DNA of 64,000 nt from Halomonas chromatireducens. GTDB lineage: Bacteria; Pseudomonadota; Gammaproteobacteria; Pseudomonadales; Halomonadaceae. Below are positions 1-64,000 of the stretch, in pieces. Position numbers and translations under genes: made by a program. The stretch's first letter is position 1. Every line of letters starts with the position of its first letter. The stretch spans positions 3,454,111 through 3,518,110 of the forward strand of contig NZ_CP014226.1 in assembly GCF_001545155.1 (NCBI RefSeq), read 5' to 3'. The notes below the pieces were generated by a model, which was not told the origin of the DNA, ran no database searches, and saw only the letters and a program-made list of their open reading frames with translations.

Positions 1-996
1 GAGGTCTCCCGCTCCCTGGTCAAGCGCCTGGAGGCCAACTTCAACGTCTTCAACGTCGGCTCTTCGGCATTCCGCGCCGGCGCGGTCAGTGGTGGGGCCA
101 GCTTCCCCGATGCGGTATTCAGCGACTTCGGTGGCGATGGTCGCTTTTCGGCGCTGCCATTTGCCATGGGGCAAACACCTATCGGACCGGCGGTCACCGA
201 GTTCGCACCGGCCACCGCCACCATCGCCGATACCGGGATCTTCGCTAGCTACCAGCGTGGCGACTACCTGCTCAACCTGGTGCTGGACGCCGCCAGCCGT
301 GAAGGCGTGGCCAAGATTCTCGCCGAGCCCAACCTGACCACACTGACCGGCCAGCCGGCCCAGTTCCTGGCCGGTGGCGAGTTTCCCATTCCCGTGCCCC
401 AGGGAAACGGCCAGGTGGCCATTGAGCACAAGGAGTTCGGGGTGGGGCTGGGGTTCCTGCCCACGGTGCTGGATTCCGGCACCATCAACCTCCAGGTGAA
501 CGTCGAGGTCTCCGATCTGGTGCCGGTCAACAGCCTGCAGGTGGGGGTCGGCAGCGGGGTGAGCACCCAGTTCTTCGTGCCTGCGCTGGCCAAGCGTAGT
601 GCCAGTTCCACGGTGGAGCTCGCCACCGGCCAGACGATCGCCATCGCCGGCATGCTCAACGAGAACCTGCGCGAGAACGTCTCCAAGATGCCCGGCCTTG
701 GTGATCTTCCGGTGTTGGGGGTGCTGTTCAGAAGCCAGGAATTCATCAAGGAGCAGACCGAGCTAGTGATCTTCGTCACCCCCCGGCTGGCGCGCTCCTT
801 TGCTCCGGAGCAGGTGCGCCTGCCCACCGGCTCCTTCGTGCCACCCAGCGACCTGGAGTTCTACCTGCTGGGCAGCTTTCGGTCCCTGGAGGAAGGTGGC
901 GACAACCCGCGACAGCGGCCGAGCAGCTTCGACCTGGAGCTGATGTCCAGCCGCCCCGATGGCGGCACCGAAGGCCGCTTCGGTCATGATCTCTGA
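1..996 (+). CDS. cpaC: Tad pilus secretin CpaC/RcpA, 5' end outside window
   Basis: Outer-membrane secretin that forms the exit pore of the Tad/Flp pilus. The reading frame is open from the first base, so the N-terminus lies upstream of the window. About 331 residues are visible. They carry the secretin core: an AEPNLTTLTGQPAQFLAGGEFP stretch typical of the family (around bases 322-390), a GVGLGFLPTV segment, and the C-terminal ELVIFVTPRLA signature near base 760. This matches the bacterial type II/III secretin domain. A lipoprotein gene and tadZ follow on the same strand, as in Tad loci. The assignment to CpaC/RcpA rather than GspD or PilQ rests on this context. Only the missing 5' end is uncertain. 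Confidence 0.93.
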   Translation, partial: EVSRSLVKRLEANFNVFNVGSSAFRAGAVSGGASFPDAVFSDFGGDGRFSALPFAMGQTPIGPAVTEFAPATATIADTGIFASYQRGDYLLNLVLDAASREGVAKILAEPNLTTLTGQPAQFLAGGEFPIPVPQGNGQVAIEHKEFGVGLGFLPTVLDSGTINLQVNVEVSDLVPVNSLQVGVGSGVSTQFFVPALAKRSASSTVELATGQTIAIAGMLNENLRENVSKMPGLGDLPVLGVLFRSQEFIKEQTELVIFVTPRLARSFAPEQVRLPTGSFVPPSDLEFYLLGSFRSLEEGGDNPRQRPSSFDLELMSSRPDGGTEGRFGHDL

Positions 997-1036
997 CCTT
1001 TATCGCCTTGGCGACTTATCAACAGGGGGCGCGTCC

Positions 1037-1354
1037 ATGTTTCCTTCACAACGATCCAGTGCAGGCAGGCTTGATACCACTCACCGTGCTCTGTCGGCCC
1101 GGCGGTTCCTCTGGGGGCGCCGATGGCTAGCCTTGGGGTTCCTGCTCTTTGCCCCGCTTCTGGCGGGCTGCATGGCCCCCCAGCCGGGAGCCGACCTGCC
1201 GCCCTATGGCGAGAGCGTGCAGCATACCAAGGCGATGCAGACCTATGAGCCCGGCGATTCGGTGCCGCCGCTACACGGTGCCAAGGCGGCAGAGGCCATG
1301 CGCCACTATCGCCAGGCACCTGGCGGCAGCCAGGCCCCGAGCTCACTGCCCTGA
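1037..1354 (+). CDS. Small lipoprotein of the Tad locus
   Basis: Protein of 105 residues with an arginine-rich N-terminus, a hydrophobic stretch (about residues 29-43) and a lipobox LLAGC with Cys45, so it is probably a lipoprotein. The mature part is short and proline-rich and has no domain I recognise. The ATG at 1037 is chosen because it lies just outside the secretin gene; an upstream in-frame start at 959 would overlap cpaC. It occupies the place between secretin and TadZ where Tad loci often carry a small pilotin-like or CpaD/RcpB-like lipoprotein. That role is inferred from position only. The N-region before the hydrophobic stretch is unusually long for a signal peptide, so the true start could be further in. 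Confidence 0.62.
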   Translation: MFPSQRSSAGRLDTTHRALSARRFLWGRRWLALGFLLFAPLLAGCMAPQPGADLPPYGESVQHTKAMQTYEPGDSVPPLHGAKAAEAMRHYRQAPGGSQAPSSLP

Positions 1355-1420
1355 GCGGCCCACCCACCGACAGCAGGACACACGGCAACCAGGGACTTTC
1401 ATTGACAAGCAGGTGACGCA

Positions 1421-2611
1421 ATGCGTAAACGGCTCGAGATATTGCTGGCGGGAAGAACCCGGGATGAACTGGGTGCTCTGGAGTCGCTGCTGAGCAGCCA
1501 GGGCGATATCCAGGTCACCTCTCGTCTGATGGTCAACGGTAACGTCGACCCTCTGGAAGGGGTGGCACCCCTTCCCGATGCCCTGGTGCTGCTGGTGGGC
1601 ACCCACTGGGAAGCGGAGCTGATGGCCCTGTGCGAGCGACCGGCGGCGGAGCGCCCACCCCTGCTGGTGGTGGGGCCCAAGGGAAACGTGGAGCTGATTC
1701 GCCTGGCCATGCGCGCCGGAGCGCGTGATTTCTTTTCTCCACCCATCGACGATGCCGAGATCTTCCACTTCCTGCGCGAGCTGGCCCGGAACCGGCGCGA
1801 CGCCCCGAGCCATGCCGCACGGTTAACGGCGGTAATCAATGCCAAGGGGGGCTCCGGGGCCAGCCTGGTGGCCGCCAACCTTGCCCACTGCCTGGCACGG
1901 CAGGGGCGCGATACCGTGCTGGTGGATCTCGACGTGCAGTTCGGTTCCTTGCCGCTCTACTTCAATGTGACCCCGGACCATGGCCTGGTGCGGGCGCTGG
2001 AATCGGCCGACAGCCTGGACGCCCTGGCCATGGAGGCCTACCTGAAATACCACACCGGCGGGGTGGGGCTGCTGGCCTCCTCGCCGGGGGACCGCCTGAG
2101 CCTCGGCGAAGTGCCCGAAACCCGCGTCGAACAGCTGCTGGCGGTGCTCTGCCAAAGCCAGGAGGAGGTGGTGGTCGACCTGCCGCGCTGGATCAACGGC
2201 GCGACCGCCTGCGTGCTGGAGCGCGCCGAACACGTGCTGGTGGTGATGCAGCAGAGCGTGGCCCACCTGCATGATGCCCAGCGGCTGCGCGACATTCTCG
2301 TTCATGAGCTGGGCATGCTGGCTTCCCGGATCAGCGTGGTGGTCAACCGTTACGACAAGCGCAGTGACGTGACTCTCTCGGCGATCGAGGATGCCCTGCC
2401 GGGCCTGTCGCTGCAGACGCTGCCCAATGACTTCAAGCGCGCCAGCCACAGCATCAACGTGGGCAGCCCGCTGCACGAGATCGCCCCCAGGGCGCCCCTG
2501 ACTCGGCAGATCGAGGAGCTGACCCGTTCGCTTGCGACGCCTCAGGAAGCGGGCGCCGGCCGGGGCAAGAAGCGTTCGCTGCTGGGCTGGGCACTGCCAG
2601 GCCGGCACTGA
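1421..2611 (+). CDS. tadZ: TadZ/CpaE ParA-like pilus localisation ATPase
   Basis: Protein of 396 residues that positions the Tad machine at the cell pole in characterised systems. Residues 1-125 resemble a receiver fold (LLVVGPKGN followed by AMRAGARDFFSPPID), and residues 135-370 form a ParA/MinD-type ATPase domain. The P-loop reads NAKGGSGAS: the deviant Walker lysine K142 is kept but the usual GK[T/S] lysine is replaced by Ala147. Atypical P-loops are known in TadZ/CpaE proteins. The later VDLDVQFGSLPLYF segment matches the switch region of the family. The gene is followed by a 114-base gap before tadA. Family assignment is secure; nucleotide hydrolysis is uncertain. Confidence 0.93.
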   Translation: MRKRLEILLAGRTRDELGALESLLSSQGDIQVTSRLMVNGNVDPLEGVAPLPDALVLLVGTHWEAELMALCERPAAERPPLLVVGPKGNVELIRLAMRAGARDFFSPPIDDAEIFHFLRELARNRRDAPSHAARLTAVINAKGGSGASLVAANLAHCLARQGRDTVLVDLDVQFGSLPLYFNVTPDHGLVRALESADSLDALAMEAYLKYHTGGVGLLASSPGDRLSLGEVPETRVEQLLAVLCQSQEEVVVDLPRWINGATACVLERAEHVLVVMQQSVAHLHDAQRLRDILVHELGMLASRISVVVNRYDKRSDVTLSAIEDALPGLSLQTLPNDFKRASHSINVGSPLHEIAPRAPLTRQIEELTRSLATPQEAGAGRGKKRSLLGWALPGRH

Positions 2612-2725
2612 CATTTGGCAGTCACTAGCGTCACTAACTACGTTACGAACGAATAAAAGTACCGCCCAAGCGAACATCGCCTCAAATGAACATAGCCCCA
2701 AAACAATATAACGAGGAGAACGGCC
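2612..2725 (+). promoter_or_regulatory. Gap between tadZ and tadA, possible internal promoter
   Basis: This 114-base gap is the longest within the Tad block and is clearly richer in A and T than its surroundings. It contains the related short words CACTAGCGTCACTAACTA and ACGTTACGAACG. It ends with a good GAGGAG ribosome site 8 bases before the tadA ATG. An internal promoter is plausible, but I see no convincing pair of -35 and -10 boxes. Confidence 0.3.
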
Positions 2726-4090
2726 ATGAACCTGCGTGATCGGATGACCCTTGGCGGAGAGGCGGAGTCGCGTTCGGCCTGGGCGGGCCGCGGGGCCGGC
2801 CAGCTGTCCCAGGCCGAGCAGGAGTACAAGCAGCGTTTGTTCCGTCAACTGGTCAAGGTGATGGACCTGACGCTGCTCAACACTCTGGAGGAGCGGGAGG
2901 CCCGGCTGCAGGTGCAGCAGGTGTGCGAGTCGCTGATGAGCAAGGAGACCCTGCCGTTCAATGCCGGCGTGCGGCAGCGCATTGTTACCGAACTGCAGGA
3001 CGAGGTGCTGGGGCTGGGCCCCCTGGAGACGCTGCTGGCCGACAAGACGGTCTCGGACATCCTGGTCAACGGCACCAACCCCATCTATGTGGAACGACGC
3101 GGAAAGCTGGAGCAGACCCTGCTGCGCTTCGACAGCGATGCACACCTGATGACCATCATCGATCGCATCGTCTCCAGCGTCGGGCGGCGCATCGACGAAT
3201 CCTCGCCCATGGTGGACGCGCGGCTCAAGGATGGCTCGCGGGTCAACGCGGTGATCGCCCCGCTGGCTATCGATGGCCCCATGCTGTCGATTCGCCGCTT
3301 TGCGGTCGAGAAGCTCGATGCGCCGAGCCTGGTGGCATTCGGCAGCCTGTCCATGGAGATAGCACAACTGATGGAGAAGGTGGTAAAGGCGCGGCTCAAC
3401 GTGCTGGTGTCGGGCGGTACCGGCGCGGGCAAGACCACCCTGCTCAACGTGCTTTCCGGCTTCATTCCTGCTGACGAGCGCATCGTCACCATCGAGGATT
3501 CGGCGGAGCTGCAGCTACAGCAGCCCCACGTGGGACGCCTGGAGACCCGGCCGCCCAACATCGAGGGCAAGGGGGAAGTCAGCCAGCGCGACCTGGTGCG
3601 CAACAGCCTGCGCATGCGCCCCGATCGTATCGTGGTCGGCGAGGTGCGCGGCGGCGAAGCCTTCGACATGCTGCAGGCCATGAACACTGGCCACGACGGC
3701 TCGCTGACCACCATTCACGCCAATACCCCCCGCGACGCCCTGACCCGTATCGAGAACATGGTGGCCATGAGCGGCTATCAGCTGCCGGCCCAGGCGCTGC
3801 GCTCGCAGATCGCCTCAGCCATTGATGTGGTGGTGCAGATCGAGCGCCAGGAGGATGGTGTGCGCCGGTTGGTCAGCGTGCAGGAGGTCAACGGCCAGGA
3901 GGGCGAGATCATCACCATGTCGGAGATCTTCCGCTATGAGCGGGAGGGCATCGATGCCGACGGCAAGGTGCTCGGCCGGCACGTGGCTACCGGTGTGGTG
4001 CCCGGCTTCTATGACCACCTGAAGCGCCGCGGTCTCGACCCGGGCCTGGAGATCTTCCAGAACATGGGAGTGCAGCGGTCATGGAACTGA
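2726..4090 (+). CDS. tadA: TadA/CpaF secretion ATPase
   Basis: Hexameric cytoplasmic ATPase of the GspE/VirB11 superfamily that powers Tad pilus assembly. At 454 residues it has normal family length. The N-terminal domain spans about residues 1-160. The ATPase domain has Walker [10 protein letters not shown] near residue 230, the Asp box EDSAELQL, Walker [17 protein letters not shown], and the His box [12 protein letters not shown]. The ATG at 2726 is preceded by GAGGAG. The 3' end overlaps tadB by 10 bases, which suggests translational coupling. The [20 protein letters not shown] segment in the N-domain is characteristic of CpaF. Confidence 0.96.
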
Positions 4091-5073
4091 GCAGCCTGGG
4101 GATCCAGCTTTCCGACGAGATGATCGTGGTCGGCATGATCTTCCTTGCCGCCTTCCTGCTGATCCAGAGCTTCCTGGTGCCGGCCTTCGGCGAGAATCGC
4201 CAGGTACAGAAGCGGCTCAAGCAGCGCCTCCGGGCCATCTCCGACGAGGCGCATCAGGGAAGTATCTCTCTGGTGCGGCGCAAGTACCTGCGTGAGCTGG
4301 GGCCCCTGGAGCGGGCCCTGGAGTCGCTACCCGGCATGGAGCGGGTGGAGCGGCTGGTCGAGCAGGCGGGAAAGGAAACGCCGGCCTATCGGGTGGTGCT
4401 CACATCGGTTTGCCTGGGCGGCATAGCTGGTGCAGCAGGCTTCCATTTGTTACCGCTGCCGCTGGCCCTGCTGCTGGGGCTAGGCGTGGCCTATGTGCCC
4501 TTCCTGAGGCTGACCGTGGCTCGCAGCCGGCGCCTGGCCCGCTTCGAGGAGCAACTGCCGGATGCCCTGATCGTTATGTCTCGGGCGCTGCGCGCCGGAC
4601 ACCCCTTCAGCGACGCCATGCACCTTGTCGCCGAGGAGATGGCCGAGCCCATTGCCGGCGAGTTTCGCACCACCTTCATGGAGATCAACTACGGTGGCGA
4701 GGTGCGTACGGCGATGCTTGGCCTGCTTCGCCGGGTCCAGAGTGTCACGGTGATGATCTTCGTCACCTCGGTGCTGATCCAGAAGGAGACCGGTGGCAAC
4801 CTGGCCGAGCTGCTCGATGGCCTGGCCGCGGTGGTGCGCGATCGCTTCCGCTTCCACCGCAAGGTGCGCACCCTCTCGGCCCAAGGACGAATGGCCGCAT
4901 GGATTCTCTCGCTGCTGCCCTTTGCGTTGGCGGGAATCCTGAGTCTTGTCTCGCCAAATTTCATTCCCATGCTGACCCAGGACCCCACGGGGCGTCAGCT
5001 GGTGGTGGCGGCCTTCGTGATGATGGTCGTTGGAATCCTGTGGATGCGCCGGATCGTACGTATCGAGGTATGA
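4081..5073 (+). CDS. tadB: TadB inner-membrane platform protein
   Basis: Inner-membrane protein of 330 residues that forms the Tad assembly platform together with TadC. It has a T2SSF/GspF domain (about residues 150-280, with QLPDALIVMSRALRAGHPF and the conserved KETGGNLAELLDGLA). Hydrophobic segments lie near residues 15-38, 100-145, 275-295 and 305-325. It starts inside the tadA stop region with a 10-base overlap. The layout and length fit TadB. A 51-base gap with a new ribosome site separates it from tadC. Confidence 0.94.
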   Translation: MELSSLGIQLSDEMIVVGMIFLAAFLLIQSFLVPAFGENRQVQKRLKQRLRAISDEAHQGSISLVRRKYLRELGPLERALESLPGMERVERLVEQAGKETPAYRVVLTSVCLGGIAGAAGFHLLPLPLALLLGLGVAYVPFLRLTVARSRRLARFEEQLPDALIVMSRALRAGHPFSDAMHLVAEEMAEPIAGEFRTTFMEINYGGEVRTAMLGLLRRVQSVTVMIFVTSVLIQKETGGNLAELLDGLAAVVRDRFRFHRKVRTLSAQGRMAAWILSLLPFALAGILSLVSPNFIPMLTQDPTGRQLVVAAFVMMVVGILWMRRIVRIEV

Positions 5074-5124
5074 GTACGCTGAACGAGCGTTATGAGTCAG
5101 CGTGTTGAGTGAGGAGGGCAGGAC

Positions 5125-6093
5125 ATGGAAAGCATGGCGCTCTGGTTCGAGCCGCTCAGTGAGCGACTGCAGGACCCCCAGATGGTTCAACTGGGCTTTG
5201 CCGCCCTGCTGGGACTGGCAATCTTTGCCTTGATGGTGGCACTGATGCTGCTGGTCATGGGCACCTCGGACCCACTGCGCCGTCGCCTGCGGCGCCTGGA
5301 GGCAGGTGGCGAAACCGCCACGGCCGGGGCGTCGGGCCTGGGCCAGTGGCTGGGTCCCATGGGTGAGCGGCTGGTGCCCAGTGAAGAGGAGGCCAAGAGC
5401 CGTATTGCCCGCGAGATGCGCCGTGCCGGCAAGCGCTCGCCGGGGGCGGTGAATGTCTTCTACGGGGTGCGCCTGCTGCTGACGGTGGTGCCCGCGCTGA
5501 CGCTGGCGCTGCTGGTCATTCCCTTCGTGCGCATTGATCCCGCTGTCAGCGTAATTATCGTGATAGCCGTGGCGATTGCCGGCTATCTGCTGCCGCGCTT
5601 CTGGCTGGAGCGGGCCATCAAGCGCCGCACCCTGCAGTTGCGGCGCGGCCTGCCCGACGCCCTGGACCTGCTGGTGGTCTGCAGCGAGGCGGGCCTGGGC
5701 CTGGGCGCCGCCATTCAGCGTGTGGCCCGGGACCTGGAAGTGAGCCACCCGGAACTGGCCGACGAGTTGCACCTGTTCGGTCTGCAGACCCGTGCCGGCA
5801 TGGACAACAAGGCGGCGCTGCGCGACCTGGAAGAGCGTACCGGCGTGGAGGATATCCGTGGCCTGGTGACCACCCTGCTGCAGAGCATGCGTTTTGGCAC
5901 CAGTATCGCCATGACCCTGCGCATCTACGCGGCCGAGCTGCGCGACAAGCGCACCCAGGAGGCCGAAGAGCAGGCGGCCAAGGTCAGCACCAAGATGCTC
6001 TTTCCGCTTATCTTCTGCGTTTTTCCCAGCTTCTTGTTGGTTGCAATGGGACCGCCATTGCTGGGGGCGGCGGCGGCCCTGGCCGGCCGCTGA
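5125..6093 (+). CDS. tadC: TadC inner-membrane platform protein
   Basis: Second platform protein, 322 residues, of the same T2SSF fold as TadB. The N-terminal membrane segment is about residues 24-50, a middle pair spans about 110-160, and the domain core has GLPDALDLLVVCSEAGLGLGAAIQRVA and FGTSIAMTLRIYA, followed by a C-terminal hydrophobic LIFCVFPSFLLVAMGPPLL. A strong GAGGAGG at 5111-5117 precedes the ATG and fixes the start. TadB and TadC side by side is the standard Tad order. Confidence 0.94.
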   Translation: MESMALWFEPLSERLQDPQMVQLGFAALLGLAIFALMVALMLLVMGTSDPLRRRLRRLEAGGETATAGASGLGQWLGPMGERLVPSEEEAKSRIAREMRRAGKRSPGAVNVFYGVRLLLTVVPALTLALLVIPFVRIDPAVSVIIVIAVAIAGYLLPRFWLERAIKRRTLQLRRGLPDALDLLVVCSEAGLGLGAAIQRVARDLEVSHPELADELHLFGLQTRAGMDNKAALRDLEERTGVEDIRGLVTTLLQSMRFGTSIAMTLRIYAAELRDKRTQEAEEQAAKVSTKMLFPLIFCVFPSFLLVAMGPPLLGAAAALAGR

Positions 6094-6176
6094 ACCGGCA
6101 GGAACACTAATAACGACAACGAAGTATCACGACACCGTTAATCATCACGATAGCGGTCATTCAGGGAGCATCAGCC

Positions 6177-7118
6177 ATGAAATGCAAGTACCTCTCCTGT
6201 ATCGCCTTGGCGGCGCTGGCACTGAGCGGCTGTGCCAGCACGGCTCAGCAAAACGGTGTGAACTCGGACCTCTACGGCCCGCTGGGGGATGACGGCTCCT
6301 CCTTGGCCTATGGCACCGCCTTTCCGGTCGCCTCGCCGGCAGAGGCCTATCGCAACGGCGAGGCGGCCCTTCGCGCCGGTGACGCCGATAGGGCGCTGTT
6401 CGAGTACCTGCGCGGCCTGCGCATGGAGCGGCGGCCCCAGGCCGATCCGCTTTATCGGGTCGGCATCATCCACCACGGGCGCGGCAATCAAGACCTGGCC
6501 CAGAATGCCTATCGCTGGGCGCTCGAGATCGAGCCGAGCCACGTGGGCGCCGGCACGGCGTTGGGTGTCCTGCTGTTGCAGCAACGCGACTACGACGGTG
6601 CCGAACGCCACCTGGCTCCCATCGCCAACGGGCGCAACTCTCCCTGGCAGGCGCACAACGCCCTGGGAGTAATCGCCGACATCCGCGGCGAGCACAGCCT
6701 GGCCGGGAGCCACTACGAAAAGGCACTGTCGGCGAGCCCCGGCACGCCGCTGGTGCTCAACAACCTGGGCTATTCACGCTACCTGGCCGGCGACTTGCCG
6801 GGGGCCCGGCAGTCGCTGCGCGCCGCGGTAAGTGCCAACCCCAGCTACGAGCTGGCATGGCGCAATCTGGGGCTGGTCTACGCCCGGGAGGGTGACCACG
6901 AAACTGCGATCGAGGCGGTGGCGCGAAACGGCGACCGGGCCAAGGCCTACAACGATATCGGCTACATCTCGATGCTGGAAGGACGCTACCAGGATGCCAT
7001 GGGCTTTTTCGAGGAGGCCATGCGGCTATCACCGGCCTACTACATAACCGCCAGCGAGAACGCGCGCAATCTCGACAGCCTGCTGCGACGCAACGGCGGA
7101 GCGAGCAGGCCCAACTGA
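6177..7118 (+). CDS. tadD: TadD tetratricopeptide lipoprotein
   Basis: Protein of 313 residues with a signal peptide and a lipobox LALSGC (Cys19), followed by an array of TPR units across about residues 55-300 (for example AYRNGEAALRAGDADRALFEYLRG and LNNLGYSRYLAGDLPGARQSLR). TadD proteins are outer-membrane-linked lipoproteins needed for secretin assembly or pilus function. The gene is preceded by an 83-base gap. Order after tadBC supports the name. Nothing unusual is seen. Confidence 0.9.
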   Translation: MKCKYLSCIALAALALSGCASTAQQNGVNSDLYGPLGDDGSSLAYGTAFPVASPAEAYRNGEAALRAGDADRALFEYLRGLRMERRPQADPLYRVGIIHHGRGNQDLAQNAYRWALEIEPSHVGAGTALGVLLLQQRDYDGAERHLAPIANGRNSPWQAHNALGVIADIRGEHSLAGSHYEKALSASPGTPLVLNNLGYSRYLAGDLPGARQSLRAAVSANPSYELAWRNLGLVYAREGDHETAIEAVARNGDRAKAYNDIGYISMLEGRYQDAMGFFEEAMRLSPAYYITASENARNLDSLLRRNGGASRPN

Positions 7119-7149
7119 CGAGCGGTGCCCGCTGTGGAGGGTATTGATC

Positions 7150-7617
7150 ATGAAATGCCAGGCACGCAAGCAGAGGGGGCAGCTGAGATCGCTGCGCAGG
7201 CAGCAGGGGAGTGAAACCGTCGAATTCGCCATCTCCGCCACGCTGCTGTTTATCCTGCTATTCGGCATCATCGAGTTCAGCGTTGCCTTGTATGACAAGG
7301 CGACGCTGACCAATGCCAGCCGCGAGGGGGCGAGAACCGGTATTCTCTTTCGACCTGACCCCAGGGATATTTCTGCCGAGGATAACGCCATCGAAGAGGC
7401 CATTCGAATCTACGCCGAGCAGTATCTGATCTCCCTGGGCGGCCCGGCCGAAATGGCAATCACAATCGAACGACCCAATGGAAACTCTGTGCAGGCTGGC
7501 GATAGCCTGATCGTTACGGTGGATTACCCCTACCAGTTCCTGTTGCTGCCGAGTTTTGTTGGCACCCTGGGCGGCATCCTGGGTCTCTCTGCCACCACTA
7601 CCATGCGAGCGGAATAG
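7150..7617 (+). CDS. tadE: TadE-like pseudopilin
   Basis: Protein of 155 residues with a basic N-terminus, then GSETVEFAIS: a prepilin-peptidase-like motif with Glu at +5 of the processed chain, followed by a hydrophobic helix (SATLLFILLFGIIEFSVALY). The next segment, TNASREGARTGILF, is the usual TadE continuation. The start is taken as ATG 7150 because GTGGAGG at 7134-7140 sits 9 bases upstream. A TTG two codons earlier would leave only 3 bases. The gene is followed after 2 bases by the TadG-like gene, so the two are probably translated together. Confidence 0.88.
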   Translation: MKCQARKQRGQLRSLRRQQGSETVEFAISATLLFILLFGIIEFSVALYDKATLTNASREGARTGILFRPDPRDISAEDNAIEEAIRIYAEQYLISLGGPAEMAITIERPNGNSVQAGDSLIVTVDYPYQFLLLPSFVGTLGGILGLSATTTMRAE

Positions 7618-7619
7618 CC

Positions 7620-8903
7620 ATGAAAACGTCTATCCCTATACGGCGCGGTGGCTGGCGCCACGGCTCACCCGGCCATCAGCGCGGTGTCTCCATCGTCCTG
7701 TTCGCCCTGGCATTGTTCATGCTATTGGGCTTTACCGCCCTGTCGGTGGACGGCGGCAACCTTTTTGTCGCCAAAAATGAATTACATAACGCCGCCGATG
7801 CCGGCTCCCTGGCGGGGGCCAGGATGCTCTATACTCAGGACGGCAGCTCGGTCAATCCCGGTGCCAACCAGATTGCCACCGATGCCGCTCAAGCCAACAA
7901 CAGCCAGAATTCCGCGTCGGAAGTCGTCAGTGCCCTGCGTGGCCATTGGAGCTTCGCGACCCGCACCTTCACCCCGAATGATTCCCTGGATCCAGTAGAC
8001 CTGTTCGAGAAGTCGACCGCTGAGCTGGACGAGTACGACCCATTCAATCCGTTCATCAATGCTGTGGAAGTGGTCACGGCTCGGCAGCAGACCCAGGTGG
8101 AGGCCTTCTTTGGGCGTATCTTCGGCTTCGAGGGCTACGACGTGTCGGCGCGTTCGGTGGCCTATATCGGTTTTGCCGGCCGGCTGCGTCCGAAAGACAC
8201 TGACCAGCCCATTGCTATGTGCCGGCAAGCGCTGGTGGACCCCTCAGGCAACTATTCCTGCAGTGTCGGTCGCTTTATTCCCGAGGGCGACCAGACCGGT
8301 GGCTGGACCAATTTCCAGCACGACGAGAGCGGGGCGACTAATGCCAATGAGTTGAAACAACTGGTTTGCGGTGAAGGTAATCCGGACGAGATGCGGTTTG
8401 GGGAAGACATTTCGACCAATAACGGTCAGGTGCAGTCGGCTTTCCAGGCACTCTACGACTGCTGGGTGGAGGAGACCGGCAAGGAAACGGTATGGTCGCT
8501 GACGCTGCCGGTGATCGACTGCGAAGATGGCGTGGCCCCAAGCAATCCTCTGGTGGGCGCTGTGACCGTGAATATCGTCTGGATCATCGACCAGGCCAAC
8601 CAGATCGACCAGCGGGCCCCGCAGCAGATGGAACTGCCGCCGGAGGACAGTGACGGCGTTTCGCCCGGTACCTGGAGCAGCGCCAGTACCAGCGGGGCAG
8701 AGCGCTGGGATAGCTTCGTCGAAACTTTTAATCTGCAAAAGCCCAACGGTGATCTGGCGTACTGGAGCTCGGAGCCGCAGCAGACCGGCTGGCGTCAGAA
8801 GAGCATCTATTTCTTGCCGAGTTGTAGCTTCCATGAACCCAAGGGGCAGACCGGCGGCGAGAACTTCGGCATCCTGGCGCGAATACCGGTATTGGTGGAT
8901 TGA
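7620..8903 (+). CDS. tadG: TadG-like pilus-associated protein
   Basis: Protein of 427 residues with one N-terminal membrane helix (VSIVLFALALFMLLGFTALS) followed by VDGGNLFVAKNELHNAADAG, the conserved opening of Tad/TadG proteins in which small residues of a pilin-like stem are followed by an alpha-helical spacer. The extracytoplasmic part contains several cysteines (CRQALVDP, YSCSVG, LVCGEG, YDCW, IDCEDG, PSCSF). I see no VWA MIDAS motif, although many TadG proteins have one. It is the last gene of the Tad run and a hairpin follows 20 bases later. Confidence 0.85.
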   Translation: MKTSIPIRRGGWRHGSPGHQRGVSIVLFALALFMLLGFTALSVDGGNLFVAKNELHNAADAGSLAGARMLYTQDGSSVNPGANQIATDAAQANNSQNSASEVVSALRGHWSFATRTFTPNDSLDPVDLFEKSTAELDEYDPFNPFINAVEVVTARQQTQVEAFFGRIFGFEGYDVSARSVAYIGFAGRLRPKDTDQPIAMCRQALVDPSGNYSCSVGRFIPEGDQTGGWTNFQHDESGATNANELKQLVCGEGNPDEMRFGEDISTNNGQVQSAFQALYDCWVEETGKETVWSLTLPVIDCEDGVAPSNPLVGAVTVNIVWIIDQANQIDQRAPQQMELPPEDSDGVSPGTWSSASTSGAERWDSFVETFNLQKPNGDLAYWSSEPQQTGWRQKSIYFLPSCSFHEPKGQTGGENFGILARIPVLVD

Positions 8904-8922
8904 ACGCTGCGCTCTTCCTTCG

Positions 8923-8948
8923 AAGGACCCCGTTGTGGGGTCCTTTAT
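8923..8948 (+). terminator. Hairpin terminator closing the Tad operon
   Basis: A 9-base stem, AAGGACCCC (8923-8931) with GGGGTCCTT (8937-8945), and a 5-base loop, followed by a short T-rich run. It lies between the converging tadG and AraC-type genes and can serve both strands. Confidence 0.75.
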
Positions 8949-8977
8949 GTACGCTGCCTGCAATGTGAAGTGGCGGC

Positions 8978-9919
8978 TTATGGGCCGATGGGCTTGATGG
9001 GGTCAGGCAATGCCGGCAATGTCGCAATGAGTGCGGCCTCCCCGGCCTTGTCTGTGGGCATTGGACCGGCTGCCTGGGTGTCTGTGGGGTGGGTGGACTG
9101 AGTCGCTTCGAGCCGGTAGCGCGAAGGGGGCTTCCCCACATAGCGCTGAAAGGTGCGAGTAAAATAGGAGAGGTCGCGAAAGCCCACGGTAAAACAGACG
9201 TCGGTGATGGACACCTTGGGATTGGCCAGCAGCCGCATGGCCTCATTGATGCGACGGTGAAGCAGGTATTCCTGAAAGGTGATCCCGGTCAGCCGCTTGA
9301 AGAAGCGGCTGAACTGGAAGGCACTCAGCCCACAAAGTGTCGCCATTTCTTGCTGGGCAATCCTGCGGTGCAGGTTCTGGTCGATATAGGAAATCGCTCG
9401 CTGAAGGCGGGCCTGTTCATCGCCTGCCGCCGAACAGTGGAGTCGGGCTTCGTGGGGAATGCTGTTATCGATTTCCACCACTTCCCTTTCCTGCGGCATG
9501 CTCCTGTGGGGCGGGATGCCGGCATTGATAGTCTTGCCCGGCAAGCGCACCCTGTATAGCTTGGCCATTACCTCTATAAACCGCTGTGTATCGACAGGCT
9601 CGACCAGGTAGTCCCAGACCCTGGCGCGGAAGGCCCATACGGCAAGGTGTTCTGAGTGGGCCTGGGTGATCATCAGCAGGGGGACGGAGGGCGCGGCCTG
9701 TTTCGTTTCGCGTAGGCTGGTGAGTCCGGAAAAATCCGGATAATCAAATTGAAAACAGACAGCAATGGGTGGTCTGTCCTGCATGATAGGGACGGGGTCC
9801 TGGCCGGCTACAACGACCTCGGTGCGATAGCCTTCCTGTTTCAAGGCATGGTGAAAGTCACTGTCGGTCTGCCCTTGAACGTTTCGAACAACGATAAGCA
9901 CATACTCATGTACAATCAT
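8978..9919 (-). CDS. AraC-family regulator with degenerate receiver domain
   Basis: Transcription regulator of 313 residues. Residues 1-120 have the pattern of a response-regulator receiver, but the phosphoacceptor aspartate position in CFQFDYPDFSG is Gln57, the acidic pair after the first strand is missing (LIVVRN), and the conserved Lys of the xKPxD motif is Glu107 (LVEPVD). Thr85 is kept. Residues 175-280 are a two-helix-turn-helix AraC/XylS DNA-binding domain (MATLCGLSAFQFSRFFKRLTG and VCFTVGFRDLSYFTRTFQRYVGKPPSRYR). It faces the Tad operon tail to tail, so it may control Tad genes or something else; position alone does not decide. Its own promoter would lie in the AT-rich region beyond 9919. 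Confidence 0.85.
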   Translation of the reverse strand: MIVHEYVLIVVRNVQGQTDSDFHHALKQEGYRTEVVVAGQDPVPIMQDRPPIAVCFQFDYPDFSGLTSLRETKQAAPSVPLLMITQAHSEHLAVWAFRARVWDYLVEPVDTQRFIEVMAKLYRVRLPGKTINAGIPPHRSMPQEREVVEIDNSIPHEARLHCSAAGDEQARLQRAISYIDQNLHRRIAQQEMATLCGLSAFQFSRFFKRLTGITFQEYLLHRRINEAMRLLANPKVSITDVCFTVGFRDLSYFTRTFQRYVGKPPSRYRLEATQSTHPTDTQAAGPMPTDKAGEAALIATLPALPDPIKPIGP

Positions 9920-10251
9920 GGCTCCCCCTGCTCTCGCTCGAAGCTCATCTATATGCTATTTTACTAAATTAGTTTTATTTTAATTTTTATTGAAGCATTC
10001 TTTCCGACAGCAGATTAATTTATATAGCAAGACTTCACGCCCAGGATTTCTCTAAGACGTTAAGCCAGCTGAAAAATCTTCCCTTGTTCTGAAATGTAAT
10101 ATACGTACCATTGTTTCAATTTGTTGCTGCGCTTACTTAGCCTAGACGGCCAAATTGACTTTGGAAAGTGAAAAGCCCGATTCGTGAGGAAGGCAAGGCA
10201 TCCCTGTTACAATGCTCGCCCTCTAGCACCAGCGGCTGGGAGACTGAGCGC
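9920..10251. other. AT-rich intergenic region with divergent promoters
   Basis: A gene-free stretch of 332 bases between the leftward AraC gene and the rightward flavoprotein remnant. Bases about 9950-10150 are strikingly AT-rich for this GC-rich chromosome, with runs such as TTTTATTTTAATTTTTATTG. A TACAAT at 10208-10213 is a fair -10 for the flavoprotein gene, but no good -35 accompanies it. No convincing open frame is seen on either strand. Confidence 0.55.
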
Positions 10252-11040
10252 ATGACCTATGACGTGGTGGTGATCGGGGCGGGGGCCGCCGGGCTGATGT
10301 GTGCGCTGACGGCCGGTTACGGCGGGCGGCGGGTGCTGGTCGTCGACCATGCCAACAAGGCCGGCAAGAAGATCCTCATGTCCGGCGGGGGGCGCTGCAA
10401 CTTTACCAACCTGGCGACAGCTCCGGCGAACTTCTTCTCCGGCAATCCGCATTTCTGCATTTCCGCGCTGAAGCGCTACCGCCCCGAGCACTTCGTGGAG
10501 TTGGTAGAACGCCATGGGGTCGACTACGTGGAAAAGGCCCCGGGCCAGCTGTTCTGTGCCGATTCCGCCAAGGAGATCCTGCGGGTCCTGCTCACCGAGT
10601 GCGACTGGGCCGGGGTCGATATTCGCCTGCAGTGCTCGGTGGAGGGGGTCGAGCGGCGGGGGGAGGGGATGCAAGTGCTGACATCACTGGGCCGTATCGA
10701 GACCGGTGCCGTGGTGGTGGCCTGCGGCGGCCTTTCGATTCCCACCATGGGGGCGACCGGCTTCGGCTACGACATCGCCCGGCAGTTTGGCTTGGCTGTC
10801 ACCGACACCCGCCCTGCGCTGGTGCCGTTTACACTGACATCGCAGTGGAAGGCGCGGGCGGCCGAACTGGCCGGGGTGAGCTGCGACATCGCGGTAGCTA
10901 CGATACGCGACGGCCGGTGTTTGGGGCCGGGCCGCGAGCGCCGCTACCGCGAGCCGATGCTGTTCACCCACCGCGGCCTCTCGGGGCCGAGACATCGACT
11001 GAACGGCAGGCGGCCAAGGCGCTCTACACCCGGCGGATGA
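10252..11040 (+). pseudogene. Truncated BaiN/YhiN (HI0933)-family flavoprotein
   Basis: N-terminal part of an NAD(P)/FAD-dependent oxidoreductase of the HI0933-like family. The ATG at 10252 opens VVVIGAGAAGLMCAL, the FAD-binding dinucleotide motif, then GKKILMSGGGRCNFTNL and ACGGLSIPTMGATGFGYDIA, both family hallmarks. The match runs through EPMLFTHRGLSGP (about residue 247) and then stops: the last 16 codons up to the stop at 11040 are unrelated arginine-rich filler. Family members are usually about 390-400 residues, so the C-terminal third is missing. The break lies near base 10990. The product would lack the part that completes the FAD and substrate domains and is probably non-functional. 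Confidence 0.85.
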
Positions 11041-11837
11041 AGGACCTCATGGACGGCGCACCGTCCACCCTGCATGGCACCGGTGCACTCGCGGCGCAGA
11101 TGGAGTTTCTGACAACCCACAAGGTGTCGGACTTCACCGCTGTCATCGATCCGCTGCTGTCCACAATGCAGGATGACTCCGCCTCGGCGGACTTCAAGGA
11201 CACGGTCTCGCAGGTACTGAACAGCAGCTCCCCGCGGATGGCGGATCTCTACGGTGAGGCTTATCTCGCCCACCTCATGGACCTGGTCTGGCGCAGCCGT
11301 GATGAAGAGGATGCCGAGGGTCCGGGGATGATGCTATGGCATGTCATGCGCCTGGCCGAGCACGCAACGGTCGTGGTCCGCCTGGTCGCCGAGGATTTCG
11401 ACGACCACGTCACGGACTGGTCGATGCATCCCGCCTCCGCGCTTGCCATTGAAAGCGGCATGACCCGGGGCCTGGAGCGCACCATAACCCGTGAACTGGC
11501 ATCGGTGGTCATGGGCAAGGCCATCGCAAGTCCGGTGCTGGACATGGATTACCTTGGGCCACACCTGAGCCGCGGCGGCACCCCGCTGTTCGATCTCCAG
11601 CAAAACACCGTTGCCGGCGTCATCGCGCTCTACGAGCCCACGGTGTTCGCCGGGGACAAGCCCGAGAGCTATCCCTTCCCGGTGGCGCCCTACACCCAGC
11701 CAATGCTTGCCCAGCCCGGCAGGTTCGCCAGCGAACCGGACGAAAAGGCCGAGTGGCTGGCGTTTCTGGAGCGCGTTGCCGCGTTGGGTGATCCGGACTT
11801 CAGCCCCGTTGCCGAGACGGCCCTGGCCTCATTCTGA
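11037..11837 (+). pseudogene. 3' fragment of an unrecognised gene fused to the flavoprotein remnant
   Basis: A coding-like frame, different from the flavoprotein frame, begins right at the break near 10990 (AETSTERQAAKALYTRR...) and runs to 11837. The first ATG, at 11037, gives 266 residues but has no usable ribosome site, and coding character extends upstream of it. I therefore read it as the tail of a longer gene that lost its 5' end. The product looks soluble and mostly helical, with segments such as GMMLWHVMRLAEHATVVVRLVAEDFDDH and LDMDYLGPHLSRGGTPLFDLQQNTVAGVIALYEP. I recognise no family. The antisense frames show no better candidate. Confidence 0.5.
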
Positions 11838-11950
11838 TGGCGATGGAAGACGGGTCTGAGCCAGGCCCGCCTTGCCACCTTTCATCGACTTGATGCCTTG
11901 TCCCGTCTGTATGAACGGGTACAGCCCGGTCATGGTTGTTCTAGGCTGTC

Positions 11951-11963
11951 TAGTTAGTAACTA
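11951..11963. promoter_or_regulatory. 13-base palindrome upstream of the VWA cluster
   Basis: TAGTTAGTAACTA is a perfect inverted repeat around a central G, about 105 bases before the first VWA gene in the 231-base gap 11838-12068. It could be an operator for the cluster. A TAACGTTA palindrome follows near 12007. No clear -35/-10 pair was found, so the promoter itself is not assigned. Confidence 0.35.
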
Positions 11964-12068
11964 CTAGAAACCATGAATTACAAAAATGAAACCTCATGGG
12001 CGTCTAACGTTAATCCTCTCTGATGCGTAAGTGGGGCGCCCGCAGTAAAAGGTAAGAGGGGCGCGTCA

Positions 12069-15000
12069 GTGAAAAAGATTGCGGCAACTACCACCTGCCT
12101 GCTGGCACTCCTGATGGTGGATGGCACGGAAGCCTTCCCCAGGATGGTCTTCGAGGAGGAGCCCAACGATACCCCCGAGCAAGCCCAATCGTTCCGTGGT
12201 GAAGCCCGCCTGGTGGGCGAGGTGTCGAGCGATGATCGCGACATGTTCCGCTGGGTGCTGGACGATGCCGAAACGGACCGTCTCTGGCAACTCGAGCTGC
12301 AGGGTGATTCGCCGGACGGTATCGAGGCACGTTTTTTCTGGCCCGCCGTGGAAGAGCCGGAGCCGAGCGGGGTGGCCGAATTCGGTGCCGCAGAGCCCGA
12401 AGAGAGTGCCGACGAGACGACGGAGTTGCTCAGTCTCGGCATCAGCGCCGACCAGCCGAGGCGGCATCGCCAGCAACTGATCGTCCCGCCAGGGGAGCAT
12501 CTTGTGAGCTTCCTGCCCCAAGGGGAGGGCGGTGAGTATCAGTTGACCTTGACCGAGGCGGGGCGCATGCGCATCCGCGGCCAGGTTGGCCCCGACGAGG
12601 CCGATGACCTGGAAGTGACCCCCGGGCGGCTGTGGTTCTTCCACCTTGATGTCGCCGAACATGCCATCCCTCTGGTGCCGGAGGATGAGGCGGCCGAATA
12701 CCTGTGGCGACTCGATCTGCTCGGCGAGCTGGGCGTGTCGCTGGAGGCCTGGATCGAGAGTGACACCGGTGAACGACTCGCCGAAGTACACGGCGACTCC
12801 CCAGTGCAGCAGCAGTGGAGCCGCCTGGATCTCGCCGGGGGAGGGCGCCTGCACCTACGTAACCCGCAGGGAGATGCCATCGGGCGCGTGGGGCTGGAGC
12901 TGGAGGAAGACGGCCAGCGTCCCGCGCCGCGAGACGATGACCCGGAGGCGCAGGAGACGATGGAGGCGGAACCGGAGGCCGTGGCCACCTCGGAAGAGGA
13001 GGCTCTGTGGTTTGCCCTCGGCGAAGCCGTGACGCTGGATCTGATTCCCCGCCAGCGCCACTACCTGGCCTTCAGCCTGGATGAGTCAGCGCCCGGCCAG
13101 ACCCTGGACGTGATTGGCGATACTGACCGCGATATCGATGTTTGTCTCAGTCGCCATGACGACCGCGACCCGGTGTGCCGAGAGGGGCCTGCCGAGGCGC
13201 TGTTCGCCCAGATGCAGCTTCCCGCTGGCGACTACCTGCTGCAATTGAGATTGTCCCGGCGCGCCGATGGCCCTGTGCCCACCGAGGTGCGGCTGAGCGA
13301 GACGGAACTGCCGGATCGGGACGGCTGGGTGAGCGAACCCAATGACCAGCGTGACTGGGCCGCGGTGCTGAGACCCGGAGTCGTCCGCCAGGGCCGGCTA
13401 GAAAGCGGCGATACCGCCTGGTTCGAGTTGCTGGTCGGAGGTGAGACCCAGGTTTGGGAATTCCTGGCGGAGGGCGATCCACTCGAGCGCCTGGCCCTTT
13501 ACCGTGATGGTGATCGCCGCCCCTTCCTCGACAGCAGGCAGTCTCGCCGCGGTGACCCGCTGCAGCAGCGGCGCTTGAGCCCGGTGCGCCTGCTGCCGGG
13601 TCGTTACCAGGTGCGTATCGAGGGGGAAAATACCGATTATCGCCTCCAGGCCGAGCCGCTGGGTCGGCCCCAGCCCGGCAGGGAGATGGAGCCCAACGAC
13701 ACGCCCGAGGAGGCCAATCCGCTATGGCTGGGCGAATCCGTCGAGGGACATTTCCACAGCGAGGATGACGCGGACCATTTTCACTTTCATCTGCCCGGCG
13801 AGAACCGCCTGGTGCTGGATGTCGAGCCGCCGTCGGAAGGGCGCCTCGAGGCCCGGCTGTTCTGGCAGGGAAATGAGGTACTGCGCACCCTCGACCTTGA
13901 GGAGGCCGCGCGCATCAGTCGGAGGCTGCCCCCCGGGGACTATACGTTGAGGCTCGTCGGGGATGGCCCCTCCCAGGAACCCTACCGCGTCCGGCTGGAC
14001 ATCGGCGATCCCTGGCACCATCAGGGTGCGGTGGGGCTGGTGCGGAATCTCGAGCAGGCGCCCCTGGTCCCCAGGGACGGGGTTATCGATGAAGAGACGG
14101 GCGGCGTGGATGATCCAGAGGGCTATCTGCGACTTCCCGTCACCGAGCAGGCGCGTACCCTGCATGTCGAGGCACGGAGCCTCGGCGATCGAGTCCGCTT
14201 CGTGAATGCCAAGGGCGATGAGCTCGAGATCGAGGAGACAGACGAGCGGCGCCGCTATGCGGTGACCGTGCCGGCAGGCGAGCAGTGGTACCTCTGGGCG
14301 TCCATCAGTCGTCGCATGAGCAGCCTCACGCTGGAGGACCCGGCGCAGCCGTACACACCGGAGACGGCGCCCATCACTGCCGAGCTGGAAAGTGAGAGCG
14401 CTCGCCTCCCACCCTTCCTGCCCCATGCCCAGCGCCTCGAGGCCCGCCTGACGGTCCGCAATGAGGGAGAGGAATCCCTGACGCTGCCCCTGAAGGCCCA
14501 CGCCAGCCATTCGGGCTGGTCGCTCGACGGGTTGCCCGAGTCACTCTCCCTGGCCCCCGGGGAGGGGCGTGAAGTACCCCTGACCTGGACCCTGCCGCCC
14601 GAGATGCTGGAGAGCGATCCCCTGTCGCTCTTCGTGGCGGTGGGCGAGCACAGTGTGCGGCATGATCTGATAGTGGACCCGTCGATGGCGGCGCTGGATC
14701 CGCAACCGGCGCTCCCCGTCCCCGAATCGCTCGATGGAATGGTCGACCTGGCCTGGAGTGCCCTGGGGGCGCACTTCGTCGACGCCGAGAGCGGCGAGCC
14801 GGACAGTGACCTGGCTGGCCTCGCCAGTGACGGGCACTTCCTGATCGACGGTATGGCCAGTGCCGCCAGCTCCATCGAGGTCGACGCCGACCCCGGTGAG
14901 GCCTTGCCGCCGATCCGCCTTGCCGGTGAAGGGGGCAAGGTGCATGGCCTGGCCTTCAATCAGCGCTCGCTGCATGAGCATAGCTACCGCTGGCGGAAGG

Positions 15001-17468
15001 TCGAGATCGCCTTGGGCGAGTCCCGGGATACGCTGGAGACCCGGATGACCGTCGAGCTGGACAGCCGTGACGGCGAGCAGTTCTTCCCCCTTGATGCCCC
15101 GGTTGAGGCGCGCTACGTACAGCTGCGCCCTCTGGCGATCTTCCTCGAAGAGGGCGAGCGCCGACGCTCCCGCCATGGCAGCGGCGAGCTGCGTGTGCTT
15201 GGGGAGCCTTCCGGAGAGCTGGCCGAACGGCGTCATGACCTGCTGGATCGCGACCTGGGCGGGCACTGGCTATACACCCTGCCGGATATCGACAGCCTCT
15301 ATGGCTTCCAGGGGCAGCGCTACACCCATCGAGGCGTGACCGGCGAGCGCGGGGTGCGTCGGGGACAGCGTATCAGTGACGAGCGCATCGAGATGGTCTT
15401 CGCCTTCCTCCAGCATCGGGCGGCGCGGATCGACGAACTGCGCTGGATCGAGAACCTCGACTGGGACGGCCTGCCGGTGGAGGAGGTTTCGGTATACACC
15501 TCCCTCGAGTCACCGGTGGGCCCCTGGGAGCACCGGGCCGACTGGACCCTGGAGCGTGACGGAGAGGGTCAGGCAATTCTCTCGCTGCCTGACGCGCCGC
15601 GGGCTCGCTACCTGCGCCTGGTATTCGATGAGCCCGCCGTGCCCGAGGACGAGCGCCGAGCCAGCTGGCGGATTCCCGAGGCCCTGCAGGCCTTCGAGGC
15701 CGATGCCCTGGGCAGCGGTCGTTCGGTTCTCGGCCACTGGGGACTGGACAAGCCTCGTGGGCCGCTGGAAGTGGAGCAGGGCGGTGACGGCCTCAGGGTG
15801 CGAGAGATCGAGGACTCCGATAGCCACGCCGAGGCCCCCTATTCCCTGGCGGATCGAGTGGTGGGGCGGGTCGATGAGCCGGGGGATACCCGTCATTATC
15901 GGGTGAGCCTTGATGCACCGGACAATACCCTGGCCTTCGAGCTCGAGGAGCCGGCTCGGGATCGCCTCGTGGTCACCCTCAGCAATGCCGATGGTGAAAC
16001 GGTGCCTCTCGACTGGTCATCGGTCGGCGGGGGGCGCCGTCAGGCCGAGGCGGTGGATATCCCTGCCGGGGATTATCGTCTCACGGTCAGCGAGCCGCCG
16101 CGCTCCATCGTTTTCCTGTGGGATGGCAGCGGCAGTATTTCCGAGCACCAGCCGGCGATCTACCAGGCACTGAACCGCTTCGCCGAGGGGTTGGAGCCCG
16201 GCAAGGAGGTATTCAACATGCTGCCCCTGGGAGGCCCCCTGCTGATCAATGGCTGGGCTGACCACCCTTCCCAGGTTGCCCAGACCCTCGCCGCCTATGA
16301 CGACGACTTCAATAGCTCGAATTCGGAGCCCGCCCTCGAACTGGCCAGCCGCGCCCTGGCCCAGCGGGAGGGGCAGCGGGCGATCTTCCTGATTACCGAT
16401 GCCGAGCAGACCGGTCGCGACCTGGAGGCCTGGGAGACTCTGGCCCGGGTTCGCCCGCGGGTCTTCACCCTGGAGATCACCCATGGTTCCAGCCGGGACA
16501 CCGAGGTGAATCGCTGGTACCAGAACCAGATGCTTAGCTGGGCCCAGATCGCCGATGGGCGCTATCGCTATACCGTGGATCGTACCGACCTGATTCGCGG
16601 CTTCGAGGCGGGCATGCGTGAGCTGCGCCAGCCCAGCGAGTTCGCGCTGGCGGTGGAGCGGCGCTACCAGGAGCCACCCGAGCCCGGCAGCCTGAGGGTG
16701 ATCAGCGCCGACCCCGAACAGCCGGCGGTGGCCGGCGGAGTGGTGCATCTGATCTTCGATGCCTCGGGCTCCATGCTGCGACAGATGGAGGGCGGGCGGC
16801 GCATCGAGGTGGCGCGGCGTATCGTTCAGCAGACCCTGGACGAGCGCATTCCGGAGCAGGTGCCGGTTGCGCTGCGTGCCTACGGCCATACCGAGCCCCA
16901 TAGCTGCGAGACCGAGCTGCTGGTCGAGCCCCGTGCGGATAATCACGACGAGGTGCGCGAAGTGGTCTCAGGTATCCAGGCCATCAACCTGGCACGTACG
17001 CCGTTGGCCGCCTCGCTGGATGCCGTACTCGATGACCTTTCCGATTTCGCGGGTCAGCCTCGCCTGGTGGTGATGCTTACCGACGGTGAGGAGACCTGTG
17101 ACGGGGATGTGGCCGCCTCCGTGGAGGCACTGATCGAGGAGGGGGTGGACGTGCGCCTCAATATCGTCGGCTTCCATATCGACGAGATCGGCCTTCAGGC
17201 CGAGTTCGAGCGCTTTGCCGCCCGTGGCGGCGGCGAGTACTTCGATAGCCAAGACGGCGATGAGTTGATTGCCGGCCTGTCCCAGGCCTTGGCGGCCACC
17301 TGGCGGGTACTGGACAGTGATGGGAGCGAAGTCGCCCGGGGACGGGTGGATGACGCATCCATCGAGCTGGACGTAGGTGAGTACGAGTTGGTGGTGGTGA
17401 CTCAGGAGGGTGAGCGGAGCAAGACCTTCCAGGTGGCGCCCAGCCAGTCCGTCGAGCTGGGACTTTGA
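12069..17468 (+). CDS. Giant exported PPC/discoidin-like/double-VWA protein A
   Basis: Protein of 1799 residues with a signal peptide ending near residue 22 (TEA|FPRM). PPC-like beta domains are announced by EPND motifs near residues 31, 421 and 539. An Ig-like stretch follows (about 768-861), then two discoidin-like segments (about 890-1040 and 1110-1200) and another PPC-like segment. VWA domain 1 starts near 1349 (DGSGS MIDAS motif, later LITDAEQ). VWA domain 2 covers about 1558-1745 with a full MIDAS set: DASGS, the Thr of ARTPLA, and LTDGEETCDGD. A small C-terminal beta domain closes it. GTG at 12069 is preceded by AAGAGGGG. It is the first gene of a tight run: the next begins 14 bases after its stop. 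No membrane anchor is seen, so it is periplasmic or secreted. Its function is unknown. Confidence 0.85.
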   Translation: MKKIAATTTCLLALLMVDGTEAFPRMVFEEEPNDTPEQAQSFRGEARLVGEVSSDDRDMFRWVLDDAETDRLWQLELQGDSPDGIEARFFWPAVEEPEPSGVAEFGAAEPEESADETTELLSLGISADQPRRHRQQLIVPPGEHLVSFLPQGEGGEYQLTLTEAGRMRIRGQVGPDEADDLEVTPGRLWFFHLDVAEHAIPLVPEDEAAEYLWRLDLLGELGVSLEAWIESDTGERLAEVHGDSPVQQQWSRLDLAGGGRLHLRNPQGDAIGRVGLELEEDGQRPAPRDDDPEAQETMEAEPEAVATSEEEALWFALGEAVTLDLIPRQRHYLAFSLDESAPGQTLDVIGDTDRDIDVCLSRHDDRDPVCREGPAEALFAQMQLPAGDYLLQLRLSRRADGPVPTEVRLSETELPDRDGWVSEPNDQRDWAAVLRPGVVRQGRLESGDTAWFELLVGGETQVWEFLAEGDPLERLALYRDGDRRPFLDSRQSRRGDPLQQRRLSPVRLLPGRYQVRIEGENTDYRLQAEPLGRPQPGREMEPNDTPEEANPLWLGESVEGHFHSEDDADHFHFHLPGENRLVLDVEPPSEGRLEARLFWQGNEVLRTLDLEEAARISRRLPPGDYTLRLVGDGPSQEPYRVRLDIGDPWHHQGAVGLVRNLEQAPLVPRDGVIDEETGGVDDPEGYLRLPVTEQARTLHVEARSLGDRVRFVNAKGDELEIEETDERRRYAVTVPAGEQWYLWASISRRMSSLTLEDPAQPYTPETAPITAELESESARLPPFLPHAQRLEARLTVRNEGEESLTLPLKAHASHSGWSLDGLPESLSLAPGEGREVPLTWTLPPEMLESDPLSLFVAVGEHSVRHDLIVDPSMAALDPQPALPVPESLDGMVDLAWSALGAHFVDAESGEPDSDLAGLASDGHFLIDGMASAASSIEVDADPGEALPPIRLAGEGGKVHGLAFNQRSLHEHSYRWRKVEIALGESRDTLETRMTVELDSRDGEQFFPLDAPVEARYVQLRPLAIFLEEGERRRSRHGSGELRVLGEPSGELAERRHDLLDRDLGGHWLYTLPDIDSLYGFQGQRYTHRGVTGERGVRRGQRISDERIEMVFAFLQHRAARIDELRWIENLDWDGLPVEEVSVYTSLESPVGPWEHRADWTLERDGEGQAILSLPDAPRARYLRLVFDEPAVPEDERRASWRIPEALQAFEADALGSGRSVLGHWGLDKPRGPLEVEQGGDGLRVREIEDSDSHAEAPYSLADRVVGRVDEPGDTRHYRVSLDAPDNTLAFELEEPARDRLVVTLSNADGETVPLDWSSVGGGRRQAEAVDIPAGDYRLTVSEPPRSIVFLWDGSGSISEHQPAIYQALNRFAEGLEPGKEVFNMLPLGGPLLINGWADHPSQVAQTLAAYDDDFNSSNSEPALELASRALAQREGQRAIFLITDAEQTGRDLEAWETLARVRPRVFTLEITHGSSRDTEVNRWYQNQMLSWAQIADGRYRYTVDRTDLIRGFEAGMRELRQPSEFALAVERRYQEPPEPGSLRVISADPEQPAVAGGVVHLIFDASGSMLRQMEGGRRIEVARRIVQQTLDERIPEQVPVALRAYGHTEPHSCETELLVEPRADNHDEVREVVSGIQAINLARTPLAASLDAVLDDLSDFAGQPRLVVMLTDGEETCDGDVAASVEALIEEGVDVRLNIVGFHIDEIGLQAEFERFAARGGGEYFDSQDGDELIAGLSQALAATWRVLDSDGSEVARGRVDDASIELDVGEYELVVVTQEGERSKTFQVAPSQSVELGL
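16665..17388 (+). repeat. VWA-2 repeat, copy 1
   Basis: A stretch of about 724 bases encoding the second VWA domain of protein A. It aligns without gaps with 22280-23003 in the next gene at a constant offset of 5615 bases and, by eye, very high identity. Sequence on the 5' side is much less alike. Confidence 0.85.
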
Positions 17469-17482
17469 TCCGGGAGCAGGAA

Positions 17483-20400
17483 ATGGCGATGACGACAGCC
17501 TGTCGTGACGGCAACAGGTGCCTCAGGGGCGGAATGGCAATGATCAGCCTGCTGGCTGTGGTGCTGTTGGCGTCTCTGGTAAGCGGTGCGTCGGCCTACG
17601 CTTACCCCCGAACCCTGGTGGCCGAACCCCTGGCTGAGGGCATGCCGCCTTCCCAGGGCTTTCGCGGGGCAGCACGTATCCTGGGAGCGCTGGCCGAGGG
17701 AGAGCGGCACGCCTTCACCTGGTCGATCGATGACCGTGAGGTGGGTTACCTGTGGCAGATATCGCTGCGCGCCACCACCGCTGAGCGATTGCGTGTCAGT
17801 CTGCACCCTGACCAGGCGTCGGCAGGGCAAGGGGAACCGCAGGGTGTGACGACGTTTGGCGAGGCGCCGGCGACGTCGACATTTGGCACCGCCGATGAGG
17901 CGTCGGGCGACGCGTCGCATGCGTCTGACCCGGCCGCCGCTGAGGGGCGCGCGACCGAGAAGCCGCTGCTGACCCTTGAGGCCACGCCCGATACCGCCGG
18001 TGATCGCGTTACCTCCCTGCTGGTGTCCCATGGCGACTATCGGATCGAAGTCGAGACTCAGGGAGGGCAGGGCGAATACCAGCTGACCGTTGAGCCTGCC
18101 GGTGAGGTCAGCCTGCATGGCACGGCAGACGCGCCATCGAATGCCGACGCCCTGGTCGTGGGCCCGGGCCGCGACTGGTTCTATCAGCTCAATGCATCGC
18201 GCCTGCAGCTCCCTCTTGAGATTGATGAGAACGACGCCCGGCTCTGGCGACTCTCCCTGCTGACCGAACTTGGCCATGCGGTAAGGGCGCAGCCGGTGGA
18301 TGCATCGGACGAGCCCCTGGTGGCGTCCACGGGGCCTCTGCCAATGAAGCAACAATGGGACCAGCTGGCCCTGGAAGAAGGCGCCGCACTGGCCCTGGCG
18401 CGTGATGAGGAAGGTGAGGCCATCGGCCGGGTGCGTGTGCGCCTCGAGCCGGGCGAGGCCTTTCCGGAGCCGGCGCCTGAGCCGGTGGCAGCGACACGGG
18501 AAGACGCACTGGCTCTGCCCGCCCAGGCCACTCAAGTGCTTGAGCTGCTGCCCGGTCAGCGTAGCTACCTGGCCTTTGAGCTCAATGATGAAGAGGCTCA
18601 AGGGCAGGGCTGGGCGCTGGATCTGCTTGGCCCGGAGGATCCGCCGATCGAAGCGTGCCTGGCGGACGCCCTGGGTCAGGAGGCGATCTGCCGCACGGGC
18701 CCGCGGGAGGCGCTCTTCGATCGTCTGCGCCTCGACCCTGGCCGTCACTACCTGGCGCTGACACCGTCAGAGCAGACGGAAGAGGCTGGCGTCGCGGTGG
18801 AGGTGATTCGCCGATCCGTTCCTCGGCCCACTTCACAGGAAGTGGCGGAGCCCAACGACAGCCGCGAGGTGGCAACCGCCTTATCGCCAGAGCAAGAATT
18901 ACAGGGCACCTTCAATGGCCCGCGAAAGGGGGTTTTCCGGCTCGAGGTGCCGCGCTCGGATCAGGTGTGGCGCATTGTGGCCAGTGGCGATGGCCTGGAG
19001 GACCTTCGCCTCTACCAGTCCGGCCATTCGGGGCGCTCCCATTTCGCCAGATCCCAGGCCTACGGGCCTGTAGGTGAAAAGGAAGGCCTCGGTTTTTCTC
19101 GTCTCGATCTGATGGCGGGCACCTATTACCTGGAACTCTCCGGGAGCGACAGTGACTATCGAATCCTTGCCGAGCGTCTGGACGCCGATGAAGAAGGCTG
19201 GGAGCGCGAGCCCAATGACACCCGCGGCCAGGCCAATGCGCTGACTTTCGGAGGGGTCATGCGTGGCGATCTTCACGACGCCTCCGACGAGGACTGGTAT
19301 CGGTTCACCCTGCCAGGCGACAACCGTATACGGCTGAAGATTACCCCGCCCGATGCCGGAAGTGTTCAGCCCATTCTCTACCGGGATGAAGAGCGTATTG
19401 CCGCCGTGCATCCACGTCGCGCATTGGATACATCTCCTCTGATACTCACCGGTCGGCTGCCGGCCGGTGACTACTATCTCTGGCTGGGAGATCGGGAGCC
19501 AGCCGGTCCTTATCGAGTCCGGCTGGATTTACAAGCGCCCTGGGAACCGCTTGCGGGGCATGCCATGGCGACACGCCAAGAACTGGCTGTCGAGCCGCCA
19601 CCTGACGGTCGCATTGAGCTTCCCCACAGCGGATTGGGTAGCGACTATCAGTGGTTCCGTCTCCCGGTGGGCGATAGTCCCAGAGAAGTGAGAATCAAGC
19701 GGCTGGGGGACAATCGACTGAGCCGCGCCCATGTCGAGCTGATCGATGAGCAGGGTGACGCGCTACCCACCCGGGAGGTTGAGACAGCGCGTGACAATGC
19801 CGAAGCCGTGGCGGTACAGATTCCCGCACGGGCAAAGGTCTACCTGCGCGTCAGCAGCGCGCGCCTGGGGCATATCGACCTGATCCTCGAGGATCCCCTG
19901 ATCGCAGAACGACAGGCCGAATCGCAGAGGCACCACGATGCCATCGAAGCCCGCTTCGAGGCAGACGGGCCCCTGACCGCCTGGCATGACGCTCCCCAGC
20001 GGCTAGAAAGCCGACTGGTGCTGAGCAACGGCGCCGAGGCGCCGGTGACGCTGCCGCTCGAGGCCCACGCCAGCCATGCCGGCTGGCGCATTGACGCGCT
20101 GCCCGACACCCTTACCCTCGATCCCGGCGAGGAGGTCGTTCTGACCCCGGCCTGGACGCTGCCGGCCGGACTGGATGACGAGGCGCCGGTGTCACTCTTC
20201 ATCGGCGTTGCGGGCCAGACGCTAGAGGCGACCCTCGCTGTCGGGAGCACCGATACCGAAGCCGGCGTCAGCCTGGGGGACGTGGCCCTGCGCGACCGGG
20301 CTCAAGGGCTGGTGGACCTGGCCTGGTGGGGTCTTGGTGCCTACTTCGAAGACCCCGACAGCGGGGAGCCGATCATTGATGATGCCACTAGCGGCTGGGG

Positions 20401-23095
20401 TACCCATCGCGTGGCTTCCGAGCCCCGGCTGGTGCATCTTATCGACGGCATGAGCTCGATGGGTAGCCATCTGCGCTATCGCGGGGAGCCGGGTGAGGCC
20501 CTGCCCCCCCTGCGCCTGGCCGGCGACGGTGGCGACGTCGAGATGCTGGTGATCAACCAGCGTTCGGGCCAGCCCCCTGAGCAGCGCTGGCGCGAGCTCG
20601 AGGTGTCGCTGGGCGACACTCCCGATGACCTGGAGGTGGTCACCACCCTCGAGCTTGACGCCGCCGACGGCGAGCAGTTCTTCGCCCTGGGGTCTTCCCG
20701 CCAGGCTCGCTACCTGGGGCTGCGTCCTCTCGGTTTCTGGGGGGAGACGGGGCGGCTGGAAGACACCGGCATCGGGCAGCTTCGTGTGCTGGGCGAGCCC
20801 GCTGATGAACTGGCGCGTCAGCGCCTTGATCTGCTGGCGGATCGGCGCGGTGGGCACTGGATCACTACGCGGCCCGAGGTTCCCGCCCTGAACGAGATGA
20901 CCCTGCCGGAGCGCAATGCGTTCCAGGCCCATGGTGCCCATGGGGATCGCCTTGGGCGAGGCCTGGCGCGTGGCGGCGAATGGCAGCCGGGCGGCGTATC
21001 GCTGGTCTTCGGCTTCCTGCAGCAGCGCGCGGCAAGGCTTGGGGAGTTGGGCTGGCAGGAGGCGCCTGAACACCGCGGTCAGCCCATCGAGACGGTAAGG
21101 GTCTATTCCAGCACCGAAAGCCCGGTTGGCCCCTGGCAGCATCAGGCTGACTGGCACCTCGAGCGCGATGCGCAGGGGTTGGCCGAGCTGACCCTGGACA
21201 CCCCTGTCTGGGCGCGCTATCTGCGCCTCGAGGTGCTGATGCCCGAGCCGGACCCGGAACAGGCTGAGCGTCGCTGGCGGCTGCCTGCCGAGATCCGTGC
21301 CCATGAGGCGGAACCGTTGGGCGGCGGCGAATCGATCCTGGCCTACTGGCCGGAGCAAGGCAGGGAAGGGCAGGCGGGACCCTATGAGCTGACGTTGGGC
21401 GAAGAAGCGCTTCCGGAAGCGGTGGACGATGACGCCAGTCATCCCGACGCGCCCCGGCGGCTGGAGGAGCGCATCACCGGACGCCTGGCGCAGCCGAATG
21501 ATACTCGTAGCTATCGGGTGAGGATCGAGGAGGGGCACAACACCCTGGTGGTGCGGCTGCGTGAGACGCTACGCGGCAGAATCCAGGCCAGCCTGGTAGC
21601 GACCGATGGAGAGACGCAGTCTTTCGACTGGCAGCGCGAGCCCGAGGGGTGGCGCCGCGGCGAGGCCGTTGGCCTTCCGCCCGGGGAGTATCGGCTGGAC
21701 ATCACCGAGCCGGCTCGGGCCATCGCCTTCCTGTGGGATGCCAGCGGCAGCCTGGAAGCGCTTCAGGCTCCGATTCTGCAGGCCATCAACCGCTTTGCCG
21801 AAGGGCTCGACCCCGACCAGGAAGTCGCCAACCTGATGCCGCTAGGCGGGCCCATGCTGCTCGATGAGTGGAGCGGGGAGCCGCGCATTCTGCGCCATAC
21901 CCTGGCTGCCTACGACGGACGCTTCGAGAGTTCCGATGCCGAGCCGGCGCTTCAGAGCGCGACGCGCGCATTGGAGGCGCTGGACCGGGAAAGGGTCATC
22001 TTCCTGATCACCGATGCCGAGCAGATGGGACGGGCTATCAGTGTCTGGGACGACCTGGAGCGGGTACAGCCGCGTATCTTCACCCTGGAGATTTCCCATG
22101 GGCAGCAGCGTCTGGCCAGCGAGACACGCTGGTACCAGAACCAGATGCGCAGTTGGGCCAATGTGGGGGGCGGTCGCTATGCCTATACCCTGGACCGACG
22201 CGATCTTGTGCGGGCCTTCGAGGTCGGCATGCAGGAGGTTCGTCAGCCCACGACCTTTGCCCTGGAGGTGACATCCCGTTACCAGGAGCCACCCGAGCCC
22301 GGCAGCCTCAGGGTGGTCAGCGCCGACCCCGAACAGCCGGCGGTGGCCGGCGGGGTGGTGCATCTGATCTTCGATGCCTCGGGCTCCATGCTGCGACAGA
22401 TGGAGGGCGGGCGGCGCATCGAGGTGGCGCGACGCATCGTCCAGCAGGTACTCGATGAGCGCATTCCGGAGCAGGTACCGGTTGCGCTGCGTGCCTACGG
22501 CCATACCGAGCCCCATAGCTGCGAGACCGAGCTGCTGGTCGAGCCCCGTGCGGGTAACCACGACGAGGTGCGCGAAGTGGTGTCAGGTATCCAGGCCATC
22601 AACCTGGCACGTACGCCGTTGGCCGCCTCCATCGATGCGGTACTGGAGGACCTTTCGGGCTACGAGGACCAGCGGCGCCTGGTGGTGATGCTCACCGACG
22701 GTGAAGAGACCTGCGACGGGGATGTGGCCGCCTCCGTGGAGGCCCTGATCGAGGAGGGTGTGGACGTGCGCCTCAATATCGTCGGCTTCCATATCGATGA
22801 GGTCGGCCTGCAGGCCGAGTTCGAGCGCTTCGCTGCCCAAGGCGGCGGCGAGTACTTCGATAGCCACGACGGTGACGAGCTGATTGCCGGCCTGTCCCAG
22901 GCCTTGGCTGCCACCTGGCGGGTGCTGGACAGTGATGGGAGCGAGGTCGCCCGGGGACGGGTAGATGACGTCCCCATCGCACTGGACGTGGGCGAGTACG
23001 AGCTGTTGGTGGAGACCCAGAGCGGGGAGTGGCGCCAAGCCTTCGAGATTGGCCCCCGTGAGGACAAGAACCTGGAGGTGAGCGGTGAAGACTAG
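17483..23095 (+). CDS. Giant exported PPC/discoidin-like/double-VWA protein B (paralogue of A)
   Basis: Protein of 1870 residues with the same architecture as the preceding gene. A signal sequence with a long N-region is followed by PPC-like units (EPNDSREVATAL and EPNDTRGQANAL), an Ig-like domain (RLVLSNGAEAPVTLPLEAHASHAGW), discoidin-like segments, VWA 1 from about residue 1412 (DASGS, LITDAEQ) and VWA 2 from about 1627 with a complete MIDAS set. ATG 17483 is chosen because GGAG at 17473-17476 lies 6 bases upstream. The N-terminal two thirds have diverged strongly from protein A, but VWA 2 is almost identical even in DNA (22280-23003 against 16665-17388). The stop overlaps the next gene by 11 bases, a sign of coupled translation. 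Confidence 0.85.
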   Translation: MAMTTACRDGNRCLRGGMAMISLLAVVLLASLVSGASAYAYPRTLVAEPLAEGMPPSQGFRGAARILGALAEGERHAFTWSIDDREVGYLWQISLRATTAERLRVSLHPDQASAGQGEPQGVTTFGEAPATSTFGTADEASGDASHASDPAAAEGRATEKPLLTLEATPDTAGDRVTSLLVSHGDYRIEVETQGGQGEYQLTVEPAGEVSLHGTADAPSNADALVVGPGRDWFYQLNASRLQLPLEIDENDARLWRLSLLTELGHAVRAQPVDASDEPLVASTGPLPMKQQWDQLALEEGAALALARDEEGEAIGRVRVRLEPGEAFPEPAPEPVAATREDALALPAQATQVLELLPGQRSYLAFELNDEEAQGQGWALDLLGPEDPPIEACLADALGQEAICRTGPREALFDRLRLDPGRHYLALTPSEQTEEAGVAVEVIRRSVPRPTSQEVAEPNDSREVATALSPEQELQGTFNGPRKGVFRLEVPRSDQVWRIVASGDGLEDLRLYQSGHSGRSHFARSQAYGPVGEKEGLGFSRLDLMAGTYYLELSGSDSDYRILAERLDADEEGWEREPNDTRGQANALTFGGVMRGDLHDASDEDWYRFTLPGDNRIRLKITPPDAGSVQPILYRDEERIAAVHPRRALDTSPLILTGRLPAGDYYLWLGDREPAGPYRVRLDLQAPWEPLAGHAMATRQELAVEPPPDGRIELPHSGLGSDYQWFRLPVGDSPREVRIKRLGDNRLSRAHVELIDEQGDALPTREVETARDNAEAVAVQIPARAKVYLRVSSARLGHIDLILEDPLIAERQAESQRHHDAIEARFEADGPLTAWHDAPQRLESRLVLSNGAEAPVTLPLEAHASHAGWRIDALPDTLTLDPGEEVVLTPAWTLPAGLDDEAPVSLFIGVAGQTLEATLAVGSTDTEAGVSLGDVALRDRAQGLVDLAWWGLGAYFEDPDSGEPIIDDATSGWGTHRVASEPRLVHLIDGMSSMGSHLRYRGEPGEALPPLRLAGDGGDVEMLVINQRSGQPPEQRWRELEVSLGDTPDDLEVVTTLELDAADGEQFFALGSSRQARYLGLRPLGFWGETGRLEDTGIGQLRVLGEPADELARQRLDLLADRRGGHWITTRPEVPALNEMTLPERNAFQAHGAHGDRLGRGLARGGEWQPGGVSLVFGFLQQRAARLGELGWQEAPEHRGQPIETVRVYSSTESPVGPWQHQADWHLERDAQGLAELTLDTPVWARYLRLEVLMPEPDPEQAERRWRLPAEIRAHEAEPLGGGESILAYWPEQGREGQAGPYELTLGEEALPEAVDDDASHPDAPRRLEERITGRLAQPNDTRSYRVRIEEGHNTLVVRLRETLRGRIQASLVATDGETQSFDWQREPEGWRRGEAVGLPPGEYRLDITEPARAIAFLWDASGSLEALQAPILQAINRFAEGLDPDQEVANLMPLGGPMLLDEWSGEPRILRHTLAAYDGRFESSDAEPALQSATRALEALDRERVIFLITDAEQMGRAISVWDDLERVQPRIFTLEISHGQQRLASETRWYQNQMRSWANVGGGRYAYTLDRRDLVRAFEVGMQEVRQPTTFALEVTSRYQEPPEPGSLRVVSADPEQPAVAGGVVHLIFDASGSMLRQMEGGRRIEVARRIVQQVLDERIPEQVPVALRAYGHTEPHSCETELLVEPRAGNHDEVREVVSGIQAINLARTPLAASIDAVLEDLSGYEDQRRLVVMLTDGEETCDGDVAASVEALIEEGVDVRLNIVGFHIDEVGLQAEFERFAAQGGGEYFDSHDGDELIAGLSQALAATWRVLDSDGSEVARGRVDDVPIALDVGEYELLVETQSGEWRQAFEIGPREDKNLEVSGED
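22280..23003 (+). repeat. VWA-2 repeat, copy 2
   Basis: Second copy of the near-identical VWA-2 stretch, inside protein B. Most differences from copy 1 are single bases at third codon positions, for example CTGGACGAG against CTCGATGAG. The tandem direct orientation makes unequal recombination or gene conversion between the copies possible. Confidence 0.85.
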
Positions 23096-25502
23096 ACTCT
23101 GGTGGCTGCTGGTGATGATGTCGTTGAGCCCGCTGGTCTCGGCGAATCAGATGTGCCTGGGAACGGCGGGCATGGATAAGAGCCATTCACGCTACCTGGA
23201 GCAGCGGATCGTGACGCTGGATCGCGCCGTTCGTGAGGCTTATACCGAGCTGCCCTGGCAGGAGCTGAACGTCGGACAGGCGCAGCAGGCGCTGGGTGTG
23301 GAGCCCCGAGCCCTCTTCGAGTGGGTGCGTGATGAGACTCGCTGGCTGCCCTATGCAGGAGAGCTGCGCGGGGCGGACGGGGTGATGCAGGATCGTATGG
23401 GCTCCAGCCTGGATCGTGCCCTGCTGCTGGCGGCGCTGATGGAAGAGGCCGGACACACCGTGCGCCTGGTCCGGACCGACCTGTCCGAGGAGGCCCTGAA
23501 GCGCCTCGAGTCGACCTGGGCCGGCGAACCGGTGGCCAGGCGGCCGGATGGCCCCATCGAGATGGACCTCTCTGACGCGTCCATCAAGGCCCTGGCCGAG
23601 CGGCTCGATAGCGACCCCGACGCCATCGCCGAGTCGCTGCGGGAACAGCGGGAGGCGGCCGAAACGCGACAGGCGCGGCTGCTGGCCGACGGTCGCCAAC
23701 AGGCCAAGGCGCTGGAGGCGTTGATGGACGGGGCCCTGGAGGCAGTTGATGGCACGGATGCTGCCCCGACGCATCACTGGTGGGTGCAACAACGCACAGG
23801 CGATGGCTGGGCGGACTTCGACCCTGCGCTTCCGCAGCAGGCCGCCGGTGAGCGCCTGGTCGCCGAAGGGGAGGTCGAGCATGTATACCCGGAGGCGCTG
23901 CCCGACGACGTCCGGCACTGGTTGACCGTCGAAGTGGTGGCGGAGCAGCTCCATGATGACCGCCTGAGCGAGGCGGTAGCCTTCTCCCACCGGCTGCCTG
24001 CTGCCGAACTGCTGGGGCAGCAACTGCACCTGGAGCTCTACCCCATGGCGCTACCGTCACCCCAGGCGCTGCTTGATGGCAGTCATGAACTGGATGCCCT
24101 GCCTGGCGCGCTGTTCGACCAGGAGCAGTGGGTGCCCTATCTGCGCCTGGGTGACAGCCTGGAGCGCCAGGACGGCATCATGGCCGACGGTAGTGTCGTC
24201 GACCTCGGATCGGAGGCCGGCATGGCCGGTGCCTTTGGCGAAGCCAGCAGTGCCCTGGGCGAGGTGGGCATCGGTGGACTCGGTGCCGATGAACCAGACA
24301 CCCCGCCGGAGCTGACGGCCGTGATGGTGCGCTTCCATGTCGAGGCGCCGGGCCGAGAGACCGACATCGTAGAGCGCCCCATGATGGATCTGATCGGCCC
24401 CGCACTTCGCGCCGCGGGCGTCGAGGCCTTCGAGTTCGATGATGCCCTGCGCGAGCAGCGCGCCGTCGAACTGCTGAGCACCCTGGAGGTGCTCGGACAG
24501 AGTACCTGGGTGCCCCCCGCGCAGTTGGCCGCCTGGCGCTACGAGGGGCTGATGGACAATCGGCAGTCGGCCTTGGCCGGGGCTTACCTGGCTGCCCAAC
24601 GTGATGACAGCTTTATCGGCGAAGCGTTGGAAGCGCGCAGCACCCGCCGCTCCACGCTGGACCAGCTCGCCGCCATGCGGCTGGCCTACAGTCCGCACCC
24701 CGAGAGGGTCGCGCTGACGCGCCTCAACCTGCTGGGCTATGTGACGCTGATGGAGTTCAAGGGGGGGGAGTATCGGCGCCGTGAGGGCTTCGACATCCTC
24801 GATAATCGGATTGCGGTGCCTGACGGTGATGCGGTGGCCGAGACCCGGCTGGCCCAGGGGGCATTGGATACTCTGCTGGAGGCCGAGCTCGCGGTGGAAG
24901 CGCGTGCGGCCCTGGGCAACACTGCTCGCGCCTTCCTGCACGACCTCGGCGAGGGAGTCGACTGGCGTCGCGTGGACAGCCTGGACGGCTTGGCGGACCT
25001 CGACTGGCAACCGGATGCCGACCTCAAGGCGCACTTCGCGACGCACCTGAACACGGGGCAGGTGCTGCTGCTGCCCGACGCGCCGGCTCGGGAAGAGGCG
25101 CCCACCTGGTGGCAGCTGGACCCCGCCACCGGTGACCTGCTCGGCTACGGGCGAGACCGACGTGGGCAGTACATCGAGGGGATTCTGACGTTGATGAGTG
25201 CAGGCGATAGTGCCATGGGCGCGGTGGGCATGGTGCAGAGCATCTGGGACTGCCTGTTTACCTCGAGCGATCCGCTCTGCTGCACCCAGGATGCCGCCGC
25301 CCAGGAGATGATTGGTCGCGCCGTCAGCGCCGGCTTGGGCGGTCTCGCCGAGGCCCATGACATCAACATCATCATAGGGCGCGAACTCATCTCCGGAGGG
25401 GCCTTCGACCGGCTCAATTCAGCGGGCATCAGCAAGGCGGCCGGTGATGTGGCCGGCGCCGGCGCCGAGTTCATCGTGGATTCCTGGGGCCGCTGCAACT
25501 GA
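23085..25502 (+). CDS. Exported transglutaminase-like protein without the catalytic cysteine
   Basis: Protein of 805 residues with a signal peptide (LLVMMSLSPLVSANQ). Residues about 65-260 follow the bacterial transglutaminase pattern: ALFEWVRDETRW, then GSSLDRALLLAALMEEAGHTVRLVR where active enzymes have GNCxDxxxLLxALLRxxGI, and HHWWVQQRTGDGWADFDPALP with the His...Asp part. The cysteine position is Ser or Leu, so peptide cross-linking is not expected. The middle is helical. The C-terminus is glycine-rich with a cysteine cluster (WDCLFTSSDPLCC) and a final WGRCN. GTG 23085 overlaps the VWA-B stop by 11 bases. It is probably periplasmic and may be a binding partner of the VWA proteins, but that is inference from linkage. 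Confidence 0.75.
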   Translation: MKTRLWWLLVMMSLSPLVSANQMCLGTAGMDKSHSRYLEQRIVTLDRAVREAYTELPWQELNVGQAQQALGVEPRALFEWVRDETRWLPYAGELRGADGVMQDRMGSSLDRALLLAALMEEAGHTVRLVRTDLSEEALKRLESTWAGEPVARRPDGPIEMDLSDASIKALAERLDSDPDAIAESLREQREAAETRQARLLADGRQQAKALEALMDGALEAVDGTDAAPTHHWWVQQRTGDGWADFDPALPQQAAGERLVAEGEVEHVYPEALPDDVRHWLTVEVVAEQLHDDRLSEAVAFSHRLPAAELLGQQLHLELYPMALPSPQALLDGSHELDALPGALFDQEQWVPYLRLGDSLERQDGIMADGSVVDLGSEAGMAGAFGEASSALGEVGIGGLGADEPDTPPELTAVMVRFHVEAPGRETDIVERPMMDLIGPALRAAGVEAFEFDDALREQRAVELLSTLEVLGQSTWVPPAQLAAWRYEGLMDNRQSALAGAYLAAQRDDSFIGEALEARSTRRSTLDQLAAMRLAYSPHPERVALTRLNLLGYVTLMEFKGGEYRRREGFDILDNRIAVPDGDAVAETRLAQGALDTLLEAELAVEARAALGNTARAFLHDLGEGVDWRRVDSLDGLADLDWQPDADLKAHFATHLNTGQVLLLPDAPAREEAPTWWQLDPATGDLLGYGRDRRGQYIEGILTLMSAGDSAMGAVGMVQSIWDCLFTSSDPLCCTQDAAAQEMIGRAVSAGLGGLAEAHDINIIIGRELISGGAFDRLNSAGISKAAGDVAGAGAEFIVDSWGRCN

Positions 25503-25512
25503 GGAGACATCA

Positions 25513-26934
25513 ATGAAACAGCCAAGCATGCGCAAGGCCGCACTGGGCATGACGGGGCTGCTGGTCCTGGTCGGACTGGTTGCGACGAAGCCTGCGGCGG
25601 CTCAGCCGCCCTGCGTCGAGGCGGTGCAGGAGCGACTCCCCGCATCGGGCTGCAACCGCGCTTTCACCCTGCACGTCAAGGAGATGGCCTTCAGCGATGA
25701 GCTGAACGGCCGGACGCCGCCGCCCGGCCAACGCTGGATCACCCTGGAGGTACGCTTTGACAGCTGGATGCCCAGCGACCTGGTGTTCGGTCTGGGCTAT
25801 CCGGAGCCGTTGCTGGTGGCCTCGCTTGCACGCCAGCTTTATCTGCTGGTGGACGACCGGCAGGTGGTGCGGTCGACCCTGTCGGAGGCATCGGACCTGG
25901 AGGATGAGTTCGTTCTGCCTCGATCCGGCGACCGGCGCCAGGGCCAGGTCGCCTTCGCTGTGCCCGATGAGCCTCTGTCTCAACTCTCGCTGCATTACTA
26001 CCACGACCAGTATGCGCCCATCGTCGTGCCACTTCTCGGCGAGCGTGCCCAGCCCGACGAGGAGCGCGATGCGGCGAGTCGGCAGGAGGGCCACGACCTC
26101 TTCTCGCTGGGCGTTCACGGTGTCAGTCGGCATGACCGCTGGCATGGCGAGTCGGCTCCCGAAGGCATGCAGTGGCTGGTGGTGGACCTGCGCGGCCAGG
26201 GGGAGTGGCGCACGCCGGTTGACGCTCGGGCGCTGGATGCGTCCGCCGAGTCCGGCGCCGAGGTCTCGCTGCGCCGGGTCATGGAGTATATCGAGGCCCC
26301 GGGGCTGCTGCAGGCGGTAGTCGACGGTAGCCATGCTTACGTGCGCGATCTTGAACTCAGCACCCTGGCGGGAGACCCCGCCCTGCTGCCCGATGCCTGG
26401 GCCGGCGGCCAGGCGGTGTTCCCGGTGCCGAAGGATGCCGAAAGCGTGGAACTCATTGCCTATATGCCGGAGTTTCGCGGCACCAATATCTCTTCGGAGA
26501 TCCGCCCCAGCCTGCGCTACCTGCTGAAGGGAGAGGCCGTCACCGGGATGATCGGTGAGGCCCTCGTCGACATCGAGGATGGCCCCATCCGCTTTCGGGT
26601 GCATGGCCTTGAGTTTCCAGATGAATTTGCCGGCCATCTGGCCAGCGAGGAGGAGAGCCTGCTGCTGGTGGAGGCCTCGATGACGAATCTCAGCGGGGTG
26701 GGCGGCATGATGCCGGTCAGCCAGCGGCTGAGCCCGAGGGGGGTGGAAGGAGAACTGGTCGCAGCCTATCAGCGCGGTCCTCTCGTGCTTGAGGAGCCCT
26801 TCTGGCTGCCTGCCGATGATGAGCCTCGTCGCTTTCAACTGCTCTATCGCTTCGAGTCACCTGCTGAAATATATGAGTTCGAGTATGGCGGTGTCTCGGT
26901 CACCGAGCGGGTCAGGCTCCCCGTGGAGCCCTGA
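25513..26934 (+). CDS. Exported protein of unknown function in the VWA cluster
   Basis: Protein of 473 residues with a clear signal peptide (MTGLLVLVGLVATKPAAAQ). The rest is predicted mostly beta: repeated patterns such as RWITLEVRFDSW, QWLVVDLRGQGEWRTP and SLLLVEASMTNLS resemble one another and suggest three related beta-sandwich units of about 140 residues, each starting with a phrase like FTLHVKEMAFSDE, LFSLGVHGVSRHD or IRFRVHGLEFPDEF. I do not recognise a named family. ATG 25513 follows GAGGAGAC by a suitable distance and lies 10 bases after the transglutaminase-like gene, so both probably share a transcript. Confidence 0.7.
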   Translation: MKQPSMRKAALGMTGLLVLVGLVATKPAAAQPPCVEAVQERLPASGCNRAFTLHVKEMAFSDELNGRTPPPGQRWITLEVRFDSWMPSDLVFGLGYPEPLLVASLARQLYLLVDDRQVVRSTLSEASDLEDEFVLPRSGDRRQGQVAFAVPDEPLSQLSLHYYHDQYAPIVVPLLGERAQPDEERDAASRQEGHDLFSLGVHGVSRHDRWHGESAPEGMQWLVVDLRGQGEWRTPVDARALDASAESGAEVSLRRVMEYIEAPGLLQAVVDGSHAYVRDLELSTLAGDPALLPDAWAGGQAVFPVPKDAESVELIAYMPEFRGTNISSEIRPSLRYLLKGEAVTGMIGEALVDIEDGPIRFRVHGLEFPDEFAGHLASEEESLLLVEASMTNLSGVGGMMPVSQRLSPRGVEGELVAAYQRGPLVLEEPFWLPADDEPRRFQLLYRFESPAEIYEFEYGGVSVTERVRLPVEP

Positions 26935-27009
26935 CCGAAGATGAGTCCCAGCCTTGGGGCGAACTGTTGACCTTGACCGGATCGCTATCACTGACTTCAG
27001 GAGATGAAG

Positions 27010-28101
27010 ATGTCACATCGCAATTCATATGGCGCACGGTCCCGTGCAGGCGTCTGGGGCGGGGCTTTCGTTCTTGGGTTGGTGGCAGGTGGCTGGCTTG
27101 TCCCCGCTATAGGAAACACGACGCCGGACTGGACGGGGGCCGAGCTGCTGCATGAGTTCGAGCTCGAGGGAGAGAGCGTCGAGCGCTTGGCGCTGTCACC
27201 GGATGGCGATCGTGTTGCGATTGCCGCACATGGGAATCTCGAAATACGCGAGGCGTCGACCGGTGAGCTGGTTCATCAGTTGGAGGGCCACCACTCTCCA
27301 GAGGTGGACCGGCCGCTGCCTGTCACCGGGCTGGCCTTCAGCCCCGATGGCGGGAGCCTGGTGAGCGCCAGCTGGAATCCGGGCGTGGCGGCCGACGCGT
27401 CGCTCATGCTATGGGATCTGGCGACAGGCAAGCTGCGTCGTGCCCTGGCCGGAGGACAGGGGTGTCGCGAGGTGGCCTTTTCCGACGATGGGGCCAGCGT
27501 ATGGGCTGCCTGCGGTGCAGACGTGCAGCGCTATGTACTGGAGACAGGTCTTGTCGTCGAGCGGGCAGAGTCTTTCCCTGCCGAACTGCTGCATGGGCCT
27601 GATGCCGAAACCGCGGCAGATGCGCTGCCGATGCCCAGGCAGGGCCCTGCCCATGCGCTGGCCTTGAGCCAGGACGGCATGCGGCTGGCCTGGGCGGGAA
27701 AGCCGCCGACCTTCCCCGCACCGCTGGTGCGAGTGTGGCAGGCCGAAGCATCTCCGGCAGGTGGTGGCACACTGCCGGCCAACGACTATCAGCTCATCGA
27801 GCTGCCAGAGGTGGAAGCGACTGACGATCCAGTGGCCCTGGCGCGAAGCCACTACGGCATGCGCGAGTTCAACCCGGTCACCGTGGAGACGGTCACCCAG
27901 CGTATGCGCCAGGACGGCGATATCCTGGTCACCCTGAGCCTGGAGGGCCTCAAGGATGATTCGGTTCGTGCCATTCGCTACCGGCTGCTGTTTTCTCCTG
28001 CGGCCGATGGGCGCTGGCAGCTCGGTGAAGTCGGGCGACAGCAGCAGTGCCGACGAGGGCCCACCGAGCCGGATACCTGGTCCACGGCGCTATGCCATTG
28101 A
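27010..28101 (+). CDS. Membrane-anchored or exported beta-propeller protein
   Basis: Protein of 363 residues. An N-terminal hydrophobic segment (AGVWGGAFVLGLVAGGWLVPAIG) acts as signal or anchor. Residues about 45-250 contain WD40-like blades: RLALSPDGDRVAIAAHGNLEIREASTGELVHQLEGH, GLAFSPDGGSLVSASWN...LMLWDLATGKLRRAL and EVAFSDDGASVWAACG. The C-terminal 90 residues form a separate small domain ending GRQQQCRRGPTEPDTWSTALC. ATG 27010 is preferred because AGGAG at 26999-27003 is 6 bases away; the ATG at 27004 would touch it. There are only three or four recognisable blades, so the propeller may be incomplete. Role unknown; placed with the VWA cluster by strand and spacing. Confidence 0.68.
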   Translation: MSHRNSYGARSRAGVWGGAFVLGLVAGGWLVPAIGNTTPDWTGAELLHEFELEGESVERLALSPDGDRVAIAAHGNLEIREASTGELVHQLEGHHSPEVDRPLPVTGLAFSPDGGSLVSASWNPGVAADASLMLWDLATGKLRRALAGGQGCREVAFSDDGASVWAACGADVQRYVLETGLVVERAESFPAELLHGPDAETAADALPMPRQGPAHALALSQDGMRLAWAGKPPTFPAPLVRVWQAEASPAGGGTLPANDYQLIELPEVEATDDPVALARSHYGMREFNPVTVETVTQRMRQDGDILVTLSLEGLKDDSVRAIRYRLLFSPAADGRWQLGEVGRQQQCRRGPTEPDTWSTALCH

Positions 28102-28197
28102 TACCGGCCGGCGTCGGCTGGGAGCGGCACTCCCCCTCCAAACGAACGGGGTCACGTCGCCCCAGCCTGGCTAACCTAGTGGGATCAGCCGATAGCA

Positions 28198-28207
28198 TTA
28201 GCGCTAA
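28198..28207. promoter_or_regulatory. 10-base palindrome before the membrane-protein gene
   Basis: TTAGCGCTAA, a perfect palindrome 34 bases before the ATG at 28242, within a 140-base gap. Possible operator; no partner site was found. Confidence 0.22.
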
Positions 28208-28241
28208 ACAACGACAACACTCATCCTCAGCAGGGGGCGAC

Positions 28242-29222
28242 ATGTGGGATTTCAAGATTGGCCAGGCCCTTGGCCTGATGCTGAAGACAATGCCTTTCAT
28301 TCTCTTTCGCCTTGCCGTCTACTTCGGCGTAGCACTGGCCTACGTACTGATGACCGGTGTCGGTGCCGGCGTGGGGTGGGGCGTCGGGGGCCTGGGCGAC
28401 GAGGGCTTCCGCGCCGCTTCCACCTTCTGGGGCGGCGTCGTCGGCTTCGGGATCGTCGGCGCCATCATGTACATTCTGCGTGAGTACCTGCTGTATATGG
28501 TAAAGGCGGGCCATATTGCCGTGCTGGTGGAGCTGATGGACGGCAAGCCGCTGCCCCAGGGACGTGGCCAGATCGAGCATGCCAGCACCGTGGTGAAGGC
28601 GCGCTTTGCCCAGGCCAGCGTGCTGTTCGGCGTGGACCAGCTGATCAAGGGCGTGCTGCGTGCCATTACCGGCCTGGCTCGCGGGATATTCCGGCTGCTG
28701 CCGATTCCCGGCGCCCGTCAGTTCCTCCGGCTCGTTGAAATGTTCCTGCGCATCGCCGTGGGCTTCATCGACGAGGTGATCCTGGCCTACTGCATTCGCA
28801 CCCGCTCCGACAACGCCTGGGCTTCCTCCCGTGATGCGCTCGTGCTCTACGGTCAGAATGCCAAGCCGATGCTGAAGAATGCCGCCTGGCTGGCACTGAT
28901 CGTCTACGGCCTCTCTTTCCTGGTCTTCCTGGTCATGCTGGCGCCCGCTGCCCTGGTGGCCTATCTCATTCCTGGTGGCTGGTCGGCGACCGGGGTCATC
29001 GTCGCACTGCTGTTCGCCTGGAGCGTCAAGGTGGCGGTACTGGAGCCCTTTGCCATCACCTGCATGATGCAGGCGTATTTCAAGGCCATCGAAGGCCAGC
29101 AGCCGGATGCCGAGTGGGAGGCCAAGCTGGATGGCATGTCGGCCAAGTTCCGCAAACTGAAGCTGCGTGCCACTCAGACGACGACAGGTGACGACGCGCA
29201 AGGAGCAGAAGCTGCGCGGTGA
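28242..29222 (+). CDS. Polytopic inner-membrane protein of the VWA cluster
   Basis: Protein of 326 residues with about five or six hydrophobic segments: near residues 15-45 (glycine-rich GVGAGVGWGVGGLG follows), 60-85, 165-190 (weak), 205-235 and 240-270. A helical charged tail ends the protein. I do not recognise the family with certainty. The ATG at 28242 is preceded by CAGGGGGC. The 140-base gap upstream contains a TTAGCGCTAA palindrome at 28198-28207, so it may have its own promoter. As the only polytopic membrane protein of the cluster it could anchor or export the others; that is a guess from context. Confidence 0.68.
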   Translation: MWDFKIGQALGLMLKTMPFILFRLAVYFGVALAYVLMTGVGAGVGWGVGGLGDEGFRAASTFWGGVVGFGIVGAIMYILREYLLYMVKAGHIAVLVELMDGKPLPQGRGQIEHASTVVKARFAQASVLFGVDQLIKGVLRAITGLARGIFRLLPIPGARQFLRLVEMFLRIAVGFIDEVILAYCIRTRSDNAWASSRDALVLYGQNAKPMLKNAAWLALIVYGLSFLVFLVMLAPAALVAYLIPGGWSATGVIVALLFAWSVKVAVLEPFAITCMMQAYFKAIEGQQPDAEWEAKLDGMSAKFRKLKLRATQTTTGDDAQGAEAAR

Positions 29223-29278
29223 CACCGCGTGGCCGGGAAATGCGCTGAGAGCAGAACAATAAGGCATTAAGGTGCGAT

Positions 29279-30295
29279 ATGAGCATGAATCGGGGAAGCC
29301 AAGGTACATTGCTGGCAGGTATGGCGCTTGTCGGCCTGGGGTTGTTGACGGCATGCAATGATGAATCCGCTTCCAGTGCCGTGCAGTCAGACAACGGCGC
29401 TTCGCAGCAGGGCGGTGTGCAAAGCAACGGCGACGGTGAGCTTGCTGGCCTGCTGGAGAGTGTGGAAAGCGGCGAGTCGATGATCAGCATCAGCGGTGCC
29501 GCCACCTCGACAGGTGAGTACACCACGGCGGATGACCCGCGCTACGGCGGTGTCAGCAACGATATCTTTCGGCCTGCGCTGGGAGGTGGCTCATCCCGTC
29601 GAGGCAGCAATGCCGAAGGGCCGTATGTCATTTCAATCTACACCGATGCGACCCACGAAGATGACCCTGACAATGTTGTGCGTGCCTGGGTCTCGCTGGT
29701 GCTGCCGGCAGACGCCGAGGCAGGAAAGCGCTACGAGGTGGCGAGTTTCGCCGACGCCGAGGACCACCAGGTGCAAGCCCATGTTCGGGGTGACGGCATG
29801 GGGTGGTCATTCTCGCGGCAGGTCTCGGGCAGTGTTTACCTGGAATCGTTCGGGGAAAGGGTCAGTGCTGCCTGGCAGTTGGAGGCCGCCGATGGGCGTG
29901 GCGAGGAGGCAGGCCGAGTGACGAGCGAAGGGGCGGTCAGGGAACTGCCGCTGACGCTGCAGTCCGAGGCGGAATATGAGCTCACCGTCAACGGGGATAC
30001 CGAGTCAGCCCTGTCCCGTATCACCGGTCGCGACAACATGCTGATCATCGGCAATGGGATCTATCTCTACCTGCCTGAAGGGGCGACAGCCGGCAGCTAC
30101 CCGGTTCAGGCAGATCGGGATGACGACGCCGTGCGCGCCCAGTTCTCCCGGCATGACATCGAGGAGGTCAGCGGAGAGCTGACACTGGTGGCCAACGGCG
30201 AGCGCTACGATGCCGAGTTCCACATTGATGCCAGTGGGGAGGATGAGGTGGCGCTGGCCGGCGATCTGCGCTGGTTTGTGCTGAATGAGGAGTGA
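29279..30295 (+). CDS. Lipoprotein of unknown function
   Basis: Protein of 338 residues with a lipoprotein signal: a hydrophobic stretch then lipobox LLTAC with Cys26. The next about 40 residues are Ser/Gln/Gly-rich linker. The rest alternates short beta strands and acidic turns, for example YEVASFADAEDHQVQAHVRGDGMGWSF, and the second half repeats a pattern of ELTVNGDTES and ELTLVANGERYDAEFHI. No family recognised. Ends 122 bases before the next gene. Likely attached to the inner face of the outer membrane. Membership of the VWA cluster is inferred from strand and position. Confidence 0.7.
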   Translation: MSMNRGSQGTLLAGMALVGLGLLTACNDESASSAVQSDNGASQQGGVQSNGDGELAGLLESVESGESMISISGAATSTGEYTTADDPRYGGVSNDIFRPALGGGSSRRGSNAEGPYVISIYTDATHEDDPDNVVRAWVSLVLPADAEAGKRYEVASFADAEDHQVQAHVRGDGMGWSFSRQVSGSVYLESFGERVSAAWQLEAADGRGEEAGRVTSEGAVRELPLTLQSEAEYELTVNGDTESALSRITGRDNMLIIGNGIYLYLPEGATAGSYPVQADRDDDAVRAQFSRHDIEEVSGELTLVANGERYDAEFHIDASGEDEVALAGDLRWFVLNEE

Positions 30296-30317
30296 GCCGG
30301 CGACCTGAAACGGTTGA

Positions 30318-30395
30318 CGCATGGGTAGGAAGGACAGGGTAGGACGGGATAGGAAAGACGGGGTGGGCAAGCCTGGATAGGCAAGATTGGGTAGA
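30318..30395 (+). repeat. Degenerate tandem repeat of a GGGTAGG word
   Basis: Between two genes lie six copies of a 7-base word: GGGTAGG, GGGTAGG, GGATAGG, GGGTGGG, GGATAGG and GGGTAGA. Successive copies are separated by 3 to 7 bases of AAGGACA/CAAGATT-like spacer, giving an irregular period of about 10-14. The array ends about 20 bases before the next gene's ATG, which has GAGGA upstream. Confidence 0.6.
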
Positions 30396-30417
30396 CAAAA
30401 CAACGAGGAAAACGAAT

Positions 30418-31047
30418 ATGCGCAGCAAACGCTCTCTTGGTGTTGTCCTGCTGGGTGCCACGCTGGCAATGCCATTCACCGCTTCAGCGCTGGCCGATGA
30501 GGTCGTCGAACAGATCGAACTGGGTCTCGAGCTGTATCAAGAGGAGGATTATGGCGGGGCGGTCACCGAGCTGGAGTTCGCCATCAACGACATTCGCAAG
30601 CTGCTCTCGGGACGCATTGCCGAAACCTTCCCCGACGCCCCCGAGGGCTGGACCGCAGGTGAAGCTGAATCCGCCGGCGGTGGCGGCGCGGCGGCCCTGA
30701 TGGGGGGCGGTGGTTCCATGCTGCAGCGCAACTATCGCGAGGACGAAGGGGAGGGACGCCTGGAAGCGTCTTTGATGATCGACAACCCCATGGTCCAGGG
30801 CATGGCTGCGATGTTCCACAATCCCGCCATGATCGCTGCCCAGCCCAACATGGAGCGTGTTCGCATGGGACGCGAGTCTGCCATCGTCAAATGGGAGGCG
30901 GATCGCTCCCGGGTCGAGGCGACGCTGCTGCTCGACGGACGGATCCTGATGCAGGTCAAGGGGCAGGGAATCGATTCGCCCGATGTCGCCGTCGATCTGC
31001 TCAAGGCCTGGGACCTGGCCGAGGTGCGTGCAAGGGCGGCACGGTAA
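30418..31047 (+). CDS. Small exported protein of unknown function
   Basis: Protein of 209 residues with a signal peptide cleaved near ALA|DEV (residue 27). The segment after it (QIELGLELYQEEDYGGAVTELEFAINDIRKLLSGRI) looks like a helical TPR-style hairpin. A glycine-rich hinge (SAGGGGAAALMGGGGSM) separates it from a C-terminal alpha/beta part that contains MVQGMAAMFHNPAMIAAQPNMERV and ILMQVKGQGIDSPDVAVDLLKAWDL. No named family comes to mind. It is the last gene before a 423-base gap and prkA. Confidence 0.7.
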   Translation: MRSKRSLGVVLLGATLAMPFTASALADEVVEQIELGLELYQEEDYGGAVTELEFAINDIRKLLSGRIAETFPDAPEGWTAGEAESAGGGGAAALMGGGGSMLQRNYREDEGEGRLEASLMIDNPMVQGMAAMFHNPAMIAAQPNMERVRMGRESAIVKWEADRSRVEATLLLDGRILMQVKGQGIDSPDVAVDLLKAWDLAEVRARAAR

Positions 31048-31470
31048 AGCCGGCTGCCACGTCATAAAGGTCATTCTTGCGCCCGGTCAGCGAAAGCACG
31101 ACGGACGTCAATCAGTCTTCTGTTTTGGCCGGCACCAGAGGGCTGGGCAAGCGTCTGCGTTGAACCGGGCGCTGAATATTGGGCTAACGTGAAGAAAGGT
31201 CCCGCTGATGCGCGACATCCAGCGGAGGTGGTCTTCGCTGCGCTTGCCAGCCTGGTGAGGCGTTGACTCACGCATTGCGTCTATCCATCGTTAAATCAGA
31301 ATAGATTCCTTCATCGAACCCTCTGCAACTCCTGCGTTCTCATTGAGTAGTCATTCACTGCGTTGACAGTTCCCCGGCCGCTCCGCCGGAAGCTGACTAG
31401 GCTGATGAGTAACCCGGTAAGGTCATCGAGTGTGGCGGTGACCATCAGGGTGGGCAAACAGGAGGCTTCG
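31048..31470 (+). promoter_or_regulatory. Leader region of the prkA-yeaH-spoVR operon
   Basis: A 423-base stretch with no credible gene. It carries a TTGACA at 31363-31368, but no good -10 sits 16-18 bases after it; a GC hairpin (CCGGC...GCCGG around 31375-31390) lies there instead. In enterobacteria the homologous yeaGH operon uses RpoS and RpoN, yet I could not find a clean sigma-54 GG/GC element. GGAGG at 31461-31465 is the prkA ribosome site. Confidence 0.4.
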
Positions 31471-33393
31471 ATGAGCATCTTCGATCATGTGCAGAACCGC
31501 TTCTCTCGTGTCCAGCAGGAAGAAATGTCCCTGCAGGAATACCTTGAGCTGTGTCGTGAAGACCCCATGGGTTATGCCAGCGCTGCCGAGCGTATGCTCC
31601 AGGCCATCGGCGAGCCCGAGGTGATCGACACTGCCAAGGACTCAAGGCTCTCGAGGATCTTCTCCAACAAGGTGATTCGTCGCTATCCCGCCTTCGCTGA
31701 ATTCTACGGCATGGAAGAGGCGATCGAGCAGATCGTCGCCTACTTTCGCCATGCCGCCCAGGGATTGGAGGAGCGCAAGCAGATCCTCTATCTGCTGGGG
31801 CCGGTGGGGGGCGGCAAGTCCTCGCTTGCCGAGCGTCTCAAGCTGCTGATGGAGCATATCCCTTTCTACGCCATCAAGGGCTCGCCGGTATTCGAGTCGC
31901 CCCTGGGGCTATTCTCTCCCGAGGAAGATGGCGAGCTGCTCGAGAAGGAGTACGGCATTCCCCGGCGCTACGTGAAGAGCGTGATGTCGCCTTGGGCCTC
32001 CAAGCGGCTGAGGGAGTATGGCGGCGACATTTCCCAGTTCAAGGTGGTCAGGCTCTACCCGTCCCGCCTCAACCAGATCGCCATCTCCAAGACCGAGCCG
32101 GGTGATGAAAACAACCAGGACATCTCCTCCCTGGTGGGCAAGGTGGACATCCGCCAACTGGAGCTCTACTCCCAGGACGACCCGGATGCCTACAGCTTCT
32201 CCGGCGGCCTGTGCAAGGCCAACCAGGGTCTGATGGAGTTCATCGAGATGTTCAAGGCACCTATCAAGGTGCTGCATCCGTTGCTGACCGCTACCCAGGA
32301 AGGCAACTACAACCCTACCGAGGGCATGGGAGCCATACCTTTCGAAGGTGTCGTGCTGGCCCACTCCAACGAGAGCGAGTGGCAGGCCTTCCGCAACAAC
32401 CGCAACAACGAGGCCTTCCTCGACCGCGTCTACATCGTCAAGGTGCCCTACTGCCTGCGGGTTACCGAAGAGATCAATATCTACAAGAAGCTGCTCGAGC
32501 ATTCGTCTCTCGACCAGGCTCCCTGTGCCCCCGACACCCTGCGCATGCTGGCTCAATTCTCGGTGCTCTCGCGGCTGAAGGAACCGGAGAACTCCAGTAT
32601 CTATTCCAAGATGCGGGTCTATGACGGGGAGAATCTCAAGGACACCGATCCCAAGGCCAAGTCGATCCAGGAATACCGCGATGCGGCTGGTGTCGACGAG
32701 GGCATGGACGGGTTGTCCACGCGTTTTGCCTTCAAGATCCTCTCTAAGGTGTTCAACTTCGACAATCATGAGATTGCCGCCAACCCGGTACACCTGCTGT
32801 ATGTGCTCGAGCAGCGCCTGGAACAGGAGCAGTTGCCCAAGGAGACCTTCGAGCGCTACCTGCGTTTCATCAAGGAGTTCCTGGCGCCGCGCTACGTGGA
32901 TTTCATCGGCAAGGAGATTCAGACCGCCTACCTGGAGTCCTACTCCGAGTACGGCCAGAACATCTTCGATCGCTATGTGACCTACGCCGACTTCTGGATC
33001 CAGGATCAGGAGTACCGAGACCCCGAGACCGGGGAGCTCTTCAATCGCCAGTCGCTCAACGAGGAGCTTGAGAAGATCGAGAAGCCGGCGGGCATCTCCA
33101 ACCCCAAGGACTTCCGTCACGAGGTGGTCAACTTCGTGTTGCGGGCGCGTGCCCAGAACAACGGCATGAACCCCAGTTGGCAGTCCTACGAGAAGCTCAG
33201 AGGTGTGATCGAGCACAAGATGTTCGCCAATACCGAGGAGCTGTTGCCGGTGATCTCCTTCAATGCCAAGGCGTCCACGGCAGACCAGAAGAAGCACGAG
33301 GACTTCGTCGAGCGCATGAAGGATCGCGGTTATACCGAGAAGCAGGTACGGCTGCTCTCCGAGTGGTATCTGCGCGTGCGTAAATCGCAGTAA
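31471..33393 (+). CDS. prkA: PrkA/YeaG serine protein kinase
   Basis: Protein of 640 residues, the family length, a cytoplasmic AAA+-linked serine protein kinase induced by stress and starvation. The PrkA AAA domain covers about residues 1-380 with Walker A GPVGGGKSSLAERL near residue 111. The C-terminal kinase-type domain follows. The phrases LFSPEEDGELLEKEYGIPRRY and NRNNEAFLDRVYIVKVPYCLR are highly conserved in the family. ATG 31471 is chosen over upstream in-frame codons because GGAGG lies 5 bases before it and the protein then begins MSIFDHVQNRF as in relatives. First gene of a three-gene unit with yeaH and spoVR. Confidence 0.96.
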   Translation: MSIFDHVQNRFSRVQQEEMSLQEYLELCREDPMGYASAAERMLQAIGEPEVIDTAKDSRLSRIFSNKVIRRYPAFAEFYGMEEAIEQIVAYFRHAAQGLEERKQILYLLGPVGGGKSSLAERLKLLMEHIPFYAIKGSPVFESPLGLFSPEEDGELLEKEYGIPRRYVKSVMSPWASKRLREYGGDISQFKVVRLYPSRLNQIAISKTEPGDENNQDISSLVGKVDIRQLELYSQDDPDAYSFSGGLCKANQGLMEFIEMFKAPIKVLHPLLTATQEGNYNPTEGMGAIPFEGVVLAHSNESEWQAFRNNRNNEAFLDRVYIVKVPYCLRVTEEINIYKKLLEHSSLDQAPCAPDTLRMLAQFSVLSRLKEPENSSIYSKMRVYDGENLKDTDPKAKSIQEYRDAAGVDEGMDGLSTRFAFKILSKVFNFDNHEIAANPVHLLYVLEQRLEQEQLPKETFERYLRFIKEFLAPRYVDFIGKEIQTAYLESYSEYGQNIFDRYVTYADFWIQDQEYRDPETGELFNRQSLNEELEKIEKPAGISNPKDFRHEVVNFVLRARAQNNGMNPSWQSYEKLRGVIEHKMFANTEELLPVISFNAKASTADQKKHEDFVERMKDRGYTEKQVRLLSEWYLRVRKSQ

Positions 33394-33417
33394 CCGGCGC
33401 TGGCCTGGGAGGTCACC

Positions 33418-34701
33418 ATGACCTATTTCATCGATCGACGTGCCAATGCCAAGCACAAGAGTGCGGTCAATCGGCAGCGTTTCCTCGACCGCTACCGGAC
33501 GCATATCAAGCGTTCGGTGGAGGAGGCGGTCAACCGCCGCTCGATCACCGACATGGAGCGTGGAGAGAAGGTGTCGATTCCGGCACGCGACATCTCCGAG
33601 CCGGTGTTCCAGCATGGCCCTGGCGGCAAGCGGACCATCGTCAGTCCCGGTAACAAGGAATTCGTCGAAGGCGACCGCCTGCGCCGCCCCGGTGGCGGCG
33701 GTGGTGGTGACGGCGCGGGGGAGGGGGGAGCCTCCAACCAGGGTGAAGGCACGGATGAGTTCGCCTTTACCTTGAGTCGTGAAGAGTTCCTCGACTTCGT
33801 CTTCGACGGACTGGAGCTGCCACACCTGGAGCGCAAGGCGCTGGTGGATCTCGACGAGGTGCGGCCGGTGCGAGCGGGGGTCTCCCGGGACGGCGTGCCG
33901 GCACGCATGAATATCGTACGCTCCATGCGCGAGGCCTATGCCCGGCGGATCGCCATGCGCGCGCCCATTCGGCGGGCGCTGCGCGAGGCACGGGAGGCGC
34001 TTGACCTGGAGGAGGGCAAGGATCCGGTGCTGCGCAACCCGGCGCGCATCGCCGAGCTCAAGGCCGAGATCGAGCGCCTGGAGAAGCGACTGGAGGCGGT
34101 GCCGTTCATCGACACCTACGACCTGCGCTACAACAACCTGATCAATCAGCCCCAGCCGTCGAGCAAGGCGGTGATGTTCTGTGTCATGGACGTCTCGGGG
34201 TCCATGACCCAGGCCCACAAGGATATTGCCAAGCGCTTCTTCCTGCTGCTCTACCTGTTCCTGGAGCGTAACTACGAGAAGGTCGAGCTGGTCTTCGTGC
34301 GCCACCACACCGCTGCCAAAGAGGTCGACGAGGAGGAGTTCTTCTACTCACGGGAGACCGGCGGCACCATCGTGTCGAGCGCCCTGTCCCTGGTCGACGA
34401 GATCATTACTGACCGCTATCCACCGGGGCAGTGGAACCTCTACGTGGCCCAGGCCTCGGACGGCGATAACTGGGACGACGACTCCATCACCTGCCGGGAG
34501 CAGTTGATGAAGTCCCTCATGCCACGGCTGCAGTACTACACCTACGTGGAGATCACGCCCCATGCCCACCAGGCGCTATGGGAAGAGTACGAGACGGTGG
34601 CCGACGAGTTCCCCGACCGATTTGCCATGCGCCAGATCGTCGAGGCCGGCGATATCTACCCGGTCTTCCGCGAGCTGTTCAAGCGTCGCACCGCCCATTG
34701 A
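33418..34701 (+). CDS. yeaH: YeaH/YhbH (DUF444) family protein with VWA-like domain
   Basis: Protein of 427 residues, normal for the DUF444 family. The N-terminal part binds into [27 protein letters not shown], then a glycine-rich linker ([12 protein letters not shown]) and a VWA-like domain with [14 protein letters not shown] (MIDAS DxSxS) and [16 protein letters not shown]. YeaH works with the PrkA kinase and SpoVR in stress responses; its molecular role is not well defined. It starts 24 bases after prkA and ends 17 bases before spoVR. Confidence 0.95.
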
Positions 34702-34718
34702 TGCGGACAGGAGGCAAC

Positions 34719-36272
34719 ATGACCCGACGCAAGCCCATTGCTACTGGCTCCGACTGGAATTTCGAGGTTTTGGAAGCTTATGAGCGAGAGCTGGCCTGCC
34801 TGGCCGATGAGTATCGCCTGGATATCTATCCCAATCAGATCGAGATCATTACCACGGAACAGATGATGGACGCCTACGCCAGCGTGGGGATGCCGGTGGG
34901 CTACCACCACTGGTCGTTCGGCAAGCAGTTCCTGGCGGTCGAACAGGCCTATCGGCGTGGCCAGATGGGGCTGGCCTATGAGCTGGTCATCAACTCCGAC
35001 CCCTGCATCGCCTACCTGATGGAGGAGAATACCCTGATGATGCAGGTGCTGGTCATGGCCCACGCCTGCTACGGCCACAACTCCTTCTTCAAGGGCAACT
35101 ACCTGTTCCGCGCCTGGACCGATGCCAGCTCGATCGTCGATTACCTGGTCTTTGCCCGCAAGTACGTGGCCGACTGCGAGCAGCGCCACGGCGTGACGGC
35201 AGTGGAGCAATTACTGGACGCCTGCCATGCGCTGCAGAACTATGGCGTCGATCGCTACAAGCGCCCTTCACCGATATCCGCCGAAGAGGAGGCCAGGCGC
35301 CAGACGGAGCGCGAGGAGTACCTGCAGGCCCAGGTCAACATGCTCTGGCGTACCATTCCCGATCGGCCGGTTGGCGATACCCTGCCGGGTTCACTGGACG
35401 ATGGCGAAGATCCGCTTGGCCTTCGCGAAGGGGGGCGTTATCCGCCGGAGCCCCAGGAAAACCTGCTCTACTTCATCGAGAAGAACGCGCCGCTGCTGGC
35501 CCCCTGGCAGCGCGAAATCGTTCGTATCGTGCGCAAGCTGGCCCAGTACTTCTATCCCCAGCGGCAGACCCAGGTGATGAACGAAGGCTGGGCATCGTTC
35601 TGGCACTATACCCTGATGAATCGTCTCTACGATGATGGCCTGGTCGATGAAGGTCTGATACTCGAGTTCCTGCAGTCGCACACGGCGGTGGTCAATCAGC
35701 CGGACTTCGACAGCCCTTACTACAGTGGCATCAATCCCTATGCGCTGGGGTTTGCCATGTTCAGCGACATCAAGCGCATGTGCGAAAACCCCACCGACGA
35801 GGACCGCGAGTGGTTTCCCGATACGGCAGGTGGGGATTGGCTGGAAACGGTGCATTTCGCGATGCGCAACTTCAAGGACGAATCCTTCATCCAGCAGTTC
35901 CTTTCACCCAAGGTGATCCGAGACCTCAAGCTGTTCACCGTCGTGGATGACGATCAGGATGAAATGCTGGAAGTGACGGCGATACACGATGAACGGGGCT
36001 ATCGGCGTGTCAGGGATGCCCTGGCCACTCAATATGCGCTGTCCGTTCGCGAGCCCAATATACAGGTCCATGCTGCCAATATCCGCGGCGACCGCTCGTT
36101 GACGCTGCATCACGTGCAGGATGGCCGCCGTCCCCTGGGGCGCAGCGTCTATCCGGTGCTACGCCACCTGTATCAGCTGTGGGGGTTCCCCGTGCGACTG
36201 GAGACCATCATGGATGACGATTCGGTGGGGCGGCGGCTTCAATGGCCGCTACCGGACGAGGAGGCGAAGTGA
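34719..36272 (+). CDS. spoVR: SpoVR/YcgB family protein
   Basis: Protein of 517 residues, the typical length. SpoVR-like proteins are conserved partners of PrkA and YeaH, needed for spore cortex formation in Bacillus and of unknown chemistry in proteobacteria. The conserved features are the start region DWNFEVLEAYERELACLADEY, then YHHWSFGKQFLAVEQAYRRGQMGLAYELVINSDPCIAYLMEEN, the histidine-bearing VMAHACYGHNSFFKGN, and NEGWASFWHYTLMN. The His/Glu pattern hints at metal binding. ATG 34719 follows AGGAGGC. A perfect hairpin after the stop marks the end of the operon. Confidence 0.96.
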   Translation: MTRRKPIATGSDWNFEVLEAYERELACLADEYRLDIYPNQIEIITTEQMMDAYASVGMPVGYHHWSFGKQFLAVEQAYRRGQMGLAYELVINSDPCIAYLMEENTLMMQVLVMAHACYGHNSFFKGNYLFRAWTDASSIVDYLVFARKYVADCEQRHGVTAVEQLLDACHALQNYGVDRYKRPSPISAEEEARRQTEREEYLQAQVNMLWRTIPDRPVGDTLPGSLDDGEDPLGLREGGRYPPEPQENLLYFIEKNAPLLAPWQREIVRIVRKLAQYFYPQRQTQVMNEGWASFWHYTLMNRLYDDGLVDEGLILEFLQSHTAVVNQPDFDSPYYSGINPYALGFAMFSDIKRMCENPTDEDREWFPDTAGGDWLETVHFAMRNFKDESFIQQFLSPKVIRDLKLFTVVDDDQDEMLEVTAIHDERGYRRVRDALATQYALSVREPNIQVHAANIRGDRSLTLHHVQDGRRPLGRSVYPVLRHLYQLWGFPVRLETIMDDDSVGRRLQWPLPDEEAK

Positions 36273-36315
36273 CGGAGACGGCTGGCAGGCAGGCGGGTGG
36301 GCGAACGCCAACAAG

Positions 36316-36341
36316 AACAGGCGCCCGAAAAGGCGCCTGTT
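36316..36341. terminator. Bidirectional hairpin between spoVR and the HiPIP gene
   Basis: Perfect 10-base stem AACAGGCGCC (36316-36325) with GGCGCCTGTT (36332-36341) and a 6-base CGAAAA loop, between two converging genes. No long T run follows on the plus strand, so termination there may be weaker; on the minus strand the loop supplies TTTT. Confidence 0.75.
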
Positions 36342-36362
36342 GTCCAGCATCGAGCCAGCGGC

Positions 36363-36677
36363 TCAATCCATCGGTGCCCAGGACTGGCACCAGCCTCGAG
36401 GTTCGACACTGTTCTGCGGAAACAGCTGACAGCCTTCGGTTTCCGGCTCGTAAAACATGCAGTTGTCGCAGTACTCACCCTCCTCGAAGGCAGGATGATC
36501 GCTGGCTTCCTCGGCCACTTCGACGTAGTTGAGCGCCTGGGCCTGTTCGTCGTTGGGGTCCAGCCGGGGCAGCGTCTGGGCAAAGGCCTGTTTCGACAGG
36601 ATACCGGCCCCCAGAGGCAGGGCGGCTACACCGAGCAAGCTGTTGCGCATGAAGTCACGGCGGCTCTGATTGGCCAT
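36363..36677 (-). CDS. hip: High-potential iron-sulfur protein (HiPIP), Tat-exported
   Basis: Protein of 104 residues carrying one [4Fe-4S] cluster for periplasmic electron transfer. A twin-arginine signal (SRRDFMRN followed by a hydrophobic stretch to AFAQ, residue 34) is present. Four cysteines, Cys70, Cys73, Cys83 and Cys97, have the HiPIP spacing within YCDNCMFYEP...GCQLFPQ...GWCQSW. Length and signal are normal. It is probably a single-gene unit: spoVR converges from one side, and ogt is divergent on the other. HiPIPs are common in Halomonas-like and purple bacteria. Confidence 0.95.
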   Translation of the reverse strand: MANQSRRDFMRNSLLGVAALPLGAGILSKQAFAQTLPRLDPNDEQAQALNYVEVAEEASDHPAFEEGEYCDNCMFYEPETEGCQLFPQNSVEPRGWCQSWAPMD

Positions 36678-36866
36678 GGATACTCCTTTTCGTCACGGTC
36701 CTGGGTTATCGGTGCCTGGCATGATAGCTCCGTTACCGGGCTATCGTAGCCACGACCAATGGGCTGGCATGCGCCCGCCCACCTAGTGTGCGACAGGATT
36801 GAGCCCGATGAGTTCGCTATGATCATACAGTCAGGATGACTTTCTTGAACCGACGGAGGGGACGCC

Positions 36867-37361
36867 ATGCCGATCTTTACCCGATTTGCTTCGCCCATGG
36901 GCGACATTCTGATTGAAGCCGACGAGCAGCAGCAGGTCAGTTGCCTGATTGTGGCGGCCGACGACGAGCCGGACCCGGCAGAGGCGCGCCGGGATGACGC
37001 TGCGCTGGCAGAAGCCCGAGAACAGGTCGAGGGGTATCTGGCCGGCCGCCGGCGCAGTTTCAGCCTCTCTCTGGCGCCGGGTGGCAGCGACTTCCAGCGG
37101 GATGTCTGGTCGGCGCTGCTGCGCATTCCCTACGGCGAAACCCGCACTTACGGGGAGCTGGCGCACCGGCTGGGCCACGAGGGGGCGGCACGAGCCGTAT
37201 CGGCAGCGGCGCTGGCCAACCCCGTCCCGCTGCTCATTCCCTGTCATCGGGTCGTGGCCGCCGATGGGCTGGGCAGCTACAGCGGTGGGCAGGCACTCAA
37301 GGACTCTCTATTATCAATGGAGAGTTCGGCGAAGCTGGCAACTCCTTCTTACCCTAGGTAG
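36867..37361 (+). CDS. ogt: Methylated-DNA-protein-cysteine methyltransferase
   Basis: DNA repair protein of 164 residues that transfers a methyl group from O6-methylguanine to its own cysteine. The active site PCHRV contains Cys126, and the preceding segment SAAALANPVPLLI and following GSYSGGQALK are typical. The N-terminal domain is short, as in Ogt. The last about 10 residues after SMES are unrelated to the family and could be a read-on tail. GGAGGG before ATG 36867 supports the start. Confidence 0.93.
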   Translation: MPIFTRFASPMGDILIEADEQQQVSCLIVAADDEPDPAEARRDDAALAEAREQVEGYLAGRRRSFSLSLAPGGSDFQRDVWSALLRIPYGETRTYGELAHRLGHEGAARAVSAAALANPVPLLIPCHRVVAADGLGSYSGGQALKDSLLSMESSAKLATPSYPR

Positions 37362-37396
37362 GGTGAAGCAGACACTGCAACTGCAAGGATGCTGCC

Positions 37397-37816
37397 ATGC
37401 CGTGGATCAAGATCCTGCATATCGCCACCCTGCTCTGCTGGTGTGGCACATTGCTTTACCTGCCCGCGCTGCTGATGGCCAGTGCCAAGCCGCGGGTTGG
37501 CTCGTCCTTTCATGCACCCGCACCGGTCATTCTTCGCTTTCTCTTCACCCATGTTGCAACGCCATTCGCCCTGCTGGCGATCATGAGCGGAACCCTGTTG
37601 TTCATCGTCGGACAGCTCACCGGCGGGTGGCTGGTACTCAAGCTGGCGGCGGTGACGGGTATGGTTTTCTGTCACGTGCTATGCGGTTGGCTGATCGTGC
37701 GTCTCGAGCAGGAGCACCTGAGGGGGCTGATGCCGGCAAGCGCGCTGGTGGCCATCATGGCGGCAACACTGATGCTGGCCGTACTGGTGCTTGTGCTCGG
37801 CAAGCCATTCGACTGA
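37397..37816 (+). CDS. CopD/HemJ-like small membrane protein
   Basis: Protein of 139 residues with four hydrophobic helices (about residues 5-28, 48-72, 78-100, 112-134). WIKILHIATLLCWCGTLLYLPAL carries the histidine and tryptophan typical of CopD- or HemJ-like integral membrane proteins; a further His (CHVLCGW) sits in helix 3. Such proteins are linked to heme or copper. It converges with the DUF2231 membrane protein, also often associated with cytochrome oxidase genes. Exact role not determinable. Confidence 0.7.
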   Translation: MPWIKILHIATLLCWCGTLLYLPALLMASAKPRVGSSFHAPAPVILRFLFTHVATPFALLAIMSGTLLFIVGQLTGGWLVLKLAAVTGMVFCHVLCGWLIVRLEQEHLRGLMPASALVAIMAATLMLAVLVLVLGKPFD

Positions 37817-37870
37817 GGCATGACAAGGAGAGTGACCATGCGCCACGCGACCCGCCAAGCACGGCTTGCT

Positions 37871-38335
37871 TCACTTGTCGTCGATTTCGACGCCTACCGC
37901 TTCGTCGTAGACGAGCATGCCCCCGAGGATGCCGGCCAGGGCGATCAGCCCTGCCGTCATCAGCGTCAACCCCACGGCCCAGGGCAACAGGTCGACGGGA
38001 TCCTTGAAGCGCCACAGCCAGTTGAGCGAGGCCAGCGACAGCATCATTACTGCCAGGATGGCGTGGCACCAGCCGAGAATCATCTGGCGTATGCGTCTCA
38101 CCGTGATCAGATCGATGAGGCCGGCAATGCTGGCGACCCAACCTCCCAGAGCGCCAATTCCAGCCAGCCACAGGCTGACGCGGGCCCAGAACAGGTCTTC
38201 TGTATAGAGAAAGGCGCCATCGCTCGCAACGACCAGCATCAGGCAGGCGATAGGGAAGTGGATCATGACCGGGTGCAGGGGATGTCCGGCGATGGCGGCT
38301 CGGCTCTTGATCGAGCGTCTGTTTTGTTCAGCCAT
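37871..38335 (-). CDS. DUF2231 membrane protein
   Basis: Protein of 154 residues with four hydrophobic helices and the family signature GHPLHPVMIHFPIACLM near the N-terminus; the histidines suggest metal or heme contact. The start is ATG 38335, whose bases overlap the stop of the shortened thrC by 8 bases. That overlap is odd, since it exists only because thrC ends early. Translation would be coupled to thrC. Function unknown. Confidence 0.85.
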   Translation of the reverse strand: MAEQNRRSIKSRAAIAGHPLHPVMIHFPIACLMLVVASDGAFLYTEDLFWARVSLWLAGIGALGGWVASIAGLIDLITVRRIRQMILGWCHAILAVMMLSLASLNWLWRFKDPVDLLPWAVGLTLMTAGLIALAGILGGMLVYDEAVGVEIDDK

Positions 38336-39314
38336 CACGCTCGTAGGCCTCGAACAGCAGTCGCTCGAAGTTGGACGACACCACGATGTCCATGGAGGGC
38401 GCCAGGGTCGCCTTGAGCTCCTGCTTGGAGAAGTCGTTGGCGGCCAGCGTGCGGTGCAGGATGTCGTTGGCGTTGGTGGCGATGATGAACTGCTTGACCG
38501 GCAGGCCCATGCGATAGGCCATGTAGCCGGCGAAGACGTTGCCGAAGTTGGCCGACGGCACGCAGAAGCTCACCTGGCGGTGCGGCGCGCCCAGCGCCAC
38601 GCCGGCGGTCACGTAGGAGACGATCTGGGCCATGATCCGCGCCCAGTTGATCGAATTCACCGCCACCAGACGGGTGCCGTTCAGGAAGCCCTGGTCGGCG
38701 AAGCTCGCCTTGACCATGGCCTGGGCGTCGTCGAAGTTGCCCTCGATAGCAATGTTGAAGACGTTGTCGGCCAGCACCGAGGTCATCTGGCGACGCTGCA
38801 CCTCGGAGACCCGGTTGTGCGGGTGCAGGATGAAGATGTCGAGGTTGTCGCAGTGGCGGCAGCCCTCGATGGCCGCCGACCCGGTGTCACCGGAGGTGGC
38901 GCCCATGATCACCGCCCGCTCGCCGCGCTTGGCCAGGAAGTGATCGAGCAGCCGGCCGAGCAGCTGCAGGGCGACGTCCTTGAAGGCCAGCGTGGGGCCA
39001 TGGAACAGCTCGAGCAGGAAGTGGTTGGCGTCGAGCTGGTTGAGCGGTACCACGGCGTCATGGCTGAAGGTGGCGTAGGCATCGCGCACGATGCCGCGGA
39101 AGGTCTCGTCATCGATCTCGCCGTTGACGAACGGCTTCATGACACGAAAGGCGATCTCCGCATAGGAGAGCCCCGCCATGGCCTCGAGCGCCTCGGCCGA
39201 GAGCTGGGGGACCTCCTCCGGTACGTAGAGGCCGCCGTCACTGGCCATGCCGGTGAGCACGACCTCTTCGAAGGAGAGCGCGGGCGCCTGCCCGCGGGTG
39301 CTGATATAGCGCAT
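38328..39314 (-). CDS. thrC: Threonine synthase, C-terminally truncated
   Basis: PLP-dependent enzyme that turns O-phosphohomoserine into threonine. The sequence MRYISTRGQAPALSFEEV opens it exactly as in Pseudomonas-type enzymes. PLP-lysine Lys112 sits in HGPTLAFKDVALQ, the phosphate-cup ATSGDTGSAA is present, and the match continues through SSNFERLLFEAYERDG. There it stops at 328 residues. Family members are about 430-470 residues, so roughly the last 100-140, which complete the active-site domain, are missing. The frame runs directly into the DUF2231 start. The ATG lies 5 bases after hom. As it stands the enzyme is probably inactive unless the assembly is wrong or a second copy exists. Confidence 0.85.
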   Translation of the reverse strand: MRYISTRGQAPALSFEEVVLTGMASDGGLYVPEEVPQLSAEALEAMAGLSYAEIAFRVMKPFVNGEIDDETFRGIVRDAYATFSHDAVVPLNQLDANHFLLELFHGPTLAFKDVALQLLGRLLDHFLAKRGERAVIMGATSGDTGSAAIEGCRHCDNLDIFILHPHNRVSEVQRRQMTSVLADNVFNIAIEGNFDDAQAMVKASFADQGFLNGTRLVAVNSINWARIMAQIVSYVTAGVALGAPHRQVSFCVPSANFGNVFAGYMAYRMGLPVKQFIIATNANDILHRTLAANDFSKQELKATLAPSMDIVVSSNFERLLFEAYERDG

Positions 39315-39318
39315 GGCG

Positions 39319-40635
39319 TTATTCCTGCTCATCCAGCGATTCCACACGGATCCGCGTTACCGGCCCGGCGATATCGGCCATGGATTCGATATGGCGGATC
39401 GCCTCGTTCATGTTCTTCTCGCGGGTGCGATGGGTCAGCAGAATGATCGGCACCAGTTCGCCTTCGGTGGCCTCCTTCTGCACCAGGGCCTCGATGGAGA
39501 TGCCCTGTTCGGCGAGGATCGTCGCCACCCGTGCCAGCACGCCGGGACGGTCAACCGCCAGCAGGCGCAGGTAATAGGCGGTAACGATGTCCTCCATGGG
39601 CAGGATCGGCATGCTGCCGTCGTCGTCACCGATGCCGATGAAGGCGAGATAGGGCACCCGGTAGTGATGGTCGGTGGCGATGTCGCGGGCTACGTCGAGC
39701 AGGTCGGCGACCACCGCCGAGGCGGTCGGCTCCGCCCCGGCACCGGCACCGTAGTAGAGGGTCGGCCCTACGGCATCGCCCATGATGGCGATGGCGTTCT
39801 TGACCCCATGCACGTTGGCCAGCAGGCGCTCCTTGGGGATCAGCGTCGGATGCACGCGCAGCTCGAGGCCCGCATCGGTACGCTTGGAGATGCCCAGGTG
39901 CTTGATGGTGTAGCCAAGGTTGTCGGCCTGCTCCACGTCGTCGAAGGTGACCCGGGAGATGCCTTCGGTGTAGGCCTTCTCGAACTGCAACGGCACCCCG
40001 TAGGCGATGGAGGCGAGGATGGTCAGCTTGTGGGCTGCGTCGATGCCCTCCACGTCGAAGGTCGGGTCCGCCTCGGCATAGCCCAGCGCCTGGGCCTCGG
40101 CCAGTACGTCCTCGAAGGCACGTCCTTCACTGCGCATGTGCGTCAGGATGTAGTTGCCGGTGCCATTGATGATACCGGCCACCCATTCGATACGGTTGGC
40201 ACCCAGGCCCTCGCGCAGCGACTTGACCACCGGAACGCCACCCGCCACGGCGCCCTCGAAGGCGACGATGACGCCCTGCTCGTGGGCGGCGTGGAAGATC
40301 TCGTTGCCATGCACGGCGATCAGCGCCTTGTTGGCTGTCACCACGTGCTTGCCGTTGGCAATGGCCGTCAGCACCAGCTCGCGGGCCAGCTCATAGCCTC
40401 CGACCAGCTCCACCAGAACATCGATATCGGGGTTCCGGGCCACCTCGAAGACATCCGTGGTGGTCTTGATACCGGTGAGGTCACACTCCGGGTTCAGGCT
40501 GCGATGTGCCACCTGTTCAATGACGATCGGACGGCCCGCACGCCGCGCAATCTCGTCGGCATTGCGCGTCAGCACGTTGAATGTGCCGCCGCCGACGGTC
40601 CCCAGACCACAGATTCCCACTCTCACCGGTTTCAA
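39319..40635 (-). CDS. hom: Homoserine dehydrogenase
   Basis: NAD(P)-dependent enzyme of the aspartate pathway, reducing aspartate semialdehyde to homoserine. At 438 residues it is full length. The dinucleotide motif is VGICGLGTVGGGTF; the catalytic domain contains AGIINGTGNYIL and AYAEADPTFDVEGIDAAHK-like residues; a C-terminal ACT domain starts near residue 355 (LLAVDRPGVLARVATILAEQGISIEAL) and usually mediates threonine feedback. The start is taken as TTG 40635 because GGGGAG lies 7 bases before it and the protein then aligns with relatives; no ATG is nearby. thrC follows after 4 bases. Confidence 0.94.
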   Translation of the reverse strand: MKPVRVGICGLGTVGGGTFNVLTRNADEIARRAGRPIVIEQVAHRSLNPECDLTGIKTTTDVFEVARNPDIDVLVELVGGYELARELVLTAIANGKHVVTANKALIAVHGNEIFHAAHEQGVIVAFEGAVAGGVPVVKSLREGLGANRIEWVAGIINGTGNYILTHMRSEGRAFEDVLAEAQALGYAEADPTFDVEGIDAAHKLTILASIAYGVPLQFEKAYTEGISRVTFDDVEQADNLGYTIKHLGISKRTDAGLELRVHPTLIPKERLLANVHGVKNAIAIMGDAVGPTLYYGAGAGAEPTASAVVADLLDVARDIATDHHYRVPYLAFIGIGDDDGSMPILPMEDIVTAYYLRLLAVDRPGVLARVATILAEQGISIEALVQKEATEGELVPIILLTHRTREKNMNEAIRHIESMADIAGPVTRIRVESLDEQE

Positions 40636-40685
40636 TGTCCCGCTCCCCTGTTGTGTATCAATGTCACTGATTGGTTCAGTGCCTG

Positions 40686-41441
40686 TCAGCCCTCGAGGCC
40701 TAGCATTGCGGCCAGGCGATCGGCGGGCACATAGCCCGGCACCATGCGGCCATCGGGCAGCACAATGGCCGGCGTACCCTGTACGCCGATTTCCATGCCG
40801 AGATGATACTGTGCCTCGACCGGATTGTCGCAGTCGCCGACACTCGACAGGGCTTCCTCGCGCTTGACCGCCGTCATCGCTTCGCTGCGATTGTCCGCAC
40901 ACCATATCTGCTGTAGCTCGCGGGCGCCCTGCCCATCCATGCCGACACGCGGAAAGGCGAGGTAGTGCACCTCGATGCCCATGGCGTTGAGGTCGGGCAC
41001 CTCTTCATGAAACTGGCGGCAGTAGGGGCAGGTGGTATCGGTGAAGACGACGATCTCTGCCCGACTCTCGCCGGTGCCGCGAAAGATGACCCGCTCGCCC
41101 TCGGCCACGTCGGCCAGGCGCGCCACCCGCTCGTCGTTGCGGGACTGCTCGGTCAGGTTGACCAGCCCCTGGTCGCTGTTCTCGTAGAGGTCGCCGACCA
41201 GAAAGTATTGCCCTTCCACATCGCTGTAGAAGGATTCACCGGTCTCCAGGCGCACCTGATAGATACCCTCCATGGGAGTGTCACGGATACTGGCCACCGG
41301 CATGGGCTGGCCTCCCCCCTGAAGGCGCTCAGCCAGCAGAGCCGCGTCGCCCGCCAACGCGCTTGCGGGCAGGGACAGGGCGATCAAGGGTAGCGACAGG
41401 GCAATCAGGGTGCTGGCGATACGGCGTGGTAGAGCGATCAT
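40686..41441 (-). CDS. dsbC: Periplasmic disulfide isomerase DsbC
   Basis: Protein of 251 residues with a signal peptide (to about residue 30), an N-terminal dimerisation domain (about 31-95) and a thioredoxin domain with the active site CPYC at residues 138-141. A cis-proline loop GTPAIVLPDG follows. It repairs wrong disulfides in the periplasm. It is placed between xerD and hom, a common gammaproteobacterial order, and begins 3 bases after xerD ends. A second cysteine pair (WCADN and DCDN) is typical of DsbC. Confidence 0.95.
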   Translation of the reverse strand: MIALPRRIASTLIALSLPLIALSLPASALAGDAALLAERLQGGGQPMPVASIRDTPMEGIYQVRLETGESFYSDVEGQYFLVGDLYENSDQGLVNLTEQSRNDERVARLADVAEGERVIFRGTGESRAEIVVFTDTTCPYCRQFHEEVPDLNAMGIEVHYLAFPRVGMDGQGARELQQIWCADNRSEAMTAVKREEALSSVGDCDNPVEAQYHLGMEIGVQGTPAIVLPDGRMVPGYVPADRLAAMLGLEG

Positions 41442-41444
41442 GAG

Positions 41445-42347
41445 TCAGCCTCGAGGATGATGGTCGGCGTGCAGGGCTTCGAGTCGTGCCTGCGCGACAT
41501 GGGTATAGATCTGAGTGGTCGACAGGTCGCTGTGACCGAGCAGCAGCTGTACGACACGCAGATTGGCCCCATGATTCAATAGATGCGTCGCGAAGGCGTG
41601 CCGCAGGGTGTGGGGCGACAGTGGTCGCGTGATCCCGGCGGTGCGGGCATGGGCCTTGATGCGATGCCAGAATGCCTGCCGCGTCATGCAGTTATCACCT
41701 CGACCGGGAAAAAGTGCTGGACGAGTGATATCGGCAATCAGCGCCCCGCGGGCCGTGCGTAGATAGCGTGACACCCAGTGTACGGCTTCTTCCCCCAGGG
41801 GGACCAGCCGGTCCTTGTCCCCTTTCCCGCGCACACGCAGTACGCCCTGGCGAAGGTTGACTGCATCCACGGTCAACCCCACCAGCTCCGAGACGCGCAG
41901 CCCGCAGCCGTAGAGTACTTCGAGCATGGCCCGGTCACGCAGGCCCAGGTCCGTCGAGAGATCGGGGGCGGCCAGCAGGCGCTCCACCTCCGCCTCTTCA
42001 AGGGTATCCGGCAGGTTCGGCCGCACCCGCGGCAGGCGCACGTCCGCCAGCGGATCGCGGTCGGTGCGCGACTCGGACAGCGCCCAGCGATAGAAGCTAC
42101 GCAGGCTGGAAAGCAGCCGGGCATTGCTGCGCAGACGATAACCCGCTGCTCGCCGCTCGTCGAGCCAGGCCGGTAGCGCCGCATCGCCGGGGGCAAGCAG
42201 GGAGCCACCCGTTTCCCCCAGGCGCTCGACCCAGGCCGCAAGGTCATGACGGTATGCCGTCAGCGTGTGATCGCTCGCCCCCCGCTCAAGCCACAGCGCA
42301 TCGAGAAAGGTGTCGATCAGTACGTGAGATTCATCGGCGTGCGACAT
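41445..42347 (-). CDS. xerD: Tyrosine recombinase XerD
   Basis: Site-specific recombinase of 300 residues that with XerC resolves chromosome dimers at dif. The N-terminal SAM-like domain covers about residues 10-95 and the catalytic domain 110-290 with Arg in GCGLRVSEL, the HTLRHAFATHLL box, LLGHSDLSTTQIYTH and the final tyrosine. ATG 42347 gives the family's usual length; in-frame sequence upstream is part of the rplS leader. It heads the xerD-dsbC-hom-thrC group. Confidence 0.95.
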   Translation of the reverse strand: MSHADESHVLIDTFLDALWLERGASDHTLTAYRHDLAAWVERLGETGGSLLAPGDAALPAWLDERRAAGYRLRSNARLLSSLRSFYRWALSESRTDRDPLADVRLPRVRPNLPDTLEEAEVERLLAAPDLSTDLGLRDRAMLEVLYGCGLRVSELVGLTVDAVNLRQGVLRVRGKGDKDRLVPLGEEAVHWVSRYLRTARGALIADITRPALFPGRGDNCMTRQAFWHRIKAHARTAGITRPLSPHTLRHAFATHLLNHGANLRVVQLLLGHSDLSTTQIYTHVAQARLEALHADHHPRG

Positions 42348-42382
42348 GCAGGCTCTCCCCGACGCTGACGGACCTAATGCAA

Positions 42383-42419
42383 CGAAACCCCGCCCCGCAC
42401 AAGCGGTGACGGGGTTTCG
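42383..42419 (-). terminator. Hairpin after rplS
   Basis: Stem CGAAACCCC (42383-42391) with GGGGTTTCG (42411-42419). The 19-base loop itself contains a small GC stem. It sits 40 bases after the rplS stop and 36 bases before the xerD start, and separates the two leftward units. The T run on the minus strand is short (TTGCATT). Confidence 0.65.
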
Positions 42420-42459
42420 CAGGAGGCGCACGCTCGGGTGCGCCGTCGGCCAGCTGGAT

Positions 42460-42816
42460 TTAGCCCAGCTTTTCCTTGATGCGGGCAGACTTGCCGCTGC
42501 GGTCGCGGAGGTAGTAGAGCTTGGCCTGACGCACGTCGCCGCGGCGCTTGACGCTGATGGAGTCGACCAGCGGGCTGTAGGTCTGGAAGGTACGCTCGAC
42601 GCCGACACCGTGAGAGATCTTGCGCACGGTGAAGGCGGAGTTCAGGCCGCGGTTGCGCTTGCCGATCACCACGCCTTCGAAGGCCTGAAGACGCTCACGG
42701 TTGCCTTCCTTGACCTTGACCTGAACGACAATGGTGTCGCCCGGAGCAAAAGCCGGCACTTCCTTGCTCATCTGCTCGTTTTCAAGCGCCTGGATCACCT
42801 TGTTCTTGCTACTCAT
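42460..42816 (-). CDS. rplS: 50S ribosomal protein L19
   Basis: Protein of 118 residues at the interface of the ribosomal subunits. The conserved stretches [53 protein letters not shown] and [20 protein letters not shown] are all present. ATG 42816 is preceded by GAGGAG at 8 bases. It is the last of the rpsP-rimM-trmD-rplS unit, 162 bases after trmD. Confidence 0.98.
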
Positions 42817-42978
42817 GACATAACTCCTCGATAACATGGCTTCACCACCTTGGTGGCGAAGCGTGATCCCGGCGCTCGAATATGGCTCGAGAGCGCGGGA
42901 AATGATGGGTGACGCAGGTCCGCGAGCTCAATGCGAGTCAGCGTCCTGCACCTCCGCCCCATCAACCGGGTAGACAGG

Positions 42979-43740
42979 CTACCTAGTAGACAGCGCGTAT
43001 TCTTCGATGAACTCCTCGAGCAGCGCCTGCTGCTCTCGACTCAACGTCCTGCCCTCGAGCAGATCGGGCCGCCTCAGCCAGGTCCGCCCCAGCGACTGCT
43101 TGAGCCGCCAGCGCCGGATCTCGCCGTGATGCCCGCTGAGCAGCACATCCGGCACCCGCCGCCCGTCGATCACCTCCGGGCGTGTGTAGTGCGGGCAGTC
43201 CAGCAGCCCCTCGTTGAAGGAGTCCTCCACTGCGGAATCCTGATGCCCCAGCACGCCGGGGACCAACCTTGCCGCAGTATCGATCAGCACCATGGCCGGC
43301 AGCTCGCCGCCACTGAGCACATAGTCGCCGATCGACCACTCTTCATCGATGTCGCTCTCTACCACGCGCTCATCGATGCCTTCGTAGCGCCCGGCCACCA
43401 CCACCAACGGTGGGCCCGAGGCCAGTTCTTGCGCACCCTGCTGATCGAGCCGGCGCCCCTGGGGCGACAGATAGATCACACGTGGCTGCTGCCCGGTTGC
43501 CACAATAGCCCGATCGCGGGCGGCATGAATGGCCGCACGCAGCGTGTCGACCTTCATCAGCATGCCGGGGCCACCCCCATAGGGGCGATCGTCCACGGTG
43601 CGATGTCGGTCGGTGGCATAGTCGCGCGGATTGTAGAACTCCAGCGCCACACGCCCCTGGCTGACTGCCCGACCCGTCACGCCATGCTGAGTGATGGCAT
43701 CGAACATCTCGGGAAACAGCGACACCACGCCAACCCACAT
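42979..43740 (-). CDS. trmD: tRNA (guanine-N1)-methyltransferase TrmD
   Basis: SAM-dependent SPOUT enzyme that makes m1G37 in tRNAs and prevents frameshifts. Family motifs: [62 protein letters not shown] and PHYTRPEV. From the ATG at 43740 it has 253 residues and begins as in relatives. A TTG at 43773 that overlaps the rimM stop (TTGA) would add 11 residues and cannot be excluded. It lies directly behind rimM. Confidence 0.96.
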
Positions 43741-43769
43741 GGACAAACCCCGTGAGGTCGCTTCATCCG

Positions 43770-44327
43770 TCAAAACGCCGGATCCCAGTCCACGGTCATG
43801 GTCCCAGCGGCCAGGTCCACCTCGACGATCACCTCGTCGGGTAAATAAGGCAGCAGGCGTTCACGATCGTCGATGGCCGGCGGCTCACCTTCCGGGTCGC
43901 CCTTTACCACCAGCACATCGTTGGCCCCGGTCTCGAACAGGTAGCTGACGCGCCCCAGCACCTCGCCTTCACGGGTCGCTACCACCAGCCCTTCCAACTG
44001 ATGCCAGTAGTAGTCGCCGCGGGGCAGGCCGGGCAGTGCCGACTTGGGTAGCAGGATCTCGGCACCGGCCATGGCTTCCGCGGCCTCGCGACCCTCGACG
44101 CCCTCCAGCAGCGCGACCAGGCCCTTGCCGTGCCGACGGCCCTGCAACAGGCGATGACGGGTCAGGGCGGTGCCCTGCCGCAGCACCCACTCGGGATACT
44201 CCAGAATGCCGTCCATCGGGCTCGTATGGGAGTAGACCTTGAGCCACCCCTTGACGCCATAGGGACTGGTCAGCTTGCCCAGCACCACATGGTCGTTCAA
44301 CTCGATGCGTTCGGCTTGCTCACTCAT
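43770..44327 (-). CDS. rimM: 16S rRNA processing protein RimM
   Basis: Ribosome maturation factor of 185 residues that binds S19 in the 30S head. The N-terminal RimM barrel has [22 protein letters not shown], and the PRC-like C-terminal domain has [23 protein letters not shown] and [18 protein letters not shown]. Starts 23 bases after rpsP. Normal in length and position. Confidence 0.97.
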
Positions 44328-44350
44328 GACGTCACCGCAAAGCGACAGGC

Positions 44351-44599
44351 TCAGGCCTGCTTACGGGCTTCCTTGACCAGCTCGGCCACGCGATCGGACA
44401 GCTGGGCACCCTGGCTCTGCCAGTGAGTGACGCGGTCCAGATCGACGCGCAGACGCTCTTCACCGCCACGGGCGATGGGGTTGAAGAAACCCAGACGCTC
44501 GATGAAGCGGCCATCGCGCGCATTGCGCGAATCGGTCACGGTCAGATGATAGAAGGGACGCTTCTTGGCGCCACCACGTGCCAGACGAATGGTAACCAT
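44351..44599 (-). CDS. rpsP: 30S ribosomal protein S16
   Basis: Protein of 82 residues with the conserved start [41 protein letters not shown] core, and a basic tail. First gene of the rpsP-rimM-trmD-rplS unit; its promoter should lie in 44600-44855, where I see no strong boxes. The ribosome site (AAGGA, 12 bases from the ATG) is weak. Confidence 0.98.
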
Positions 44600-44855
44600 G
44601 GCGTTAACTGTCCTTCAGTTGAGGTTACGTTTAATACCGATGCGTGACGACCCCGGCTAACGGCCGGATGCCGACATACTGCCCCGGAAGCGGGCCACCA
44701 GGCCAGCCTCCGCGTCATTCGGTCACTGTTGCTTATCAAGCGTGCAGCCGGACAGATGTCCGGTCCTGCCATGAAGACGCAGCATTCTACGGAAATCAGC
44801 CCGTCTTGGAAAGCCCGACCGACAATCCTTTTGCCGCCCAGCGGCCGATACCGGC
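44600..44855. other. Gap between ffh and rpsP
   Basis: 256 bases between the ffh stop and the rpsP start. No credible gene is visible. It should hold the ffh terminator and the rpsP promoter, but I found no strong hairpin with a T run and no clean promoter boxes. Confidence 0.4.
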
Positions 44856-46283
44856 TCAGCGACGGGGGAACCCGCCCGGGCCGCCCATGCCACCGGGGCC
44901 ACCCATGCCGCCCATACCCCCCGGGCCGCCGGGACCACCGCCGCCCATCATGCCCGACATGCCGCGCATCATCTTCTGCATGCCGCCCTTCTTGCCTGCC
45001 TTCTTCATCATCTTCTGCATCTGCTTGTGCTGCTTTAGCAGTCGGTTGAGATCGGGCACCTGCAGGCCGGCACCGGCGGCGATGCGCCGCTTGCGCGAAC
45101 CGTTGATGATCTCGGGGCGCTGACGCTCCTTGGGTGTCATGGAGTTGATCAGGGCCTCCAGCTTGCCCAGCTCCTTCTCAGGTCCGGGGCCCTGGGCCAT
45201 CTCGGCCATCTGGCCCATGCCGGGCAGCTTACCGAGCAGCCCGCCCATGCCGCCCATCTTCTTGAGCTGCTGGAGCTGGTCGCGGAAGTCCTCGAGGTCG
45301 AAGCCATCCCCCTTCTTGACCTTCTTCGCCAGCCGCTCGGCCTTGTCCTTGTCGACGGTGCGCTCGGCCTCCTCGATCAGCGACAGCACGTCGCCCATGC
45401 CGAGGATGCGCGAGGCCACCCGATCCGGGTGGAAGGGCTCCAGGGCGTCGACCTTCTCCCCCACGCCCATGAACTTGATCGGCTTGCCGGTGATGTGACG
45501 CACCGACAGCGCGGCGCCGCCTCGGGCGTCGCCGTCGGCCTTGGTCAGGATAACCCCGGTCAGCGGCAGTGCCTCGTGGAACGCCTTCGCGGTATTGGCC
45601 GCATCCTGGCCCGTCATGGCATCGACCACGAACAGGGTTTCCTGCGGCTGGCAGACCCGGTGCAGCTCGGCGATCTCGGCCATCATCGCCTCGTCGATGG
45701 CCAACCGGCCGGCGGTATCGACGATCACTACGTCATGGAACTGGATCTTGGCGTGCTTGAGCGCGGCTTCGGCAATGGCCACCGGCTTCTGGTCGGAGCG
45801 GGAGGGAAAGAAGTCGACCGACACCTCGGCGGCCAGCGTCTCGAGCTGGTCGATGGCCGCCGGGCGGTAGACGTCGGCGGAGACCACCAGCACCTTTTTC
45901 TTCTCGCGCTCACGCAGGTAGCGCGCCAGCTTGGCCACCGAGGTGGTCTTGCCTGCGCCCTGCAGGCCGGCCATCAGGACAACGGCAGGCGCCCCCTTGA
46001 GCGAGAGCCCCTCGTTCGCCTCGCCCATGGTCGCTTCCAGCTCCTGCTGGACGATCTTGACGAACTGCTGCCCCGGGGAGAGGCTCTTCGACACTTCCTG
46101 CCCTACGGCACGCTCGCGCACGCGGTCGATGAAGTCCTTGACCACCGGCAGGGCGACGTCGGCCTCGAGCAGGGCCCGGCGCACCTCGCGCAGGGTATCC
46201 TTGATATTGTCCTCGGTCAGGCGCGCCTGACCCTTGATGGACTTGAGCGTCTGCGAAAGCCGCTCGCTGAGATTCTGAAACAT
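44856..46283 (-). CDS. ffh: Signal recognition particle GTPase Ffh
   Basis: Protein of 475 residues that binds 4.5S RNA and signal sequences on nascent chains and docks with FtsY. N domain about 1-85; G domain with P-loop GLQGAGKTTSVAKLARYL, DTAGRLAID and LTKADGDARGGAALS; M domain from about 325 with the methionine-rich MGGMGGLLGKLPGMGQMAEMA and KRRIAAGAGLQVPDLNRLLKQ. The tail is a long Gly-Pro-Met run (GGGGPGGPGGMGGMGGPGG), a common Ffh feature. Followed by the rpsP unit. Confidence 0.98.
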   Translation of the reverse strand: MFQNLSERLSQTLKSIKGQARLTEDNIKDTLREVRRALLEADVALPVVKDFIDRVRERAVGQEVSKSLSPGQQFVKIVQQELEATMGEANEGLSLKGAPAVVLMAGLQGAGKTTSVAKLARYLREREKKKVLVVSADVYRPAAIDQLETLAAEVSVDFFPSRSDQKPVAIAEAALKHAKIQFHDVVIVDTAGRLAIDEAMMAEIAELHRVCQPQETLFVVDAMTGQDAANTAKAFHEALPLTGVILTKADGDARGGAALSVRHITGKPIKFMGVGEKVDALEPFHPDRVASRILGMGDVLSLIEEAERTVDKDKAERLAKKVKKGDGFDLEDFRDQLQQLKKMGGMGGLLGKLPGMGQMAEMAQGPGPEKELGKLEALINSMTPKERQRPEIINGSRKRRIAAGAGLQVPDLNRLLKQHKQMQKMMKKAGKKGGMQKMMRGMSGMMGGGGPGGPGGMGGMGGPGGMGGPGGFPRR

Positions 46284-46589
46284 GGGCCACTCCGGCTACG
46301 ATACTGGCAGGGCTGGCAACCCGCCCGGCGTCGCTGTGATTGTTGTCGTGCGACGATCGGTCACGCTCGCCAGGCATCTCGCATTGCCCGCCATACTGTA
46401 AAACAGTCGTTGAAACTAGCGGTAGAGAGTTATTGACGCAGAATTATACGCCTTGTGGCCGCCAGTCTCCATGGAGCTGACAGCCATGGCTGTGCGGCGC
46501 TGCACGGATTGGGTATAGTGATGTCGGCAAAAACCTTTTCCTCCTTCGAGATGCATTGACGCCGCCAACGGCGCACGGATGACAACTGA
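46284..46589. other. Divergent promoter region of ffh and the YpjD-like gene
   Basis: 306 bases without a gene, between two divergent starts. It contains the ffh promoter candidate listed separately. For the rightward gene a TATAGT near 46514 is a possible -10 without a clear -35. Confidence 0.45.
46443..46471 (-). promoter_or_regulatory. Candidate sigma-70 promoter of ffh
   Basis: On the minus strand a perfect -10 TATAAT (46443-46448) lies 17 bases from TGGAGA (46466-46471), which matches the -35 consensus at 4 of 6 bases. It is about 160 bases upstream of the ffh ATG. Confidence 0.45.
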
Positions 46590-47390
46590 ATGCAGGCGCT
46601 TCCTCTGGCTATCATGGCCCTCATCCTCTATCTGGGTGCTGCCTCCTGGCAGGGACTCACCCTGCTGCGCAGGGTGCCGCAGCGCCCCGTACTGGTCCGC
46701 GCCCTGGGCCTGCTGGGCCTGTTATTCCATCTGCCTGTTGCACTCAAGCTGATCGACCAGAGCCCCGGCCTGCTGCCAGGCCTGTCGACCAGCGCAGTCT
46801 TCCTGACGGCGATCATGGTCCTCCTGCTGCTGGCGGTGAGCCTGGCCAAGCCGGTTCTCAATGTAGCGATAGGTCTATTTCCCCTGTCCGGCCTGGCCCT
46901 GCTGCTGGCAGTCGGCGTGCCCAGCCCCGAGCGCACCGGCGGCATGACGCCGGGCATCGCCCTGCACGCCATCAGCTCGGCGCTCGCCTTCGCCGTAATG
47001 GCGATTGCCGCCTTCCAGGCGGTCCTGCTGGGGCTGCAGAACCAGGCGCTGCGCCACCACCACACCCGTGGCGTGGTACAGGTGCTGCCGCCACTGACCA
47101 CCATGGAGCGGGTGCTTTTCGAGCTGATCTGGGCTGGCATGATCCTGCTGACCCTATCCATCGTCAGCGGCTTCATTTTCGTCGAAAGCATGTTCGCCCA
47201 GCATCTGGCACACAAGACTATTCTTGCCCTGGCTGCCTGGGTGATCTTTGCCATTCTCTTGATCAGTCATCACATTCTGGGCTGGCGCGGCATGCGAGCC
47301 GTACGCTGGACGCTGGGCGGTTACTCAGTGCTGTTGCTGGCCTATTTCGGTAGCAAATTCGTGCTGGAGGTCATCCTTCAACGCACCTAA
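46590..47390 (+). CDS. ypjD: YpjD-like inner-membrane cytochrome c assembly family protein
   Basis: Protein of 266 residues with about eight membrane helices and the CcsA/CcmC-like region: GIALHAISSALAFAVMAIAAFQAVLL with a conserved His, TTMERVLFELIWAGMILLTLSIVSG, and LISHHILGWRGMRAV with paired His. These histidines can hold heme. Neighbourhood next to ffh and a CorB/CorC-type gene is the usual place of ypjD in gammaproteobacteria. A direct role in cytochrome c assembly is not proven for YpjD. Confidence 0.88.
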   Translation: MQALPLAIMALILYLGAASWQGLTLLRRVPQRPVLVRALGLLGLLFHLPVALKLIDQSPGLLPGLSTSAVFLTAIMVLLLLAVSLAKPVLNVAIGLFPLSGLALLLAVGVPSPERTGGMTPGIALHAISSALAFAVMAIAAFQAVLLGLQNQALRHHHTRGVVQVLPPLTTMERVLFELIWAGMILLTLSIVSGFIFVESMFAQHLAHKTILALAAWVIFAILLISHHILGWRGMRAVRWTLGGYSVLLLAYFGSKFVLEVILQRT

Positions 47391-47474
47391 TCGTCTGCCA
47401 GGCGGAAGTCGCCTTGACAGTGACGGGCCGAATCCCTAAAAACGTGGCTGACACGTCAGCGAGGACCCTTCGAC

Positions 47475-48764
47475 TTGAGCGACGACTTCCCTTTGGGATT
47501 GCTGTTCGGCCTGCTTTTCCTACTTATCTGTCTTTCTGCCTTCTTCTCCAGTTCCGAGACTGGCATGATGTCGATCAACCGCTACCGGCTGAACCACGAG
47601 GCCAACAGCGGGGACAGCCGTGCCCGCCGCGTGATGCGACTGCTGGCCAGACCGGATCGACTCATCGGCGTGATCCTGATCGGCAACAACCTGGTCAACA
47701 ACCTGGCCGCCGCCATTTCCACGGTGCTTGCCATTCACTTCTTCGGTGATGTCACCGGCCCCGCCATCGCCCCCCTGGTCCTCACCATCGTGATCCTGAT
47801 CTTTGCCGAGGTCACGCCCAAGACCTATGCCGCCATCAAACCCGAGCGCATCGCCTACCCCGCGTCACGCGCCCTGGAGCCACTACTCAAGCTGCTCTAT
47901 CCGCTGGTCTGGCTGGTCAACGTCATCTCCAACAACCTGCTCAAGCTGCTGGGGGTCAAAAGCATCGAGGGTGGCGGCGAGAGCTTGACCCGCGACGAGC
48001 TTCGCACCGTTGTACACGAGGCGGGCACCTTGATCCCCCATCGCCACCAGGCCATGTTGTTGTCGATTCTCGACCTGGAGAACGTGACGGTGAACGACAT
48101 CATGGTTCCCCGCCACGAGGTGGTGGGGATCGACCTGGACGATGACCTGCCGGCGATCCTGACGCAGATCCGCACCAGCCAGCATACGCGACTGCCGATC
48201 TACAAGGGGGACATCAACAACATCATCGGCATGCTGCATCTGCGCAATGCCGCGCGCTTCCTATCCCGGGAAGAGGTGACCAAGGCCTCCATCGTCCAGG
48301 AGGCACGGGAACCCTACTTCATCCCCGAATCGACCCCACTGCACACGCAGCTGCTCAACTTCCAGAAGCAGAAGCGACGGATCGGCATCGTGGTGGACGA
48401 GTATGGCGACGTGGAAGGGCTGGTGACGCTGGAGGACATTCTCGAGGAGATCGTCGGCGAATTCACCACCGACGTGGCGGGCCAGGACCAGGATATCCAT
48501 CGCCAGGATGATGGCAGCCATGTGATCGACGGCACGGCCAACATCCGCGACATCAATCGGATGCTGGGCTGGCAGCTGCCCACCGATGGACCCAAGACCT
48601 TGAATGGGCTGATTCTCGAACATCTGGAAGCCTTCCCCGACGGGCCCGCCTGCCTTCAGATCGGCAGCATCCGCATGGAGATACTCGACGTGCAGGACAA
48701 CCTGATCACCGGGGCACGCTGCTGGCCGCAACCCTCGCGAAGTGTCCGCCGCCGCCAGGAGTGA
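47475..48764 (+). CDS. CorB/CorC (HlyC) family transporter-like protein with CBS domains
   Basis: Protein of 429 residues of the YfjD/CorB type. A DUF21 (CNNM) membrane domain with four helices covers about 1-180 (SAFFSSSETGMMSINRYRL is its hallmark). A pair of CBS domains follows (about 195-330: TVNDIMVPRHEVVGIDLD and GIVVDEYGDVEGLVTLEDILEEIVGE), and a CorC_HlyC domain ends it. Members are linked to Mg2+ or Co2+ efflux. Start is TTG 47475 with GAGGA 9 bases upstream. The stop TGA abuts the stop of the next, opposing gene with no base between. Confidence 0.9.
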   Translation: MSDDFPLGLLFGLLFLLICLSAFFSSSETGMMSINRYRLNHEANSGDSRARRVMRLLARPDRLIGVILIGNNLVNNLAAAISTVLAIHFFGDVTGPAIAPLVLTIVILIFAEVTPKTYAAIKPERIAYPASRALEPLLKLLYPLVWLVNVISNNLLKLLGVKSIEGGGESLTRDELRTVVHEAGTLIPHRHQAMLLSILDLENVTVNDIMVPRHEVVGIDLDDDLPAILTQIRTSQHTRLPIYKGDINNIIGMLHLRNAARFLSREEVTKASIVQEAREPYFIPESTPLHTQLLNFQKQKRRIGIVVDEYGDVEGLVTLEDILEEIVGEFTTDVAGQDQDIHRQDDGSHVIDGTANIRDINRMLGWQLPTDGPKTLNGLILEHLEAFPDGPACLQIGSIRMEILDVQDNLITGARCWPQPSRSVRRRQE

Positions 48765-49529
48765 TCAGCTCTTGCCTGAGCCCTTGCTGTCCAAATCCTT
48801 GCTACCCGAATCCTTGCTGCCCAGCCCGTGGCCAACAGAGCAGGCCCAGTCGTCGGCCTCGGCCTTGAGCGCCCGCACCCGGGCTTCCATCCTGTCGCGC
48901 CGAGCCAGGCGGGGTGACACCGGCTCGCCGAAATAGAGCGCCACACGGGCCCTGAAACGGCGGGGGCGCTTGGAAAGGGCCGGCCCATCGCAGTGGGACG
49001 TCCAGGAGCCCCAGAGACCCGCCAGGCCCGCCGGAATCACCGGCACCGGATCCCGCGCCAGGATCGTCTCCAGCCCGCGGCGAAAGGCATGCACCTCGCC
49101 GTCCGGTGTCAGCCGCCCCTCGGGAAACAGCATCACGACCTCGCCGTTGCGCAGCGCACGACTCACTTCTTCCAGCGCGCGTCGCACGCTGCCGGGATCA
49201 TGCCGGTCGGAGTCCACCGGTATCGCTCCCACCAGACGGAACAGCCAGTTGAGCCAGGGGGAGTCGTAGATCGGCCGGTCCATGAGGAAGCGCAGCGGCC
49301 GAGGGCTGGCACCGCCGACCACCAGCGCATCCATGAAGCTGACGTGATTGCATACCACCAGCGCCGCCCCCTTGGCCGGTATGAAGCGACGACCCCGGAA
49401 GCGCAAGCGGTAGAGGCAGTGAATGAGCAGATAGATCAGCCGCCGAATGATCGGTCGTGGCGCGCGGGCGACACGCCAGGCACCCGCCGCCATCAGGGTG
49501 CCGAAGAGCCCGAGAAAGGCCAGGTTCAC
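48765..49529 (-). CDS. PlsC-like 1-acyl-glycerol-3-phosphate acyltransferase
   Basis: Membrane-bound acyltransferase of 254 residues. It has the HX4D motif in VVCNHVSFMDALV, GAIPVDSDRHDPGS, and LFPEGRLTPDG, as in PlsC-like enzymes that acylate lysophosphatidic acid or related lipids. One N-terminal hydrophobic segment is seen. The C-terminus ends in a low-complexity repeat of SKDSG/SKDLD/SKGSG units not expected in the family. It is transcribed after a TetR-type regulator with a 4-base overlap. Confidence 0.88.
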   Translation of the reverse strand: MNLAFLGLFGTLMAAGAWRVARAPRPIIRRLIYLLIHCLYRLRFRGRRFIPAKGAALVVCNHVSFMDALVVGGASPRPLRFLMDRPIYDSPWLNWLFRLVGAIPVDSDRHDPGSVRRALEEVSRALRNGEVVMLFPEGRLTPDGEVHAFRRGLETILARDPVPVIPAGLAGLWGSWTSHCDGPALSKRPRRFRARVALYFGEPVSPRLARRDRMEARVRALKAEADDWACSVGHGLGSKDSGSKDLDSKGSGKS

Positions 49530-50143
49530 GCGATACCGGACCTGTTCCTGAGGCCGGCAAGGATGGTGACCAGCAGCTGATCGAGCAGTTCGCCGACCTC
49601 GAGCTGCTGCCCCTGCCAGTACCCCAGCCGCTCATTGAGCCCAAGCTGCACCAGGCCGTGAACGCTGCCCCACAGGGTACGCCCCAGCCGGCGCGCCTCC
49701 AGGTCGCCCAGCGCCGGCTGGTACTCCTTGAGACTCGCCTCGACGCGCAGGAATAGGGCCTCGATCATGTCGGACTGGCGCTGATCGAGTTCGCCCTCCT
49801 GGGCCAGCGGATAGTCGAACAGCAATTGCCAGCGATAGGGTTCGCGCTGGGCAAACTGCCAATAGGCGAGCGCCAGGGCGTTGAGCTGTCGCTCGGGAGA
49901 GGCGCCCTCGGTCAAGGGCTCGATCACCATGCGCAGGCGCCCCAGGGTCTCGATGTTCACATGCTGCAGCAGGTTGCCGAAACTGCCGTAGAGCTTGAGC
50001 AGGGTGCTTGGCGCACAGCCGACCTCACGCGCCAGGGCGCGCAGCGACAGCGTATGTACGGGGTTGCCCTGCAGCCAGGCATCGCTTGCCGCCATGACTT
50101 GGGCATGTAGCGCTTCGGGCGCATGCTGTCGGGGACGGGCCAT
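49526..50143 (-). CDS. TetR/AcrR-family regulator
   Basis: Regulator of 205 residues. An N-terminal helix-turn-helix (LSLRALAREVGCAPSTLLKLYGSFGNLL, about residues 32-60) is followed by a helical ligand domain of the TetR WHG-like type (AYWQFAQREPYRWQLLFDYPL). Its stop overlaps the start of the acyltransferase by 4 bases, so it probably controls that gene and itself. The ligand is unknown. Confidence 0.87.
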   Translation of the reverse strand: MARPRQHAPEALHAQVMAASDAWLQGNPVHTLSLRALAREVGCAPSTLLKLYGSFGNLLQHVNIETLGRLRMVIEPLTEGASPERQLNALALAYWQFAQREPYRWQLLFDYPLAQEGELDQRQSDMIEALFLRVEASLKEYQPALGDLEARRLGRTLWGSVHGLVQLGLNERLGYWQGQQLEVGELLDQLLVTILAGLRNRSGIA

Positions 50144-50312
50144 GAATTCCTCGCAGGGCGATGATCAAATCGTAAGCATGGCGTGGCGCCTGCCATGCCT
50201 CGCGTGGCTTAGGATAGCGCACATCGAACACTGTTTTCGACCATTACGCATCAAGCCCTTTTCAGTCCCGTTCGACTTGGCTACCCTGAGTGCCCCGACT
50301 CGCGGAGAAACC

Positions 50313-50996
50313 ATGGCCGGTCGACTCTTCATTCCCACCCTCGATCTCGCTCGACTGCTGCCTGACCTGTGCCATGATGCCCCACTGATCACCGCGGCCA
50401 ACCTGTCACCACGACGGCCCGTATCGCAGATTCGCCTCGAAGGCGGCAGCGTCCGGCTGTCGCCAGTCTTCTGGGGCCTGACGCCACCGTGGTTGACCGT
50501 ACTCGACCATGCCCCTCACTGCGCGCGCGCTGAATCGCTGGAGTCGCGCTACATGTTTCGCGAAGCCTTTGCCGCGAGACGCTGCCTGGTTCCGGTGGGT
50601 GGCATCTACGTCTGGAAGCCTCAGCCGCGTTTCAAGCAGCCCTTCCTGATCACTCGGGTCGACCGTGGCCCCCTGCTGCTGGCCGGAGTATGGTGCCGCT
50701 ATCACACCAGCCTGAGCGAACATGCTGACTCCATGGCCTTGATCACCGTGGCCGCCAGCGACCCTCTGGCGCCACTCAGCGATAGGCTGCCAGCAATCAT
50801 TGACGCCGATGATGCCGCCTGCTGGCTCGACCCGCAGACGCCACTTCCGACAGCCAAGGCCCTGCTGCGTCCCGCCCCAAGGGAACTGTTGGGCGCTTTT
50901 CCGGTATCTAGACGAGTGAACGATCCCAAGAACCAGGACCCAGCCTGCGCGCATCCCACCGGGCCAATGCTGCGCTGGAGTGACCAGGAGATATGA
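50313..50996 (+). CDS. SRAP (HMCES/YedK)-family protein lacking the catalytic residues
   Basis: Protein of 227 residues with the SRAP fold pattern: PVFWGLTPPWL, RYMFREAFAARRCLVPVGGIYVWK, PLLLAGVWCRY and LITVAASDPLAPLSDRLPAII match family blocks in order. Active enzymes form a covalent bond to abasic DNA through Cys2. Here the start MAGR has Ala2. The conserved Asn of NARxE is Cys70, the Glu of FYEWK is Val100, and the His of IHDRMP is Ser156. ATG 50313 is well supported by GGAG 6-7 bases upstream, so Cys2 is not lost through a wrong start. It is probably a non-catalytic relative. The stop shares one base with the start of the peptidase gene. Confidence 0.8.
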   Translation: MAGRLFIPTLDLARLLPDLCHDAPLITAANLSPRRPVSQIRLEGGSVRLSPVFWGLTPPWLTVLDHAPHCARAESLESRYMFREAFAARRCLVPVGGIYVWKPQPRFKQPFLITRVDRGPLLLAGVWCRYHTSLSEHADSMALITVAASDPLAPLSDRLPAIIDADDAACWLDPQTPLPTAKALLRPAPRELLGAFPVSRRVNDPKNQDPACAHPTGPMLRWSDQEI

Positions 50997-53878
50997 TGTC
51001 CAGTCTTGCTACTTCCCCCCAGGGCCAACGGCACTGGTCAAAACCATTCGCCGGGCTGCTGCTGGCCGGCGCGCTGCTGAACGGTGCGCTGCTGCCGACA
51101 GCCGCCGCCGAGACCGCTGAGCAGGCCGCCGAGGCCGCCATTGATGAGATCGTTACCCCTCGGGTCAGCCCCCACGATACACGGGACTACCGGGTGTTGA
51201 CGCTGGAGAATGGGCTCACCGCGCTGCTGGTGAGTGACCCTGACGCCGACCGGGCGGCCGCTTCGATGAACGTGGGTGTCGGTAGCGCCCAGGATCCCGA
51301 CGACCTGGCCGGGCTGGCCCACTTCCTGGAACACATGCTGTTCCTCGGCACCGAGCCCTTTCCCGAAGCGGATGCCTACCAGGGCTATCTGCGTCGCCAT
51401 GGCGGCAGCCACAATGCCTTCACCGCGCCACAGGACACCAACTACTTCTTCGACATCGAGCCCGAGGCTCTGACCGGGGCGCTGGATCGCTTCAGCCAAT
51501 TCTTTCTGACACCGCTGTTCAACCCCGACCAGTTGGAGAGTGAGCGCAATATCGTGCACTCGGAGTACATGGCTCGTATCCGCGACGACGGGCGACGCGA
51601 ACTCGACGTGCTCAACCAGGTGCTCAACCCCGACAACCCCACCGTCGGGTTCTCGGTCGGCAGCCGCGAGACACTCGATCCGCCCGAAGGAGAAGCATCG
51701 CTGCGTCAACGGGTGATCGACTTCTACGAGCGCTACTACGACGCCAACGTCATGCATCTGGCTCTGGTCGCACCGCACTCGCTGGACGAGCTCGAGACAA
51801 TGGTCATCGAGCGCTTCGCCGATATCGCCGACCGGGGGCTGGAGCGCCCGGTCATCGAAGAGCCGCTGGTGCGGGAAGAGAGCTTGCCCCTGAAACTGGA
51901 AATGCAGTCGGTCAGGAACAGCCGCCACGTGCGCTTCATGTTCCCGGTGCCCGATTCCATCCAGTATTACGAGCACAAGCCCGCCGACTACCTGGCCCAC
52001 CTGCTGGGCCACGAGGGGGAGGGCAGCCTGCTGGCGGTGCTTCGCGAAGCAGGACTGGCCGACGGGCTCTCCGCCGGCGTCGGCCGCAGCGACGAGCGCG
52101 ATGCCCTGTTCACCGTCAGCATCAGCCTGACACCTGCCGGGGCCGAACGGCTCGACGAGATCGAGGCCACCCTGTTCGCCGCCATCGACCAGATCCGCGA
52201 GTCGGGCCTCGACGAGTGGCGCTACGACGAGCAGGCCCAACTGGCCGAACAGCAGTTTCGCTTCCAGCAGCATGGCTCGCCGCTACAGGGCGCCATGCGC
52301 CTGGCCATGAATCTGGCACGCTTCCCGGTGGAGGACGTGCAGTACGCCGCCTATCGCATGGACGGCTTCGACCGCGAGCTGGTCGAGCGCTATCTCGACG
52401 AGCTGCGCCCCGACCGGCTGCTGCGTCTCTACAGCGCCCCGGATGTCGAAGGCGAGCAGATCTCGCCCTGGTTCAATGCCCCCTGGCGTGAGGCCAGCGA
52501 TACCGGCCCGGCGACGGCAGAACCCCTGGCCGGCCTGTCCCTGCCGGAACCGAATCCTTTCATCGCCGAGGACCTGACGCTGCTCACCGAACAGCATGAA
52601 CGGCCCTCCCAAGTACTGGACGAACCAAGCTTCGCCCTTTGGCACATGGCGGACGCCTCCTTCAACACGCCGAAGGTGGAGTGGCGCATCAGTCTGCAGC
52701 ATCCGGCGGCCAACTCGGACCCAAGGCAGGCGGCGCTGGCCCACCTGCTGGCAGGCTGGCTGGATGACAGCCTCAACGAAGACTTCTATGCAGCCCGCCT
52801 GGCGGGCCACCATGCCGAAGCCTATGCGCATGCCCGCGGCATCACGCTCTCCTTTTCCGGCTGGCGCGATCGCCAGGACCGCGTCATGCAGCGCACCCTG
52901 GCTCAGCTACAGCAGGGCGAGATCAACGAGGCCAGCTTCGAGCGTGCGCGCTATCGCCTGCAGCGGGAGTGGCGCAACGCGCCCCAGGCCGCCCTCTTCC
53001 GCCAGGCTCATCGCACGTTGACCGAAGCCCTGGTACGGCCGCAGTGGCCCACCAACGATCTGCTGGAGGCCAGCCGAGACCTCGATGTCCAGGCACTGCG
53101 CGACTTCCGCGACGCCCTCCTCTCCGACCTGCACATGGAAGCCCTGGCCGTGGGCAACCTCGACGAAGAGCTGGCCATTCGAGAGGGGCGTCAGATCGCC
53201 GAGCTGCTGCAGCCTCAAGCCGCGAAGGAAGCGATACCCGACCTGACGCCGCTGCGCATCGTGAGTGACCTGCCGCCACTGCATCCGGTTACCTCGCGGG
53301 AGGAGTCACTGGTGCTGCGCTACCTGCAGGGCAGCGACCGCTCGCTCACGAGCCAGGCGCGCCTCGCTGTACTCGGCCAGGTGATCGATACCCCCTTCTA
53401 CCAGCGCCTGCGCACCGAGGAACAGCTAGGATACGTGGTCAACGCCGGCTATTCGCCGCTGCTCGACGCACCGGGCCTCAGCCTGCTGGTGCAGTCGCCG
53501 GATACCCCCAGCGACGAGATCCTGACGCATATCGACGCCTTCCTGGACGCCTTTGGCGAGCGACTGGGCGCGCTGGAGGACGACGAGCTGGCGGCGTACC
53601 GCCAGGCGGTCCATGACAACCTGCTGCAGCGCGACACCAGCCTTTCGGGGCGTACAAACCGGCTCTGGCGCGCGCTGTCTTTCGGAGACACCGACTTCGA
53701 CCGTCGCGAACGCCTGGCCGCACGGGTACTCGACGTCAGCGCCGATGAGCTCCGCCAGGCCTGGCCTGAGCTGCGCGAAGGCGCCACCGCCACCATCAGC
53801 CATGATCCGGGCGACGAGCCCAGCGACGTGGCCGACCTGACCCGGCACCTGGAACCGATGCCCGAGGCCGACGACTGA
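50996..53878 (+). CDS. Pitrilysin-type M16 zinc metallopeptidase
   Basis: Exported protease of 960 residues with a signal peptide (FAGLLLAGALLNGALLPTAAA). The inverted zinc motif HFLEH lies at residues 109-113, with the downstream Glu in LESERNIVHSEYMARI. Four M16 repeats are expected; the middle pair is degenerate, as in protease III. EEQLGYVVNAGYSPL near the C-terminus is a conserved M16A feature. AGGAG at 50986-50990 precedes ATG 50996 by 5 bases; ATG 50993 is the alternative. It degrades small peptides in the periplasm in E. coli. A strong hairpin follows. Confidence 0.92.
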   Translation: MSSLATSPQGQRHWSKPFAGLLLAGALLNGALLPTAAAETAEQAAEAAIDEIVTPRVSPHDTRDYRVLTLENGLTALLVSDPDADRAAASMNVGVGSAQDPDDLAGLAHFLEHMLFLGTEPFPEADAYQGYLRRHGGSHNAFTAPQDTNYFFDIEPEALTGALDRFSQFFLTPLFNPDQLESERNIVHSEYMARIRDDGRRELDVLNQVLNPDNPTVGFSVGSRETLDPPEGEASLRQRVIDFYERYYDANVMHLALVAPHSLDELETMVIERFADIADRGLERPVIEEPLVREESLPLKLEMQSVRNSRHVRFMFPVPDSIQYYEHKPADYLAHLLGHEGEGSLLAVLREAGLADGLSAGVGRSDERDALFTVSISLTPAGAERLDEIEATLFAAIDQIRESGLDEWRYDEQAQLAEQQFRFQQHGSPLQGAMRLAMNLARFPVEDVQYAAYRMDGFDRELVERYLDELRPDRLLRLYSAPDVEGEQISPWFNAPWREASDTGPATAEPLAGLSLPEPNPFIAEDLTLLTEQHERPSQVLDEPSFALWHMADASFNTPKVEWRISLQHPAANSDPRQAALAHLLAGWLDDSLNEDFYAARLAGHHAEAYAHARGITLSFSGWRDRQDRVMQRTLAQLQQGEINEASFERARYRLQREWRNAPQAALFRQAHRTLTEALVRPQWPTNDLLEASRDLDVQALRDFRDALLSDLHMEALAVGNLDEELAIREGRQIAELLQPQAAKEAIPDLTPLRIVSDLPPLHPVTSREESLVLRYLQGSDRSLTSQARLAVLGQVIDTPFYQRLRTEEQLGYVVNAGYSPLLDAPGLSLLVQSPDTPSDEILTHIDAFLDAFGERLGALEDDELAAYRQAVHDNLLQRDTSLSGRTNRLWRALSFGDTDFDRRERLAARVLDVSADELRQAWPELREGATATISHDPGDEPSDVADLTRHLEPMPEADD

Positions 53879-53919
53879 CCCGTTCGGCTCCAATCATCGA
53901 CTCAACGACAGCACCTCAA

Positions 53920-53952
53920 CAACAGTGCCCGGCCATTGGCCGGGCACTGTTG
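53920..53952. terminator. Strong bidirectional hairpin terminator
   Basis: A perfect 15-base stem, CAACAGTGCCCGGCC (53920-53934) with GGCCGGGCACTGTTG (53938-53952), and an ATT loop. It lies 41 bases after the peptidase stop and 26 bases after the sbcB stop, between converging genes. Confidence 0.85.
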
Positions 53953-53977
53953 CTTCATGGTTTAGTTCCGGAGAAGA

Positions 53978-55468
53978 CTAGCCGAAGGCCTGGGGCGGCA
54001 TCATCGCCTCCACATGCATCACCAGCTCCTCCAGCACCTGGCGGTCGCGATCGCTCAGCGCCACCTGATTGAGCCGTTCGATCTCCCGGGCAAAGTCTTT
54101 CAAGGTAAAGCCGGAGACCGCCGAGTCGTTCATGCGCTCCCAGCGGAAGGCTTCCCAGCGAACCAGCTCTTCACTGGAAAGCGTCTCCGGAAAGCTGCGG
54201 GCTCGATAGCGGAAGAGCATCTCTTCCAGCCGCCCATCCTGAAAGGCGAATCGGGCATCCACCAGATCCCAGGGGTCGGTATCGCGCACTCGCTGCATCT
54301 GCTGGCGATCGGCTGCCGAGAAAAAACCGCCAGAGTAGATCATCAGATCAGGGTCCTGCGGCCCTTCGGGAGGGGGAGCCACGAAGGCCTCCACGGCCTT
54401 GCTCGCCGCATCGGCGCTGCCGGCCAGGCGCTTCCAGTGTGTACGACAGGCGGCCAGATCCAGCCCCAGTCGCTCGACGATATCGCCATACTCGCCCTGC
54501 CGGGGGCCATCCACATCCTTCAAGGCCGACGCCGGCAGGATCACCGGACTGCGGTTTATGTGAATCACCTTGAGCGGAATACGTGCCTCACCCTCGGCCA
54601 GGTCGTCGTTGCTGACGAAGATGCGCTGACGAATCTGCTCGGCGCTCAGGGTCAGCAGCGGTTCAGGATCGACCGAGAGGTCATAGACGATCACCCCGTT
54701 GGGGTTGGTGGGGTGTTCGGCAAGCGGGATCACCAGTGCGCTGCAGCCACGGCTCGCCGGGTAGCGGCGCGAGATGTGCAGTACCGGCTTGCGGCCGGGG
54801 ACGTCGAGACGAAGCGCCACTTCCCGCTTTTTTCGCAGCGCAAGCAGGTGATCGAAGAGACGCGGATTGCAGCCTCTGAGCAGCTTCGCCAGGGCAATAG
54901 TGGCACGCACGTCGGCGACAGCATCATGGGCGCCTTCATGGGCGATGCCATTGGCAGCGGTCAGGTCCTCGAGCCGAAAGCTGGGGCTGCCATCCTCGCG
55001 ACGCGGCCACTCGATGCCGGCCGGTCGCAGGGCGTGGAAGGCACGCACGGCATCGATCAGGTCCCAGCGGGAATTGCCGTTCTGCCACTCCCGGGAATAG
55101 GGGTCGAGCAGGTTGCGATAGAAGAGGCAGCGGCTGATTTCGTCGTCGAAACGCAGGCTGTTGTAGCCCAGGGCGCAGGTGCCGGGCTCGCTCATGAGAG
55201 CATGGACCCGTCCCGCGAACTCGGCTTCCGGCAGCCCGCGACGGCGCGCCTGCTGTGGGGTAATGCCGGTGATCAGGCAGGCCTGGGGGTGCGGCAGATA
55301 ATCGTCAGCAGGCTTGCAGAAGAGTTCGACGGGCTCGCCGATTTCGTTGAAGTCGGCGTCGGTGCGAATGGCAGCGAACTGCGAGGGTCGATCGCGACGC
55401 GGGTCGGCGCCGAAGGTCTCGTAGTCGTGCCAGAGAAAGGTCATCGGGGCGGCATCGGGCTTCGCCAT
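53978..55468 (-). CDS. sbcB: Exodeoxyribonuclease I
   Basis: 3'-5' single-strand DNA exonuclease of 496 residues. The DEDDh exonuclease domain starts with FLWHDYETFGADPRRDRPSQFAAIRTD (catalytic D and E), includes GYNSLRFDDEISR and ends with HDAVADVRATIALAKLL. The SH3-like and helical C-terminal domains follow (LLTLSAEQIRQRIFVSND; RYRARSFPETLSSEE). ATG 55468 is chosen; a GTG at 55507 would add 13 residues. It is a single-gene unit with terminator on its 3' side. Confidence 0.95.
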   Translation of the reverse strand: MAKPDAAPMTFLWHDYETFGADPRRDRPSQFAAIRTDADFNEIGEPVELFCKPADDYLPHPQACLITGITPQQARRRGLPEAEFAGRVHALMSEPGTCALGYNSLRFDDEISRCLFYRNLLDPYSREWQNGNSRWDLIDAVRAFHALRPAGIEWPRREDGSPSFRLEDLTAANGIAHEGAHDAVADVRATIALAKLLRGCNPRLFDHLLALRKKREVALRLDVPGRKPVLHISRRYPASRGCSALVIPLAEHPTNPNGVIVYDLSVDPEPLLTLSAEQIRQRIFVSNDDLAEGEARIPLKVIHINRSPVILPASALKDVDGPRQGEYGDIVERLGLDLAACRTHWKRLAGSADAASKAVEAFVAPPPEGPQDPDLMIYSGGFFSAADRQQMQRVRDTDPWDLVDARFAFQDGRLEEMLFRYRARSFPETLSSEELVRWEAFRWERMNDSAVSGFTLKDFAREIERLNQVALSDRDRQVLEELVMHVEAMMPPQAFG

Positions 55469-55582
55469 GGGCGCGGTGTCTCCTGACTCTGCGTCGCTGA
55501 GTGGCACAGCCTAACACAGCCTCGCCGATGCCTCAGCCAGGCTTAAAACGTCCAGCCTGCGCTCGGTGCTAGCAGCGCTCGA

Positions 55583-55837
55583 CTACGAACTGCGCGGCAG
55601 GGTGACGTTGAGCTCCAGCACCGAGCAGTTGTCCTCGCTGTCCAGGCTGATATTGATGGCATCGTCATCCACCTGGACATAGCGTCGAATCACCTCCAGC
55701 AGCTCCTTCTCCAGCATCGGCATGTAATCCGGCTGGCCGCGCTGGCTGCGCTGATGGGCCACGATGATCTGCAGCCGCTCCTTGGCGACCGACGCGGACT
55801 TCTTGCGTTCACGCTTCAGGAATTCGAGCAACTTCAC
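55583..55837 (-). CDS. minE: Cell division topological factor MinE
   Basis: Protein of 84 residues that stimulates MinD ATPase and drives pole-to-pole oscillation. The N-terminal [31 protein letters not shown] is the MinD-binding and membrane-binding part; the C-terminal dimerisation domain follows. Overlaps the minD stop by 4 bases. Confidence 0.98.
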
Positions 55838-56652
55838 CGGCGACCTCCTCCGAACATGCGGCTCAGCAGACTCTTCTTCTGAGTTTCGTGGAAGCGCAGC
55901 GGCACCTCCTCCCCGAGAAGACGCGAGACGGTATCAGCATAGGCCTGGCCCGCGTCGCTGTTGTCGTCATGGGTGACCGGGACCCCCTGGTTGGAGGCAC
56001 GCAGCACCGCTTCCGACTCCGGGATCAGGCCGAGCAGGTCAATGGCCAGGATCTCGCGAATGTCGTCGAGGTTGAGCATGTCACCATCGTCGACGCGGGC
56101 CGCGTTGTAACGGGTGATCAGCAGATGCTCCTTGATCGGATCCTCGCCACGCTCGGCCCGGCGGGTCTTGGATGCCAGCAGCCCCAGGATACGATCGGAG
56201 TCGCGCACCGATGACACCTCGGGGTTGGTCACCACGATCGCCTCGTCGGCGTAGTACATGGCCAACTGGGCTCCCCGCTCGATGCCGGCAGGCGAATCGC
56301 AGAGGATATAGTCGAAATCCTTGCTCAGGGTCTCGAGTATCTTTTCCACCCCTTCCGAGGTCAGGGCATCCTTGTCGCGGGTCTGCGAGGCCGGCAGGAT
56401 ATGCAGGTTGTCGACGCGCTTGTCGCGGATCAGTGCCTGATTGAGTCCCGCCTCCCCCTGGATCACGTTGACCAGGTCGTATACCACGCGACGCTCGCAG
56501 CCCATGATCAGGTCCAGGTTACGCAGCCCCACGTCGAAGTCGATGACGACAGTCTTGTTGCCTCTCAGGGCCAAGCCGGTGGCGATGGCCGCTGCACTGG
56601 TTGTCTTTCCGACCCCACCCTTGCCTGAGGTCACTACGATAATCTTGGCCAA
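55834..56652 (-). CDS. minD: Septum site-determining ATPase MinD
   Basis: Protein of 272 residues. Deviant Walker motif GKGGVGKTT with Lys11 and Lys16, switch [14 protein letters not shown], and a C-terminal amphipathic membrane helix ([11 protein letters not shown]). It recruits MinC to the membrane to block polar septation. Follows minC after 72 bases. Confidence 0.98.
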
Positions 56653-56724
56653 GTTGTCCTTCCTATGGATGACGGTGAAAACGGAAAACGATGAAAAGCG
56701 GCGTCATCAGGCGCAAGCCGCCGG

Positions 56725-57468
56725 TCAACCGAGTGAGGTTATCCCCAACTGGGCATCACAGAGCTTGACCTGAACCGAGGTTCCCAGCAGCTGAGGGTCG
56801 ATATCCTCAAGGCGCTTGTAGTTGCCGGCAACCGAAAGCAGCTCGGCACGGAGTTCGCGACAGAAGATACCGGCCATGGTATCGCCATGAATACCGGCCA
56901 GGGCGCGGCCACGCAGGGCGCCATAGACATGCACGCTGCCTGCGGCCAGCACCTCGGCACCGGCATTGACGGCACCGATCACGACCAGGTCCCCATCCGG
57001 GGCGGTAACCTGCTGCCCCGAGCGGACCGTGCCCCGATAGATACGCCCGCCGCTGGCCGTGCTTATCGGCTCCGGGGAGGGTTCCGGCACGTCAGGCGCC
57101 GGCTGAACCGTGGACACGCCCTCCAGCGTGCGCGCACGAGCGCCGTCGTTGGGTGGAAACCAGCCCAGCCCCAGCGCCCAGGCCGACTGTTTCACCGGGT
57201 CGGGGCCGCCGCGCACCGCTACCGGAAGCAGCTTGTGGGCCCGGCATACGGCACAGATGCGCTCCAGCGCCAGATGAGGCTCGTCGAGCTTCTCTACGCT
57301 GAGAACCACGGGGGTATGCTGAAAGAAGGCGGGGGACTGACTAAGCTTGCCGGAAAGCTGCTCTCTGATGCGCTCCGGGTCTGCACTGGCCAGTTCCATG
57401 ACCGTCATTGGCAGCATGCCCCCCTTGAAGGTAAATGCCATGCTTGCCCTGTCCACTTTGAGGCTCAT
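56725..57468 (-). CDS. minC: Septum site-determining protein MinC
   Basis: FtsZ inhibitor of 247 residues. The N-domain (ASMAFTFKGGMLPMTVMEL) inhibits FtsZ; the C-terminal beta-helix (RIYRGTVRSGQQVTAPDGDLVVIGAVNAGAEVLA and GSVHVYGALRGRALAGIHGD) binds MinD. A proline-rich linker joins them (about residues 125-145). ATG 57468 with GGAG 7 bases upstream gives the normal length. First gene of minCDE. Confidence 0.97.
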   Translation of the reverse strand: MSLKVDRASMAFTFKGGMLPMTVMELASADPERIREQLSGKLSQSPAFFQHTPVVLSVEKLDEPHLALERICAVCRAHKLLPVAVRGGPDPVKQSAWALGLGWFPPNDGARARTLEGVSTVQPAPDVPEPSPEPISTASGGRIYRGTVRSGQQVTAPDGDLVVIGAVNAGAEVLAAGSVHVYGALRGRALAGIHGDTMAGIFCRELRAELLSVAGNYKRLEDIDPQLLGTSVQVKLCDAQLGITSLG

Positions 57469-57724
57469 TGCCGGACTCCACTCGGGTGTTGTCGGGTCGT
57501 GGTCTAAAGCTAAGCGACTCCCTGCGACCCTGCAACTGATCATACGGCCAGCCGGGCCGGGATGACAGAGTCGCAGTTTGGCCACACTTGGCTGGGTGCA
57601 AGACTTTTCCCCAGCCGCGGCGCATGCTTAGATACATACATTAGACGAAAGATGCCGACCCGATAGCAATAAAACGGCTAGGCGCAGGCGCCTTGCTCTG
57701 CGCTCCTCACGCTTAGGATGCCCC

Positions 57725-60505
57725 ATGCCCGGATTCCTTCGACGCCTGTTTGCCCCTCGCTGGCAGCACCACGATGCCCAGGTCCGACGCCTGGCCGTTG
57801 ACAAGCTCGACCCATCGCGCCCAGACCAGCGTGAGGGCCTGGAGCGCCTCTGCCTCGACAGCGACCCGCGAGTTCGCCTGGCGGCGCTGGCGAGGATCGA
57901 TGAGCCCGACACCCTGATTCGCCTGCTCGGCGAACAGCCCTATGCCCCGGAGCTGCATCGCCGCCTGATCGACATCATTACCGGCAAGACCGGCGGCATG
58001 ACGCTGACCCGGCGCCTGCAGCTACTGGAAAACATCGACGACCGCGACCTGCTCTCCGCCGTCGCCCTGCAGGGGGACAACCAGCAGCTCAGGCTGGCCG
58101 CTGTGGCACGCCTTGACGCGGAAGAGGACCTCATCCATCAGGCCTGCGAAAACGGAATTGCCGCCGTCCGCCACGCCGCTGCGGCACGGGTAACCAGCGA
58201 AGCCGGCCTGCAACAGCTGGCCCAGAAGGCTCGCCGCGACCGCCAGGTCATGCGCCAAGCCAAAGAGCGCCTGAATCGTCTGAAAGCCGATGCCGCCTCC
58301 CTCACCGCCGAGCGCGAGAACCGCGAGGCCCTGCTGGCCAAGCTGGAAGCTCAAGGCCGCGCCCCATGGGAGCCGCTCTATGCCGGTCGATACCGACATC
58401 TGGCCAGGGAGTGGGAGTCGATGCCGGGGCTTCCTGATGCCAGCCAGGAGCGCCGCTACCAGGACGCCTGCCAGCGCTGCCGCAAGGTCATATCCGATCA
58501 CGAGGCACGCGAACACGCCCATGCCCAGGCGGACCGCCGCCGCGAGCTGGCCACCGAGGCCCGCGAATCATTGCTCGAAGCGCTGGAGGAGAGCCTTGCC
58601 AGCCTACCCCGGGGGGATCTTCTCACCGAGCAGGATATCGCCAGTCTGCGCTCACAGAAGCTGCTGCTGGCCAACCGCTGGCAGACCCTCTCCGACCTGC
58701 ATGTCACCGATGAAGGGCTGCGCGAACGCTATGACACCGTATTGGCCGACTATGACCGCGTCCTCACCGCCTGGGAGCGGCTGATCTCGCAGCAGGCCGA
58801 ACTTGAGGCGGCCCTGGCGGAACGGAACCCGGAACGCCTGGCGGCCAGCATCGAGGCCTGCCAGTGGCCCGAATCCCTGCCTCCCACGCCGCTGCTTGCC
58901 CGGGCCCGCCGCGAACTCGCTGGCTCGGAGAAAACGGACGTCGACATCGACACACGGCTGGAACAGTTTGCAGCCGACCTTTCACAATTGGAGCAGTTGC
59001 TCGACCGGGGCGCCTTCAAGGGGGCCAGCCGCCTCCATCAGAGCCTCAGGCATCGTGCCGAATCGCTGCCTGACGAGCGACTCCAGAACCATCGGGCCAC
59101 CCTCAAGCGTCTGGGCGCCAGGCTTGCAGAACTACGCGACTGGCGCGGCTTTGTTGCCGGCCCCAAGCGCGAGCAGCTCTGCCAGGCCATTGAGCAACTG
59201 GCCGAGACGCCATCGCTGACCGACGCCGAGCTCGACCGCCGGCACCGGCAACTGGTGCGGGACTGGAAGCTGCTGGGCGATGCCGCTGCCAATCGCCAGC
59301 TCTCGGAACAGTTTCGCGCGGCATCGGATCGTATTCACGAACGCCTGGCCTCCTGGCGCGACAGGCTACACGCCGAGCGCACACGCAACCTCCAAGCCCG
59401 TACGGCTCTCTGCGAGCAACTGGAAGCCTTGCTGGAAGCTCCCGCCGCAGACGCCGACCCGGACGCCTTGCGCCGCATCCGCGATCATGCCCGGGAGGAG
59501 TGGCGTCGCCACACTCCGGTCCCCAAGGAGCAAGCGGAAGCCATCGGGCGCCGGTTCGGACGCATTCGCTACGCACTTCAGGGGCTTATCGACCAGAGGG
59601 CTCGCGAAGTCGCCACTACCAAGCGACAACTGGTCGAAGACGCCCGCACCCTGCTCGAGCGGCAGCTCCCGGCAGCCGCCCGGGCGGAAGAAGCCAAGAC
59701 GCTTCAGCAGCGCTGGCGAGAGCTGGGCCGTGCACCGCGTGGCGAGGAGCAGACGCTGTGGCGGGAATTTCGCGAGATCTGCGACCAGATATTCGCGGCC
59801 CGTGAAGCCCAGCGGGATGACCGCACGCAGCGAGCTCGCCAGCGGCTTGAGGAGATGCAGGCACTGATCGACCGACTCGACGCCTGGCAGCCGAGCCGCC
59901 ATGCGGATAGCACGATCCTGGAACAGGCCATTGATGAGGCGTCGACCCTGGAGCCGCTGCCATCAGGACGGCGAACGGAGGGCATGCGACGCCGCTGGAG
60001 CGGCATCGTTCGAGCTCGGCGCGAACGACTCAACCGCCTTGCCGTGGCCGAGGAGATCCAGCGGTGGCAGACCTACCAGCCCCTGGTCGACGCTCACCTG
60101 AAGGCCGACGCCAGGCTGCTCGAGGAGGATACCGCCGAGGACGTGGCCATCCAGGACGGCTTCTCTCTCCCGGAGGACATGCGCACCGCCCATGAGCAGC
60201 GCAATGCCGCACGCCTTCACCCACCCTCCGACGCCGACGTGGCCGAGCAGCTGGCCCGGCTGCGCGTCCATCTTTCGCTGCTGGCCATGGGGCGAGTGAG
60301 CCAACATGACGAGCCGCTGCGCCTGGCCATACAGGTCGAGCGTCTCAACGAAGGGCTGAGTCGAGAACTCAGCCGTGCAGAAGAAGTGCGTATCGTGCTG
60401 CGCAATCTGCTGGCCACCGGCCCTGTCTCCCCGGACCAGTGGGCGCGTGAAGTGGGTGAACTCGACGCGCTGTTGACACGACTGACCCACCTACCGCCTC
60501 CCTGA
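57725..60505 (+). CDS. DUF349-domain coiled-coil protein
   Basis: Protein of 926 residues. The first about 165 residues form HEAT-like helical repeats (DSDPRVRLAALARIDEPDTLIRLL; DNQQLRLAAVARLDAEEDLI). The rest is a long, highly charged helical region with DUF349 repeats, recognisable by the W-positions in phrases such as RQLVRDWKLLGDA, LQQRWRELGRAPRGEEQTLWREFREICDQIF and MRRRWSGIVRARRERL. Cytoplasmic by composition. Homologues are widespread in Pseudomonas-like bacteria and their function is unknown. It is divergent from minC. Confidence 0.88.
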   Translation: MPGFLRRLFAPRWQHHDAQVRRLAVDKLDPSRPDQREGLERLCLDSDPRVRLAALARIDEPDTLIRLLGEQPYAPELHRRLIDIITGKTGGMTLTRRLQLLENIDDRDLLSAVALQGDNQQLRLAAVARLDAEEDLIHQACENGIAAVRHAAAARVTSEAGLQQLAQKARRDRQVMRQAKERLNRLKADAASLTAERENREALLAKLEAQGRAPWEPLYAGRYRHLAREWESMPGLPDASQERRYQDACQRCRKVISDHEAREHAHAQADRRRELATEARESLLEALEESLASLPRGDLLTEQDIASLRSQKLLLANRWQTLSDLHVTDEGLRERYDTVLADYDRVLTAWERLISQQAELEAALAERNPERLAASIEACQWPESLPPTPLLARARRELAGSEKTDVDIDTRLEQFAADLSQLEQLLDRGAFKGASRLHQSLRHRAESLPDERLQNHRATLKRLGARLAELRDWRGFVAGPKREQLCQAIEQLAETPSLTDAELDRRHRQLVRDWKLLGDAAANRQLSEQFRAASDRIHERLASWRDRLHAERTRNLQARTALCEQLEALLEAPAADADPDALRRIRDHAREEWRRHTPVPKEQAEAIGRRFGRIRYALQGLIDQRAREVATTKRQLVEDARTLLERQLPAAARAEEAKTLQQRWRELGRAPRGEEQTLWREFREICDQIFAAREAQRDDRTQRARQRLEEMQALIDRLDAWQPSRHADSTILEQAIDEASTLEPLPSGRRTEGMRRRWSGIVRARRERLNRLAVAEEIQRWQTYQPLVDAHLKADARLLEEDTAEDVAIQDGFSLPEDMRTAHEQRNAARLHPPSDADVAEQLARLRVHLSLLAMGRVSQHDEPLRLAIQVERLNEGLSRELSRAEEVRIVLRNLLATGPVSPDQWAREVGELDALLTRLTHLPPP

Positions 60506-60555
60506 GAGGGGCTGGACACCGCTGCCGGCTTGCTTTCGCAGCTGCAGATACGCAA

Positions 60556-60576
60556 ACGGGAGGCAAAGCCTCCCGT
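60556..60576. terminator. Hairpin between the DUF349 gene and phbB
   Basis: A perfect 9-base stem, ACGGGAGGC (60556-60564) with GCCTCCCGT (60568-60576), and an AAA loop, in the 99-base gap between converging genes. On the minus strand it is followed by TTTG. Confidence 0.75.
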
Positions 60577-60604
60577 AGCCGGATGACATTCTGGCGCCGT
60601 GGTG

Positions 60605-61351
60605 TCAGCCCATGAACTGGCCACCGTTGATATCGATATTGGCCCCGGTAATGAACCCCGCCTCCTTGTCTGCCAGGAACACGACCAGGCGTGCAATTTC
60701 CTCCGGCGTGCCATAGCGCTTGACCGGGATGGTTTCGCGGATCGCCTCGCGCACGTTCTCCGGTATCTTCATGATCATGTCGGTGGCAATGTAGCCCGGC
60801 GATACGGTGTTGACGGTAATTCCCTTGGTGGCGGTCTCCTGGGCCAGCGCCATGGTAAGGCCATGCATACCCGCCTTGGCAGCGGAGTAGTTGACCTGGC
60901 CAAACTGTCCCTTGCGGCCGTTGATCGAGGATATGTTGATGATGCGGCCGTATTTCTGGTCGAGCATGGTCCCGATGACACTACGGCAAGTATTGAAGAC
61001 GCTGTTGAGGTTGGTGTCGATGACCTCGTGCCACTGCTCGGAGGTCATCTTCTTCATGGTGCCGTCCCGGGTGATCCCGGCACAGTTGACCAATACGCTC
61101 ACGGGCCCGTGCTTTTCCTCGATCTCCTTGATTCCAGTCTCACACGCCTGGAAGCTGGTCAGGTCGACACCAGAAAGCGCTATGTTGTCAAAGCCGTCAG
61201 CCTTTTGGGTCTCAAGCCAGGTTTTCGCCTTCTCCGGGTTGTGATACCCGGCAACCACTTGATATCCCGCTGAGGCCAGGCCGCGACATATTGCCGAGCC
61301 AATACCACCGGTTCCGCCGGTTACCCAGGCAACGGGTGCTGTTTGGGTCAT
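60605..61351 (-). CDS. phbB: Acetoacetyl-CoA reductase of PHB synthesis
   Basis: NADPH-dependent short-chain dehydrogenase of 248 residues that makes (R)-3-hydroxybutyryl-CoA. Cofactor motif TGGTGGIG near the N-terminus, NCAG, catalytic Ser in NISSINGRKGQFGQ and Tyr/Lys in VNYSAAKAG. The segment GQFGQVNYSAAKAGMHGLTMALAQE and the AGYHNPEKAK start distinguish PhaB-type enzymes from FabG. A hairpin follows it on the 3' side. No other pha gene is next to it. Confidence 0.92.
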   Translation of the reverse strand: MTQTAPVAWVTGGTGGIGSAICRGLASAGYQVVAGYHNPEKAKTWLETQKADGFDNIALSGVDLTSFQACETGIKEIEEKHGPVSVLVNCAGITRDGTMKKMTSEQWHEVIDTNLNSVFNTCRSVIGTMLDQKYGRIINISSINGRKGQFGQVNYSAAKAGMHGLTMALAQETATKGITVNTVSPGYIATDMIMKIPENVREAIRETIPVKRYGTPEEIARLVVFLADKEAGFITGANIDINGGQFMG

Positions 61352-61509
61352 ATTCCACCTCCCTGATCATGACGCATACTTATGCAGAATGGCTTGACCT
61401 GAAGCAGCAGGCAAGCGGTAACAGGATGCTTCCTGAGGGGCGCCCCCTTCAAGCATCCTTTATGATTATGGACCCTTGAGCGACAAGTGCACGAACAACG
61501 ACCACCCAC

Positions 61510-61537
61510 TTGACATGGCGCAGAAAAAGCGTAGTAT
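61510..61537 (+). promoter_or_regulatory. Sigma-70 promoter of the initiator tRNA
   Basis: Consensus -35 TTGACA (61510-61515), a 16-base spacer and -10 TAGTAT (61532-61537), ending 14 bases before the tRNA 5' end. Position and boxes fit a strong tRNA promoter. Confidence 0.8.
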
Positions 61538-61551
61538 TCGCACCACGTTGA

Positions 61552-61628
<77 letters not shown>

Positions 61629-61640
61629 TCTTCGAAAAAA

Positions 61641-61666
61641 CCGAGGCCACAAGCCTCGGTTTTTTT
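61641..61666 (+). terminator. Rho-independent terminator of the tRNA gene
   Basis: Stem CCGAGGC (61641-61647) with GCCTCGG (61653-61659), loop CACAA, followed by seven T; six A stand before the stem and can extend it. It starts 12 bases after the tRNA CCA end. Confidence 0.93.
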
Positions 61667-61739
61667 ATTAAGCGTCATCACGATGACCGGTCATCGGTTC
61701 GCGTTCCATTCAACGTCAGCGTTCCGGCTATCAAGATTT

Positions 61740-61777
61740 AAAGAGGCAGATCAGTATATTACTGATCTGCCTCTTTT
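61740..61777. terminator. Isolated 17-base perfect hairpin
   Basis: AAAGAGGCAGATCAGTA (61740-61756) and its exact reverse complement (61760-61776) around a TAT loop. A run of T follows on the plus strand and of T on the minus strand, so it can act in both directions. It lies 74 bases after the tRNA terminator and 113 bases before the stop of the leftward patatin gene, which it may terminate. Confidence 0.75.
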
Positions 61778-61889
61778 CAATGCCTGCCAAAAAATTCCGC
61801 TTTTGGCACGCCCGTGCCCAGCCACCGAATTTGTGCCCGACACCCCAAAGAATGGTCAGTTAGCCACATGCTTACGTTTGCTGTCGAAC

Positions 61890-62933
61890 CTAACCCTGGT
61901 GCTGGGCGCCGATGCCTTGGAAAATCTGACGAAGATCGACACTCGAACGCTCACCGATAGCGGAAAAATTTTCCTCCAACCAGCGCGTGGCGGTGTCACG
62001 GCCGAGGTCGCGAAGCTTGGTGAGAAACTTCCATTCGGCATTCATCTTCGATGAAGCGCCGAGCGGTATCAGCTCCGCCTGGTTTTCCACGACATGCACC
62101 CGAACCTGATGGTATTCATCGGCCGATAGCTTGCCCTGACGGATCAGCCGATCAACGAAGTCGATTCCGCGCAGTTCCTTGAGCAGACTGCTGTTGAAAC
62201 TGATCTCGTTCATCCGGTTTTGTATGTCCTGGGAGCTCTTCGGCGCGCCCTTCCGCTCGATCGGATTGATCTGGATCACCACGATATCGTTGGTACCGGT
62301 CTCGCCGTGAAAGGGAAACAGCGACGGATTACCCATGTAGCCGCCATCCCAATATGGCACGCCGTCGATCTCGACCGCCTGATAAATATGCGGAAGACAG
62401 GCCGAGGCCATCAACATGTTCAACGTTATCACCTCGCGAGGGAAAACCTTGACATTGCCGCTCTCCACGTTGGTGGCCGAAATGTACAGCTTGAACGCCG
62501 TGCATCGACGCACCCTGTCGAAATCGATGCTCTTTTCCACCAGATCACGCAATGGATTGATATTCATCGGATTGAGCTGATAGGGCGAAGCCACTCGGGA
62601 GAGTGCATCCATGGCGTGATACATGGGGTTGTTCTGCAGCCCCCAGCGGCCCGTCAGAACGTCGTAGGGCGTGCGTTTCAGCGGGCTGTTCTTCGCGCCC
62701 TCGCCCATGCGTCGCCAGAAGTGCTCGAGGGCCGCGCGCCCGCCTTCGGGGCCATCGCGGGTAAAGCCATCGGCCAGCGCCACCGCGTTCATCGCTCCCG
62801 CCGAAGTACCCGAAATCCCGGCGATCTGCAGCCGCCCATCCTCAAGAATCCGGTCCAGCACCCCCCACGTGAAAGCGCCATGCGCACCTCCGCCCTGAAG
62901 AGCGAGGTTAATGAGCTTGGGTTTCTGTGTCAT
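61890..62933 (-). CDS. Patatin-like phospholipase/esterase
   Basis: Hydrolase of 347 residues with a Ser-Asp dyad. The oxyanion motif is GGGAHGAFTWG (residues 14-24), the nucleophile is Ser44 in GTSAG, and the partner Asp is in YWDGGYMGNPSLFP. The C-terminal part (EIDGVPYWDGG... to FLTKLRDLGRDTATRWLEENF) is typical of bacterial patatins with an extra tail domain. ATG 62933 gives MTQKPKLINLALQGGG, the usual start. Some members act on PHB granules; phbB lies close by, but separated by the tRNA, so this is only a hint. Confidence 0.9.
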   Translation of the reverse strand: MTQKPKLINLALQGGGAHGAFTWGVLDRILEDGRLQIAGISGTSAGAMNAVALADGFTRDGPEGGRAALEHFWRRMGEGAKNSPLKRTPYDVLTGRWGLQNNPMYHAMDALSRVASPYQLNPMNINPLRDLVEKSIDFDRVRRCTAFKLYISATNVESGNVKVFPREVITLNMLMASACLPHIYQAVEIDGVPYWDGGYMGNPSLFPFHGETGTNDIVVIQINPIERKGAPKSSQDIQNRMNEISFNSSLLKELRGIDFVDRLIRQGKLSADEYHQVRVHVVENQAELIPLGASSKMNAEWKFLTKLRDLGRDTATRWLEENFSAIGERSSVDLRQIFQGIGAQHQG

Positions 62934-63181
62934 GTGCTCGGGCCTTTTGGGGTGAATCGCTGAATGGATGGCGTGGACATCGAGGCCCACAACAAGGGCA
63001 TGGAAATGGCCGGACGCAGAAACTGTCTGCAGAATAAAGCAGGGCGAGAGGGCTATCTGTTCGGTGACGTACAGAGCCGCCCAACGCTGGAGAGCTTGGG
63101 AAAGGAAGGACTGGATTGTCAGCACGCACGATGTGATCCTCGCAGCCAGCTGCAAGTCTTCCTGAAATCCCTACGTTCTCA
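62934..63181. other. Gap between the patatin and PP2C genes
   Basis: 248 bases between two leftward genes. It should contain the patatin promoter. I see an AGACAGTTTCTGC-like inverted pattern near 63020 but no reliable promoter, and no gene. Confidence 0.3.
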
Positions 63182-64000
63182 CTACGTTTGGACTATATCG
63201 TGGGGGGGCAGGCCCCGGGCGGCGAGGGCGATGCTGCGATCGTCACCGCTGGTGCCGCGGCAGAAGGTATCGCTGTAGAAGAGCCGGACCAGGTCGCGCT
63301 GGCGCAGCCGGCCCCGGCGCAGGTCATCGAGCCAGTGGCTGAGCTGTCCTGCCACCCGTCCACCGTCGTGTGCCACCAACTTCTCGGCGGCACCGTCGCT
63401 CATCAGGGCGATGCCTGTCATGGCTGACATCGGCTCGCAGCCGTACTGTACCTGTTCGGAAGTCAGCCGATCGTCGACGAACAGCGTCTGGTTGGCAAAC
63501 TCGCCCTTGCCCCGTTCACCCAGCGTGACAAGCTCGGGCGCCAGCGCGGGCTCGTCGCCCTCCGGGGATTCGATGGGCACCGCCCGCTCCAGCACGATCT
63601 CGCCATCACCCACCTTGAGCCACAGCAGCCTTTCGCGGCCCCCCAACGCCAGCAATAGCGTAGAGCGAAGGTCGCGCGCCGGGCGCAACCGTTCGGCGGC
63701 GCGGTCGAGCAGGCTTCCCGTGGCGTGGCGAACCAGAAGCTCGGCGAATTGACCAAGCGGCTCGCTCCCCGGCTCATCCTGACCATCGAGCAGCCAGGCG
63801 AGCTGGGGCTCCAGCGTGTCGGCCAGACGCAACATGGCGGCGACCAGTGTGCGCGCACCCACGTCCGACGCCGGCGAGCTACCCGCGCCATCGGCCACCA
63901 CCAGCACGGGGCGCCAGCCAGCAGCAGCCCCAGCAGCATCCTGGCAGGGCTGCGGGGTTGGCGCTTCAAGATGCGCCAGCCCCGGCACCGCCGTGGCCAG
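63182..64000 (-). CDS. PP2C-type serine/threonine phosphatase, 5' end outside window
   Basis: At least 272 residues, open to the window edge, so the start lies beyond base 64000. The visible chain has PP2C features: a leading GLAHLEAPTPQPCQDA region with the CQDA box, PVLVVADGAGSSPASDVGART with the metal-binding DGAG, GIALMSDGAAEKL with the second Asp, and GDDRSIALAARG with DD near the end. These aspartates coordinate Mn/Mg. Such phosphatases often accompany VWA proteins and Ser/Thr kinases (TerY-P type). The neighbour that would prove it is outside the window. Confidence 0.85.
   Translation of the reverse strand: MATAVPGLAHLEAPTPQPCQDAAGAAAGWRPVLVVADGAGSSPASDVGARTLVAAMLRLADTLEPQLAWLLDGQDEPGSEPLGQFAELLVRHATGSLLDRAAERLRPARDLRSTLLLALGGRERLLWLKVGDGEIVLERAVPIESPEGDEPALAPELVTLGERGKGEFANQTLFVDDRLTSEQVQYGCEPMSAMTGIALMSDGAAEKLVAHDGGRVAGQLSHWLDDLRRGRLRQRDLVRLFYSDTFCRGTSGDDRSIALAARGLPPHDIVQT

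Follow-up and report, generated by a model that had tools for sequence, protein, structure and literature searches.

The conserved core of an eight-gene locus of Halomonas chromatireducens is a pair of adjacent genes, one encoding a giant exported VWA protein and the other an exported protein, C, whose transglutaminase fold has lost its catalytic Cys. The locus lies in the window, by which we mean the whole stretch of 64,000 nucleotides that was analysed, and its genes are called A to H in their order, A and B encoding the giants. Their products may form a Sec-exported envelope adhesin or recognition complex. A LapG-like partner that is catalytically dead would then tether the giant, and a cassette made of C and its neighbour D would set specificity; this is the explanation that we prefer, at a little under an even chance. 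The giant-C pair is rare. The gene sets nest within one another and F also occurs without A-D, so that the single eight-gene system proposed in the initial annotation was too broad, and an eight-gene conserved unit is rejected. The expectation that four to eight of the genes would recur together across genera was borne out in part: the pair recurs widely, and giant, C, D and F occur together in Methylonatrum and Thioalkalivibrio too, but as nested sets.

Nineteen adjacent giant-C pairs were read in 18 genomes. Their hosts are H. chromatireducens and nine further Halomonadaceae, including Vreelandella, Franzmannia and Billgrantia; Methylonatrum, Thioalkalivibrio, a gammaproteobacterial MAG with two pairs, and two members of other gammaproteobacterial families (G958 and G953); and, outside Gammaproteobacteria, an Acidobacteriota MAG, whose giant is cut off by the contig end, a Nitrospirota MAG, and Indioceanicola (Alphaproteobacteria). 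A further, fragmentary pair is present in MAG G025 (SKVX). One scan of genome contigs with the pre-VWA part of the giants yielded 20 loci, namely 14 with the pair, two extra giants (L059 and L066) in genomes that have a pair too, and four fragments of one MAG; the total of 19 pairs includes genomes added later. Giants without a C of their own are these extra copies and the A proteins of tandem pairs. Indioceanicola is an independent test of the pairing: a plasmid collection was queried with the giant alone, and reading of the locus then revealed C immediately ahead of it, with a 4-nt overlap. The giant comes first in 14 of the 19 pairs and C in five, and since both orders occur, the pairing is not one frozen arrangement.

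Among 369 Gammaproteobacteria, a giant profile matched 13 genomes, with long matches in three (the window genome, G000, as well as G953 and G958), and a C profile matched 25, with long matches in two (G000 and G958), a third C being read beside the giant of G953. The C profile also matched 20 of 148 Nitrospirota and 18 of 199 Acidobacteriota genomes, at full length in the seed genome of each phylum only. When the single C sequence was used, three of 398 genomes of the phylum matched, the window's own alone at full length, as did nine of 97 relatives, five of them with long matches. The weak profile matches G731, G883 and G114 were discarded, no giant being present in the stretches read. Eight of the 199 Acidobacteriota genomes encode a 618-764-aa relative of C that matches mainly its first part. 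The giant profile found nothing in these eight, in a search without a positive control, and no giant was seen in the stretches read, which came from 15 of the 17 non-seed Acidobacteriota genomes with a C match (all except G1088 and G1169). A strict dependence of C on the giant is thus not supported in Acidobacteriota. The C relatives of this phylum (L170-L177) lie near genes of peptidase- and amidohydrolase-like type, as judged by eye, in a separate conserved neighbourhood, and several also have a lipoprotein-like ORF of about 245 aa. A mobile-element origin was also considered and rejected, the giant occurring in one megaplasmid record, C in none by sequence, and no giant in phage records.

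As initially annotated, the eight ORFs of the cluster (12069..31047) are all open on the + strand, and each product starts with a signal-peptide-like sequence or has a lipobox or membrane helices. With the likeliest starts, the gaps from A to H are of 14, -11, 10, 69, 140, 56 and 122 nt; the first three agree with the range of -11 to +14 given earlier, and because of this spacing A-D look like one operon, in line with the single transcript then proposed. The starts retained are ATG 17483 for B, the most likely one in an ORF that opens at TTG 17465, ATG 25513 for D, and ATG 28242 for F, the last being a MWDF-type start shared by most of ten aligned F sequences. Export was called from N-terminal hydrophobicity and inspection, with no trained predictor, and on that basis the N-termini of A, B, C, D and H resemble signal peptides; hydrophobicity gave six segments for F, one N-terminal segment for E, and none over the threshold used for C. 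No terminator-like sites were found on the coding strand of the cluster, its sigma-70-like sites did not exceed the count expected by chance, and neither an outer-membrane anchor nor a gene for secretion was recognised in it. D, F, G and H have no match at or above the curated cut-off in Pfam or NCBIfam, and the present analysis sets names and boundaries for these proteins, which fall outside the coverage of both collections.

To the left of the cluster, in this genome of 3.97 Mb, are found a Tad/Flp pilus operon (2726-8903; T2SSE, two T2SSF, TPR, TadE and Tad), two Tad proteins of which, used as queries, had no match in the relatives' stretches read, and an AraC/receiver-type regulator. To the right, PrkA, DUF444 and SpoVR genes follow (31363-36272), 315 nt separating H from PrkA. 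The left edge (10168-11837) looks like a rearrangement scar: a truncated HI0933-like flavoprotein ORF (10168-11040) is followed in an overlapping frame by the C-terminal remnant of up612 (10990..11837, start approximate, + strand), that is, its last 280 or so residues, continuous with unrelated sequence in ORF 10299-11837. The up612 protein, exported-looking and of 610 aa, adjoins a giant in several relatives; the window keeps this fragment only, and the initial gene list had missed it.

Gene A (12069..17468) encodes a giant with a signal peptide, PPC-like domains, a discoidin-like region from about residue 940, VWA1 (about 1345-1520), VWA2 (about 1558-1745) and a short C-terminal domain. Its protein is 92-94% identical to a Halomonas alkalisoli protein, and the nearest relatives of the cluster as a whole belong to Halomonadaceae. 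Gene B (17483..23095) encodes a paralogue 47% identical to A, and across the pairs the giants are exported proteins of about 1500-1960 aa. The double-VWA, PPC and discoidin-like architecture first assigned to them stands to varying degrees. VWA2 is over the Pfam cut-off in both A and B, whereas VWA1 is below it (27 bits), at 26.9 bits in A and 19.6 bits in B. The PPC assignment comes from collagenase domains in the PDB that match a profile of seven giants (best 5iku, E 8.2e-12); the Pfam scan of A and B returned VWA models, sub-threshold PPC, a weak MG4 match and nothing else. The discoidin-like region, with no Pfam match in A or B themselves, is assigned through homologues, F5/8C being over the cut-off in the Nitrospirota giant (E 5.2e-9) and below it in a gammaproteobacterial MAG giant (residues 947-1051, E 3.3e-4). 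The MIDAS residues of VWA2 (DxSxS, T and D) are all kept in the 18 giants (of 19) that reach this domain, and the DxSxS of VWA1 in 19 of 19, with Ser instead of Thr near the second position, a sequence conservation from which divalent metal binding is predicted. The VWA2-coding segment of B (approximately 22260..22920, + strand) is homogenised with that of A (approximately 16640-17310): third-codon-position identity reaches 84% at A residues 1601-1700 versus 27-53% over residues 1-1500, a sign of gene conversion, and this homology may also serve exchange of the C-D cassette.

The genes downstream of D encode a membrane-anchored or exported protein with WD40-like repeats (E, 27004..28101), a polytopic membrane protein (F, 28242..29222), a lipoprotein with the lipobox LTAC (G, 29279..30295), not found in some relatives, and a small exported protein (H, 30418..31047), all on the + strand. 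The propeller initially proposed for E is weakly indicated by one WD40 repeat over the Pfam cut-off. In Halomonadaceae, D, the conserved membrane protein and other genes accompany the giant-C pair, and in most cases a divergent sensor-kinase unit adjoins them. Only in this family was the fuller set observed, in which E, G and H are often included. It is a real possibility that two or three separate loci stand side by side here, the pair and D being one system that was inserted beside an older neighbour made of E-H and the kinase unit; this is compatible with the preferred explanation for A-D, and its probability does not exclude the others. F is better conserved than C and D, at 51-98% identity among 13 genomes. 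Of 90 genomes of the genus, 17 have a long match to it (18 at threshold). The stretches of all 17 were read: giant, C and D accompany F in seven, nine have F without A-D in the stretches read, six of them with E or H, and one (G002) is cut by a contig end. Neither E nor H was seen in the loci read of Methylonatrum and Thioalkalivibrio, and the gaps from D to H, of 56-140 nt, also argue for separate loci. Against this, F lies near the pair in both Thioalkalivibrio and Methylonatrum, G is present in Methylonatrum, and a partial homologue of H adjoins the pair in G953. Downstream of H, L059 and L066 each have another giant, which is followed by a protein of about 170-180 aa; a relative of this protein adjoins F in Thioalkalivibrio (L064).

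A role in envelope maintenance under saline-alkaline stress, in which the exported proteins would keep the cell wall and outer membrane stable or sense their state, with the linked kinase and regulator in control and PrkA-DUF444-SpoVR as partners, is rather unlikely. It would account for the divergent unit found upstream in 14 of the 17 F-bearing genomes (an Oxidored_molyb-like exported protein, a HisKA kinase and a receiver/LuxR regulator, with domains scanned in one example), as well as for PrkA directly downstream in eight of the 17, the window included. Judging by their names, most named hosts presumably come from saline or soda habitats, but Halomonadaceae have themselves been sampled with a bias to such habitats. 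A Pseudomonas operon with the inactive transglutaminase RloB is reported to act in osmotic stress tolerance and is tied to envelope stress (PMC12239564). However, the kinase unit is absent at the window locus (in the two other genomes, a contig end or break interrupts the region), PrkA is not adjacent to the locus in the other nine of 17 in the stretches read, and stress upkeep leaves the exchange of C-D unexplained. The window genome has relatives of the 171-aa protein of the kinase unit elsewhere, at 39% and 27% identity. In H. alkalisoli (L032, about 2654-5155, minus strand), an exported-looking protein of 833 aa stands between the kinase unit and gene A; from its HELAHxxGLPH motif, it is probably a zinc metallopeptidase.

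Gene D (25513..26934, + strand) encodes an exported protein whose AlphaFold2 model (pLDDT 83.7, pTM 0.81) appears to consist of three beta-sandwiches, the number given in the initial annotation, as read from the strand pattern and from a VIA test of the first and last. C and D together (23085..26934, + strand) are replaced between close relatives with flanking genes that are 90-97% identical in DNA. Relative to H. alkalisoli (G492), DNA identity is 93.6% for A, 94.6% for B, 90.2% for E, 96.8% for F, 91.0% for G and 95.7% for H, whereas 4% of the C gene aligns, and 67% of the D gene, at 75.5% identity; the drop extends from the end of B (about 23.09 kb) to near 26.9 kb. MAG G025 has a third cassette type, with no DNA alignment in C or D, and 93% and 88% identity in B and F, respectively. 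Pairwise identities among 13 genomes, to which G025 contributed an N-terminal part of C, gave r 0.93 for C versus D and 0.24 for C versus F; when three genomes of the most divergent type were omitted, the values for the remaining ten were 0.87 for C-D, 0.44 for C-F, 0.30 for C and the neighbouring giant, and 0.67 for D-F. These correlations are descriptive, as genome pairs are not independent, and since D and F also correlate, part of the co-variation of C and D is shared ancestry. C-D behaves as an exchangeable cassette; sequence exchange of C-D alone is no proof of specificity. In the divergent type, D has a long form (L062:17706-19940, L065:19585-21897, L020:9190-11409) with an extra N-terminal part of about 300 residues that harbors a conserved C-F-Q-C motif and has no Pfam match (two scanned) or PDB sequence match.

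The sharp replacement of C-D between close relatives, together with the co-variation of the two proteins over both sets of genomes, might be expected of a polymorphic conflict system, contact-dependent or phage-related, in which C-D would be a diversifying effector/protection or receptor module shown by the giant, and inactive transglutaminase domains are indeed described at the N-termini of polymorphic toxins (PMC3482391). We nevertheless consider such a system improbable: C and D have no toxin, immunity or RHS match in Pfam or NCBIfam, the variation spans most of C and not a short C-terminal tip, and the giant is without match in phage records.

Gene C (23085..25502, + strand) encodes an exported protein with the motif GSSLDRA at residues 106-112, and the C proteins of the pairs are of 746-878 aa. 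Its transglutaminase/papain-like fold is supported by VIA comparison of structure and by a sub-threshold Transglut_core match in Pfam (20.4 vs 23 bits). By itself, Foldseek matched neither C nor D to a PDB entry at E <= 0.001; the fold calls for both come from the VIA second look, which covers the folds of the VIA list only. Sequence searches against solved structures were negative for C and F as well as for the long form of D. The initial description of C as a cysteine-less transglutaminase-like protein holds for the fold and for the catalytic Cys, replaced by Ser in the window, where His231 and Asp246 are kept, but the protein has five other Cys residues. Across 18 aligned C proteins, the catalytic Cys is present in none (the position is Ser, His or Ala), the His in 13 and the Asp in 15, and because His and Asp are kept in most of them, residual chemistry is conceivable. 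That C is an active enzyme with another nucleophile, for instance Ser at the Cys position as in the window protein with its His231 and Asp246, is highly improbable given the change of that position between Ser, His and Ala and the loss of His or Asp in several of the 18.

The second half of C is our leading candidate for the region that engages the giant. The first C profile matched this half in four of four giant-partnered proteins outside its seed (with at least 58 bits, or a match spanning nearly the full length) and gave less than 10 bits there in the eight unpartnered Acidobacteriota relatives, one of which is truncated by its contig. A broader profile weakly matched two of these eight (24 and 18 bits), so the contrast between partnered and unpartnered proteins is one of degree. 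Matches to a transglutaminase stretch of about 70 residues, mostly in longer ORFs, were excluded from the C count; several of them have a Cys one place off the nucleophile, and L119 has a canonical-looking Cys. A G(N/S)xxD helix motif like that of C is common in long ORFs that match the C profile, and six partial long ORFs scanned for RHS identity matched Transglut_core only.

In the preferred explanation, the adhesin or recognition complex, the giant would be a rod of PPC and discoidin-like modules with two VWA domains at its end, and a divalent metal at their MIDAS motifs would mediate the binding of a ligand. C, with the fold of a LapG-type protease and without its nucleophile, should bind a peptide segment without cutting it, and might in this way keep the giant (or the ligand of the giant) tethered at the cell surface, possibly by its second half. 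D would accompany C as a specificity or adaptor subunit, and recombination that exchanges the C-D cassette would change specificity while the giant and the membrane parts stay. Sequences or models establish the genes, the domain and fold matches, the lost Cys, the recurrence of the pair and the replacement of the cassette, whereas we infer binding, tethering, surface location, adhesion and specificity alike. The broader claim, of an undescribed and widely scattered two-component surface machine in which a metal-dependent giant is combined with a LapG-fold pseudoenzyme and strains swap the pseudoenzyme-sandwich cassette as specificity determinant, is doubtful. In agreement with the earlier statement that no system of such composition is known, no description of the giant/C/D set was found in the titles, abstract beginnings and some passages of the open-licence literature. 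A swapped cassette, if true, would amount to a "variable head on a constant body" in Gram-negative envelopes. The natural cassette exchanges provide allele pairs in nearly identical backgrounds, which would make the role of inactive bacterial transglutaminase domains directly testable.

Among the closest known systems are, for D, the extracytoplasmic beta-sandwich proteins YcdA, YxkC and YjhA, and MPT63, from which D differs by its three sandwiches; it has no sequence family match in Pfam or NCBIfam. A study of polymorphic (RHS) toxins places an inactive transglutaminase domain just after the signal peptide (PMC3482391); C also combines a signal-peptide-like start with a transglutaminase domain that lacks the catalytic Cys, but it is a stand-alone protein with a second half of its own and is paired with a VWA giant. 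RloB, of the Pseudomonas Rlo operon, has a catalytically dead transglutaminase domain, as does C, in its case fused to seven membrane helices and predicted to face the periplasm (PMC12239564). In contrast, no segment of C exceeds the hydrophobicity threshold used, and Pfam gives neither an aspartic protease nor an ATP-grasp match in the cluster.

In the LapA/LapG system, a giant RTX adhesin is combined with a periplasmic transglutaminase-like cysteine protease (BTLCP), which is controlled by the c-di-GMP receptor LapD, and giant adhesins let go of surfaces when released by a LapG-type protease. In LapG-type systems, the protease gene adjoins that of the giant adhesin, which may carry a VWA domain (PMC9430717). 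C has the transglutaminase/papain-like fold of the protease partner, but the catalytic Cys-His-Asp of LapG is incomplete in it, the Cys being present in none of 18 proteins, and C has no BTLCP match in Pfam. The giants described here differ by a Sec-type start, as judged by inspection, and by their PPC and discoidin-like domains; A and B have no RTX or type I secretion match in Pfam, and no GGDEF/EAL match was found among the neighbours scanned. The resemblance of C and the giant to LapA/LapG is one of logic and fold, membership in the family failing on the catalytic residues and on the RTX and type I features. A dead, paired version of a LapG-like protein, if true, would follow a different logic, that of holding and not of cutting.
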